From Bolinopsis microptera (Eukaryota > Ctenophora > Tentaculata > Lobata > Bolinopsidae): a stretch of 64,000 bases of DNA. Shown one piece after another: positions 1 to 64,000 of this stretch. The stretch lies in assembly GCF_026151205.1 (NCBI RefSeq), contig NC_087078.1:15765118-15829117 (forward strand), given 5' to 3'. The translations under genes and the position numbers were made by a program. The notes beneath the pieces are model-generated. The model saw nothing but the letters and a program-made list of their open reading frames with translations. It ran no database searches and was not told where the DNA came from. Each line of letters opens with the position of its first letter. Positions within the stretch are counted from its first letter, which is position 1.

Positions 1-861
1 AAATTTTAATCATCTCATATCTCCTCTGACTTACCATGTAAGGCAACAAATCCTTCGTTATTGATAAATTCGCAGTTAAACATGTTTAGTTGATGTCTGT
101 TGCAAATTCGCAGTTACACAATGAGTTGAACAATGAGTAATCATAACACTATTTTAACAGTGTAGTATGGTACTTTTAGTAATAAACATCATCAGTACTA
201 ATTATGTAAAGGAATTCAGGTTTGCACAAATTTTAAAGAAAAATACAGAGCCTGAGAAATGCAAGGAATAGCCCTCCGTTATTGACATCTCTTATTAGGC
301 AATTAACGGATAACAGCATTCCAGCAGCCCACTGAACCTCACAACCTTTCTTTTTATAATGTCTTTGAGCTTCTCTATACTACAGAGGTACTGTTCACTG
401 CTAAATAGAAATATAAATACAATAAAACTTTAACCCTGTTTTACCATACTATTTGGGATAAAGAAGAGTTGTGGGATAATAAATCTGACATTTGCTACAT
501 TTCCTTATTCAGTTATTCAGTTTCGATCGAATTCAATCGGGGATCACCCGAGTGTGCATCATATCAATTATCCCTGGCCAGTGGGCCTATTATTCTTTCT
601 AACAGTATTCGGGCCCCTTCAGACTGTTCTTCAGTAGATGTATGTGACTTCACTGACTTGATACGCTGCCAAGGAATCAACACGGTAACTGTAGTGCAAC
701 AAACTGATGACATTTCTTAGACACATACCGATTACCGGGACGTGGAGAGTCAAATCTGGGCGGTGCGTTTGCCGGCTACATATGTATGTACTCGTTTTAA
801 GAAAACCTTTCAGTGGTTTACTCCCATCAAGTCAGAATCATTTACACAAACTTCGCCTTGA

Positions 862-1117
862 ATTTTTATGTCTTCGGCAAGTTGTACGTTGAGTAAGTAT
901 TCAAAATAAAAAAGTGTATGTAAAGAGACAAAATAATTGCAGTGAACAGAACTTTCCTTAAAGCTTTGATCGAAGAATTTTTCAATTTGTCATGATATGG
1001 CCTAGTGACCAGAATATCCTACTTCCCCATCACATACACTTATTTATTTTGGAAAGGTACTTACTCATTACTCAACGTACAACTTGCACTTTGCAGTTGC
1101 TGAAGACATAGAAATTC
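862..1117. repeat. foldback element (imperfect inverted repeat)
   Basis: The left arm (about 862-921) contains TATGTCTTCGGCAAGTTG then TACGTTGAGTAAGTA. Its reverse complement recurs at about 1027-1117 with small indels. The two arms of 60-90 bp enclose about 100 bp. This is the structure of a non-autonomous MITE-like element; no transposase frame is present. Confidence 0.6.
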
Positions 1118-4100
1118 TTCATCTATTTTTGTTTGGGGCTGTGTCTTGGGGAGTTTCAAGTTATGACTTTTCAGTTATTGCAATTTTAAGTCTTTAAGAG
1201 GCGGCGGGGTATATTTTAAGTTTTCAAATTGAATAATTACTCTCTGGTTGCGACCAATGACCATTTAGGGTGTTTTAACGCCACTTCACAACATATTTTT
1301 ACCAAAATTCTTCATTTTCTAACCCACATCAAATTGTAGGGATGATAAGTTCGCGTGATCTCATCAACTGGCCCTTTTTCAATACATTTTAAGAGTTTTA
1401 ACACTTAGAAGACACGTACTTTTTCTACAACGAGTATTAAAAACTCACTGGAAAGTTCTAAAACCAAATATTTGCACCGCGAAAGTAATGTAGTATCTCA
1501 CAAGGAACCTTGTTGATAACTAGATCAGTAAGTAGTAAGTACTGGTACCCACGTGGTACGGTGTTATCCCACGCATGTGTTGTTGACGCAACTCTGTTGT
1601 GATCTCATGAGAATACACAAATATTTGTCGACACTCTGTACTTGCAATATTAATGTAGGTACTTGCTTTAATACAATAAAACTTTATTTTATCATCCACC
1701 TTAAAATTCGGGGATTTTTTCTCTTGAAAATTAGGTAGAAATCAGAAGGTTGCATATACACTATACAGTAGTTGTAACGATGATGAGAACGCACACTAAA
1801 TGTTCAGTGCGTATTACATTTTATTCGGCTGTGTCTTCGGTTGTGATGGATATTTCTGATGCGATAAAAACTGACTTTGTATCAAATAATACTATTAGCT
1901 TCCTCCCTATGACAACAGGCTTCCTCCCTGTGACAGCGGACGTTAACGGGCTACTCACTTTTATACAATGAAACTTTAAATTATCATTACCTTATTAGAT
2001 CCTCTATTTGTTATTGTTTCTAACAACTGTAAACGCGAAAAAATACTGAATTATAGCTGTTAAAAGCTTCGTCAGGATCTGGTCAGCGCATGATACAATA
2101 TTAAACATCAAATAATCCCATCCATTTATCACTGCCTTAAAGAATCATATCATTAAAAAAGAAATTTATTAAATTGTCTAAACTAAGACCCATAAATTTG
2201 AAATCAGACTCGTTATTGTGTCGAGAATAAAGTAAAATTTGTCGGCACACTGCCCTTGCATTAAAATTAAAGCTGCTAACAAATGTGGACGAGCACGGCT
2301 TTGCTGTGTTAACCCCCCTACCCCAAGCTGTCATATAATTAGTAAACGAGTAATTTGTTGAAATTAATGCAAATAATTAATACAGATGCACACATACATG
2401 CGGAGTAAAAATTTCAAATTTCAAAACTTTTCTGTAAAATTGATATTTATCCACCCGGTTCCAATCTGGCAAACTGGAAATCAAATCAATATCCAATCGT
2501 TTCCGGTCCAGCAGCCAAATCCCTAAACCGTTACTCGGTTCCTAGTCGTTTGTGATTATCGTATCAAAATATGTGCTTGTTCAATATAGCGTACTCGACA
2601 ATTTAGATCTATAAAACGGAGTACGAGTTACCGGGGACGCCACGACAGCAACTTTTATCTCTGGATAGTTTCCAATTGTGCTTACTAATGTCTAATACAA
2701 TAGAGTCTGAGGGCAACTAAACACCAACTTGTAATGATAGATTGTTTCAATCAGCTCCCATTAAGATGACATTTACACATAATATATTAGTTGAACAGCT
2801 AAGTGGAGAACAAACGGACGAATACTAATAGACTTCAAGTTCTTAAACGATCATCGCTCGGTCACTTGAGATCGGAATTCCAAAAACTATTAGGAAAAAT
2901 GTTAAATCCTCTGACATTTAGCAGGTGCGGGACCATGTTATTGCCAAATTAAATAGATACGTCATGGCTATTTAACTTACCACATTTTTAAATGATAGAT
3001 ATTATGAAAAAAGGAATAATTTAAAATTTCCGGAAAGATCCGGAAATTTCCTCTTTTAAACACCCGGTTCCGATCACTGACCCAATACCCAATACCACCG
3101 TACAGTACGCGGTTTCTTAGCAGTTGAAAAGACAGAAGAGCAAACCCTTGTCAGTTGGCCTATTTCTAAACGCATAATAATTGATAATAATTGATACCGT
3201 GGATAATATAACAGTGGTAATAAAGTGTAACCAAATTATCACAGTTTTGTGAAAATATTTCCCTTCCATACAGACTACAGGGCATTCTTATTATATCCTT
3301 ATTATATCCTTCATTATGTTTATATTCCGCGCCAACGTTCTTATACAAAATACTTTGTATTATAATAATTAATAATATCATAGTTTTAAAGTTATGCAGG
3401 GATTGACAAAGTCTGCTGTAAAACGCTGCTGTGTCTTTACTTCCCTCTGTTATTGAAGATGTTATAGAGATGTAGAGATGTTATAATATCGGTGGTCAAA
3501 TCGAAATTGATATCTCTTAAACCCCGATAAGATTATTATGGCATATTCAAAAGGTAAATAAACAAGTTTAGATAGCTTGCAAATTCTATCAATGATAGAT
3601 TTTGTGTGATTAATTGTAGACTTTGGGCGATTAATCATAGATTAAGAACACTTTCAAAAAGTGATAAATGATAATCGAAACATGGGTTTCATCCAAACAT
3701 GAGTTTTTTATAAACATAAAAACCTGTAGATCAGTGTCGTAACTTTGCCATGTGGCGCCCCCACATCCAGATAGGCGGCAGGTCGGCAGATAATCTGCGA
3801 GGAAATTTTGATGTTATGTGTTAGCTGAATCATAAACCTGGAACTGTACTCCTTCCATATCGTAACAAATCACCTGATATCACAAACTGAGATCTCTTTC
3901 GCAACCAGCAAGCTAGGGATGAGCAAACGTGCTAACAGTGTACACTCTACAGTAAACAGAGCCCTTCTGAAAAGATGACACAATAATCTGATGAATTGGT
4001 TCCGGTATCCGGACCAGTCGAGCAACACACTATGTTATCAATCAACATGATAACATGTAATCTAGAAATGTGAACATAATATGTAATCAGTGAGCAGTAA

Positions 4101-4160
4101 TGTGAACATAATATGTAATCAGTGAGTAGTAATTCCCATTACTCATCTACTAGGTTATCT

Positions 4161-4178
4161 GGGGGGGGGGGGGGGGGG
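4161..4178. repeat. poly-G tract
   Basis: An uninterrupted run of about 18 G, just after a direct duplication of the motif ATGTGAACATAATATGTAAT (4068-4130). Run length may not be reliable in assembly. Confidence 0.8.
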
Positions 4179-7100
4179 CGTGGCACTTCATCACCTCATT
4201 GATAAATAATATTACTCATTGATACTGCATAACTGCATACTGTACGTGAGCTGGCATTTGGCTTTTATTATTGATTAAATCATCGGAACGCTCCATCCAC
4301 TTGAATGCTATCATTGGCTCTGCTCCAATGTTCATTTTGGCTATCTGACCATGAAGAAGACATTAGAAGACATGAAGACTCCAAATGTAGTGACATCTAG
4401 GATGGGCAAGATAACACGTCCTGACGTCCTGAGACATTATAAAGTTCTTATTTGGGTGGTGCTCATTTTAGCGGTGAACCTGAGGTGAAATAAGAATCTA
4501 CAAATTATGACCTAAGAAACAGACTCACCATTCACTTATTATTTATCGGTCATTGTCATAACAATCGTCAACAAATCATCAGAGATCTAGTACTGCTGCA
4601 GACGACCCTTTGTGTTGACCGATAATAACCTCGTCTCTCACGGTCATATTCATGGTTTATAGAACGGTTTCTGTGGCAACGACCAATCACGTGACCCCAC
4701 ATGATAATTAATATGTCTAATTATGGCAATTTAAATTGTCATCTTGTCCCCTTGTGTATTCTCTACGAGACAGTAGAAGTAGGTGTGTAATTCCATGTTG
4801 AGGGAGAGTCTTGAGGAACAAGTGCTGGTTCTTAATTTCTTTTTCTAGGATAAGTGCAGACCTCGGAGTGAATTATCGGTCACTTTACCTGCATGTGGTG
4901 CAGATCATAGGTTAATTAATAAATAATCAGATTTTGTGGATTGCATTTGATTTAAGGACCTCGTTTAAATCAATCGGTGACATGACAATTTATGTTATCC
5001 CCGTCTTTAATACTTCTGAAAACTCTGGCGTTCGAGTCCAAACCATTTACAGCAATTCATATAAACCATATTATTAGATTATTACATTAACCATCACACC
5101 AAAGACAGAGTCTATCTGCCCTGCACATGAAATACTGTGATCTCCACAAGGATTCATTAAATCATCTCCACGTGAAAGTGCGAAACCTGCACTTTTTAAT
5201 CACTTCATTAGGGAGATTTATTTAAAGATTTTGTGCAAATGTGTGTGATGTTTAAAAACCAGACTAAATTAAAATACCCTACTCAGGCAGTAGAGCTTCT
5301 GGAACTTTTAACATGCTGCGTTAAAGAATGCGCTGAAATATTTGGTCGGTCTTGTAGGGGTTGTGTGATTTGGTGTACAGCGTGCCTTTCAGCGAAAGGA
5401 GCGTGCCTTGCTGCTAAACATTCAAATTACTTCAGAAGCTCCCGAGACAGTGCATGCTTAGCACACTTAGCGAGGCCCTCAGAACGTCACCAAATTCCAA
5501 GACACAATATCCGGACAAATAGTCTGAATATTTGAAGATAATCTAAAAGGACGTTGAGTTTTAAACCTGCCGACGTTTTTAGGTATCTACCTAAAAGCTC
5601 CCGACACAGGGTACTTAGACTGTAGGAGTAGAGTAAATCGAGGTTGCGAGGAATTTTTGCTTCTTTTGAGGGGCCACGCCTCCCGAAAGTTGTTGATTTG
5701 AAAGTATTTGGCCGCACATCACTACAATCTTATCTCAAATTCTGCTGTTATTTTACGGTATAGATCTTCTCAGAATACTTAAGATCCCAAACCCTTTTAA
5801 ATACTGTAACGATTTTAAATATCACCTGGTTTCACGCCCAAAATCTCTGAGACATATTTAACGTCAGTAATGAATAGAAGTCCTAAAGTATCATTATTTA
5901 GTCTTCCACTGTCTGCATATGAGTTTATAAGCGGTTCAAGGTTAAGCTGCATTCAGGTTTTCCGACACTAACTTTAAAACATAGGAGCGACTTATAGTTG
6001 TGTATGTAGACAAAGATAGATTGCGGAAAGTGTCTGCTGTTTTTACTGTTTAATACGTTAATGAGTTATATGTCATAATATTGACGGAATCGGGAGAGTC
6101 TTAATTAACATTTATCGACGGTGGTCAAATGCAACTTATACCTATTTTATTGTATTTATAACATTTAAAATCGTACATCATCTAACTGCCGACAATCTTC
6201 TGGGATTAAATCGCTAGAACTGAAATTTTATTTCCAGTTTTACTCCTTTGTTATGTCCATTTACCATGGCCCTTACATCGCACCTGATTTATTTATATCT
6301 ACGCAAGGATAATGGCTTCGTCGTATTCAGTACTTTTCTATTGCCCTAGTCTATACTCTATCGCTTGAATATAGAAGAGAAAATTGGCATAAGTTAAAGC
6401 TGAATGAAGTTGATTGAGAGAATGAAATCATCTTGTTAATAACGACAAAGAATTTATCTTTTAACACTAGTATAGGTGTACTTTAGATTGTTAAAAAGTG
6501 GTTAAATGTGTCATAATGCATGACTGTTAAAATCTTGCGTCCATTCTCACAGAAAAATTATACTTAATGAAAATATATACGTTAGATTCAATTAATATGA
6601 CAACACTGTCTCCGCTCCAGCGGTTCAAAAGAAGCGGAAACTTTAAAAATCCACCAAATTGTGTCCGCTAAATAAGTTACTGTTAAATAAGGGTGGTTGA
6701 TCAAATCATACCTCAAGCTGAACCACAAAATCACAAAATGGGAGCAGTTCGAATTTTTCAAAATCATCTCAATTGTTCCATAATGATTTGACAAGAGCTG
6801 AATGACGTTAATAACCTTCACTTCACTGAAGTACATAGCTATTTTCCTCTATTAGCAAGCAACTTTCATCTATTATCGCCTCTCATTGTCCTCTTAAGTT
6901 CTTAAGTCACCCTTTGGCGTTTCTATAGCGAATTTGTGGTGTTTTATGGCAAGGATCACAAATGACCTGCTCAACTTCACACTTTTACACGGAATTTATT
7001 TCGGTCTCTGAAGAAGAGTAGTGTTGTAATTGGCCACCACAGAATTGTGAACGCACCACATACTGATATACTGTTAACCTGCTCTAGTGAAGGGTGTGTA

Positions 7101-8157
7101 GAACTGCAAGTCTTTATGGAGGATACTAGGAGTTGCAGAGATCATTACTACGAATGACTTGCTATTTTAGTAGTTTATTTTTATCGCTTTACCACAATGG
7201 ATGCTTGAGTAGGACCATCCTCCCAATTTCAAGTTACCACTAAATGAATTATACGAGACATGAGGAATCAGAAACGCCATCTTAGGGACGTAAGGAGGAT
7301 TAGGATTCCTTGGACTACATTAAATCAATTCCTTCTGTATTATAGAATCATCCAGTTCTTGAAATTGAGTTAGTAAATTGGCTTCTTCTCAATTTGTATC
7401 TGCCTACGTGGTCTTCAAAAGTTGTTGGACTGTGCTAAAAATATGTCACGGAAAAGTTTGCATAGAAATCAGAATGACCTGAATTTGTAGAGCCTAAAAT
7501 AAAGGAGTGCACTACACAAACTAACTTTTCAACATGCCAATCAAGGTTTGCCACTAGTCTGTTCCGTCCTCCCTGACCTTACATACTATGCACGCCTACG
7601 TCTGTGCTCTATGTCTACTTTAATAATGTTATTCAAAGATCAAAGTTGTGCAGCTGCTACTTTTATGAAGTTCTCGAGCTTAAAATTCTGCGGAAAAATA
7701 AACCATACTTTGGATTAAAGGTGTATATATACGTACGTGCATGACTTTAACTAAGTTATTCTACTAAGTTATTCCTGCTAGAATGTTGAATGTTGAATTA
7801 TAAACGGGTTTTTGAGGCTTCTAGACGATGCGATGATCGGTGCAAGTAGTCAACAGCTCCCCTAACTGTAATCACATACAACAGCTCCATAATATTCTGT
7901 CACATATTTTATGTGTACAAGAAATGTATTTGTATGTTTCTCATGTTTGTATATGCGCTGTGAAGGGAGGTGTTTTTATGATTTAAACGAGATGCATGAC
8001 CCCGAAACGATGAAAATATCTGACATTTTTTTACTATTAATAACTTCCTAATAAAAACCCATATCTCATAAAATGCTAAAGTTCTTATGTTCATTGTTCA
8101 TGAGTCGCTTTAGATGGCTTGAACTGAATCTTTGGATTTCTTTTTGGCTATAAAGCG

Positions 8158-11100
8158 ATGTATAAATTTCTAGTTATTATTATTATTGTTATTTTCACGG
8201 CAAATTTGACTGCAAAAATGAGCATTTGTGTTGCGGTACCAAGAAATTTGACCATAAAAATGGCAATACTTTCAGATGGATGTGTGGACAGTAACGCAGC
8301 GCAGAGAAAGGAAGGAGAGACTTGGATTGATGACTGTAAAACTTGCACATGTTATAATGGTACGTCTAGGTAACATACTGGTAACATACTGGTAACATAC
8401 TGGTAACCTGCTGGTAACATACTGGTAACCTGCTTGTAACATACTGGTAACATACTGGTAACCTGCTTGTAACATACTGGTAACATACTGGTAACATACT
8501 GGTAACATACTGGTAACCTGCTGGTAACATACTGGTAACATACTGGTAACCTGCTGGTAACATACTGGTAACATACTGGTAACATACTGGTAACATGCTG
8601 GTAACATGCTGGTAACATAATGGTAACATACTGGTAACATGCTGGTAACATGCTGGTAATATGACTGTAAAACTTGCACAATTGCACATGTTATAATGGT
8701 ACGACTAGGTAATCATTCCACCTTCACACTTTCATTCTTACTTCCCTTATCAGCCCAAATAATTCCGATCCTATGTTCCGTTTGGTCTCGAGAAGAAATG
8801 GTTAGGGCTGGGAAAAGTCCATAAGAACGAAAGAGAACCTTCGGGCCCTCCAAAGTTTGGGCTATTTCATGTCCTGAAATTTGATTGGAACTTTGAAATC
8901 TAATTGATAAGCGCTCATAATATGTTTGATTTAAGTGCCCATATGTATGATGTAATCACCATGCATTGGAGCAAGAAATCCAATTATCCTGACTCGTCTG
9001 CTTACGAAGAATAACAAGAATTGCGCCCGTTGTTTCGTTTTGGCGGACGCTAGATTTCCGTTCACTATATTTATAAATATAAGCTCTAATCAGCTCACTG
9101 CATAATAATAATATACACATAGTACACTATACTACGAGTACGCATGCCACGTACAAATTGGGCTCATTACCTAATACTATACATTAATTAATACACTCAC
9201 GCCGCGCATTTATTGACATGCTAGCTATATACATCATATCTCCGCAAGCAATACTCGCGCGCTGCACTGCGCGCTAGTTGTCATGGTAACTAACGAAAGG
9301 ACGGACGACATATTTAAACCCACCTATCACGACAGGTGGCATGGGACCGCAGGCTAAGACGTTCGAGAAACTACTATGCAATAAACTTGCATATAAACAA
9401 AAACAGAATTACAACGATATTATTAATTATTATCGGTGTAAGTTATCTTTTTTAATTAGAAAAATGATTTTATTATGTATAAGAGGATCTAGAAAAACCT
9501 CAAATAGAACTGTAGAATTATCTAACATGGATGATTTAGAATTTAACTCTTTCGAATCGAAAGTTAATTAATTTTTTCAGTCCCATGGACTGGTTTTTAT
9601 TTTTGACAATGATGATATTCATTATATATAACCTGTAATACTATTCTGTATATATCTAATTTCGTTTTCCAAAAAAAAAAACCTATCTCGTTCTCCAAAA
9701 TCCACGTTTTTCTGCAAAAACGTCCATTCGTAACCTTTCACTATTGTCTTTTTACAAAAGAGTGTGAACGGAAAAAATTTGGCAAATATCCTGAATGATA
9801 ATCCAGCGAAGAGCCGGAAAACAAAAGACTGATAAAACTTGTGTTCGGAAAACTTAGGTCCGAGAAGTAACTTTTCTGCGTTGGTATACGTAAATTATAC
9901 ATATCATGTTTTTCTCTTAATATTAAAACTAAAAATATTGTAATTTTGCTAACCATGGCTCATCCTGGAATGTTTTGTATAACCCGCTACTTCTCTATTG
10001 TTCTCCTCCGCCAAATTCTCACACTTTGCAGTTTTCAGAACCTTCTATGATTTACGTCTCCTCTCATTAAATAAAATTTCAACACCCGGCGACAATATCT
10101 AGTAGTAATCAATATGTTATGTTGAGCGACAACTTGGTGTTAGCATGTTTTATGTGACTTATTATTGTGACATTGTTAGGTAACTCAAAATAGTGGCGAA
10201 AGTGCCCTGTTTGCAGAAAATATTTATTTAACAATAATTTTCACATAAATTACCAACTTTTCCGTCGAATCAATTTGCATTGACAATTGCTTATCATCGG
10301 TACTACTACTATACTACTGATATAGCGACACGTACGGGCATTTAGTTTGACGTTGAATTACTACCATGGCTTCAGGATTTACATCAATCAAAATATGGGC
10401 ATTTTCAATAAATCTTTCTGAACATCTCGAATCTCGATACAGTCCTAAAGACAGTCCACAGTACCTACTATAATTTTAACTTACCAGCATGTTTTTCACC
10501 ACGCACAATTCTCCCTTGAAGTACATACTCAGATGTTTTTAAAACATTCAGTGCAGTCCACACCGCTGCATAACCCACGACACGACTGAGTCAGGGAGCC
10601 CGGACGGACAGCCTCCGAGACTGATCCCTACAAACACCTGGCTTTATGCAGAACACTACCCTATATACACTATATTATAATACATAATTATTACATAACA
10701 GTATTGTAATACATCTTTGTAAGACTTGAAGGAGTGCCCGGAGAGAGCAGCCATATAAGGTAATACTCAGGGGGATACGGTACCCAGACCAGGTAGTCCG
10801 TTACAGTGCTTCCAATGACTTGCTATACAACACGCAGTTTAAGGGTGGTAGTTACACTTGCCGGCTAGGATCGCGTGGAGGAGGAGTGGGGGATATATAC
10901 TGAGGGAGATAGTTGTTGACAACGATGTATGATGTGCCCCGCCCTGATTAGCTGATTTCGGGAGGAGTTATCTGGAGAGAGAGAGGGGTAGCTAGTGGTC
11001 TGTGTGGGGTGATGAGGTAAATGTACTGTGAGGAGATACGGAAGTCTTCTTGGGTGTGGTTGAAAGATTTATATTTGTTGGAAAGATGTAGTTGTTGGAA

Positions 11101-14100
11101 AGGTTTAGTTTAGAACTTAAGCCTTAGGATGTAGTGACTGTACCAGGTACCTGATAAGCGGCATTTTGGTTGTATGTAGTAGAGATGAAACAAATTTGCA
11201 TATCCGATTCAAACATGGTATGAACCTGCAGAAAAAAGTTTATCTTTTCACTTGTGAAGTAAGCTAGAGTACGCTGCCGATTTGCTATTTGGTGACCAGA
11301 TCGCTTTTTTGGATGATGACGGAAATATTATCACACGTCATCAAAAATTTATAAATTAAAATACTAGGTCCAAAATCCCAGTAAAAAAAACTAGACCGGA
11401 TATTAAAATTGATGATAATTTAATAAATTATAAGATTACTTTGAGACAAAAGAGAAGCTTTTATCTAATCATTTATGTTACAATACCTTGAAAAAGCAGC
11501 GTAAATGTTTAAAAAATGGAAATTCATGTTGTAAATGTTGGTTTAAAACTAAATGTAGTAAAACCCCGATTTACCGTACCCGGATTTATCTTATACGTCT
11601 TCCTTTTCCCTCCAAAATTTTGGAAAATTTCTTCATTTTTAATTCGATGACACCTACTACTTTGAAATACAGCTAATAAACACAAAACGTGGGTGATCCC
11701 TAATGTCAAGCAATCTTGTACCTACAATATTTTAAAACTTGAGCTCGTTTTCAGTCTAATAGCCACAAATTTAATAATCTCATTCTATTTGAGCTGCTGA
11801 GTACTGTGTTAAATGAGTAGCTTTGGAAAGTTTTAAAATTAGTCTGGATTTCCTTCAGTTACTCTAGTTATTTTTATGCTACTAATTATTTTGTAGCCCG
11901 GATATATTTTAACATTTAAGTGTCAACTATGTAAAAATCAGCTGAGCGTTATTAAAATTCAGTGAATAAATTTCTTGTTTCACATGGTGGCATAATAAAG
12001 TGAGACCGCTTAGGATGGAATTCCTGGCGTATCAAAATTTCTTAAGACCTATGGGCTTTGGCGTACGTTTGATGGCATGGAATTCACGATGCTAAACACG
12101 AATAATTTTCTTCATGTCAAATAGCTTGACAAAATTCTTTAGCATATTCATAATGTCATACTAAAATGACCAATATTTATTTAGGCACATCAGAGTGTAA
12201 AGCCCACATTTGTCCGCCCCTACAATGCAAAGAAGCAGTGGTCGTTCCTGGGAAATGCTGCCCTATCTGTCCCACAGGTATCCGTTTGCGAATGACATCA
12301 TCTCATCTTATCAGTTACCATTTTATTTGATGAATTATTAAGCACTGATTTCAACATGTCAAGTGAGTATCACGAGAAATGCCCGAAAACACGACGAGCT
12401 GGAACGCGCATTATCATTCTGAACAACCAAAAAGTTCAACAGCGGTTGCAAATATGAGCCGCGCACGCTCCATTTAGCTCGCCACATGTCGAGCTGTTTC
12501 CCGAAACTTCTTGGTCTTAAATTTCATCGTAATGACCTATACTTAGAAACTGTACAATGTACATTAATACAAATTACCTTTGCAGTCATGCAAAACGTTG
12601 TTACTGAGGCGGAACAGAAATACGTGATAGTTATTGTCGCGAAACAAGACCTCCACACAATGATGGAGCGACAGAACAGCTTTCTGAAGCATCTTCAGAA
12701 TGGCAACGAGTTTACCTTCACCCTCAAGCTGCTATTTTCTTCAGACATAAGACTACTCCGAGCAAAGTCTTCATCTAGCAGTAAATTTGCGGGGTAATTT
12801 ATTCATACTAGCTATCTCATTTTTACCTGAGACAGCAAAAAAAAGGGGTGATCAGATTTTTGTCTCACGTCTTGGTTTCTAGTAGATTTATCCATCCAAC
12901 TTCTCTGAGATTTAGAGTATTTTAATTTATAGCATTACAATTCATCTCAACTTCAGGTGTGTAGCCCTGGTGAATGCAGTGTTAAAAAACGAAAAAGGCT
13001 TTGTCCTAGCGAATAAGGTAGTGTCGCAACTGGACCACAAGGAGCTAATGATGGTAGAGCCTGACGTTATTGATATCCTAACATACTCTGGTGAGTCACA
13101 GACTCAGCTTCTTACATTGCAATTTGTTCGATTTGTTTCAGTATTTCAATAACTAAAATATCGAATATAAGTTATTGATTGCATGTTATTAGCATTGTCT
13201 GCCTTTGAATTTGCTTATTATATTTGCGGGCGTTACAGGTTACTAGATATTATATAAAATAGTGTGGGAAGGTGTTTGTTGAGTTAGGTCCCGGACTCGA
13301 GTAAAACAATTTATTTTTATCAGTAATTCAAAAAAGTAATAATAACTGCATTGTAGAACAATTAACCGTACACAATTAGATAAAATATATATTTCATGGT
13401 TTCTTACAAAACAAACGATAAATAAATGCCATGTTAACTACTGATTGAAAATTAAGATAATCAACACTTACGTAATGGTAATATAACGATTAAAATACTC
13501 TATATAATACAGAGTATATAATATAATATGTACTATTCTAAGCTGAGGCGATCATTCCTTCTTCGTCAATATAAAATATAAGATCTTCTGTCCCTAACAT
13601 CTGACGATACATTCTCATAACGTAACAACTCTGCTCCATAACGGTACAAACATAAAACTGCGAATGCAATTATAAAAATAAGTTTTACAATAGTAAAACG
13701 TTTTATAGTCTAACTGAATTTTATTCTTATTTTTATAACTGAACGTGCATTATCTGAACATTATCCTAACACAATCACCAAATAGGAAAAAATCTCTGGT
13801 ATCTCGTAAAATTGATATCTTGAATAACATCATATTCATTCTGCGTCAATCTAAAAAGTTGATCAAATTCAAACACCCTCATACTTTTCAGGATTTTTAG
13901 TCTTATACGTTTCATAAGTTTTATGAACTGCCGCAATCGTTTCATAATAATCAGTAGAAATACTGTTTACGGAGTATAGTTCTAAGGAACTAACATCGTT
14001 GTATGGACTTGTGCAATCTCCCCTAGCGCCCATCTTTACTATCATCAACTCCCCTGATTCGCTCATTATTGAAGTTTGGGCAATTTCTGCGGTCGGCAAG

Positions 14101-17100
14101 GCTATGCCCTGACTGACGCAATAAACTTCGAGCTCCTCGATATAAGCTCGGAATGATATGAAATAAAGCCAGGCCCAATCAAACACATTGTCCTTACCAA
14201 CCACCCAAATCTCACGGTCCTTAGTTGGGTTTATTGGCACAATCACTGCAGCAGATTTATGTTTGAATCCCAATCCCAGTGCAATATGAAGATCTACGAT
14301 ATCCTGAAGATAATTCCCTCCTGTGTCAGCTTTATATCTTTTCCCTGCGTCGTCTATTTCCCCAAACTTTCCTGGATAAAATCCAGATCCTACGAACATC
14401 TGAATGTGAGGATGAACCTGACTTGCTCCAGCTTTCCCCAAAACATCCCAAACCAAAACAGGGTGAGTCTTCTCCGGGTGCCTCTCGTGGATGTTCCCAA
14501 ACCAAGTTAAAGCGGAGTATGTCAGCATTGTTTCGAACGTCTGAGCATCAACATCCATGAAATTATGAATGTCTGCTGGGATGACCATTCCCGTGTAGTC
14601 GTAGAACCTGAACGCGTTTTCTGCCGTGAAAATGTGAGATTTCTCCCAATAAACCCTTCCAAAAGTATCCTCTAGGGTTTGCTTATCGTTACAAAAGTTA
14701 CATCCAGGCTTGCTGTCCGCGATAATCTTTTCCACGGCGAGCTTTTCCTCGCCGCCATTTGAGGGTTTGGGTCGCAACGCTCTGAGTGGGTTCACAGTGG
14801 ACGTCTGCGAGGTATACCTATCAGAAACAATCATAACTCTGGGATGTTCGAACTTTGCGTACAGATCAACATCTCCGCCGAACCACTTGTCCCTCACCAA
14901 CTCTACCATGCTCTTTGGAACCCTAACTTCAGCTCCGCTGATCTCCACCCTGTAAATCCTGTCCATTAGCCCCCTGAGAGCTTCATAACATTTGGGTCTC
15001 TTCACCCCTGAATTTGAAGTGTTGAGAATATCTAGAAGGTTCTCGATATTGTCTGGTCGGATACAGGAGGAAGGGAGTTTGAGACGGGTGGGGTACGCAG
15101 TGTAGTGCTGGTGAAGGAGGAAGAGGACAAACAGGGCTCCACAAGTCAGTCCGATAATAACCGGTTTCTTTAGGGTTACCGACATCATGTTGTGGTCCTT
15201 GGGATTGGGATTTAGAATTGAGCTCACAAGTTACAAGCTCTGAGAATAATGATTACAATATTTTGACGTTATAGAGATATTATCAAAATGGATTAGATTA
15301 CAGAAGTACATATCTGGTGTCAAAAATGGTCGTCAAAAGAGAAAATTATGTATTACTCTATTACTGCAATCGATTTTATTGCTGCTAAGACAAACTAAGA
15401 TAAAGTAAGTTCAAGAAATAAGAGGCTGTCACTATCTCAGCCATGACATGTACAAACATAATGTATAGTCCTTCCAAGTATGAACTAGCACTGAGCATTA
15501 CTAAACTCCTATACAAATTTAACGTGAACCAGTTAATTTCCGGCGTCGGGTTCTATGGGCTAATACACGAACAATTATAGAACTTTTAGTAACCATTTCG
15601 TTATAGAATAATTAACAATTTGTGTGGAGCAAGAGTGTTCCGTGTTTCGAAGTTGTACAGTATTACCGTACAGCAGGGCCCCAGCAAAGCGAAGACAAAG
15701 ACAATCAGCAGCTAAAGGAAATGTGTATATGTTATGACTTATGTAACGCAATCTATTTAAAGAAATAGTTTATGTAAGTTCAATAGTAAATTATTCCTTA
15801 TTTAAGTTTTAAAATTATAGAGCTATCATCAAAATTCAAAGGGGCCATCTATTTGGCAAATAGGGAGGGGGTGGTTTTGGGATTTCGGACAAATCCGGAC
15901 AGGATTTGTCCGAATTTCATGTGTTATACTGAACAATCGTGTAACACTCCGTTATATACGCGCTGTTCAACAATCCAACCTGAGAGTCCAACTACCTAAT
16001 ATAACCATAATTATAAGGCTGAAATTTGGCGAATTGTTCTGCTAGGCAAGTGCAGAATCGCACTAATTGCAAAATTAACTCACTTGTATGTTGCCTCTGG
16101 CCATGAAATGTACAAACATAATGCATAGGCCTTCCAACTATATATTAGCACACAATAACCATAATATAGAATAATTACCAATGTGCGTGGAGTTAAACTG
16201 GTAATGGTTGGGGTTTCAAAGTTATATTGTAATTATACAGTAGTCTCACACTCACAGCTAGTGAGCAGCTAAAGGAAATATATTATGCTATGTAACGTTA
16301 TCTATTTAAAGAAATAGTTTGTGTAAGGTCAATAGAATTCATAAATTAGTCCTCATATAAATTACAAAGGGTTGAGGGGTTGCCGACGGATGATCAAATG
16401 ATGTCACGTTTGAAGTTGCTAGCGACGATAAAGTTTTTACTGTTTAGCGACGTGGCTTATTTTCTACAAAATTGAGTGACGGAAATAAAGAAACTTCTAG
16501 AAACTCATCCTCATAGAAATGTATCCTAATATGCAAAAAAACAAATGTACACTATCTAATGAGTTTTTGCTGCTCAACATTAAATTTGAGACTCCTTCCT
16601 TTCTCAATTCTTATGGGTCACCCAACGAAACACTGTAACACTCCCATCAACTCCCTACAATAAAAAACATACTGTTATTCTCGAACTATTTACTACGTAC
16701 CCCTTATAAACCTAACTCTATTTTCAGAGTACCTAGACTTATCAGCCGTAACAGCCGCTACAACAGCGGAAACCTCCAGAGTTAGTGTTGGTGCAATAGT
16801 CGGAGCTGCCATCGCCTCCCTTATCATAGCAGTCCTTCTCGTGCTGTATGGCACTCGCAGGTTGGTGGAAAGGTCCCTTTTAATTCATTACTATTCATTA
16901 GTCACTATTCATTAGTCACACTTCACACTTCACAGGTTCTCCAAATCATGTGCAGTGGAGATACAACAATCTAACAATCTAAATAAAGTGCTGGAAATTT
17001 AAAATCCATTTCAAATTTGCCAGAACGACGGACGATACGACATTGCAGATAAGAATAAATTGTATGATAATACGATGGAAATCGTATGACTATTCCCCTT

Positions 17101-20100
17101 ATAAACAGGAAAAATGGATGTAGCGATCATCGACACACTGAACATATGAATAAACTTGACCTTCTTACAAAATAAAACCTGGGGAATATTGCACTAAAGT
17201 ATCCGTCAAAAGTCAAATTATCCTAAAATTGCAAGGAGAAATGTGAGCTCATACACAAAGACAAACCACTGTATAGGATACTGCGCTGACATGTGTTCAT
17301 ATATACGGCATTTCCGTGATCAAAATTACCTCTAACTTTATACATGATATGTAATATGTTTGGAGTATCTCCAAAAGAATGAATAAATTATAGCTATATA
17401 ATATATTAATATTATAATAACATACATAAATAATTCACAAGATTCCTAGAAGAGGCTTGCTTATAAACAAAAAAACGGACAGCCAAAATTCGAATACAAC
17501 CTCTTGCAAATTAAAACAGCAGCTAAAACGTTCACATATTACGTAAGCCAGCCTAGGGGGATACGGTTTGAAAAGGCTAATTATTTAAACATGATAGGCT
17601 AGTATACAATAACCTATGGAGGGGAAAGGGGCGGACTTAAATAGAGCAAAATCTGTGTATCTGTCTGAACGAGAAATTTGAAATGTGAAGGATCTCTATA
17701 ATTGGAATTTGAAAGGACAATGCCTGCATACCTCATGACTCATGAGGTACAACTACAGCACCGGAATTTACCCACCTTCTGCCATTTGAATTCTTTTTTT
17801 TTTTCATTGTTACGACCAGTTTCCACACGGTTCCATGTTACACCCTGCCTCCCCATTACAGTTGGGGTGAAGGTGAAGATACGGTTAGGTTTAAAATAAA
17901 GGAATCACATGCCAAGAGTTAAACATAGGGGTGTGAAATGTTGTGAATCCCAATCCAATGTTAACAATATGGAGGATAAACTGCAGCTGATGTAAGGACA
18001 ATAACTGAATCTTTACAATATTGAGGATACAACATAGAATAAGATGTCTAGAAAGCAAAGGCCGTTTGCATGAAATGAACTGCGTACAACTGACGACTAT
18101 TATAACAACTCTATGCGGCAACACAGAAGAAAACTAATCCATAATCACCGATTCGTATTTATACATTGGTCACTAATTACTTATTAGTAATCAGTGACCA
18201 TGATATTTACATAATGTAAGAGTTCTACACAACCTGAACAAAGGCGACAACTATATTGTTAAGTGAGGAACATCCACACAAAAAGTGAGAGCTAAATGAG
18301 AGCTGTATGAGTGTGATTATATATACTATCCTGTGTGATGAATGATAATGTCCTAAGTGTTCGAGCTGGACGATGTACTCGGTACTACTATACTGAGTAT
18401 ACACTATACATTGCATAATTCACAAGTGCAGCGTGATCACGTGAAGGAGTGACTGAGAGAATTTAAAGTCAGGAAAGAGATTAAATCTAAATATTCACGC
18501 TCAAGCCCGGAAGAGAGCCATCTCCGTGTTATACACAAGAGCAATGATTAAAAGTACACGTTGACAATGACATGTAACTAGCTGCCCTCTTACTTTCCAT
18601 ACCGGGCATGTTGCCATACTATCTGCAGGAGAGAGAGCTCCTTTGTAATGACCAGAGAAATGAATGAATGCTCTCTTAAATTGCAATCACCTAATTGCAG
18701 GGGAGAATGTCTTCAAAACGAAACTTTAAATCAGTAATACTAATAACTAAAGTAATGTTTAATGAAGTAAGGTGATATTGGGAGAGAATAAAGAACGGCG
18801 AACAAAAGACAAATTATATCTGGTACAAATCCCAGCGTTAGATGTAGAACAATGACGAAAGTTGCATTTTTATGGCTAGTGGAGAGAAGCGGTGGCAGCT
18901 GGCGATGTTAATTCACTGCACACTGGTTGCTTAGCAAAACATGTTGCGTACTAAGTGAAACGAACTAGGTTTAATATGGCATAATGTGCAGGGTCGACAT
19001 TACGTAGGTTTCTGTAATCTGATACATGATATTAAACAAGTCCTGCTAGCAACCTAGCCTATAATCTTATGAGGTTTTCACGAGTATTTAGTTACATAAC
19101 TTAGATACTGGCATTATGACAAGTTATACCCTGCAGAGAGTAACGAAAGGAATACGGCACAGCTTACATTTACTTCATCTCGTGCATTCCATACGTGCTG
19201 GTTTCTTGGCAACGGAACAATTCAAAGCAAATAAATAATCCATGATTCATAATGAATTTGCGATTAACTAATACCGAAAATTTCTGTAATAAGATTACGA
19301 AGAAGAATGTACATCGCACATCAGCGTTCATTTTATTAGTAATTCAATATGGGTAATAACTTGATGAAGATAATATTAATGGCGAACATGCTAAATCACT
19401 CGATAGCACTGGCCGGAACATCGAGAATTTTATAAAACTAAAATAATCGATTTATTTGTAACCAATCACAATTGATATATTTGTGACCGCTGATTCCGAA
19501 TCACCCCCCATGACATAGGGTTAAAATGATTCCCTGACGAGTTAACGGCAACAAACTATTTTGACATTGACGGATGTTACTGAATGCCTAAATTTCTTCG
19601 AAGTAACGCGCGCCGCTTTCTTATCGAAATGGCACGTGCTACGAAGTAGCGCGCGCCGGGCCAGACCATTACCAATGGTCAATTTTGACAATGACAACAT
19701 GACAGCCATTAGCAATATAACTACAAGGAAGTACGTCAAATTTCTCGTTAGGGTTTCAGCATATGCTTGAGTTATAGGGTTATGGTATTGGTAAGGGTTG
19801 GGCCCAGAGTAGAGGGTTTGCCGGTTTGCGGGTTTGTGCAATGTGTTTTGAATTTTCTGTCAGAGCCATCTAGAGAATGTGTTAAACTTAATCACATGAT
19901 AGTCCAGTGTAGACTGTAGAGTGATTTATCATCATTCAGAATTTGTATCTAAAAGTAAAACAAACAATTATCAAGATTTTAGGTACAACGTTTACAATTA
20001 CAGTTATTTCTCTAACAAATCTGGTCCAGGTACATGATCCTGTCACACAGACGGAAGTTCAAACACTCCGCCAGTATGGGCGCCAGTGCAGATCAGCTGA

Positions 20101-20429
20101 TCCACACTGTCGACGCAAGTCGACTGACCATCAACTTCAGTCGTACTCGACCAGTAAGTGCTTCTACTTATCCAGCCTTTCGTTTACGTGGGGATAATAT
20201 TCTACTTTCAGTTTTAAACCCTCTGCCAATTTATATTCTCAAACTAATATCCTGCCCATTTCAGAGTATGGACAGTGAGTTGTCAGTAGGAAGTCCTACT
20301 CCTTCCGATCTGTCCCCGGCATCCTACCAACCAGTCCCAATACGGGGCCACGACAACTTCGCCTCTCAATACAACCCCCTCAGCCAAGTCTCAAACGCGA
20401 TACCCGAGGCAGAGGACCCCAACTCTTGA
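8158..20429 (+). CDS. VWC-domain type I transmembrane protein (7 exons, 352 aa)
   Basis: Exons 8158-8359, 12185-12277, 12586-12793, 12957-13090, 16728-16860, 20030-20153 and 20265-20429 all have GT-AG borders and join in phase to 353 codons including the stop. Residues 1-22 look like a signal peptide. Residues 42 to about 99 form a VWC domain with all ten cysteines, ending in the typical PGKCCPIC. A further ectodomain of about 115 residues is unrecognised. Residues 233-255 are one strongly hydrophobic helix followed by basic residues (stop transfer), then a Ser/Pro-rich cytoplasmic tail of about 95 residues. VWC domains in other secreted proteins bind BMP/TGF-beta ligands or matrix, so an extracellular ligand-modulating receptor is plausible inference. 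A GalT-like gene sits antisense in intron 4. An extra upstream 5' exon cannot be excluded. I do not recognise a named orthologue. Confidence 0.75.
8369..8659. repeat. 11-bp minisatellite in intron 1 of the VWC gene
   Basis: About 26 copies of an 11-bp unit of the form GGTAACATACT (variants TGCT, CTGCT) begin about 10 bases after the splice donor at 8360. Each unit contains GGTAAC, resembling a 5' splice site. The reverse strand reads open in several frames (repeats like CYQYVTSMLP) only because the unit is not a multiple of three and lacks stops; those frames are not genes. Confidence 0.95.
8660..8709 (+). repeat. duplicated end of VWC exon 1 with its donor
   Basis: The bases at 8331-8371, covering the last 29 bases of coding exon 1 and its GTACG donor, recur at 8660-8709 immediately after the minisatellite. 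The second copy carries a 6-base insertion (CAATTG) and GTACGA in place of GTACGT. The array is therefore bracketed by a direct duplication of a real exon-intron border. Confidence 0.85.
9341..9571 (+). other. small ORF, possible mobile-element remnant
   Basis: A 76-codon ATG-initiated frame in intron 1 of the VWC gene, rich in Lys, Asn and Ile. A short stretch (KLSFLIRKMILLCIRGSR) has the feel of a protein end from a transposon or retroelement, but I cannot name a family. No flanking repeats were identified. It may be chance. Confidence 0.25.
13869..15227 (-). CDS. membrane-anchored GalT/HIT-superfamily nucleotidyltransferase-like protein (452 aa, single exon)
   Basis: One uninterrupted frame. 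Residues 22-40 form a hydrophobic segment after a short Lys-containing N-terminus, suggesting a type II signal anchor (ER/Golgi lumen; inference). The motif KAGASQVHPHIQ (HPHIQ at 272-276) matches the HPHxQ active site of the galactose-1-phosphate uridylyltransferase branch of the HIT superfamily, where the central His forms the nucleotidyl intermediate. CNFC at 176-179 fits that family's N-terminal zinc site. Length exceeds GalT (about 350-380) because of the membrane anchor. The substrate is unknown; it need not be a sugar-1-phosphate. It lies wholly inside intron 4 of the VWC gene on the opposite strand. Starts at Met14 or Met15 are possible. Lack of introns among intron-rich neighbours suggests a retrocopy or an unusual origin. 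Confidence 0.75.
   Translation of the reverse strand: MSSILNPNPKDHNMMSVTLKKPVIIGLTCGALFVLFLLHQHYTAYPTRLKLPSSCIRPDNIENLLDILNTSNSGVKRPKCYEALRGLMDRIYRVEISGAEVRVPKSMVELVRDKWFGGDVDLYAKFEHPRVMIVSDRYTSQTSTVNPLRALRPKPSNGGEEKLAVEKIIADSKPGCNFCNDKQTLEDTFGRVYWEKSHIFTAENAFRFYDYTGMVIPADIHNFMDVDAQTFETMLTYSALTWFGNIHERHPEKTHPVLVWDVLGKAGASQVHPHIQMFVGSGFYPGKFGEIDDAGKRYKADTGGNYLQDIVDLHIALGLGFKHKSAAVIVPINPTKDREIWVVGKDNVFDWAWLYFISFRAYIEELEVYCVSQGIALPTAEIAQTSIMSESGELMIVKMGARGDCTSPYNDVSSLELYSVNSISTDYYETIAAVHKTYETYKTKNPEKYEGV
15440..16350. repeat. diverged direct repeat pair
   Basis: The blocks at about 15440-15495 and 15705-15790 recur in the same order and orientation at about 16095-16150 and 16260-16345. Shared phrases are ATGTACAAACATAATG, CCTTCCAA and CTATTTAAAGAAATAGTTT. 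This looks like an old tandem duplication, or two copies of one element, in intron 4 of the VWC gene. Confidence 0.7.
18160..18202. repeat. short hairpin
   Basis: GGTCACTAATTAC and GTAATCAGTGACC form an imperfect stem around a TTATTA loop, in intron 5 of the VWC gene. No function is evident. Confidence 0.5.
19490..19830 (-). repeat. dispersed repeat, copy A (shares blocks with 35540-35745)
   Basis: Read on the minus strand, this segment contains in order AACCC-type degenerate telomere-like words, a CTCAAGCATATGCTGAAACCCTAA-like block and, at the far end, the phrase GGTGATTCGGAATCAGCG. The same succession occurs on the plus strand at 35540-35745. Middle parts are diverged. No coding capacity is evident in either copy. 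Confidence 0.6.
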
Positions 20430-20437
20430 GACTCTCC

Positions 20438-20472
20438 TCACGTGACGTCACATGTTGTGTGACGTCACGTGA
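20438..20472. promoter_or_regulatory. 15-bp-arm palindrome of E-box plus CRE sites
   Basis: TCACGTGACGTCACA, a 5-base spacer, then TGTGACGTCACGTGA. Each arm contains CACGTG (E-box) and TGACGTCA (full CRE). It lies 9 bases after the stop codon of the VWC gene, so it is either a 3' UTR stem-loop or a DNA regulatory site. Which of these it is remains inference. Confidence 0.55.
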
Positions 20473-22720
20473 TTTATGACTATGTGGTACATGTTGGTGT
20501 TTGTGAAGATCGGTGAGCTCAGAATTTGAGGTGTTTTGATTGTGCACGGGGTTGCATGATGACCGATGAAACCAAGGAAGAGAATACTGAATTAACCTGC
20601 TTAAATTAAACTGAATATGATCGGTCATCTGATTAGGAAACGCTCACATATTACACCAGCAAGATTTGGAAGATTTGAGACCTCCTTCCCCTTCCGCATA
20701 AGAAGGTTTTAACACTGAGTTATCGCACAAGAATATCACAGAACTACCCCCGGAATCGTGGGTTGCTGACGTAATATGTGAACGATCCCTGAATTGTACT
20801 TACTCAGACCGTAAAGAGTAAAACTCTTCATATTTTCAGAAGACGTGGCACGTGTCACTATTATATATTTGTGCGGAGCTAGACAAATTAAAAAACCAAT
20901 TTGATAATTTCATTTTTCCAGGGAGTTTTGTATGGAATTGAAGTTGAACCTTACCATTTTTGTAAAATTAAGACATGGTTAAGTTAAAATTCATGGCGTT
21001 TGAAAGAAACGTTTTTCTTGCAGGATTCTATTTTATATAAGTCCAACTTTGGGTTAAAACCGTCCCCATTACTCGGGATGGTGAAGATTTCTGAGAGTTT
21101 CGTGTAAATGTTACCCAGCAAGTTTTGGCTAGAAATTAATTAAATACAAGGACAGGTTTATTTGTTAATTATTTGAAAACATATTTTTTGTCAGATATAT
21201 GAATGTGCAGGATCAAGATTTTAAAGATATCGAAGATTTTAAAGATATCGAAGGTGCTACATCCTCAATTTACCTAAATTTACGATCAAATGACCCCGGA
21301 ATTAATTCTTTCGTTGATGACTGATGAGATGTCAATTTTTGGATTTAGGGCCTTTAAACCTACACTGTATTTATTTAGTGATGTTTTGACTTGAATAAAA
21401 TGTTCGAGAGTTTCCCATGATTCGTGAAAAATACGCTGTGCATTATTTTCAAAAACAAGCTCCAGTTTTCCTCCGCAATATGGATTCCATTTTATGCAGG
21501 AATTTAGTCTGGGATTACTTTATATAGGCCCATATGATTTTGAAATCCGTTCTCTCTTCATTGCATTGTCTTTGACTTTGAGATTGACGTTATCTTCCCA
21601 ATCATAAAATTACGATCCCAGGTATTATTATTCTTTAATTAATAAGTTAATTCAAGTTTCGCTTAGCCTTGATGTTAAATTCGCAGGACGAAATGTTTCT
21701 GGTTACATCCAAGCAGATTTTATAGTGAAGAGTTGATATTTATATTCGTATTTGTGGACTGTTCAATAGCTTCATCTTCACAATAACTTTTACAACTTTT
21801 ACAAGTTTATACAACGAATAACAAAGTTGTCATTTTACTTTGCTTGAAGTGATGAATTTAAAATAAAACATGCATATTACAAACTATTAATCATAGCGCT
21901 ATGAGTGATTTTTATACTTTCAACAATTTTTGCAATGATCAACCCACGGCAAAACTAAAATCCTCGAAAATAAAGATAAACGATCCCCAAAACTCAGCAA
22001 ACCATGATGAATGCAAGATTAGCCATGCAAACACAAAAAAGGTAAAACTATAAGAAGTTAGCGTTCAAGTAATTAAACTAATCTAAAAATCACACAATAC
22101 GTCTTTTTATTCGATTATTTGGGACGAATGAGAGTCTTCACTCAGTGTAATAAACAAAATGTTGTCGACGTTTCGGCAACACGCCTTTGTTAAACTTAAG
22201 GACACTTAGTGGAGACTATAATCTGTCCCAAATAATCGAAAATGATGATCGACCCAATCACGACAGAAATAAAAGATACCCAATACGTCTTTATACTCGG
22301 ACGCATTAAAGTTGAAGTATTGGTATTCAAATATGTCCGGGGAAAACCTCCTGTGACATTTTTCTTACACTGCTAAATTAAAATTAGCCTCTTCATCTTC
22401 TCAGTGCCGAACAATTTACTATAAGAATCTTTCGGATAATTAATAGCGAAAGCAAATGATCGTCATCAGGTTTCAATGCCACTAATCTACTATTTCAAAT
22501 CTTTGTACACGTACGGCGTACATAAGCAAATGTTTCATTGTTGATGGTAGATGTACATTTGCGGGTCTTCTCGTTTCTTCATGGTTATCATAAAACCATA
22601 TCTTGATTCAACTCTTAGCATTAACAGCCTCATCTAGCTATTAAACTCAACAACAGCGCTTCCAAGGAAGAAAGTTTCCACTTAGGATTGGTAAAACAAA
22701 GGAGTGAGAGTACCCTCCTC
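20473..22720. other. intergenic, tail-to-tail
   Basis: This stretch lies between the VWC gene (+) and the EF-hand/CH gene (-), which converge. I see no supportable coding exon. The only structured item is a 131-bp TIR element at 22110-22240. Confidence 0.6.
22110..22240. mobile_element. 131-bp MITE
   Basis: Terminal inverted repeats TTCGATTATTTGGGAC / GTCCCAAATAATCGAA are perfect over 16 bp and continue imperfectly inward (GAGAGTCTTCACT versus AGTGGAGACT). There is no coding capacity. The words CAATACGTCTTT at 22095 and 22281 flank it at a distance and may mark a larger insertion of about 185 bp. Confidence 0.8.
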
Positions 22721-25700
22721 TTATCTCCTCACAACACCCTCACCACTATTGTCCTCAGGGGTTCTCCTGGATATTATATCAAAATAGCTTGGCTGTTGCT
22801 CACTCTCACTCATCAGAGGAGAGGACAGGTCGTCTGCTTTGTCTTCTTCAAACCCCTCATCTGATTCCTCTACTAAAAGAGAACTTCGTTCTGTTTCCGG
22901 TGGTATCCCCGCCTCTATAAGGGATCTAGACACTAACTCGTTCACATCAATCTGATCGTAACCTTTCTTGAAGCTGGACGTTGCAGATAAGAAGTCCTCT
23001 AGTTGTAAAGAGTTAGTGTTGTTTTGTGTCTCCGGCTTTCCGTCCGTATCTGCTACGCTTCCAGGTTCCTAAAAATAAATACTTGTAATCTTGTACAAAT
23101 TTGCAACTGCTATAAAGTATATGTAATGATCTGGGAAGATTAGATGGTACATATTTATAGATGATAAAAGGGTGGAGCTAAAAAATAACTTTACCCTTTA
23201 AAGATAAATCAAGGTCGATTTAGTCAATAGTCGTAGATAGCATTTTAAACTTACCACGACTGATGTGCTGAAATAGTCTGCTAAATCCTGAAGCAGATTT
23301 TTGCCAACTCTATCTAACCGATCTTCTTCAACATTTTCATTCGTAGCTTCAATCTTCACTTCTTTCTTTTCTGCAGGCATCTTTTCCTTCTTATCCTTCT
23401 TTCTCTTAGAAGTTTCCTTCTTGTTAGATGAATTGACATCTTTCAACGTAGCAATAGTGTGCACTTCGTGTTCCTCCCGGAAGCGAACTTTCTTGTTCTT
23501 GGATCTGGCTGTGTGGAAATAACTGAATCAATTTCAGTTTTAATTTAAGGTAAAATAACATAAGTCATAACCACCATTGCCTAAGTTATAACCACCAAAA
23601 GAAGGGAAACCAAGCTTTTGTGTACAGTGTAAAAAAAGCAGCGACAAATGTTAAGATTTTTAAGAACTTTTGGTTACAAATAACGTAATCTCACGCGAAT
23701 TAGGTGAGTCGGCATCCAGGGTAGCATTTACAGTTTTCTCTTCGTCATCTAGCTCATTATCAATGAAACCAGCGATCATTTTAGAAACGTTCTTGTTGTA
23801 CTCTATATCGATTTCCTCCTGATTAAAAAACAGCATTAAATCAGCAATTTGTAGTTCACACGTTACCAAACATTTTCGTCAGCGATAGTCTGATCAATAA
23901 CTATAAGTGACTTCGTAATGTTTAACTCATATGCTAACGAGCTGTGTTTTTATATGTATAATTTGTAAACTCACCAAACTGTCTATGGATGCATTATCAT
24001 CCGCACCATCAGCATCAGTCATCATCCTCTGCTCCAAATCTAAATTTTGGTCTGTCGTAATCTCTGTATCCTTGACATCACCTAATGGAGGAGTATCTTC
24101 ACTGTTAGTCACAAGCTCTGCGGGACCACCAGCTTGTTCTGATGTGATGTTGTTGAAAGATAGGTTTGGTTGAAGGGTCACAGTGAACCTACTAGTTGGT
24201 GGAGGGGGTTCTGGAGGTGTTGTAGTGCTTGGTAGAGACAAGCCAGGTACTGGATACAAGGCAGGAACTGGTGATGAGTCAGGTTCTTGACCAAATTTAG
24301 ATTGATCCAGTTTAGATGAAGATGGATGGTTAGAAGTGCTTGTGGGAAGCGTAGAGGTAAGATAATAATCTCTTTTTGGTTTGTTTGGAGCAGAATAGTG
24401 CCGGCCCCTTTCAAAGGAAGTTGATCTAACAGGTGGCTCCGGTTCTGTATCCAATTTTTTGTTGGATCTCAGATCATCCAAACTGGTCTTTGGAGGGGAG
24501 TGATCACCCTTGTCTTTAGCTCTTAACCCCCGATCGCTCCTCTTCGTTCCCGTTCCGGCTGATCGTTTGGGAATGGTCGACAAACAGCAATCGTCTTCTA
24601 GTGGTGCTGCAACACTGGCGTTGGAAACATTGGGAGAGGCGACAAACTTTGGTCGAGGAGGTTTGTTAGGAGGAATAGTGCTCACAGGAGAATCTTCCAC
24701 GATTGAGGTTGATGCACTGATAGATACGGCAGGTGGCGCTTCTTTGACGTGTGATTCAGATTTTAAAAGAGAACTCGAAGTAGGCTTGAGTAAAACGGGT
24801 GGAACGCGAAAAGATTCAACTTTACCAGGAACAGCTTTTCTACTTTGGGGCGTGGACACTATTTGGGTTTCAGGAGTAACACTAGCAGGTTTCAGCTGCA
24901 CCATCCGTTTTGGAACAAACTGCTGTGACAATACCTTTCTTTTAAGGTCACTAGTTTTCTTAATTAGCAGTTCCTTGGGAGGTGATGTCCGGTCGGTGGG
25001 TGCAATTAACTTATTTTTACGAGTGAGACTCGCAGATATTGCACCGATATTTCTCATCTCTTTCTCCTTGCTCAGAATCTCAGAGGTCCTTGAGAAGGGT
25101 TTCAAATGTCGAGCTCTGTCTTTCCATAGAACCTGTCGGTAGGAGTGTCATGAGGAATTTGTAAGAAAAGGAATTTGTAAGGAATTTGTAAGATACCTAA
25201 TCTAGCACAATTGCCAATTAAAACCAATAACGAGCTATTTGCCGAGCTAATTCGTGGAGCAGTTATACGTAAATGACAAAATCCTATTACAAATACAGAG
25301 AAGGGAACTTTGAATGAAAAACTCACTTGGGATAGGAATCTCCGAAAAGCACTCATATTTATTCTTGACATGTACATATCCATGGGTGTCACCTGATGAA
25401 AAATAGATCAGAAAATTTCTAACAAAACTAAGAGTCACGAATGACGAAAAGTGTTGACATTTGTAAGAACTTATGACATGAAACTGAAAATAGTTTGATA
25501 ATTATTCTTTGCTATAATTCCTAGCCTAATTGGCAATTGGCAGCTGTATTTGGTCTTGTAGCTGCGAGGTGGTGTGTCAGTAAATCATTCATATCTTGTA
25601 GCTGTCGGCTGACATCGTAGGACCTTTCCGCAGAATTTTGCCTGCATGTACGGATTTCAAGGCGGGGCATTCCGTTACTAAAGGGCAAGTTCTCTTTATG

Positions 25701-28700
25701 TAAGCACCTTAAGCGCCAAACCCTAGTAATATAAGACTAAGCTGATATTTTGCAAAGAGACGTAGCAACTGTGACATTGGTTAACTGTGACATTGGTTAA
25801 CTGTGACATTGGTTAACTGTTTACTGTGACATTGGTTAACTGTGACAGTGGTTAACTGTGACATTGGTTAACTGTGACATTGGTTAACTGTGACATTGGT
25901 TAACTGTGACATTGGTTAACTGTGACATTGGTTAACTGTGACATTGGTTAACTGTGACATTGATTAACTGTGACATTGGTTAACTGTGACATTGATTAAC
26001 TGTGACATTGGTTAACTGTGACATTGGTTAAAATAGCTTTATTGCTGGTAGCAGCATGGTCATAGGGTGAGTCTCTGATTGGCGCATCCCAGGACTGTTG
26101 AATAGCTGTAAGCTGCAATGTTGCTTAATACCTTCGTGCCAACATCTAGCAGTTGCTTGAGGGTGGCTAAAGAAACACCTATCTTAACGAGGGAGTGGTC
26201 ATGCTTGTAAGTCTCCAAGATTCCCGGGGAGAACCTAAACAAATCAACATTCTATACAGAAACATTCTAATCTAGATCAAATCTTTTCAAAAAGTCGAAA
26301 TTCATTTATCCATATCTCATGGTTTCGCTCCTCTAAGTCTAGTCTCAAAACAGAAGGGTAAATGTAAAAATCCCTACCAGTCAGTGATGATGAGGATGAT
26401 CTGCCCATCAGCCCAGTCAGTTGAGAGATTGTTAACTCTCTCATGATCTTCCTCGACCATCTTGTTCACTTGACTCTGAAATATTTGGAATATTATCCAA
26501 CGCCATCATTTTAACAGAAAGGCACATATCAGATTGACTCCAGTATTATCTAGTTCAAAAATATTTCGAAAGTTTTATCAACGAAAACATGTTCAAAACA
26601 TGTTCGACAATTCAATTCGACCATGTGCATATGCAAATCTTTAAAAGTAAAACTTACGATAATTTCAGTGAGCCCATTAACAACATTCTGTTTGAACTGC
26701 GGTATAACCAAATTCGTCGGTTTCATCTTGACCCGTGCCGGCGAGCCCAGCCCTAAAAAAGACTCCCTATCGCGAGTTTGGTATGGTGTTTCCGAAGAGG
26801 TCGTGTGTTTTTCCAACGCCACTTGCCTCGAATGTGTCTCTTTTCTTAGCTGAGACATTACTGAGGCAGCATTTTTAGGAATAATTTGTGGAGAAGCAGG
26901 AGGTGTTTTTGGCATAGTCGGGGGCGTTTTCTCGATTTGTGTCTGAGAGATGGCCCGACTTTTCGTGACCTGAGGAGGAGGGCCCCGCCCTAGGAAGAAC
27001 TCTAGTTTCTTCCCTGAAGATAGAGTAGGATCAGGTTGCAAATTTCTTTTGGGAGGTGCCTCTGGTTCGGTGATTATGCCAACAGGAACTTCTTCGACAG
27101 CACTTTCCTTAGGCAGCAAAGATTCAGCCTCTTTATCTTTAAGTTCAAGAACACCTTCGATTCGGGGATCTTCATTTTCAATAGTGGGGATAGGTTTAAA
27201 TATAGTTTCATCAGGAAGTTTTGACTGTGCTCTTATAGCAACAGGCTTCTGTATAAGGTGGCCTGGTTGCACAGTTTTAGGTTGCACCGATTGTTTGGTA
27301 TCTTTCTGTCGCTGTTCTGGTGAACTTAGAGGAATTACCATTTGGGGAGATCCTATTCTTTTAATTTGTCTCTCAGGAGTTAGGGGCCGATTTTCTACAA
27401 GAATAAGGGTTCGGGACTGTCTTTCTGACGTCAGAGTCGGCTTTTCTGGGGTCTCGGATGTCCTTTCTAGAGTTTGTAATCGTTTATCAGGAGTCAGTGA
27501 TCGTCTTCCAGGACTGTATGATCTTAATTCGGGGGTCAGCGGCCGTGACCGATTATTAGGCCAGTCCTGGGGGCTATGGACAGCTGCTATCTGCTGTTGG
27601 ATAGGTTCAATGCTGGACCTGGTTTGAAATAGATTCGATAAGGTTGGCTCAGGTTCCGGTTCCGGTTCAGGTCTAGGTGTTTCAGGTTTTTCAAGAGTGA
27701 CAGATTCACTGCTCCGGCGTCGAGTTTGTGCGGTGTCCACTACACTCAGAAGCCCTGCGATTTGCGAATTTCAATAATCTTATTATCCCAAAGATGAACA
27801 GTTTTCATTAACTTTGAATTCTAACAAACAAAATAAAAATGATTACGTTATTAATATTTTATTATTTATACCTGGCTGAGGTTGTGTGAACATATTCTTG
27901 CCACCGAAATGAGTCAGCAGAACCTTGGTAAACGCTAGACACAGTTTCTCGTTCCTGATTAGAATAAGGGACTGAGATTTGTGAAATAATGAATTGAAAC
28001 CTGATATAGACAACAAAATATGTTGGCTCAGATAACTAAAATTCAGAAATGAGTACTTGTACATCAATTTGGAAACAATAGAGAATTCGATAGTTGGACA
28101 TAAAATAAATGTCTAACCCTGATACAAGATCGCCAGCCACATCCATATTGATAAACCTACATCCTGCTGCCTTGAGGGCATCCAAACTTATTCTGATATT
28201 CTCGTATCTAGGAAAAGATAGCTGTTGGTGGAGAAGTTTAAAGTTTAAGTTTTGGTTTAAAGAGAAATACCATAGTCGTGGATAAAATCCGAAATATTTC
28301 GAGATATCACTCTCAGAGGTCGTTAAATAATCAGGTAAACAAGCATGACTGAATTCTAACTTGTGGAATGTCATTTTGGGATCCTCTCTGTAGGCAAATT
28401 TAGTCTGGGTAAGAGCTTGAGTCAGCTCGGGTAACAATTCTCCGTCACCCAGATCTGTAGTCAAATCAGTGACGATATACTCGGATCCGTTGTCTGACAG
28501 CTTGCACTCCACCTGGTAATAATATGGTGGTAATAACAATTTACAATGATCTCAGATAGTACATAATTTTAAAATTACTAGATTTATCGGCCGTAGGTTT
28601 TCCAGTTTCAAAAACGATTTAAGCACACCAATTCTTCGTGGAGTACACCTGTCAAAGAAGTTGTTGGCTCACCCATTCAGTGAAGGAGGCCTTTTGAGCA

Positions 28701-31700
28701 GACTGCCAGTTATCCGGTCCGTTTATCTCAGGTACTTCTTCTTCTTTTACCTTTAGAGCTGAAATCGAGCATTTGGTGGGGTGAGAAAATGATGTTGTGC
28801 AGTCGGAATACAATTTCGAATTTCAAAGGATGTTTAAGAATTTGTTGCATCAGTTCCTCTGCATTTTCAATACCTTGATAGTTTCGAGCGACATCAAACT
28901 TACCAAGTTGCCAGCAGGAGATGTTGGTCTCAACTCTCGGGTTGCAACACGGATATATTTTTTTGTTTTTTTACAAAAGTACAAAAATAACGTGACATAG
29001 GTAGGCTTCTAAGTTCTATTTCTATTAAGATCAATGCGCATTAGCGCATACGACGATGAACAAATATCTAGTATTTAATTATAGTCTGATCATCCTTTAA
29101 AAAGTCTTTGCCGTCTCTCAAAAGAAAAATTGTCTATCTGAGAGCGGCAGGACGGGTAGAATCTACTGTTCAACATCTGTTTATGACATGTTTTAGATCT
29201 GAGAGCTGTGGTTATCTGTTACTTGTGGCGCGACTTTCATCTTCACCAACATCTCCTCTCTGAAAGCTTTCATCCAGGCAATACAAAGAGTGTTGATCAC
29301 GGACTGAGTCAGAGGAAATCCGTAGGTTGAGGAGAAAACAAAGAAATCGTGCCCTACAGAGAACGGGGGATTTTCCAGTTTGGATCTTGCGGATAGCACT
29401 AGGATGTACGCAACCAGGACAGCCATGACGACTATATTCCACAGATTCATCAGAAGGGTGCAGAGCAGGAACTCTCGGTCAGGAAATTCCCGTTTCTTGA
29501 CTAATCTCAGGGTTGTCAAGACACCGGAGATCACACCGAGAATAAGGAATATCACCAGGACGGCCAGCTTACATTTATTTTGCGGCCCGTAGACGTTATC
29601 CTTAAACTCCTCATACGGTGTTATGATTTCCTGCGTGATTCTAAACTTCGCGAGAAGTGCTTTGTCGAGATCGAACACAAAGATGTGTACGGAGGACATG
29701 ACCAGGACGAAGAGAACCACAACGTAGGATGCAATGTAGAGGAAGGAAGGAGGTAAGGAGGAGTATTTGACGGTAACGTATCTAACAATACTCATTAGAA
29801 CTATCACAAACACTTCAATACTCGTGACAGCTAGCAAGACTGTGTTTACATGAGCAAGCCAACCCATATCTCCACTCTTTAGGTACAGGTCCATCTGGTG
29901 TGATGGTGCTAGCAGTTTAGGGATCAACACCAGAGGAAAGTAGACCAGCTTGATGTGATCCAGCAGGGAGACCAGGCAGAAGATGCTGTTGGAGGGGTTG
30001 GTACTTTGTCTGAAGCTGAAGAGAGAGGTGAGGGGGCTGACCAGGACCCCGATGAGGAAGTAGAGTATGAAGAGTATGGCGAAGAAATAGTTGAGGGCTG
30101 TGTCTGTTGGGGTGACGGGACGGATCTCAACTGGGTCCAGGACACCACTAAACATGATGCTTGCGTTGCCAAATATTGCCATGTCAGCTGATTTGAGTGC
30201 TGTTGGGAGGAGGAATATGAGAAAAAGTAAAACTTATTGGTCCGGTTAAAACATATTGAACAAAAAGTACAGGGTGGGCCAAAAGTCAGTACCCATACGT
30301 TGGCCTTAATAGCTCCGCCGTGTTTTATATTTGAGAGCTGTTGCTTTGCAGATGGCATACTGTACTTACTGGTTCGAGGATTCCGTCGTCAAAATTTGAA
30401 AATTCGAATATTTTAGACCACGCCCATTCAATATTAAAACACCTATATTGTTTTCTCTGAACATGCTGAACGCCTAATTTTTTCAGAGACGGTAGATTAT
30501 TAAATGTTGCATATGATCTGAAAACATGAGGCAAAACGGATTAGAAATGACGAAGTTATCAAGCATTTTCTGTATCTCGTTAACAATATTGACTGGGTGA
30601 TTATGTGACACCGTGACACGACACCTTAATTGGGCACCCTTAACAATTCCCATAATGTTTAACGGGGTAGTTAACGGGGGCACCTTATCACGTGATTCGG
30701 TAAACCAATCACCTGATCACACGTAATGAATAAACTCGTTATGCTTCATATCTCGGTCATCTGAGAAGCTACAGTTCTAATTCTTTCAGGACAAACGTAA
30801 TTCGAATGGCCAAACACAATTCAATAACATTTAGCTTGATCCGACTATCCAAACTATCAAATGAATGTGAAAATGAACCTCCATTTGAAAAAAATGAACG
30901 CGAATATTTTTCGAGTTGACAAATTCCTCGAACCAGTGGTGGTACTAAGTCATACCAGAAAGAAGTATTTAAATTGGGCACTCAGTGACTGAGCTATAAA
31001 GGCCAACGTATGGGTACTGACTTTTGGCCCACCCTGTATGTTCACGCTTATATCCTAACTCTCCCGATATGAGAAATACAATGCAATAATTTCCAGTGAC
31101 AGTCGCACGACTCAACATTCTTTAAAAAACGTATATTTGTCTATCTTTAACGTTGGAACCTAAAGTAGCAGAATCTCTCTCGGGTAAATTAACAGTGACA
31201 AATTTCGCTGGTCGGTACGTGTCAGCAACACATGCAAAACAATGAAGAAAATAAGATAGGTTGATTCTTAGTTTGAAGTGCATCAAATTAATGTGATATT
31301 TAAATTAATTAGATCAACTTTAGTGAATAATAGCAACTTTTCCTGACATAACCCAACTCATGTTGAATAACCTACCGACCTACGATCAAAAGAAAAGGTT
31401 ACAGATTACGATGTAACTCCTTGGCGTTGCAATTAGCTTCAATCAATAAACCATTTAGTGACAATGAATGAAAGGGCCAACACAAAATCACACAAACTAA
31501 AATCGACCACAAAGAATAGAAAGTGAGGTCATAACGATGAGACAATAAAATCCACCTCGATTTGGATACTGATCGGCTCATGAATATCATAATACCATTT
31601 TATTGTATGCTCTTTTATATAGTATAGCTGAATCCACCTATACTCTATAGTATGTTAAAGAACATACAATGTATTACTAAGCTTAATCTACATTAAACCC

Positions 31701-34700
31701 AACTCAGCTAAAGCCACAGCAATATACTAAATGACAGGTGCTGGGGCTGTATTCAATAGTTCAATGACAAACGGACAAACAGGACAACATACGTCAGGAG
31801 CGCAGGTGGTGTCCAGGTAAATATATACGGGTGATTTCGAGCTAGGCTCATGGTAATGAGCACCAATACGAGTCAGTCCTTGTCATCCTGACAATTACAG
31901 GAACAAATGAGTAATGACTATTGATGGGGCAGTATACTTTAATATAGTACCCAGGCAGCTGAGTAGTGAGAGCCAGACCACATTTAGTAGGCCAGACCTT
32001 TAACAGACCTCTTTCCTTAACCCTTACAAGTGTGCTAAATCAAGATACTTAATGTATAGTCTCACTCCCGACTACTATACTAGTACTATATAATATAGCA
32101 GTGCTGACTGCAGTAGTAGTCGGCCTAAGAAATAGAGCAAAAGTTAACAGCATTAAAACCTCCATCTACTCGTTTTTCAGGGGGTTTGCAGAAATGGTGG
32201 ATGATGAAACACCACTGACGAAACCGAAAGCAAATCTAATATACTTACTGCAAGACTAACTACTAGATACGTAAACACTTGCTGTATCAAATTGCCTTAA
32301 TCACCTGTGTTCAAGAATAGTTTGAGGCCGTTTAGCTCTAAGACATTCTAAATCATCACAACCCTACCACAAGCTTACGTGAAATTCTCACAGCTCACTT
32401 GTGGAATGTGAGGGCAAACAAGGCTCAACCACTTAAATAACCGCAAAACGTGGTGACTTTCCTGTTTAATGGAGGCATTATCTGCTTTGGCGGAGTATGG
32501 GTAACATTATCATTATGTATCATCACCATGGCAACGGTCGGGTAAACAATACGCAGAGCAATGAGATTTGCTGAATATTTATAGTGGGTGTTTAAGAGAT
32601 GGAGCAGGTGGTTAAACTTTCTTAAATCGTGCCCAGTAACCCTCCAGTCGTCAGTATTATAGGGCAGCTCATTTGTTTTCAAAATCATTTAACTGTGTAT
32701 TATCATGTAGGTAACCTTCGTGGATTATGAAGGACAACAGTAAGATTATCAAAATTATGTATGAAGCATTTTATTTGAAACGAAGATTAGTCCTTTAAAG
32801 AAAGAGTTTCCTTTTTACTAACCGTTTAAATCATCGGGAAAATGAAATAATATCAAATAATATCATCGAAATGGCAATGAACTGAGTATACCATTACCGA
32901 GATTTCTTTGAAAAATTGAGATCTTTAAGGATAATTTTGTCTCAAATTATTACCTGGAAGTCTTTTGTCTCTAGTATTCCATTGATGATTTTGAATGAGT
33001 TTACGAACCGTTGCCATCTAAATTGTATATCCATCAATAAGTTGATAGAAATATCAAATAATACAGAAGGTTTGGCACGATGTTATGTAAAACTAAAGGA
33101 ATCATTACACAGTACACCGTTGCACATGTTGTAAGCTACAAAATAGCATAGTTAGTAAGTAGGTAATTTGTAAAACATAAAATAACAAATGATATGAGGT
33201 ATATCCTACACCAGCAGGCACCCGCATCTTTAAAATGATGAAAACAATCCGTACAATCAAGCAAGTAGAAGCCATTTGTCAATTTCGGTTAAAACTCCGT
33301 TTCAGATAATAACTTCTTGATACTCAATCAAGTTGAATTATTAGAATGATAGATAATTTATAAAATATGGTTTAAATTGAAAGATGCAGTAACTGTATGG
33401 TATTGATAAAACAAGGTCTTCATCTTATCTGTTGTTCTAAGAATAATATTAAAACGTCGGCTGCACGACTTAAAGGGCCCCCTATTATTAGGGGTCTCAC
33501 GGTGATCAGATCATGTTACCAATTAGTGACGTATAATTAGTGATGTGATCCATCAGTAGAATTTAATTGACCTAGAAATGGGCTAGATATAGGATAGAGT
33601 TCACATGTCAACTCTGTACATCATAGTAATGACCTGCTGCTTTTTAACATACTCTTGAACAGAGGGCTTTAATCAATAAATCGGCCGGTGGTTTAATTGA
33701 TGGTTTTGTACTGCAAATGTGATATTAAAGTGACTCACTTTTTTTCCCTCTCTCACACGCTCTCTCACTCTCTCTCTTGACAGATGTTCAAATTTATGCT
33801 TAATAAATCCGGTTTTTGCTTACGAATTCGTTTATTTTTATTTCAAAATAATAATTTATTTTTCCTTTACAAAACCAGCCCATAGTTAAGTTCATTATAG
33901 TTATACTTTGCCGTATATCTTCCAGAATATATATTTAATACCTAAGATCTAGGTCGCGTATTTACATCTGATCGGTTCATGTACTCCCCTTGCATGCCTT
34001 CGACACGCAAGTCTCACGTCCCTTGATACGAGAACCACCCCCATTAGCAGGAGCTCCCGTCCCTTATGTGATCTACGAGTCGAGTAGACAAATCTTAAAG
34101 ATCATGTTTACTTCTAATGTATAGCTATGATGTACAGAGTTGACATGTGAACTCTATCCTACATCTAGCCCATTTCTAGGTCAATTAAATTCTACTGACG
34201 GATCACATCGCTAATTATACGTCACTAATTGGTGACATGATCTGATCACCGTGGGACCCCTAATAATAGGGGACCCTTTAAGTCGGCCTCCCGCAATGTC
34301 GGTTATCACAATGTATCGAAAAGTGGTTCCATAGTTCTAAAAAAGCAAAAAATCCTCAATCTTACTGTTTGAAAACGTCCAGGTCTAGGTTCCGGCCGGG
34401 ATTTTGATTTAATCCCAGTCCCGGTCCCGGCCGGGATGAGGCGTCTGCAGGCTTATCCCGGCCGGGATGATATTTGTGTCCCGGTAGACCTCTGGAGTAT
34501 ACAGTCACAAACATACAGACAAACAAATATCACTGACCTCCTTTTCTGAGCAGCTCGCTTCCTCTTCTACTTTGTTGTTCTGATGGTTGGATCTCCTCCT
34601 CTTCCTCATCTGACTCTTCTGTGGAGAAGAGAACTTTTAGATCGGCTATTTCGTGATATTCATCGGGTCAAAATAAAATGGGTTTACATGATAAGATGCT

Positions 34701-37700
34701 GTATTTTTTATGACGTAAGACAGTGTTTGTAGCACTGATAGTGATAATGTGCACGGTTTTCTCTTTTGCATATTATATTACCAAATTACTAATTAGGCCC
34801 AGGCTAGAAATAAACTCTCCCTGATGCCGCACTTTTAAAATGTGGTTACCATGGTAATCGAGATAATGCGCCTTCTAAATTAAAATATACGATGAATGAT
34901 TAAATAATTGTGGAAATAATTAATTCTAATTACAGCCGTTGAACACTCTCTAGATAAGTAGATAAGAGTCTAGAACGTCTAGTTACGTTGTTTCTTACCA
35001 GCATTGTCCAGTCCGATTAGTCTACAGGAAGTTCTAATGTACTTGTTGTACTTTATGTTGCTTGAACAGGTAATATAAAGTGTCAGGAATTACAATTTTA
35101 TCACAATGTCGTAATCGGACCCGTTGTACTTGTAACGTCATAACATAAAACTACCCGGCTGAGCTTGAGGAAATCTGCACTTGAACAATAGAGGTTAGCT
35201 TATACGAGAGTGGAAGTCGAAGATTTTCTGTACCCTGCACGCCATTGCAACTACGCGTCGCTCTTTCTACTTTTTGCATATCCTTGAGAGAATCGAGCAA
35301 TATAGATTAGCAAGCTAAGTAAGGATCATTGTTCTGTGCACAACTGTTTAATGAAAACAATTAAGGCACGTATTATACTACTTGGCATCTTATCAAGCGC
35401 ATGGGATTGTTATATGAAGGAAAGTGAGCGATTTTAGGGATGATGATTGATGATCAACCATGCTCTACAATCGACCATCACGTGACTTACTTAAACACGT
35501 TATCTATATGGGCCTGGGGACAGAGGGACTATTCATAGCCCTAGCCCTATACTCTGACCCCAACCCTAACCCAATCCTTAACTGAAGCATCTGCTAAAAC
35601 CCTAACCCTAAATTAGACCAACTTTGAACTTCCTTATATGATCATGTCACGTGATCGAAGCAGTTTTTCGCTAATAACTTGCAAGGGGAGCATTTTAATT
35701 TTATGTCATGTGGGGTGATTCGGAATCAGCGTTTAAAAATACATCGTTCTCTAATGGTTTCGACTGGGAGATCCCTTTTACTTTTAGAAAAATCTCGAAG
35801 TTCCAGTGTAAATGAACGTATCAGAACAGTTACTGTCCTTAATCGGATTGTGTTGTGATGATGAAATTTACTTTGTTGATTAACCTTTTTGTGCCACTGA
35901 GCGATTGTATTCGTTTTGATGTGTCATGGACTTGCTGGGGGATTAGTATCTTTTGATTTTTCAATTCTTTGGGGCTTGGAAATTAGAATGACATAAGTCA
36001 AAAACTGAAAAATATTTTTCTGTCGTTATATGTCAAAAGGTTCGGCGTTATAACCCGGGACTGGCCCCTTAAATGTATGTAACAATATTTGATGCAGGGT
36101 TGCTGGCATTCCTTTTATTATTTTTCCCTTGGGTCACACCAGTTACTGCTCATCGTCCGTTCATAGCCAGTGTTAATTTTAGTTATTAATCCATTTAATT
36201 TATTGGTTTGCACACTGTATCTCGACATACGCTGTATATCGTCACGCATGTTATATCGCCATGTAGTAGAATGTCTTACGGGTATTTTTTGCCCGATACA
36301 CTAGGGACCCCAGATACTCCTTATTTTTAACCGTAGAATTCATTAAAAGTAGTCCTGAGATGATTAGACTGAGTTTACCCGGTTAAAACCCAATTTTCGG
36401 TTCAAAAATAGGCTAAGAAGCCATTTAAACATTTTTTTGACCAAGTTAATTTCGTTGGCATATCAGCAAAATTTGCATAAAAGTGTATTAGAACTAACTG
36501 CAGGATTTCCCCGGTAAAAAATCTAATCGAATGGAGATATAGGGTTGTCGAGATACAGTGTATGTCTATATTCAGTGTGATTACCAATTTATTGACTCTA
36601 TTCTATTCATTTACGTATTATTATATCAAGAATTTATTACTATATCAAGAGTTTACTGTGTTTATCATTCAGGGTTTCTTACATGGTCATCTATCATATA
36701 ATCTAGAATTCATAAGATGGTTAGCTATTCATGGTTGACTACTAAAAGAGTAGAGTTTGAATTGTTTGATCCTGTACAGCATATTGAAAGTTGCTATTTA
36801 TGATGATGTCCATGACCAACTTGCTTCATCTCAGTCACCGAGTGAAAGGGTGGAGTCTGATTACCGCAATACTTAAAATCATATTATCTCGTTAAAAGAT
36901 TAGATTCGTGTTTGACAGAGGAAATTGAAGTATTATTGTAAAAGTGATATCTGATATTATCTTTAAGACTTTCAATTGTCTATCATAAGTATATCAAATA
37001 TATGGGGCAAGGAATTCATATATATATGAATTCCTTGCCCCATATATTTGATATACTTACATAACATAATTATGCTGCGGTACTACCTTGCAGAATTCAT
37101 TTATTTACAGCTCAACTTAATCTTGTAAGCAGACAACAAGAAGACACGGGTTTTTCATATAATCGAGCGGTTCTATTGATGTTCATCTTATCGTGAACCC
37201 GTGGACGCTGGGTTCGATATATAACATATTTAGTATTTACGCTGTAGAAAACGTGATTTTATTTATTTTTATCTCAATTACTTAATCTTGTTAGCAGATC
37301 GGGAAGACACGAGTTTTTCATTTATCGAGCGGTTCTATTAATATTCATCTTCGTGAACGCTGGATTCGATTCACAAAAAAACCCAATCGATGAGTTTCAT
37401 GAAGACTGCATGGATTGCCGTTTTAAGATTACCCAGAGTTCATGCCTTGAGATATATGAACGATATTTGCAAGAAAGGAATCTGTTTCCTCCCTTTTTTG
37501 TTACATCTGCATTTTAATTAATTTAATCAAAATTTGTCATACACCTTCAATAAATTTTAGCTACATCAACGTTTCAGAAAGAATAAGGTATCATGATAAA
37601 ATGTTTGGTGCTGTTACTCTTCCAAATAGCAGTACTGCTTTCACCTCTAAGTTCCGGAAACAAATACACAGTTGATGGAGCATACGAATATTCGATACCA

Positions 37701-40700
37701 TACGACTACTCGATCGGAGAATATTACGGAATAAGCGCACCTAAATGTGGAAAAGAAATCAAACAACTGGACGTATTAAAAGTGAAGAAGCCAAACCAGA
37801 TCCGTATTTCATACACAGGGGATCCCACAGAGATGGCTATAACCTGGACAACCAACTCTGTGAACCACTTCAATGTGGTGAACTACGGGATAATGGAAGC
37901 AGACCTGAACTACACATCCACTTCCATCTCTCATCAGTTTAAATGGCATTGGGACGAGGAAGAGGCTAAATGGATCTACATCAGTGGCTTCATACACGAG
38001 TGTTTGATGGTTAACTTGATGCCCGGCAGGATTCACTTTTACCAGGTTTGTGTTGACTATTATATAAGGGACCATAATTAGAAGGGAACCATAACTAATT
38101 AGGAACTATAACTAAATGGGCCAGACCATGGAGAATTTGTACAATCATTAATTAATAAGTAACATTTACAGTTACTCAGTATTCTACACCGTTTGTAATC
38201 AATACGTATTTCTACAGATATCAAGTAACGGTGAATCGTCTCAAATCCTGAAGTTTGTAGCCGCCCCTGAACCTGGGTCACGAGCTCCATTATCATTTCT
38301 ACACACCGGGGATGTAGGAACATTCGGGACCTCCGTCATGATCACCAAGAACATGATGAACAGACAGGAGAAGAAACAGTATCACGGAATCCTGCACTGT
38401 GGGGATGTTTCATATGCTAACAAGTTTAACAAGACAAGACCAAGGAGAGCTGCCCAGCATGTCTGGGACACTTGGGGCCAGATGGCGGAACCTATTGCCA
38501 GCAAGATGGCTTACATGGTTTCTCCGGGGAACCACGAAGTAGACGAGTTTGAGAGTGCGTTTGAAAATGGGACGATATATTCTAAGAGGTTCATCATGCC
38601 AGGCAATGAACATTACTTCTCGTTTGGAGTTGGGATGGTTCACTTTGTGTCAGTTTCCACAGACGAAAACATCGACCCGAGTTCAACGCAAGGAGTCTGG
38701 CTGGACAGAACTCTGGCTAAGATCAACAAACAAAGGAATCTTTGGCCATGGGTTGTGGTGTTCCAACACAGACCGATCTACAACTCAAACAAGAACCATG
38801 GTAATTGGAGCGGCTCTAATAATTACACTTACGATGGATATGATTGGGAGCTGCCCACATATGAGGGATGGCCTGATGATTACGAAGCTCTAATTTTAAA
38901 ACACAAAGTAGATCTGGTTCTTACAGGACACGTGCATCACTACGAACGAACCTGGCCTGTGAAAAACCGAGATGAGGTCACCAAATCTTACGAAAACGTG
39001 ACGTCACCAGTCCACATTACATGCGGACACGGAGGAAAGGGTCTTTATGCGGTTGTGTGGGATTCTAACGGCCGGAATACGTACGGACCACACCAACCAG
39101 CGTTTTCAGCAGCAAGGGACAACATGAACTGGGGGCACTGTGAGTTGGACTTTATAGATGAAAGGACAGTGAGACATACTATGTTTAGGATGGGTGAGAG
39201 TGAGGTTCCAACCGAGGATGTTCTTATAACCAAAGCTGCTGGGGGAGGTGGTGCAGCGAAGGTGGGATTCAGTTTGGGATTATTGATTGGGTGCTTTATA
39301 TTCTGGAGTTGAAGAAACTTGGTTGGGTTTTACCCACCAAATTGATATTTTAAATTTAATCTTTCTTCGTCAGTTTAGTTGCATTTTATGCAACAAAGTT
39401 TTAAGTTTCGAATGAATCGTGACCCCCTTGTTTATTTTATACCGTCTCGTGACTCTTGAATTTTAGTTTGATGTATGTAAACTGTAAGTGTTTATAATTT
39501 CTGATATTCGAGCTTTTCATTTAAAAAACAATTCCTTCGTATTATTGAGCCAGGGTGTGGACTGGCTGCACCTGGTTAAAACATTTCCGGATTTCCATTC
39601 CATTACGTCATAATGATACTGAAATATAATAAAATTATAGTAAAATATGTAATATAATATTGTTATTCTGTATAATTATAAATCTGACACATTTTTTTGA
39701 ATGGTTGAGCTGCGTCGCAGTTGTAGCGTTTTACTTTTCATATGGAATTGGACGATATTCACAAGAAAGGAATCTTTTTCCTTACTTTTTGTTACATCTC
39801 AATTTAATTACTGTAATCAAATTTTTGAAACACCTTTAATAATTTTCGGTGAATTGTGATTGAACATTTCACAAGGAATAACACATAATGATAAAATGTT
39901 TGGTGCTGTTACTCTTCCAAATAGCAGTACTGCTTTCACCTCTAAGTTCCGGAAACGAATACACAGTTGATGGGGCATACGAATATTCGATACCATATGA
40001 CTACTCGATCGGAGACTATTACGGAGTAAGCGCACCTGATTGTGGAAAAGATATCAAACAACTGGACGTATTAAAAGTGAAGAAGCCAAACCAGATCCGC
40101 CTCTCGTACACAGGGGATCCCACAGAGATGGCTATAACCTGGACAACCAACTCTGTGAACCACCTCAATGTGGTGAACTACGGGCTAATGGAAGCTGACC
40201 TGAACTACACATCCACTTCCATCTCTCATCAGTTTAAATGGCATTGGGACGAGGAAGAGGCTAAATGGGTCTACATCAGTGGCTTCATACACGAGTGTTT
40301 GATGGTTAACTTGATGCCCGGTAGGATTCACTTTTACCAGGTTTGCGTTGATTTTATTTTTAAGGGACCATAATTAGAAGGGAACCCTAACTAATAAGGA
40401 TTTATAACTAAGTGACCAGCATCAAGTGGACAATTTGTACAATCTTTAATTAATAATTATATAATAATTATTAATATAATAATTACCATTAACTTTAACA
40501 GTTATTTTAAACTGTTTGTACTTTGTAATCAATATTATGTACCTCTACAGATACTAAGTAACGGTGAATCGTCTCAAATCCTGAAGTTTGTAGCCGCCCC
40601 TGAACCTGGATCACGAGCTCCATTATCATTTCTACACACCGGGGATGTAGGAACATTCGGGACCTCCGTCATGATCACCAAGAACATGATGAACAGACAG

Positions 40701-43700
40701 GAGAAGAAACAGTATCACGGGATCCTACACTGTGGGGATGTTTCATATGCTAACAAGTTTAACAAGACAAGACCAAGGAGAGCTGCCCAGCATGTCTGAC
40801 ACACTTGGGGCCAGATGGCGGAACCTATTGCCAGCAAAATGGCTTACATGGTTTCTCCGGGGAACCACGAAGTAGATGTGTATGATAGTACGTTAGAAAA
40901 CGGGACGATATATTCTAAGAGGTTCATCATGCCAGGCAATGAACATTACTTCTCGTTTGGAGTTGGGATGGTTCACTTTGTGTCAGTTTCCACAGACGAA
41001 GACATCGACCCGAGTTCAACGCAAGGAGTCTGGCTGGACAGAACTCTGGCTAAGATCAACAAACAAAGGAATCTTTGGCCATGGGTTGTGGTGTTCCAAC
41101 ACAGACCGATCTACAACTCAAACACGAACCATGGTAATTGGAGCGGATCCAATAATCACACTAAAGAAGGTTATGAGAATCCCTCATACGGGGGATGGCC
41201 TGATGATTACGAAGCTCTAATTCTAAAACACAAAGTAGATCTGGTTCTTACAGGACACGTGCATCACTACGAACGATCCTGGCCTGTGAAAAACCGAGAC
41301 GAGGTCACCAAATCCTACGAAAACGTGACGTCACCAGTCCACATTACATGCGGACACGGAGGAAAGGGTCTTTATGCGGTTGTGTGGGACTCTGACGGCC
41401 GAAACACTTACAGACCACACCAACCAGCGTTTTCAGCAGCAAGGGACAACATGAACTGGGGGCACTGTGAGTTGGAGTTTATAGATGAAAGAACAGTGAG
41501 ACACACTATGTTTAGGATGGGTGAGAGTGAGGTTCCAACCGAGGATGTTCTTATAACCAAAGCTGCTGGGGGAGGTGGTGCAGCGAAGGTGGGTTTCAGT
41601 TTGGGATTATTGATTGGATGCTTTATATTCTGGAGTTGATTTGATTTGAAACTTTCATCAAATAATACAGAATAATACAACAAGGGAGCTTGAATAAAAT
41701 CAATGTCGACAAAGAATGTTCGGGAATCAAGCTGAGGAATGCTCGGACTGGTTAGGACAGGCACAAGTAAGCAGAATTTGACTGTACCATATGATTAAGG
41801 AATTAAGGAAACCAGTAACATCCATGTTAGAACACGTCATGTGCTATGGACTCTTACTCAAACTCACATGAAACTATGAATGGTTTAAGGTCTTTGCCAC
41901 AAAATTTATATTTTAAATTCAATTGTCAGGTTAATTGTATTTTATGCAACAGAATTTTAAGTTTCGAATGATCAATTTATTTTTAAATTATCAAGCTTAC
42001 CAAGCTTGTTAACAAATAGCGATGCTAGAGGCAAAGCTTGGTGAGCGGCAAATCCTGACCTCCTTGTAACCTTGTATGTTGTATACCGACGGGCACCATC
42101 GGTTTTGGCAGTTTGTGAGGTTGCATCTTATATTTTTTTAAGAAAAGAAAAAAAAATTTAATTTTTCTGTTTATGTTCTACTAAAATATTTTAATTACGG
42201 AATTATTTTTTTTATTTAATTACGGAATGTTTTGGGAAACAAAAATATTATTATTAGTTTTGATGTGTGTTTTTATTCGTATGCTTTTTAGAATATTTAT
42301 CTCAATTTTTAAATATAACCCGACAAAACAACAACATTAAAAAAAAAAAAAAAAAACAGTCCACTGACCAGAATCAACGTCAACATCATGTTTATTTTAT
42401 AGCGTCTCTTGACTATTGTCAATTTTAGTTTTGATGTGTGTAAACTGTAAGTGTTTATAATTTGTAATATTCGAGCTTTTCATTTAAAATACAATTCTTT
42501 CGTATTATTGAGCCAGGGTGTGGACTGGCTGCACCTGGTTAAAACATTTCCATTCCATTACATAATGATACTGAAATATAATTAAGTTACTATATATAGT
42601 AACAATATCATATTTCATATTTTACCTTATATATAAGGTAAAATATGAAATATGATATTGTTATTCTGTATAAAATTAAATCTTACATATTATTTTCTAT
42701 GGTTGAGCTGCGTCGCTGTTGTAGCGTTTTACTTTTCATATGGAATTGGACGATATTCACAAGAAAGGAATCTTTTTCCTTACTTTTTGTTACATCTCAA
42801 TTTAATTACTGTAATCAAATTTTTGAAACACCTTTAATAATTTTCGGTGAATTGTGAATGAACATTTCACAAGGAATAACACATCATGATAAAATGTTTG
42901 GTGCTGTTACTCTTCCAAATAGCAGTACTGCTTTCACCTCTAAGTTCCGGAAACGAATACACAGTTGATGGGGCATACGAATATTCGATACCATACGACT
43001 ACTCGATCGGAGACTATTACGGAGTAAGCGCACCTGATTGTGGAAAAGAAATCAAACAACTGGACGTATTAAAAGTGAAGAAGCCAAACCAGATCCGTAT
43101 TTCATACACAGGGGATCCCACAGAGATGGCTATAACTTGGACAACCAACTCTGTGAACCACTTCAATGTGGTGAACTACGGGATAATGGAAGCTGACCTG
43201 AACTACACATCCACTTCCATCTCTCATCAGTATAAATGGCATTGGGACGAGGAAGAGGCTAAATGGGTCTACATCAGTGGCTTCATACACGAGTGTTTGA
43301 TGGTTAACTTGATGCCCGGCAGGATTCACTTTTACCAGGTTTGCGATGATTTTAAGGGACCATAATTAGAAGGGAACCATAACTAATAAGGAATTATAAC
43401 TAAGTGACCAGCATCAAGTGGACAATTTGTACAATCTTTAATTAATAATTACCATTAACTTTAACAGTTATTTTAAACTGTTTGTACTTTGTAATCAATA
43501 TTATGTACCTCTACAGATACTAAGTAACGGTGAATCGTCTCAAATCCTGAAGTTTGTAGCCGCCCCTGAACCTGGATCACGAGCTCCATTATCATTTCTA
43601 CACACCGGGGATGTAGGAACATTCGGGACCTCCGTCATGATCACCAAGAACATGATGAACAGACAGGAGAAGAAACACTACCACGGGATCCTACACTGTG

Positions 43701-46700
43701 GGGATGTTTCATATGCTAACAAGTTTAACAAGACAAGACCAAAGTGGGCCGCTCAGCATGTCTGGGACACTTGGGGCCAGATGGCGGAACCTATTGCCAG
43801 CAAGATGGCTTACATGCTTTCTCCGGGGAACCACGAAGTAGATGTGTATGATAGTACGTTAGAAAACGGGACGATATATTCTAAAAGGTTCATCATGCCT
43901 GGCAATGAACATTACTACTCGTTTGGAGTTGGGATGGTTCACTTTGTGTCAGTTTCCACAGACGAAGACATCGACCCGAGTTCAACGCAAGGAGTCTGGC
44001 TGGACAGAACTCTGGCTAAGATCAACAAACAAAGGAATCTTTGGCCATGGGTTGTGGTGTTCCAACATAGACCGATCTACAACTCTAACATAAACCATGG
44101 TAATTGGAGCGGATCCAATAATTACACTCAAGAAGGTTATGAGATGCCCGCATACAAGGGATGGCCTGATGATTACGAAGCTCTAATTCTAAAACACAAA
44201 GTAGATCTGGTTCTTGCAGGACACGTACATCACTACGAACGATCCTGGCCTGTGAAAAACCGAGACTGAGGTCACCAAATCCTACGAAAACGTGACGTTA
44301 CCAATCCACATTACATGCGGACATGGAGGAAAGAGCCTTTATGCGGTTGTGTGGGACTCTGACGGCCGAAACACTTACAGACCACACCAACCAGCGTTTT
44401 CAGCAGCAAGGGACAACATGAACTGGGGGCACTGTGAGTTGGAGTTTATAGATGAAAGGACAGTGAGACACACTATGTTTAGGATGGGTGAGAGTGAGGT
44501 TCCAACCGAGGATGTTCTTATAACCAAAGCTGCTGGGGGAGGTGGTGCAGCGAAGGTGGGTTTCAGTTTGGGATTATTGATGGGGTGCTTTATATTCTGG
44601 AGTCGATTTGATTTGATTTGAAACTTTCATCAAATAATACAGAATAATACAACAAGGGAACTTGAATAAAATCAATGGCGACAAGGAATGTTCGGGAATC
44701 AGGCTGAGGAATGCTCGGACTGGTTAGGACAGGCACAAGTAAGCAGAATTTGACTGTACCATATGATTAGGGAAACCAGTAACATCCATGTTAGAACACA
44801 TGTGCTATGGACTCTTACTCTAATCCACATGAAACTATGAATGGTTTAAGGTCTTACCCACCAAATTTATATTTTAAATTCAAGTGTCAGGTTAATTGTA
44901 TTTTATGCAACAGAATTTTAAGTTTCGAATGATCAATTTATCTTTAAATTACCAAGCTTACCAAGCTTGTTAACAAATAGCGATGCTAGAGACAAAGCTT
45001 GGTGAGCGGCAAATCCTGACCTCCTTGTAACCTTGTATGTTGTATACCGACGGGCACCATCGGTTTTGGCAGTTTGTGATGTTGCAATTTGCATATTATA
45101 TTCTTAAAAGAAAAAAAAGAAAAAATTTTTAATTATACGGAATGTTTTGTGAAACAAAAATATTACTATTACTATTAGTTTTGATGTGTGTTTTTATTCG
45201 TATGCTTTTTAGAATATCAGTCTTTAAATATAACGGATAACCGGTCCGACAAAAAAAACAACATTAAAAAGAACATGAAAGACAAACAGTCCACTGACCA
45301 GAATCAACGTCAACATCATGACAAGTGTTGGCTGGTGTCTCAGCGCACAAAGAGGGTATCCGGACTCCTTCGAACAACTTGCTCTTCGACTTCACTGTGG
45401 GGGCAGATTAATAAGCGTTATAACAAACAACCTTCAGATTCTTCTGTGCAGCTTCAGAAAAAAACGTCCAGCCATTTCAAAATTTAAGATCGTACTGGAC
45501 AACTTTATCCAAACTTAAATTTAACGTATCCCGAAACTGATTAATCAATCATCACTATTATATTACGTACCGGATGTTTTAAGCGTATATGAGTCGTCTA
45601 AAGGGATCTTAACGTTCAGAATCTTCGCCACCTCTCGCTTTTCAAGGGTTCCACTTCGGTCTTCATCGTACCTAAAGAACCAAATATCATCATTTTCATC
45701 AAGTCATTCATTGAAGTTCCGATCCCTTCAGAAATGGGACCTCACAGACATGTCAACGTCATGACGTCATTTGTCTAAAGCACAGTACATTTTACAGAGT
45801 ATGACATCAAGCTCTAGCAGCTAGTGCCAGGATCTGCTGCTCTTTGTGAGCGTATTTTTCATGCTAATGATGTGGGGGACACTGTCCAGTGTCCACCCCT
45901 CGCGCCGCGCGCTTCATGTTTCCCTCGGAGGATATGCTAATCACCGTCACGAGAATATTGTTCATTCAGTTGTAGATGAGACCACGAATATTAATGGCAC
46001 ACAGAACACAGGTTACTTGTAGTTGTACCACTCATCTTCTCAACGATTAGCATATATTTCAATATTTATTAGACATTCTGGCCATATAACCAGGTAACAC
46101 GTACGTCTAGATCAACTGTCTAGTGCAAATTGATGATATATAAATAGCTGTACTGCCTGGATCATAAATACACAGGAGTATATAATTATATAGAGGCTGC
46201 AGAGAGCCGCGATGCATTATGCAAATCTGAGATCCTATCAATCATCGATGGAATAATATTAACAAGCGCAACAGGACTGGGGACAACATTTGCAATCTAC
46301 ATCAGATATTCATATAATTGAACTTATAACATGACTTCAAAAATGTGGAGCATTACTTTTGAATAAGTTTGGCCACATCCTGAGAATACTTGAGCATTTC
46401 CTTTTCACTTAGCCCCTCCTTTGCAGACTTTTTAGTTTTCTCAATCCTCAACAGCAAGTCCTTCATGAATTTGTTCATCTCAGAGTACTGTAGCTTACCG
46501 TTCTTATCAATGTCGTACTGAGCAAACACCTAGCGGGAGGGTTTCAGTGAAATTTACGAACATGAGTCAAACAACCTGCAACCATGAACAATAATCTAGC
46601 GCCAAGAATGCTGAATGAAAGTCGAGTTTTAAAATTGCTGCAGCATCACTACAATAGATATATCGTGAGTGATCCTATTCCTACTTGGGGAAAATTATAA

Positions 46701-46821
46701 AGCGGGGTTAACTCACTTCTTCAAACTCATCATAAGACAGTGATTTCCTCTTTTTCCTAGCATCCCTTATTTTCTTCTTGACTTGGGCCTTGTCGGTCAA
46801 GTCAGGGGTCTCTTTCCCCAT
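22721..46821 (-). CDS. EF-hand / split tandem calponin-homology protein (16 exons, 1381 aa model)
   Basis: Exons in transcript order: 46717-46821, 46357-46529, 45571-45671, 34538-34618, 28673-28758, 28361-28512, 28118-28207, 27872-27954, 26658-27754, 26378-26475, 26132-26234, 25327-25392, 23975-25132, 23668-23818, 23255-23508, 22721-23068. All borders are GT-AG and all phases agree (4146 nt). EF-hand loops lie at 41-52 (DIDKNGKLQYSE) and 95-106 (DEDRSGTLEKRE), both canonical. An acidic linker leads to CH1 at about 171-285 (actinin-type W...FTEW...TDLTTDLGDGELL). Residues 291-645 are a disordered insert rich in Pro, TPE and SP sites. CH2 is about 645-748 (NNLSTDWADGQ..., ending VTPMDMYMS...FLSQ as in filamin). 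A disordered tail follows, with a Lys-rich stretch and KVRF at 1188-1191. Expected role: calcium-regulated actin binding (family knowledge plus inference). The weakest joins are the 11 kb intron 3 and the GTTCTT donor of exon 14. It could instead be two genes, split between exons 3 and 4. Confidence 0.68.
25769..26032. repeat. 16-bp minisatellite in an intron of the CH gene
   Basis: About 16 near-identical copies of TTAACTGTGACATTGG, with a few G-to-A changes and one irregular unit (TTAACTGTTTACTGTG). They lie in the intron between the two exons that encode the middle and end of CH2. No coding potential is evident. Confidence 0.95.
29193..30182 (-). CDS. divergent seven-transmembrane receptor (329 aa, single exon)
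   Basis: One frame with about seven hydrophobic helices, at roughly residues 30-55, 65-90, 105-135, 145-170, 205-228, 240-265 and 280-305, plus a short C-terminal tail. IVRYVTVKYS at the end of helix 3 resembles the rhodopsin-family DRYxxV box with Asp replaced by Val. LVSLLD in helix 2 keeps the conserved Asp. The helix 7 NPxxY motif is absent (NTLCIAW). A possible N-glycosylation site is at Asn6. It is most likely a divergent class A-like GPCR at the plasma membrane; ligand unknown. It lies inside the 5.8 kb intron 4 of the CH gene on the same strand, 87 bp downstream of a mariner-type MITE. An upstream 5' exon is possible. Confidence 0.7.
   Translation of the reverse strand: MAIFGNASIMFSGVLDPVEIRPVTPTDTALNYFFAILFILYFLIGVLVSPLTSLFSFRQSTNPSNSIFCLVSLLDHIKLVYFPLVLIPKLLAPSHQMDLYLKSGDMGWLAHVNTVLLAVTSIEVFVIVLMSIVRYVTVKYSSLPPSFLYIASYVVVLFVLVMSSVHIFVFDLDKALLAKFRITQEIITPYEEFKDNVYGPQNKCKLAVLVIFLILGVISGVLTTLRLVKKREFPDREFLLCTLLMNLWNIVVMAVLVAYILVLSARSKLENPPFSVGHDFFVFSSTYGFPLTQSVINTLCIAWMKAFREEMLVKMKVAPQVTDNHSSQI
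30270..31036. mobile_element. non-autonomous Tc1/mariner-like element with TA duplication
   Basis: Terminal inverted repeats begin CAGGGTGGGCCAAAAGTCAG and extend about 45 bp with few mismatches to the mirrored end at 31036. The element is flanked by TA on both sides (30268-30269, 31037-31038), the target duplication of the Tc1/mariner superfamily. A second inverted repeat (ACTGGTTCGAGGA / TCCTCGAACCAGT) lies inside. At 767 bp it has no intact transposase. Confidence 0.85.
33466..34285. mobile_element. 820-bp foldback element with long TIRs
   Basis: Arms of about 165 bp (33466-33632 and 34118-34285) are reverse complements with few differences. They begin CGACTTAAAGGG then CCCCTATTATTAGGGG and continue through GGGCTAGAT and AGAGTT. 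About 485 bp lie between, including a CT-rich microsatellite (about 33742-33778). No transposase frame is seen. It lies in intron 4 of the CH gene. Confidence 0.85.
35540..35745 (+). repeat. dispersed repeat, copy B, with telomere-like words
   Basis: Contains CCCCAACCCTAACCCAATCC and ACCCTAACCCTAAA, then AATTTTATGTCATG and GGTGATTCGGAATCAGCG. It matches the minus strand of 19490-19830 block by block. It lies in intron 3 of the CH gene. Confidence 0.6.
36986..37059. repeat. perfect 74-bp palindrome
   Basis: The two 37-base arms are exact reverse complements with no spacer. The centre lies between 37022 and 37023 in an alternating AT core flanked by GGAATTC/GAATTCC. It sits about 530 bp before the first phosphatase start codon. 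Palindromes this long are unstable in many hosts, so either they are recent or the assembly folded here. Confidence 0.9.
37593..39312 (+). CDS. purple acid phosphatase, copy 1, intact (2 exons, 515 aa)
   Basis: Exons 37593-38045 and 38218-39312 join at phase 0. Residues 1-22 are a signal peptide. All five metal-binding blocks of the purple acid phosphatase family are present: GDVG (182-185), GDVSY (213-217), GNHE (255-258), QHRP (His336) and GHVHHYER (389-396). This predicts a dinuclear-metal phosphomonoesterase. The C-terminus is a hydrophobic stretch preceded by Gly/Ala (GGGGAAKVGFSLGLLIG), fitting a GPI-anchor signal, so a cell-surface enzyme is likely. Several NxS/T sites support secretion. 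It is one of three tandem copies, all antisense inside intron 3 of the CH gene. It is the oldest of the three by flanking sequence: copies 2 and 3 share more of their 3' flanks with each other. Confidence 0.92.
39888..41639 (+). pseudogene. purple acid phosphatase, copy 2, in-frame stop
   Basis: Exons 39888-40340 and 40551-41639, same structure and phase as copy 1. The codon that is Trp (TGG) in copies 1 and 3 within HVWDTWG is TGA at 40797-40799, which would end the protein after 233 residues. GDVG and GDVSY are kept but GNHE, QHRP and GHVHHYER are lost. The frame downstream remains fully open to the usual C-terminus, with mostly conservative changes. The stop is therefore recent, a polymorphism, or a sequence error. 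Without that one codon it would be an ordinary 513-residue enzyme. Confidence 0.8.
42600..42663. repeat. perfect 64-bp palindrome upstream of phosphatase copy 3
   Basis: Exact 32-base arms with no spacer, centre at 42631/42632 (TTATA|TATAA). Part of the right arm (ATATTGTTATTCTGTATAA at its edge) matches the normal upstream sequence of copy 2 near 39655-39676. The left arm therefore looks like a newly made inverted copy of flanking DNA. Confidence 0.9.
42886..44621 (+). pseudogene. purple acid phosphatase, copy 3, one-base frameshift
   Basis: Exon 42886-43338 and a second exon starting at 43517. Compared with copies 1 and 2, there is one extra T at about 44267 (CGAGACTGAGG versus CGAGACGAGG), giving TGA at 44267-44269 after residue 401. 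All five metal-ligand blocks up to GHVHHYER are before the break. What is lost is the last 110 or so residues, including the GPI-type hydrophobic tail. The original frame continues open afterwards to 44621, where the usual stop is replaced by Arg and five more codons follow. It could be a pseudogene, a sequencing error, or a truncated form without a membrane anchor. Confidence 0.8.
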
Positions 46822-48660
46822 ACTGATACCTTCTCAGAACCAATCCCGCTATAATACTACGAGACTGGTTTAGTGGTTTACGATACAATTATATTCCTCC
46901 TTCCGTTGTACTACTACTACTACTAGGTTCATAACCTACCAAGACGCGCGCCGATTTGGACTCGTCGACGGTCTCTCCTTGCAGAAACAAATATTTTACG
47001 AGTATCACCCGTTAATCCTTCCGAACACCTTGGTTTTTAAGGGTCGTTCACACTTCACATATCAATTTTTGGCCAATTTTTAACCCCCCCCCCCCCCTCC
47101 CCCTCCGTAATCAGTTTTACACATGGCTATTGTGTCAAAATTACACTGGCGTAATCATTCGGAAACCCCCCCTCCCCCCTCGGCTGGTTACGTAATACTT
47201 TAATATGTGAACGACCCCTAACAAAACAAAACTAAAGTCTTAGCAGTAGCATCTACGATTCTACACATACAACAACAAAATTGTGAACGACACCAACACC
47301 AAGATGAAGAAACAATAATGAAGCGTCTACTGTCTAGCTGTTGGAGCTACATGCCATACTATGTAACAACAGGAAGCTCGGGGCCTGATAAATTAGCATG
47401 TGGGCTGTGCGCGCACATAGAGCCATTACGAACAAGAGCACACACGTGCACGATATAGAGTGTGGAGGAATTGTATTTAGGTGTAGGAGCTAGGCCTAGA
47501 GAGAGAGAGAGAGAGCGAGGTAGAGAGAGAGAGAGAGGGGTAGAGAGAGAGGTAGGGAGAGGGGTGCGAGAGTTAAAGTGAGTGTAAGAACGGAGGGAGA
47601 GAGAGAAAGTAAGAGTAGTAATTATTACACCGGCGAGGATATATCTCACTATTATACTGAACTTTAAGTGATTTATAGCACTGTTAACACAGTCGTTAGT
47701 GGTCAGAAACAACAAAATCGTCCTCTACTTCAGAACCAAAAAAAAAAGTTAATTTTTTAAATACTTTATCACAATGTGTCTAAGATGAATGATGCATATA
47801 CGCAGCTTCTCTGCACAATGCAGTCCCATCTATGATTCATAAGTCCAGTCCTTAGTGACGGCTAAATGGCTGTGAGAGGAAAGTATCATAATTATACAGC
47901 TTCTTTGGCAACCTGGACGAGTTCGCATGTGGGAACAATTACAATCATACACACATACGTGAACACAATGCTAGACAAACCCATTTGAGGATTGAGAATT
48001 CTCACGTATGTTCATTCTTGATCAAATTCTTCTAACCATTTTGAACGCTATACCCATGTCATACAAAATGGGTTGGCGGCTTCCTTCAATGAAAACAATA
48101 GAAATGAAGGTAACACTAAGTCAGTGAAGAGTCTCAAATGTTGATTCCACTGAGGATTCGGTATATTTTCTAATTTCTTGGAGGAGATAATTTCAATATT
48201 TGATTATAACAGAATGCCAATAAGTATCAACAAATAAGATCAGTCATATAAGTTGTATAAAATCAGTGAGAAGATAAATTACACATTATCTGTCAACATG
48301 CTCGAGATCTCAAACAATTACCGAAATCATTACCGAACTAGTACATTCCGTACCAAACAAGTGCATTCTGTACCCAATTATTTAAGTTGTCTATAAAATT
48401 CAGAAGCAGTATGAATCTAATGAGAAGATAATAAGTTATAAAAAACTTCTAGCATGATTTTAACTTAAAGTATGAATTTAAAAGCGATCATTCGAGACAA
48501 CTCCTCTATCCGGTCAATCAACGTTATTCGGCTCCAGCCCCACAATAAATTAAACTCTTGGATTCACTGTATACAAAATAAACACGTGTCGCAGACACTA
48601 CCGGACAGCTCATCAAGGCTGCGGAGATCAAATTTTGAAGGTCGCGTTACTTTAAAAATA
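46822..48660. other. intergenic between the CH gene and TOMM20
   Basis: No supportable exon. It contains an ACT microsatellite (about 46909-46924), a foldback MITE (47038-47222) and GA-rich purine repeats (about 47490-47610). It should include the promoter of the CH gene, whose ATG is at 46821. Confidence 0.55.
47038..47222. mobile_element. 185-bp foldback MITE
   Basis: The ends AAGGGTCGTTCACA...CACATAT and ATATGTGAACGACCCCTA are inverted repeats. The interior holds long C runs (14 C, then CCCCTCCCCC). No coding capacity. Confidence 0.7.
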
Positions 48661-49581
48661 TCAATCCACTGCCTCTTCTGCGATAACGCGTTCGGTTGCA
48701 GCTTTCGCTTGTGCGGGAGGTGCTTCTTTCGAATTGGGGGGCGCTTTGCTCGACATTTTCTGCTGGAAGAAAATATGGGTAAGTCATAGGTTTAGTCCAG
48801 ATACCAAACTACCGCTACTATAATAAATGTATTAAATCATAGATGAACAGTTGATGAACAGTTATATTTATAAGTTTTAATGCATCTGTATATAACAGGG
48901 GTCATGAAAAAAATCAAAAATAAGGACAAATGTAATCTTACCCGGCTGTATTTAGCTTGAGCTTTCGGAAGGAATTCCATAAACATTTTATACGCCTCAG
49001 GGGGCATGGTACTCTGTAAGATCTGTAGTAATTGGTACCCCTGCCCACAGTGTAAAACTGCTGACGCGAAATGTTTCACTGCTCCCTTAAAGTCTCCTGC
49101 AAACAACAAGAGTCGGTTAATAGCGGCTATAACAACCAGGAATATTTATAATATGTTGCAAAAAGAATAGGATTCAAAGATCTCATGTGTCGGAAAACCA
49201 ATTTACCCATGCCAAGTTTCTCTTCGCCGACTTGAACTTGCTCCATGAAGAACTTCTGTATTGAGGGTGGGTCCATAGACTTTGGCATGGGGATATCTAA
49301 CTCATCCTCCTGAAATATGCCGGTTAAAATCTAGCCACGTCATTGTAACCATAATCCTAACATCAAATGAGTGTAATATCATCTCCAAGATACAGTACGT
49401 GATAAAGTCTATACAAGATAAGGGAGATTGATCAAACCTTGGATTTGTTGCGCTCGGCCCGCCGTCTTTCTCGAAGCTTCGTCTTGTACATAGGATCTGA
49501 TCTGCGTTTATAGTCGAAATAAACGCAGTATGCCACAAAGGTTGTAGCAGCCAAGCCACCCGCTATTAAGGTCTTAGACAT
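48661..49581 (-). CDS. TOMM20: mitochondrial import receptor subunit TOM20 (4 exons, 167 aa)
   Basis: Exons 49438-49581, 49207-49309, 48942-49096 and 48661-48762 join in phase to 168 codons. Residues 5-21 form the N-terminal outer-membrane anchor, followed by the diagnostic YFDYKRRSDP and a basic KLRERRR stretch, as in animal TOM20. The middle carries the single receptor-domain TPR (GDFKGAVKHFASAVLHCG then LQILQSTMPPEAYKMF). In known TOM20 this forms the groove that binds mitochondrial presequences. The C-terminal extension of about 30 residues is Ala/Glu-rich. Slightly longer than the vertebrate protein (about 145). The start is the ATG directly before SKTLIAGG. Confidence 0.95.
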
Positions 49582-49718
49582 CCCCTACAAAGATAAGAAA
49601 TGAATCATCAAGAAGAAATGGAACAACATATCGCAAACTACAACTGAACAATCAACAAGTGTATATTAGAACATTCTATTTCATTCTAGCAACATTACAG
49701 ATATCTGCTCACTACTCT

Positions 49719-49883
49719 ATGGACCAAGTGCCAGCTTTCGTGTCAGTTCTTTTGGCTCAAATTGAAAAACAGAATAAACTTGATGCAAACACACGTGCAA
49801 ATGTGATAAACTTGAGCATTACAATTTGTAAAACTGGTTCGGCGGCCGCGCGTGCCGCTATTTCCCGCACTGGGTACAAATAA
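49719..49883 (+). other. small divergent ORF upstream of TOMM20
   Basis: 54 codons from ATG (MDQVPAFVSVLLAQ...) to TAA, starting 138 bp from the TOMM20 start on the opposite strand. Composition is protein-like (Ala, Asn, Thr-rich), but I recognise no family. It could be a microprotein, a mobile-element scrap or chance. Confidence 0.25.
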
Positions 49884-50136
49884 AAGTGCCAAAAACTCAA
49901 CTACGTTTTGCACCGTGCGCCTTCGCACATAATAGTAATAGTAATATTTATGAGATTTTATACGTATCAACATAGCATTAAATAACAATGAAATTAAAAA
50001 CCAGAAAATAATCCATTCGCTTGACTATCACTCTCTTTCTTGCCACGGCGTGCGTATACTGGTCAGGACTTACAGCAATTAAATTTAAAAATGATAAAAA
50101 TTTATTAGCTACGATAGTTTCAAATTGTTTCGCACA

Positions 50137-53100
50137 CTACTGCTTGCTCCTTTTAGCCTCGTTATTAGCCATGTCCTCTACCTCCTCAGCCGGTCGTTTG
50201 AAATCAGAGCTGGACGAGATGGCCTCCTCACGCTGAACGGAAGAAACAGTGGCAACTTGTCGCTGAGATCCACTAACTCGTCCTTCGAATCCACTGGTCG
50301 AGCCAGCGAGTCTAGCTTCAAGGCCACTAGTGGAGCCAGCCTGTCTGAACTGAAGTCCTGATGTGGAGCCGGCATTTGAAGTGGAGCCGGCTCTTTGAAA
50401 TCCACTTGTAGATCCAGCGAGCCTGCTTTCCAGCTGAGACGTAGAACTCACGCCATTTCTTTGACCTGTGAGAATGTCAAATCTATCATTTCTACAATCT
50501 GTGTTGGTGACTCATATTTTCTAGTAAGTAATATTCAAACTATACACAGTGCAGGAAAGAATGATATGAAAATCTTAACGTTTTAGATCCGATCATGTTG
50601 TATAAGAAATTATTTCCTTTACAAACACATAACTTACTACTGAAAGAGCTGGTGGGGTGGACAGCGTGAGCTGGAGTGCCACTCTGAGCAGGAGTGCCAC
50701 TAGACTGGGCCTCACTGGACTGAACCACAGCTCGGGGCGCCCTTCTAGCCCCGTTACTGGACGTTATCACGCTACTAGAGGTGCTGGCAGGTTGAGTCCG
50801 GGTGGTACTGGCTGGCTGTGTCCGGGTTTGTCCGTTTGTTTGTCTGTTTGTGGAGCTTGGTGAGGTGGAACTGCTGACTATGGGTGATACTCGCACTGTT
50901 GGTTTCACTGAAAAACAAGAGTTTAGGGCGTGTAGACGTGTCGTTGAGAATACTGCAAATCATCTGACCGGTGATTGAAAGTGTGATTCTGTAATTCACA
51001 CTAGTGTTGGCAGTGAAAATTGATGCAGACATAATTTATTTGCAAGAAATCACGAAGTCTCATGACTGCTAATATGCGTAAATCGTCATTTGATGTGTAA
51101 CAATAATTTCTACTGTCTGCACGCAGACTCACGCACGTGATCCAACAAGATAAAAGCCATCTAATAAAATATGAACTTACCACTGAGTTTAGCACTGATT
51201 TCACTGGTAGATGAGGGTGCAGCATGGGACATAGGCTGCACCGGCTGGGACACAGGTCTCTTGCGGACCAAGTGTGATATGTTGGAAACTGGGGCGTTGG
51301 AGGAGGAGGCAGGGAATGCTGATGAGGAGCTAGTCGAGGAGGAAGAAGGGATGGAGGAGGAGGCACTCAATGAAGAGGAGGAGGCTGAAAAAGCAGGGTG
51401 AGGAGCTGAGGAAGAGGATGTGGAGGCTGAGAAAGCAGGGTGAGGGGTACGATCTGAGTAAGGGGCTGAGAAAGCAACCCGAGTAGGGGCTGAGGAGGAG
51501 GAGGCAGAAGAAGAGGCTGAAAAGGCAGGATGAGGAGTTGAAGAGGAGGAGGAGGAGGAGGAGTCACAGCTGCCACTAGCTGCTGCTGCTGCTGCTGCTG
51601 CGGCTACAGCTGCTGTGCTCTGAAGAACGACAAGTTATGTTATATGTAAATAATATGTTCCATAGTGAAGTAAAGTTAGACAGTTAAAACTAAGATCTGA
51701 AATTCATTTCATTGAATGTGGAAATTTAACGTGCTTACAATTTCAAGCTATTGAAGCAAAGAAGATCGGATTAAAAGCAGTACCCACCTGAGTAGGGATA
51801 AGTTTACGGTACTGCTCCAGATGTTTCAAAGATTCTTTACAATCCGATACCATCTTATCAACTTCACTCTTCATCTCGTGCAGGGACTCTTTCTCTGGCC
51901 CCTGGTGACGAAAATGTGAATATAAAATTTCATAAAGTTAAGTGAATCTTTGAAAATTAACAAAATACGAAGAAACTCTGCCAAGTTCGGAAATTCGCAT
52001 ATTTAAAAGTTCAGCTTAAGCACGCAGCAAGATTAAGTACGATACTTATAATCTGCTCTAAAATATCGACTATAATCTCCACTAATTTCCCTTATTTGCT
52101 ACAAACCTGAGAGTTTGATATCTGGGAGGCCATGAGTCGACTACATTGAGAGAAGTGCTTGATAGCGTCCTCGTACTTCTGATCCAAACTAGCAGACAGC
52201 CCCATCATGTAGTAGGTAGAACTGATCTCTCTTGAATCAGGCTGCTCTCCAGAAGAGATAAAGTGTTCTATTGCTTCTGTAAAGTGAACAGCTGCTTCGT
52301 CCATCTTTTCATTTTCCATATCAACCTGAGAGCATGGCGAGTAGAACACCTTGTATCACCAAACTAAAAACATGCTGGTTTTTTCCATGATGTAACCTAG
52401 AAGTTGAACCCCGTGTACTCACTCACTATTAAAAGGATACATTTTAAAAAGGAGGAGGATTACTCACCTCTCCGAGTTTAATCTTCACTTTTGCAAGTTT
52501 CCTCTGAGCTTCGGGAGACACCTGTCTAGAGTAAATAACTCTGGAAAGTTCCAAAACTTCCCATGCGATCTGGAGTGAACAAACATCTTCCTCTTCTCCT
52601 TCTTCTCCTCCCTCTCCCTCCTCTTGAGCTGGCCCTGCTTCATTATCTGCAGAGAAACTCGAGTCAACAGGACAACTTCAAATTAATATTAGTATCCAGG
52701 ATAATAAGTTGTTCAAAAAGAAAGAAAGGAATCTATCAAATTAAAGAAACTTGGTTTAAACAAAAACCGGACCATTTCGTCCAGTAGAGTCCGGTCCTTC
52801 CTCCTCGTCTTCCTCCTCCCCCGGGGCGATCCTACTGGTGGCCATTATCTGATTCTCATCACGTGCAACTTCTAACAGCGCCGTTGCATACTGGTAGTAC
52901 GGACCTGCGCACTCATCATGTAGCTCGTCGTACTTAGCGGAGATCAGACTGCAGAGTTCTTCACAGGCGAACACTGACAAGGGGGTACCAGATTAAACTG
53001 AGTGAAATGAATTAAACCAAACATTTAATACGAAAACAAACAGATACATATAAATATGGTGGAAGGCTAGTTCTGGTATTCTAGGGTGCTAACAAATTAC

Positions 53101-53306
53101 AAAGCAGAGAGTCACTAACACAAGACAAGGTTATAATCTGCCAAAGTAAATGGTAACCAACCTGCACCCTTGTAATCATCAGTAGCGAACTGTCTGCTGA
53201 TTTGTTGTTGAAGTTTCTGAATCTGCTGGTCTGAAGGAATGTTGTCGTCGGAAGAGGTGGAGGCCCCTGCTGCGTCTCCTTCTTCCACCGGTACCAGACT
53301 CACCAT
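50137..53306 (-). CDS. NASP: NASP-family histone H1/H3 chaperone (8 exons, 631 aa)
   Basis: Exons 53162-53306, 52773-52973, 52468-52646, 52107-52325, 51788-51901, 51181-51619, 50638-50907 and 50137-50465 join in phase to 632 codons. The SHNi-TPR pattern is clear: a first TPR (YKGAVFACEELC...CAGPYYQYATALLE), an acidic insert (EEEDEEEGPD, then a Glu/Gly-rich run), then LQIAWEVLELSRVIY and two further TPRs with YYMMGLSASLDQKYEDAI. VSNISHLVRKRP matches the conserved NASP motif before its basic tail, and the end is AKRSKQ. NASP binds H3-H4 and H1 in the nucleus. Unusual here are a Ser/Ala-rich insert of about 100 residues with three PHPAFSAS-type repeats, an Ala run, and GSTSG repeats near the C-terminus. 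TOMM20 lies downstream on the same strand. Confidence 0.93.
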
Positions 53307-54317
53307 CCTACTGTTTCATGGTTAACTCTCAAGTCTCAATTTTATGTCATACAAATTAACTTATTTGAATAATGGATGCTATAAAGGTTATGAGTTATGA
53401 CCGGCTAGGCTTTTCTGCTAGATGACCCTGAATTATGGACACGTATATCTCCCTAGTGCATCTCCGATCTGAAGTTCATATCTTGCATGCGAATAGTCGG
53501 GCTATTGCAATGTAGTTGATATTGTAGATGATATTGCAAATGGTATTGTAGAATGTAGATGCCGTTTCTGTACAGAGAATGGAACATTCCTGCTCGTCTT
53601 AACATCGATCATGTGCCGATTAAAGTTGGTCAAGCAGTCGAAAGGCTGCGCGACAAGAATCTTTTTTCGGATATTAAGTCAGTGGAAAAAGTTAAAAATT
53701 TATCCTCCGATTAAAAATATAACATTGTGTTTGAACAACAACAAGTAATATAGTAAATTCACTGTTTTAGAGTTCTTTGCTGGTTTTTTTATTAATAAGA
53801 TTAAATCGTCGTCAGTGAGATAAATAATACACCATAGTTATCACAAATAATTTAGAAACTATGGTGAAAAGTAAAACTTTTAAAGAATTTTAAAAGTTGA
53901 TGGAACTGTCACCAAATGATAAATTGAATAAAGGTTTCAAATTCAATAATGAATATTAAATGGTACGATGATACGATATTAATTATATGAATCAACTATC
54001 CAATAGTTTACCACAGATCCCAAGACCATGTGTGTATTGTAAGAACACGTTCACAATTCAAAATAATAAGGAAAGAAGTCTGATAAAGGGCCAAAGAATT
54101 ATAAAATATGCCAAGTTAAGTAATACGGTTAAATCTGCATTTGCCACAGAACGCAGCTCAATCAAACTCTTCGATGCAATAAAATGAATCTGAAATTATG
54201 AATTGCAATGCAATGTGTCCACTTGAATTTACGCTGATTGATTGTCTTTTTTTCAACACAAGAGGGTTTATTTCTATCAAAGTTCAACTAATTGAATGAA
54301 TGATAAGCGAGTCCCTC
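53307..54317. other. intergenic between NASP and AKAP17A, with a small ORF
   Basis: Contains a 51-codon plus-strand frame at 53559-53714 (MPFLYREWNIPARLN...), which points away from NASP, and fragments such as EFFAGFFINKIKSS near 53770. These may be decayed mobile-element sequence. I cannot assign a family. The 66-codon frame at 53987-54187 shows no recognisable domain. Confidence 0.35.
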
Positions 54318-57300
54318 TCATATAATTATATGTTTTTTCTTCTGAATTTTGTCGTGTGTCTTCTGTTTCTTCTCCTCAAATTGTTTGAATTTCTTCATTA
54401 ACCTGTCTTTTAGCTCTTTCTCTCGTGCCCTCATCGCTTCAATATTCTTAGCCTGCACAAGAGTTTACAAGTTGGATCATAATTTGCAGTAATAAAGTAA
54501 TAAGGGGTGCGTATTCGTTAAAATTTGTATATGTAGTTGAAACAGTTAAAGAGTTCAAAGTTTGTATGGCAGTTATTATGAAAGAACACTTTTTATCCTT
54601 ATAATTGTTAATTGTATCTCAAACCTTATCCTCCTCCAGCACCTTCTGCTCCTCTTCCTGTCTCTTCTTGTGCTCACTGTATCTCTTCAACACGTCCTCC
54701 CTCTGTTTTAACAACCTCTCCCTCTCCACTGCTGCTACTCGTATCAGGATACCTTTTAGCAGTTTGGCTGCAACCTGAGTGACATTTTGGTTCATAGCGG
54801 TGAACCCTTTTTTGATGAATATTATTGTGATGATTAATTTCGAAAATCAAGAAGTTTTGACAAAATATGGTTAAAAACCTCCCAATAAGGCATACAGTAA
54901 AATTAAGTAGAAGAGCCACGAGTAGTGTATTTAAGGGATTTAAGTACCTGTTTACATTCGTCTTCTAAACTTTCAATTTGTTTTATTTCACTCTTATCAA
55001 TACCAGACTTCTTTTTCTTCTTTTTCGGCCCCTTCGATGACCTTCTTCTTGACTCCTCCATCTTCTTTTCTTCCAATTTCCTCTTCTTCTTTTGTCTCTT
55101 CTCAATTTGTTGTTTCATAAGTTCGTTCTGCTGTCTCATGTACGCTTCGTGTTTTCGTTTAGCTTCTTCTGCTAGTCTTTCTCTCTCTAACTTCCTAATA
55201 AAAGAAGGTATACTTTTATCAACAATAAAATTCACGTCGTAACGAATAAACATATTGAAGCCCGAAATAGAGCATTGATATTTGATATTCAATGATACCA
55301 TATCTTCACATGGTCGTAGATATTTTTACACTTACAGGGGTAAAAACGCGCAGTAAATTGAGTTTGCCTAAAGAAAGTTCTCTACAGTCTACAGTAATAA
55401 ACTGAAGTTCTAGCAGCTAAGTTACCTCATCTTATGAGTTTTATCCGTCATGAAGCCTGTTCTATCGTAGTCCACAACGAAGGGAGAAAATGTTGGTTTC
55501 TGCCCAGGGAACAGTCTCATCAGTTGTTTACCCTTTAACCCCGACATGGCCGCTTTGAAGTGGGCGTAGTTCTGATACTGGGGGAGAGTGGGGAAAATTG
55601 TTAATTTGGGATGGGAAAATGGGTGATATTTAGGCCCAAAATAGAAAACTTGCAGATCTTGATTTCTATATTAAATATATCTGTACTTAACACTGATACA
55701 CTATAGCACGTGATTTGACGGTTCACTATATTATATCGAGTATCTGTGCTCATCATCACAAGTAATGAGACGCAACTAATATATTATGGGGAAGTTTTGT
55801 CCTGAACTTAGTGAATAACCATCAGTCAAAAAAAATCAGGAAGTGTTTGTGTCGTATCTGTACGAAGGCGGGTCTCTCAGCACCTCTGCTCATCATAACA
55901 CAATTTGTAATGTACCGAGCAGGTTGGGTCAGTGACACGAGGTAGTGTCACTGATAAGATAAAGACTACTCGGACAACTTTAGTGGTAAATGATAACGTG
56001 AACATCTCTGGTTAGAGCAACTTTGGTGAGAGGGATGGCATTTTTGAAGTGAAAGCCTCACTCAGCTCAGTTTGCTCTCACATTTACAACAAGTGTACCT
56101 GAATGTAAGCGTTGAAGGTGAGCGGTATTCCAAACTGGTTCCCCAGGGAGGTTATATCATCACCCAATTCACCATCTTCAACACAGTCTTCGTAGTCAAC
56201 CTGACACCAGGAAGATTAGTAATTACCGACAATTTGTGTTTAAAAAAGAAAATACGGAGATGGAGATGACTTCAGAAATAACGATAAAGAGTATCTTGTG
56301 GATACGATTTGGATGTTAAAAAGGTTTCTGGTACCTTTCTGATGGTTCCATATACAGCAAGAGCATCTTTTAAGAACCGTTCACAAGGTTTAGGATTATT
56401 GGAATCAAGAGAGAACCACTTAGTTGGTAGGTTCTTTATTATGACCGTGTCTGCTCGTTCACCGGGGATACACTCCGACCAGTTCTTCTTACCTGAATAA
56501 AATGGAGCTTATCAAAACCAGTTACCTTACTCGGGATTATTACGACGGGTTTATTAACGACCGGCTAAAATATGGTTCGGGAAAAATATGGCGAAATTGC
56601 TCAAAACCCACCACATTTTCCCGGTCGCCATTTTACCGGTGTCCAACCTTTCAATTTTAGATTCAAAAATTTTGTCTCAGATGTAAATTTCCTTATTAGA
56701 GATAAGCAAGTTTAGAAATTTTCGCATTGCTAAAACTTGTGAAAGTCCAGTGGCGTAACGAAAGGCCCTGCTGACCCCGCTGTGCAGGGGGCGCCGTCTT
56801 TGGGGGGCGCCAAATCGTCGTTTGAATGTGGGACAATTTCGAAAACTTAACTAAAGTACTAGCAAAACTGCGCGTTTAGCTCTAGATACACACCTTTTTA
56901 GAGATTTTACCGGCGTATTCTTTAAAATCACCTAATTTGTTCAATTTTAGGGAGGGGCACCAAAAGGGGAGGGGGTGCCAACAGGGGGGGGCGCTTTTTT
57001 CGGCAGGGGGGCGCCAACAGGCAACGTTACGCCAGTGTGTGAAACAAGTCGAATTATCAATAATTGTTGAAAGTATACAGAAATAATGACTCGTGGTTAA
57101 TCAAACTAGATGGAAAATAATTTTTAACATTTGAAGCGTAACAACCAGATCGATATTAAGATAAAGGGAGAGCTGTTTAGTCTTCCAATAAGTTTTAATC
57201 ATCTTCGTTATCTTCATCTGGAACATCCCTTTCATCAGTTTTAATTAATTCAAGTTTTAATTTAACTGTTACTTTTACTTTGAGTCCTATTTCATTATGT

Positions 57301-58742
57301 AGAGATAGTCAATACCTAAGAAATTAAAAATTGGCCTATTTGAATCAAATTTGACAATAAGGATATATGACAAGAATTGGGCAAAAAGGTGAATTTTTTG
57401 CAATTTTAGCCAAATGAAGTCGAAAAACCTACAACAAGTGTCCCAATAGTCTTCTTTAGTGAATATAAGACAACGATTAAAATATGAGCACCCATACCCC
57501 TTGGGAACCCTAAAAGCTGAGTAGGCGGGTTTATTAACGACCGGTGAAAATGTGGTTCGGGAAAAATATGGCGAAATTACCCTAAACCCACCACTTTATC
57601 CCGGTCATAATAATCCCGAGTAAGGTAATTAGTTTCATGGAGTCATTTGTAGCCTGTAGGGAGAGACAAGATGAGAGACAAGATGAGCAGAAAAATAAGG
57701 AGACACAGTTTTCCACATTCTTTGTCAAGTATTATAACATACCGTTGATGGTTTTGAAGTAAGTCTCCCATTCATCTACGGTTGGATAGTCGTAAGCATC
57801 CTCCTTGATCTTCACAGTAAGTATAACATTGCTACCTTGAGCTTTGAACTTGGTGTTGTTCGTATTCCTGTAGCAATGGATATGATCAACTTGATTGCTG
57901 ATTATTATTGTAAAAATCCAAAATTTCAACACAAATTACAGTCACAGAATTGCAAAAGCAATCCAACATTTCATAAGGTCGAATAAACTATTTTGTTATA
58001 ACAAAATATGTTATAAATAACATTGATCTATTTGATATTGTACCTGATAACATAGCTCATAATCTCCCTATCCTGGAAGAGGCCCTCAAACAATAGAAAC
58101 TCCAGGGCAGGACTCTTCTGTAGTCTGATGTGAGTGAACCTCTCGGGCTCTGCTAACTTGTGTAGCTTCTCCATCACTTCCCAGCTGAAATGAGCTTCTG
58201 TTAGCAAGACTTGATAAATAATAAATTAATCGTAGACTTTATTTTTAAATAAGTTAGAACGCTTGAATAACTGAATGGTTTATCATCAGAGGGTGTGCAA
58301 TCTATAGTTAGTTGTAGTTAGGTTAACGATCCGATGAGTGTTGTACAATATTACATAATGTCAACTGTTTCTATGAGTAAACCTTTACAAATATACTAGT
58401 AACTACACTTGTTTACAGACTTTTACACTCACCTGCTCACTATTCCTCTATACTAATACACCTCTACACTTGTTGTTGCGCCAAAAATATTAAGTAAATG
58501 TAACATGAGTAATGCGTTCTGATACATTTCAAAATTAGAATAAATAAACAAAATGTTATTTAAACTTAAATCAATGAAATTTCAACAAACTTATTGCAGA
58601 AAAGTAAGCCCCACCTGTTAACATCAACAAGCGGTTCACCGAGCTCGCTGATCACCAGAATCCTTACTTTAGCATGATCTCTCAGATACAGACCCAGGTG
58701 GTCCAACAACTTGACACAATCAGGGAACCTCGCCTGATCCAT
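54318..58742 (-). CDS. AKAP17A: A-kinase anchor protein 17A (9 exons, about 445 aa), one apparent base missing
   Basis: Exons 58615-58742, 58044-58184, 57743-57867, 56335-56492, 56099-56200, 55427-55577, 54948-55194, 54625-54774 and 54318-54452. Matches to AKAP17A run the full length: GLYLRDHAKV, SWEVMEKL, PGERADTVIIKNLPTKWFSL, an RRM-like fold ending TFNAYIQYQNY, then a long Lys/Glu coiled coil (KLERERLAEEAKRK) and the PKA-anchoring-type helix KLLKGILIRVAAVERERLL. The vertebrate protein binds PKA regulatory subunits in splicing speckles and affects alternative splicing. Exon 6 is one base short: GGATAAACTC at about 55440 leads to a stop, whereas one more A would give TDKTHKMRKLERERL, aligning with the family. 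The other eight exons are in phase, so I favour an indel or sequencing error in the A run. The start is the first Met aligned with the family N-terminus. Confidence 0.9.
56520..57630. mobile_element. composite TIR element in AKAP17A intron 3
   Basis: The outer ends GTTACCTTACTCGGGATTATTA and TAATAATCCCGAGTAAGGTAAT are inverted. Just inside each end is a direct repeat of about 85 bp (56547-56632 and 57526-57607; shared GGTTTATTAACGACCGG and GGTTCGGGAAAAATATGGCG) that can itself fold back. There is no intact protein frame. The interior carries a second, nested element at 56750-57042. Confidence 0.7.
56750..57042. mobile_element. nested MITE with GTGGCGTAACG ends
   Basis: The ends CCAGTGGCGTAACG and CGTTACGCCAGTGTG are inverted. 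The interior is rich in GGGGGGCGCC blocks (GGGGGCGCCG, GGGGGGGGCGC). It appears inserted into the larger element 56520-57630. Confidence 0.65.
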
Positions 58743-58888
58743 GATGAGGGAGAGAGCTAGCTGGAGGAATGTTCGGAGCTGCAGGAATGTTCCTGACTTC
58801 GTCTTCTACATAGTTGTCATGTGCTATCAGGTAAATCATTATCTCAGGGTCGTCTAAGAGTGCTTGGTTTAGTTTGTGGTTTTCTTTA
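58720..58888 (-). other. possible unplaced exon overlapping the AKAP17A 5' end
   Basis: An open frame with protein-like composition (LNQALLDDPEIMIYLIAHDN, then YVEDEV and Pro/Ala-rich residues). It follows a plausible acceptor (TTCGCAG at about 58889) and ends at a stop inside AKAP17A exon 1 in a different frame. It could be an alternative first exon, an upstream ORF, or a terminal exon of an unrecognised gene. I do not recognise the protein. Confidence 0.3.
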
Positions 58889-59467
58889 CTGCGAACACGA
58901 TGATATTTCAATCATAAAGTTTTGGTCAATAAATGTAAAAGGTACCGCAATGGTTCTGTTTTAATATGCTAGTAAAACAATAAAACTGCTGCATAAACAA
59001 CAATGAACAACAAAATTTAACAATTACGTTCCATCATAATATTATCATAATATATTGATACTTTAATTAGGTTTTTAACAATAATTCTCAAAACATAAAC
59101 AACCATGCAAATTCTTGAGAACACCATTATAATCGTGAAAAAAAATTGGAAAATCAAACAATTGTATATTGCGTGCAATGCAAATGTATGATATGTCATA
59201 GCATTGGGCTATAAGTAATGATAATGATTCACGGGACCCATAAAAAGTCACCTTACTTTCGATGAAACACACTAAAGATATGGTTTTAATAAATGAATAG
59301 TAACATCTATTAAAAATCGACAGTATTCGTTAAATTCAAAGTGTCGAAAACATCAGATTATACCCTAATTTTAAAAATTGAGCCAGACGCCCATTCATTG
59401 AACTTCATAATAATCAAAATTTCAAATCATATCTACATAACGTTCCAGTTGATCAAAAGATTAATTT

Positions 59468-60889
59468 TCAAGGTGGTTCTACTGGTGATCGACAAACAGG
59501 GCACTCTGCCTTTCTGTTCAACCAGTTATCAATACACTGAGTATGGAAGGAGTGAAAACAAGGTAAAGTTCTGATCTTTTCACCCTCATCAAACTCACTG
59601 AGACAAATATTGCAACTTGACTTATCATTTGGGTTATCTGAGCTTTTGTAAGACTGAGTCAGGGTGCTTTGAGATATATCGTGTTTTGAGAGACCCTGCC
59701 CTGGTTCCAAGGACGATTCCTCGTCTAGAGCAATCATCTGTTCGTATGTCATGTTATCTGAACCCTGGCCGAATATCAGGTGAACCCCATGACTGCCCGG
59801 TCCTCTAAGACCTTGTTGTGCCCACCACTGAGGTCCCGCATTCCTTAAATTCCCTTGTAAGAAACCTGGAGGAACAGGCACCCCGTTTAAAAACCCTGAC
59901 ATACCATAACTAGAATCTGTGATTGGAACTCCATTGAGGATGATACGGGATGATATTTGATGTCCTCCACCCCGGATTCTATTGAAGATATTGCCTCGAG
60001 CTCGGTTGGCTCTACGGCCTGATGAGGTACCAGGCAGATTATCTGAATTAGTATTTCCATTACTGTTATTGCTGCTGGATTGTTGTCTATTATTACTACT
60101 GCGATTTGTAGACCTCCTATTCGTAGCTGTTCGATTCTGAGTTACAGTTGATGAGGCTGAAAGTTGCTGTAACGTAGGCCGATTATCTGAAATTTGAACA
60201 GTTTGAGTATCAGAAGTCGCTGATCCGGAAGAGCGTGTTAAACGAGTGGTTGTTGTTGGGGATCTTGAGCTCGAACTTCTCCCTCTGTTTTGGTTGCTTC
60301 TGGTCCTTGACCGAGTGTTTGCACTGGGAGCCTGACTGTTGTTCGTGATAACAATACTTGAACTGATAGACGAAGCCCGAGTCTGAGATCTTGTAGATCG
60401 ACCAACAGTAAGGACTAAATTATCCGACTCATCAGAGGAGGGTTGACGTCGTGTTCTTGGTGGCCGTGAATCTTCCACCACAGAATCATCTAAAATAACA
60501 ACATCATCACTAGTCTGATTAACACGTGATGAGCGTGACGTATGGACAGGAGTTGTAAACGCTGTGTTCAGAGCATCTGTCACAAGCCGGTCAGTGTCAG
60601 GTGACATTGGGATAACCCTGTCGGACATTTCATCATCACTCAGCTGAACAAAACTCAACTCCCTAACATCATCGTCTGGTTCCTCATCTGAGGCTACATA
60701 GTACTGAACAGGAACAACAGAGGTAGAGGGCCCCGGGGAGATATTTAGCGCATGTGTGGGAACTCGGCCTAATCTGATGGGACCTCTGTTGAACTGATGT
60801 TGAAGTTGAAAGGCGGCCCTCTGGTCCTCCTCCTCTTGTAGTCTACGAGCTAATAGTTCACTTGAGAGGTCAACATCGCTTGAAATCAT
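59468..60889 (-). CDS. RING-H2 E3 ubiquitin ligase, Arkadia/RNF-like, with MIU and SIM motifs (473 aa)
   Basis: One long frame ending in a C-terminal RING-H2 (426-471): CNIC, 14 residues, C-F-H-SF-H-TQ-C, 10 residues, CPVC. This is the arrangement of Arkadia, RLIM and RNF38/44 ligases. The N-terminus (5-22, SELLARRLQEEED) resembles an MIU/UIM ubiquitin-binding helix. VVILDDS (130-136) followed by acidic and Ser residues is a classic SUMO-interacting motif, and FVQLSDDE (80-87) is a second candidate. The middle is low-complexity Ser/Thr/Arg/Asn. The combination suggests a SUMO-targeted ubiquitin ligase in the nucleus (inference). The ATG at 60889 is preceded by an acceptor-like AAGTGCAG, so a 5' UTR exon may exist. 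Confidence 0.85.
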   Translation of the reverse strand: MISSDVDLSSELLARRLQEEEDQRAAFQLQHQFNRGPIRLGRVPTHALNISPGPSTSVVPVQYYVASDEEPDDDVRELSFVQLSDDEMSDRVIPMSPDTDRLVTDALNTAFTTPVHTSRSSRVNQTSDDVVILDDSVVEDSRPPRTRRQPSSDESDNLVLTVGRSTRSQTRASSISSSIVITNNSQAPSANTRSRTRSNQNRGRSSSSRSPTTTTRLTRSSGSATSDTQTVQISDNRPTLQQLSASSTVTQNRTATNRRSTNRSSNNRQQSSSNNSNGNTNSDNLPGTSSGRRANRARGNIFNRIRGGGHQISSRIILNGVPITDSSYGMSGFLNGVPVPPGFLQGNLRNAGPQWWAQQGLRGPGSHGVHLIFGQGSDNMTYEQMIALDEESSLEPGQGLSKHDISQSTLTQSYKSSDNPNDKSSCNICLSEFDEGEKIRTLPCFHSFHTQCIDNWLNRKAECPVCRSPVEPP

Positions 60890-61707
60890 ATATCCTGCAC
60901 TTAGTTTCAGTAATTTCTTTTCAATATTTATTGTATTTTGATATTTTTGTGTGGATATGAGAAAATTATGTCATTGATACTACTGTAAATAAAATCCGCC
61001 TGACTTCCACAGAAACGAAAATATTATTGCAATGAATGTAAATTATAAAATATCATGAATCACAAACTTTATCACTATTCCTATACACACAATCATTATA
61101 GTTAGTTTTCAAAGTTCAAATTTATTGGGAAGTCGAGTGTAACCGTTGACAAAGGAGCACATCTTTAAATTATGGCATTCGACATACAAACTTGGAAAGT
61201 GCACTCAAATTAGATATAGCCAATTAACTATGACAGTTGTTTATTGACTTATTAGAAAAATAAATGGTAAAGTTTAAACAATGACCATTTTAAAGATTTT
61301 TAAAGATAAAGAAGTGAACCTACTGTTAAAATAAAGATATTTCACTGACATTAATTAAACCTACCACCTGACCTTCTAAAATCATAAATACTAATAGTGT
61401 ATTTGCCTATTGCCTAATCATTACTAATGGTGTCATTAAATTACTACAGCTAACTGAATGCTATACTTTAGTTGACTAGAAGATATAATATATATAGCAC
61501 TTTCGTAAACAGAGGTTAAGGCATTTCATTATGCAGAATTTACAGTTCAAATTTAAGGGTTGGACAATTAAACATTAAATCTAAATACAAATTGCTTCTT
61601 AAATTTCCTGACTACAATATGTCTAAATTACTCCCACATATCTTATATTAATCAAATCGATATCAAGAATGTAATTATAATTGTCTTTGTTCATAGCACT
61701 GAGCAAT
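60890..61707. other. intergenic, nothing recognised
   Basis: A+T-rich sequence between the RING ligase start and the TMCO1 stop. No open frame, repeat or splice-bounded exon that I can support. It presumably holds the ligase promoter and the TMCO1 3' UTR. Confidence 0.5.
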
Positions 61708-63335
61708 CTAACTCTGTTTGAAGCTTGCAGGGGGAGTGAATATACCGCCAACCTTGCTAACAGCTCTCGACGGAGCAAATCCCAACATCTTCTGAATGTT
61801 CTAGAAAATGTTTATTAGCATCATTAACATGATTATTGATTAATAGCATAAAACGCAATATAAGAACAATTCTTAGTACTTATTTTACTACACATAAAAA
61901 ACATACTGTACATAAATTCCAATTTATCAATGCATTCCCATAGAACGAAGAACTGATGTAATACATTGACAGTTATTGAAAATAGAACAAGATTTTAACT
62001 TTTAAGATTGTACCTGTCTTATGCTCATAGTGCAGAGGATGTAGAGGAAGATAAAGCTGCAGTCTGTATAATCATCACCAGCAAGGTTCCGGTGAGATAT
62101 CCCTTGCAGGAAGGAGATGGGAGTGAAGGGGAGTTTACCTACCACTCTACCATCAAATCTGAAATACTTCTGTACTGAGTCTCCCAACAATTTAAGGAAT
62201 TGCATAGAATTACTTACATAGAAATGAATATTCCCATGAGAGATGTCAATATAAAACCGATGATAACTTTAAAAGATTTGAACAAAAACTTTTAAAGATT
62301 AGAACAAAGAATTGCATAGAATTACTTACATAGAATTGAACATTCCCATGAGAGATGTGAATATAAAACCGATGACAAACATTGACTGCATTTTAACATA
62401 ACTCAGGTCCCTCTTTTCACTTTTCAGCCGTTCCTCTTCTTTTTCTATTTTCTTTTTATGTCCTGGTTGTCTACTTATGTCAGTCACTGTTTCTTTCTTC
62501 TTGTCCACTGATGATATGGGTGGGGTAAGCGCAAGGATTAACTATTGTGAGATTGGATATTGTTGTGTATTCTGATTCACTTCATTTTTATAAGTAAAAT
62601 AATTGATTGGTCAATTATTGTTTAGTCAAGCTAACTATTACTACGACCAGCTGCAACATTAAAAGTAGAAGCTTTAGTTGTTGTAAGAACATTGTCACAT
62701 GATTCGTAAAAAGTCTATTCACGTTTTTTTGTTTGCTTCTCAATGCTTGTTTTCAGCTTTTTGTACTTTTCTGTCCGATAAACTAACACATATGTTACCC
62801 CTGAAATGATGAAATTAAATTCTGGGCAGTGGCATTTCAATGGATTAATGCTTTAAATTCGAAACATTTGAATTTTAATAGATGTGGATTCTCGTGGGGA
62901 GGTAAGGTAAATTTGTTCACTTTTATAGTAAGTACCTGTTCAGCAAAGGAGAGAGGTGATGCACATTTGTTTACTTTTAAGGGTAAGTACCTGTTTAGCA
63001 GAGGAAAGAGGTGATGCACATTTTGTATTATGGAACGCTTGTAACTCGGATTGTAACCCCTTCTTGTTGAGGTACATTTGTTTACTTTAACATAGAGGTT
63101 CTGCTGAACAGAACCTCTATGTTTAAGTAAACAAATGTACCTCACCTCCCCACAAAAATTCACATCAATATATAAATGAATAAAACTGCTCAGTAATTGA
63201 TCGCTTTAGACAAGCAAAGGACCTTGTTGTACTAAAATGATTTAGTATATAATTCACCACAAAATTATGCATACCTTCTGCAAACAATGCAGTACATATT
63301 GATATCGCCACAATAAGTAGAGTGTCGGCAAACAT
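61708..63335 (-). CDS. TMCO1: TMCO1, ER calcium load-activated channel (5 exons, 184 aa)
   Basis: Exons 63275-63335, 62723-62800, 62330-62507, 62014-62158 and 61708-61800 join in phase to 185 codons. MFADTLLIVAISICTALFAEG starts helix 1. VLVYRTEKYKKL and a Lys/Glu coiled coil follow, then SMFVIGFIFTSLMGMFNSIF (helix 2), DGRVVGKLPF, SHRNLAGDDYTDCSFIFLYI (helix 3) and CTMSIRQNIQKMLGFAPSRA. All align closely with animal TMCO1 (188 residues). In vertebrates TMCO1 prevents ER calcium overload and is part of a ribosome-bound translocon complex for multipass proteins. Intron 1 holds a foldback element; intron 3 holds a duplicate of the end of exon 3. Confidence 0.96.
62198..62375. repeat. 112-bp tandem duplication of the TMCO1 exon 3 end and donor
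   Basis: Bases about 62310-62375 (the last 45 or so bases of exon 3 plus donor and intron start) recur at about 62198-62263 with a few substitutions. On the minus strand the second copy still has an intact GTAAGT donor and would read close to VIIGFILTSLMGIF. It has no obvious acceptor of its own. Confidence 0.85.
62878..63168. mobile_element. foldback element in TMCO1 intron 1
   Basis: The ends GATGTGGATTCTCGTGGGGAGGT and ACCTCCCCACAAAAATTCACATC are inverted. Inside, 63068-63144 is a hairpin with 36-bp arms, one mismatch and a 5-base spacer. 62930-63020 contains two direct copies of a unit with AGAGGTGATGCACATTT. No coding capacity. Confidence 0.8.
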
Positions 63336-63700
63336 ATTTTAGCTTGGACTTCCTGCATTTTAGAGAAATTAGTTACAGTTAATACAGAAAATGTAGCCTG
63401 AGAAAAAATAAGAACTCAAATTTGAAACTATATTTATATATTATATGTATTTCAAACAAAGAGAAACACTCAAATTGGCAGCAAACAATCCGTTTCATGA
63501 TGTGTAGAAAACAATACCAATCCTCTATATATATGTATATATACGTGTACGCCTTCTATTTGAAAGCAAACCAAGCTTTGACCGGGCAGAGTATTATGAA
63601 ACATGTGCACGTGCAAGACCATACAGTGAACACATCGCAAAAAGGAGCTTTGCTTTGGAAAACACTAAGCCAATATTCAATACCGAGAAAATCATTTTAA
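63336..63700. other. upstream of TMCO1, nothing recognised
   Basis: A+T-rich, probably containing the TMCO1 promoter. The plus-strand frame at 63422-63700 has no recognisable domain and is not supported. Confidence 0.45.
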
Positions 63701-64000
63701 CGGCCAGGTAGCGCAGTTGGTTAGAACGCCTGTCTTACAATCGTTAGGTTGCGAGTTCGAAACCCACTGACTGCCTGGTCGTGGGGTGAGCGTCGTCGAC
63801 GTTCAGCTAAGGATCATGAGTGGTCTATGCAGCCCCCCGGTCTACTCAGCCGAATACTCGAGAAATCGGGTGTGAGGGTTAAATGAGGAGCTGCACATTG
63901 CAGCAAAGTCTCGGACGAAGAAAGTATGGTACACACTACCTTAACCGTCACTGGCCAAAAAGATCCTTCGGCTTCCTGTAATTGGCTGGTTGCACTTGTG
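63701..64000 (+). mobile_element. tRNA-derived SINE-like element (runs off the window)
   Basis: The first 80 bases have a pol III A box (TAGCGCAGTTGG) and a B box (GAGTTCGAAAC), and 7-bp acceptor-like ends GGCCAGG / CCTGGTC. The anticodon and T stems do not pair properly, so it is not a functional tRNA gene. An unrelated non-coding body of at least 220 bases follows, which is the layout of a SINE. The 3' end lies outside the window. Confidence 0.6.

Follow-up and report, generated by a model that had tools for sequence, protein, structure and literature searches.

Nesprin and calmin carry an N-terminal CH pair with a linker longer than usual, and secretagogin and calbindin carry six EF-hands. 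In plastin, as laid out in PMC10070769, two N-terminal EF-hands are followed by a short linker and then by CH1-CH2. Within the 64,000-nucleotide stretch of Bolinopsis microptera DNA analysed here (the window), we find a CH pair parted by a long disordered insert and, upstream on the same strand, a pair of EF-hands that may or may not belong to the same gene. The literature, among the titles and abstract openings listed, yielded nothing on EF-hand plus CH proteins in ctenophores or on a long CH1-CH2 insert, which is no proof of absence.

The minus-strand exon chain

Between 46821 and 22721 on the minus strand, 16 exons with AG/GT borders join into one open frame with phases agreeing throughout, as the original prediction had stated; its figure of 1382 codons becomes 1,373 with the stop on recounting. 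The E3-E4-E5 junctions are not unique, and a second in-frame reading of the same DNA gives two complete genes. Introns 3 (10,952 nt) and 4 (5,779 nt) are the only ones among the 15 that exceed 739 nt. The features are as follows.

46717-46821, minus: E1, start exon with the N-terminal residues that precede EF-hand 1 (MGKETPDLTDKAQ...DEFEE), phase-0 donor
46357-46529, minus: E2, EF-hand 1, loop residues 41-52 (exon chain and domain match; also on contig C179)
45571-45671, minus: E3, EF-hand 2 with its loop at residues 95-106; 2.9 bits for the donor, GTACGT
45563-45570, minus: read-through of E3, GT ACG TAA, giving ...KTSGT-stop, where an EF-hand protein of 128 residues may naturally end
37587-44269, plus: purple-acid-phosphatase genes in the E3-E4 interval, three copies in tandem (Pfam and ORFs)
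34538-34618, minus: E4 if the gene is fused, an acidic linker exon of phase 1/1, ESDEEEEEIQPSEQQSRRGSELLRKG
34609-34607, minus: ATG of E4 if there are two genes, first coding exon of the CH gene, MRKRRRSNHQNNKVEEEASCSEKE, phase-0 end
29196-30182, minus (same strand): 7TM-receptor-like single-exon ORF of 329 aa between E4 and E5
28673-28758, minus: E5, start of CH1; acceptor 28758 (phase 1, fused) or 28750 (phase 0, two genes)
28361-28512, minus: E6, CH1
28118-28207, minus: E7, CH1
27872-27954, minus: E8, end of CH1
26658-27754, minus: E9, disordered Pro/Ser/Thr-rich CH1-CH2 insert and first part of CH2
26378-26475, minus: E10, CH2
26132-26234, minus: E11, CH2
25327-25392, minus: E12, end of CH2
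23975-25132, minus: E13, disordered tail; no Pfam family at E <= 0.01 in the ORF
23695-23818, minus: E14, disordered tail
23255-23508, minus: E15, tail, with KKVRF (PP1-docking-like) at residue 1178
22721-23068, minus: E16, end of tail and stop TAA

The long ORFs in intron 3 were considered as transposon exons and rejected as such, being purple acid phosphatases; the spacings of the three copies (2,333 and 2,966) identify ~5.3 kb of this intron as tandem duplication. The ORF between E4 and E5 has six hydrophobic segments over threshold and 31 other matches in the genome, and was read by eye as a 7TM receptor. A second contig, C179, holds E2, E3 and E4 in matching order and strand, so that an assembly join between E3 and E4 is unlikely. 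C179 represents this same locus, with many insertions, and is uninformative about evolution.

CH1, CH2 and the disordered regions

CH1 scores 59.4 bits against Pfam CH (cut-off 26) and reaches E 5.2e-14 in the PDB; it is certainly a CH domain, and by sequence similarity one of spectrin/plakin type. CH2 scores 22 bits, under the same cut-off, and when searched by itself its best PDB match is no better than E 0.84. When the two are joined without the insert, E <= 0.01 is reached by 47 PDB sequences, in 43 of which the alignment continues past CH1 into CH2, and the plectin match rises from 46 bits for CH1 to 59 bits, with the alignment reaching CH2. CH2 relatives outside the window share 23-33% identity (four matches listed). 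Of the filamin/actinin-type module originally proposed, the first half is strong and the second weak, and as a pair the domains resemble plectin and alpha-actinin-like proteins more than filamin.

The two Pfam CH matches lie 379 residues apart, nearly all of them in E9. The disordered part of this interval, ~350 residues within one exon, is 14% proline with 14 S/T-P sites, and the tail runs for ~627 residues. Both regions are coding, as claimed earlier: the chance of meeting no stop is 1e-8 for E9 and 1.7e-9 for E13, and GC is ~0.46 in these exons versus 0.22-0.36 in the nine short introns measured. A retained intron was rejected for both on these stop-free odds and the higher GC. The KKVRF motif, for which no PDB match was found, fits a strict RVxF pattern, chosen after the motif had been seen, that occurs 0.014 times per shuffled protein; under a loose pattern a fraction 0.25 of shuffles hold as many, which is not significant.

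E5-E16 is a sound gene in which a strong CH1 is followed by ~350 disordered residues, then by a weak CH2 and lastly by a disordered tail of ~627 residues, an order that is well supported. The split CH pair is a solid finding, modestly novel, that holds whether E1-E3 belong to this gene or to another.

One gene or two across E3, E4 and E5

Both canonical EF-hand loops noted earlier were recovered, at residues 41-52 (DIDKNGKLQYSE) and 95-106 (DEDRSGTLEKRE). The EF pair of E2/E3 aligns best to secretagogin and calbindin (9.7e-14 and 8.6e-9), although E1-E3 hold two EF-hands and not six; with paralogue exons as queries, no further EF-hand exon better than E 0.3 was found in the window outside E2/E3. 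The EF pair also matches a bacterial EF-hand family in NCBIfam, at 32 bits against a cut-off of 120; we set this aside as a likeness general to EF-hands. E1-E3 also align with another gene of this genome (G000:C5) over its 5′ portion, and that gene shares with them a related ATG exon (12327042-12327128) and first intron, the phase-0 donor lying at the same place as in E1. For the EF pair of this paralogue, structure matches stand at 1.9e-32 to 3e-24 with secretagogin-type entries and at 2.4e-26 with calbindin, making the paralogue on these alignments a clear secretagogin/calbindin relative.

On balance we lean, slightly, towards two adjacent minus-strand genes, E1-E3 and E4-E16. The existence of the G000:C5 relative counts in this direction, as do the gene copies in the gap and the immediate end of E3, which runs directly into TAA (KTSGT-TAA) to complete a 128-residue two-EF-hand protein. 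Poly(A) signals downstream of 45563 and of 22721 told neither for nor against this. The E3 donor, which overlaps the read-through stop, is weak at 2.9 bits, against 2.4-8.4 for the 13 training donors (leave-one-out). On the other side of the gap, the E4 ATG sits 9 nt after an AG acceptor scoring 7.2, and its frame ends in phase 0 and fits E5 acceptor 28750, which at 2.5 bits is stronger than the acceptor needed for fusion (28758, -3.9 bits; the 13 training acceptors, leave-one-out, span -2.0 to 11.4). Because the E3 stop, the E4 ATG and the 28750 acceptor suffice, two complete genes are obtained without any unseen exon. Against this, the ATG has C at -3, a poor start context, and an open ATG of the right phase arises by chance in 60 of the window's 442 81-nt AG..GT stretches (14%). 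A first coding exon beginning at an AG would be ordinary, since 56% of Iso-Seq reads from the ctenophore Hormiphora carry a trans-spliced leader (PMC8527503). Trans-splicing here is an assumption, as matches to the Hormiphora leader motif are not clearly in excess (59 in the genome, 36 forward and 23 reverse, versus 46 for a control); the short form of the motif has one match in the window, as do 25 of 100 shuffles.

A single fused 24-kb gene of 1,372 residues, in which a calbindin-type EF pair leads through a short acidic linker to CH1, insert, CH2 and tail, is a serious possibility that we hold to be somewhat short of probable. It draws on the agreement of all exon phases, on the absence of an ATG from E5's own frame and on the order kept in C179, and above all on E4. 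This exon totals 26.8 bits in the fusion frame, with a codon score of 13.7 versus 5.9 bits for the two-gene frame (synonymous-only, 3.9 versus 2.3; 10.9 versus 5.0 when codon usage is taken from four other ORFs). With codons counted, it is the sole phase-1/1 candidate within 6 bits in 16.8 kb. Its equals number 0 in 49.6 kb of the plus strand, gene and phosphatase cluster left out, and on the minus strand 0 in 22.5 kb downstream and 19 in 17 kb upstream; the 8 of these that are listed are close to long ORFs (50.6-51.5 and 60.5-60.8 kb). It tells against the fused gene that the splice score taken without codons places E4 second of 63, and that its level is reached by 12 of the 73 candidates which the plus strand offers over the same interval, phosphatase genes included. 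The best upstream partner of E4 is E3 (18.7 versus at most 17.0 for any candidate between them), a comparison that favours E3, whose acceptor and codons were in the training set.

Fusion would also rely on the weakest acceptor in the model together with the weak E3 donor, would require an 11-kb intron where the others, intron 4 apart, do not exceed 739 nt, and would turn the immediate TAA and the in-frame E4 ATG into coincidences. Introns 3 and 4 would then enclose the phosphatase genes and the receptor. Hormiphora has 2,357 genes that sit within the introns of 1,654 others, and many of them share a strand with their host (PMC8527503); nested genes are common in ctenophores, and by analogy those in the gaps would be compatible with fusion, as would the share of intron 3 explained by phosphatase duplication. 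A mixed outcome, in which intron retention or premature polyadenylation at E3 yields a short EF-hand mRNA beside a long fused one, or E4 belongs to neither gene as drawn, fits the overlap of E3 donor and stop and the openness of the DNA to both readings; no feature of the DNA calls for this outcome, and we consider it quite improbable.

The EF-hand fusion originally proposed keeps its phase agreement and faces a complete two-gene reading of the same DNA, one that gives exons 1-3 their own end and the CH gene a separate start within the exon at 34618, the outcome that the original prediction had itself set against a single gene. Calcium gating for this reason remains a conjecture. Under fusion, Ca2+ on the EF pair would alter the linker before CH1 and hence actin binding, by analogy with the plastin headpiece. 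With two genes, gene 1 (E1-E3, 46821-45563) would encode 128 residues with one canonical EF-hand pair, ending ...KTSGT-stop, as a shortened relative of calbindin/secretagogin-like proteins. Gene 2 (E4-E16, 34618-22721) would encode an actin-binding-type protein from ATG 34609 (MRKRRRSNHQNNKVEEEASCSEKE-VKEEEVPEINGPDNWQ...), its mRNA perhaps receiving its cap through trans-splicing at the AG that shortly precedes this ATG, with CH1, the ~350-residue insert, CH2 and the ~627-residue tail. This protein is predicted to bind F-actin mainly via CH1. The long insert would uncouple CH2 from CH1, so that the usual closed, autoinhibited CH1-CH2 state would be weakened, and insert and tail, with their S/T-P sites, proline-rich stretches and single PP1-docking-like KKVRF, may form a phosphorylation-tuned scaffold.

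Comparison with known CH-protein families

Genome scans gave 40 CH matches and at least 141 EF-hand_7 matches (150 of 491 EF candidates scored). No second EF+CH locus emerged: when all 40 CH positions were set against 71 of the 141 EF ones (in most cases a single position for each cluster), no CH and EF match came closer than 96 kb. The scan has little power, because the window's own CH and EF exons, their domains being split by introns, are absent from the lists. The locus is a clear case of how interleaved ctenophore genes and possible trans-splicing can make two genes resemble one. In the split pair, CH1 and CH2 can touch only by way of a long, flexible connector, which offers a natural test of whether their contact sets actin affinity.

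The closest relatives of CH1 are plectin/MACF1, alpha-actinin-like and dystrophin/utrophin proteins (up to 55 bits for alpha-actinin-like protein 1; 46 for MACF1 and plectin). Unlike these tandem-CH proteins, the present one has its CH domains parted by ~350 disordered residues in place of a short linker, and its CH2 is weak. No spectrin, plakin or filamin repeats were matched by Pfam in the parts scanned (E9, E13 and E14-E16). We rejected membership in alpha-actinin, as the same exons hold neither spectrin repeats nor a C-terminal calmodulin-like domain; in filamin, as the tail has no filamin Ig repeats (Pfam); and in nesprin/calmin, as the model has no transmembrane segment, C-terminal or other (highest 19-residue hydropathy 1.06).

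Plastin/fimbrin membership was likewise rejected, there being two CH domains and not four, with none in E9, E13 or E14-E16. CH1 matches T-fimbrin at 25 bits versus 55 for the alpha-actinin-like protein, and plastin is absent from the EF-pair matches listed (60 of 266 EF hits). Only if the gene is fused does the likeness to plastin appear, with two N-terminal EF-hands, a short linker and then CH1-CH2. We tentatively envisage, as a reasonable though lesser prospect, a ctenophore-specific fusion of a calbindin-type EF pair with CH1, the ~350-residue insert and CH2. The product would be an actin scaffold under calcium control, and a phosphatase array would afterwards have expanded to fill intron 3. 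If so, the plastin front-end layout would have been reached independently, close to the base of the animal tree, from EF and CH domains of unrelated ancestry.

A CH-domain gene with a long insert

Sixteen minus-strand exons bounded by AG and GT (E1-E16, 46821 to 22721) can be joined, with all phases agreeing, into a single open frame that is 1,373 codons long including the stop. The original prediction had described this in-phase chain correctly but put its length at 1,382 codons; presumably a few differing splice choices lie behind the discrepancy. The portion from E5 to E16, in which introns are short (117-739 nt), is a convincing gene. E9, the exon of the insert, and E13 in the tail are both coding: they would be free of stops by chance with probabilities of 1e-8 and 1.7e-9, and their GC content is approximately 0.46, as compared to 0.22-0.36 across the nine short introns that were measured. 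The CH protein is real, and its domain order and low-complexity, disorder-type composition are directly demonstrated.

CH1 (E5-E8) reaches 59.4 bits with the Pfam CH model, whose cut-off is 26, and its nearest solved structures are an alpha-actinin-like protein, MACF1 and plectin. CH2, which begins in E9 and extends through E12, reaches 22 bits, under the cut-off of 26, and by itself its best match in the PDB has an E value of only 0.84. Once the insert was removed, 43 of 47 PDB sequences (E ≤ 0.01) aligned beyond CH1 into CH2, and the plectin match rose from 46 to 59 bits. The Pfam CH matches cover residues 175-279 and 659-731, a spacing of 379 residues, and the insert proper is about 350 residues after the domain ends are discounted.

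E9 and E13 matched no Pfam family, and E14-E16 gave two matches only, both under cut-off. Proline makes up 14% of the insert and 9% of the whole tail. S/T-P sites are in mild excess in the insert (14, with a shuffled mean of 9.6; 0.07 of shuffles reach as many). The tail contains KKVRF, a PP1-docking-like motif that may resemble those of GADD34 type; the strict pattern, picked post hoc, has a frequency of 0.014 per shuffled protein, and a looser pattern was not significant against shuffles. A 16-bp tandem repeat of the GTCACAGTTAACCAAT type occupies window:25716-26079 in the E11-E12 intron, with 17 overlapping 101-nt copies in register.

EF-hand exons and other EF-hand genes

E1-E3 encode two canonical EF-hands whose best matches are secretagogin and calbindin. 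Elsewhere in the genome, a gene running from G000:C5:12327042 resembles these exons: its ATG exon is related, it has a phase-0 intron in the identical position, and its EF pair matches. Searched against structures, this pair hits secretagogin and calbindin with E values of 1.9e-32 to 3e-24; by eye, further EF-like exons follow in the gene. E1-E3 thus derive from the 5′ portion of a conventional calcium-binding-protein gene.

EF-hand ORFs also occur in four arrays, arranged head to tail with a spacing of mostly ~940-1030 bp.

EF-hand ORF arrays
G000:C5:17013039-17026356, at least 15 ORFs
C13:11082760-11094295, at least 11 ORFs
C1:21999721-22006881, at least 8 ORFs
C3:3415799-3427318, at least 7 ORFs

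The one array member that was tested encodes a mnemiopsin/berovin-type photoprotein (151/172 identical to mnemiopsin 1). If the others are alike, the arrays would represent a large expansion of photoprotein genes.

One gene or two

Other genes lie between the exons of a fused model.

Intervening genes
window:37587-44269, plus strand, three tandem purple-acid-phosphatase copies, within intron 3 (the E3-E4 gap)
window:29196-30182, minus strand (same as the CH gene), single-exon, intronless 7TM-receptor-like ORF in the E4-E5 interval

The phosphatase copies are 93-97% alike in some 300-nt stretches and 66-82% in others. Copies one and two read on, whereas the frame of the third is broken near 44269, making it a pseudogene or an assembly error. 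The receptor-like ORF matched nothing in Pfam or NCBIfam; it has 31 other matches in the genome, the long ones at 26-32% identity, with a cluster at C11:1.64-1.69 Mb. These intervening genes do not tip the choice between one gene and two, since a study on Hormiphora describes 2,357 nested genes within 1,654 hosts, often in the same orientation as the host, and a trans-spliced leader on 56% of Iso-Seq reads (PMC8527503). The Hormiphora leader sequence is not enriched in the Bolinopsis microptera genome.

A fusion of EF-hand and CH exons into one 24 kb gene, as originally proposed, is a serious possibility that we judge somewhat less than even. Exon phases agree, and in the fusion frame E4 (34538..34618, phase 1/1) has a combined splice-site and codon score of 26.8 bits. 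Within 45560-28765 no other phase-1/1 candidate comes within 6 bits, and none reaches its score in the 49.6 kb of plus strand that remain once the gene and the phosphatase cluster are taken out, or in 22.5 kb of minus strand downstream; in the 17 kb upstream on the minus strand, 19 candidates are as good, and the 8 listed adjoin long ORFs. E3 tops the upstream partners for E4 (18.7 vs 17.0), although its own acceptor and codons had been in the training set, and a second contig, C179, retains E2, E3 and E4 in order. On splice score alone, however, E4 comes second among 63 candidates, and on the plus strand of the same stretch 12 out of 73 equal it. The E3 donor (2.9) is near the bottom of, but inside, the leave-one-out range of 2.4-8.4, and the E5 acceptor at 28758 (-3.9) falls under its range of -2.0 to 11.4.

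Two further points speak against the fusion. Reading through E3 meets a TAA immediately, and E4 contains an ATG 9 nt past its acceptor. The frame of this ATG reaches the end of E4 in phase 0 and fits the E5 acceptor at 28750, which at 2.5 bits is better than the one at 28758, to give MRKRRRSNHQNNKVEEEASCSEKE-VKEEEVPEINGPDNWQ. By chance, an open ATG of this kind occurs in 60 of 442 similar stretches. Codon scores for E4 are higher in the fusion frame than in the ATG frame (13.7 vs 5.9, or 10.9 vs 5.0 with an independent table), an advantage that falls to 3.9 vs 2.3 for synonymous choice only. We lean slightly towards two genes, with E1-E3 apart from the CH gene; these odds are a judgement and not a computed likelihood.

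A short way downstream of E4 is a 161-nt inverted repeat (window:33466-33626 / 34125-34285, 96% complementary, 498 nt between), a possible MITE-like element. Parts of window 33661-46720 are duplicated, with many insertions, on the short contig G000:C179:1-16228, which has the look of an uncorrected haplotig remaining in the assembly. A 500-codon ORF at window:59468-60970 (minus strand) carries a C-terminal RING finger (zf-RING_2, 55 bits).

Proposed action of the CH protein

CH1 would be expected to bind F-actin. In ordinary tandem CH proteins, CH2 is folded back against CH1 across a short linker; because CH2 here hangs on a ~350-residue tether, the closed CH1-CH2 state would be weak, and may be tunable through phosphorylation of the insert. 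If E1-E3 do belong to the same gene, the EF pair, together with the acidic linker, would work like the headpiece of plastin, in which two EF-hands and a switch helix regulate actin bundling (PMC10070769).
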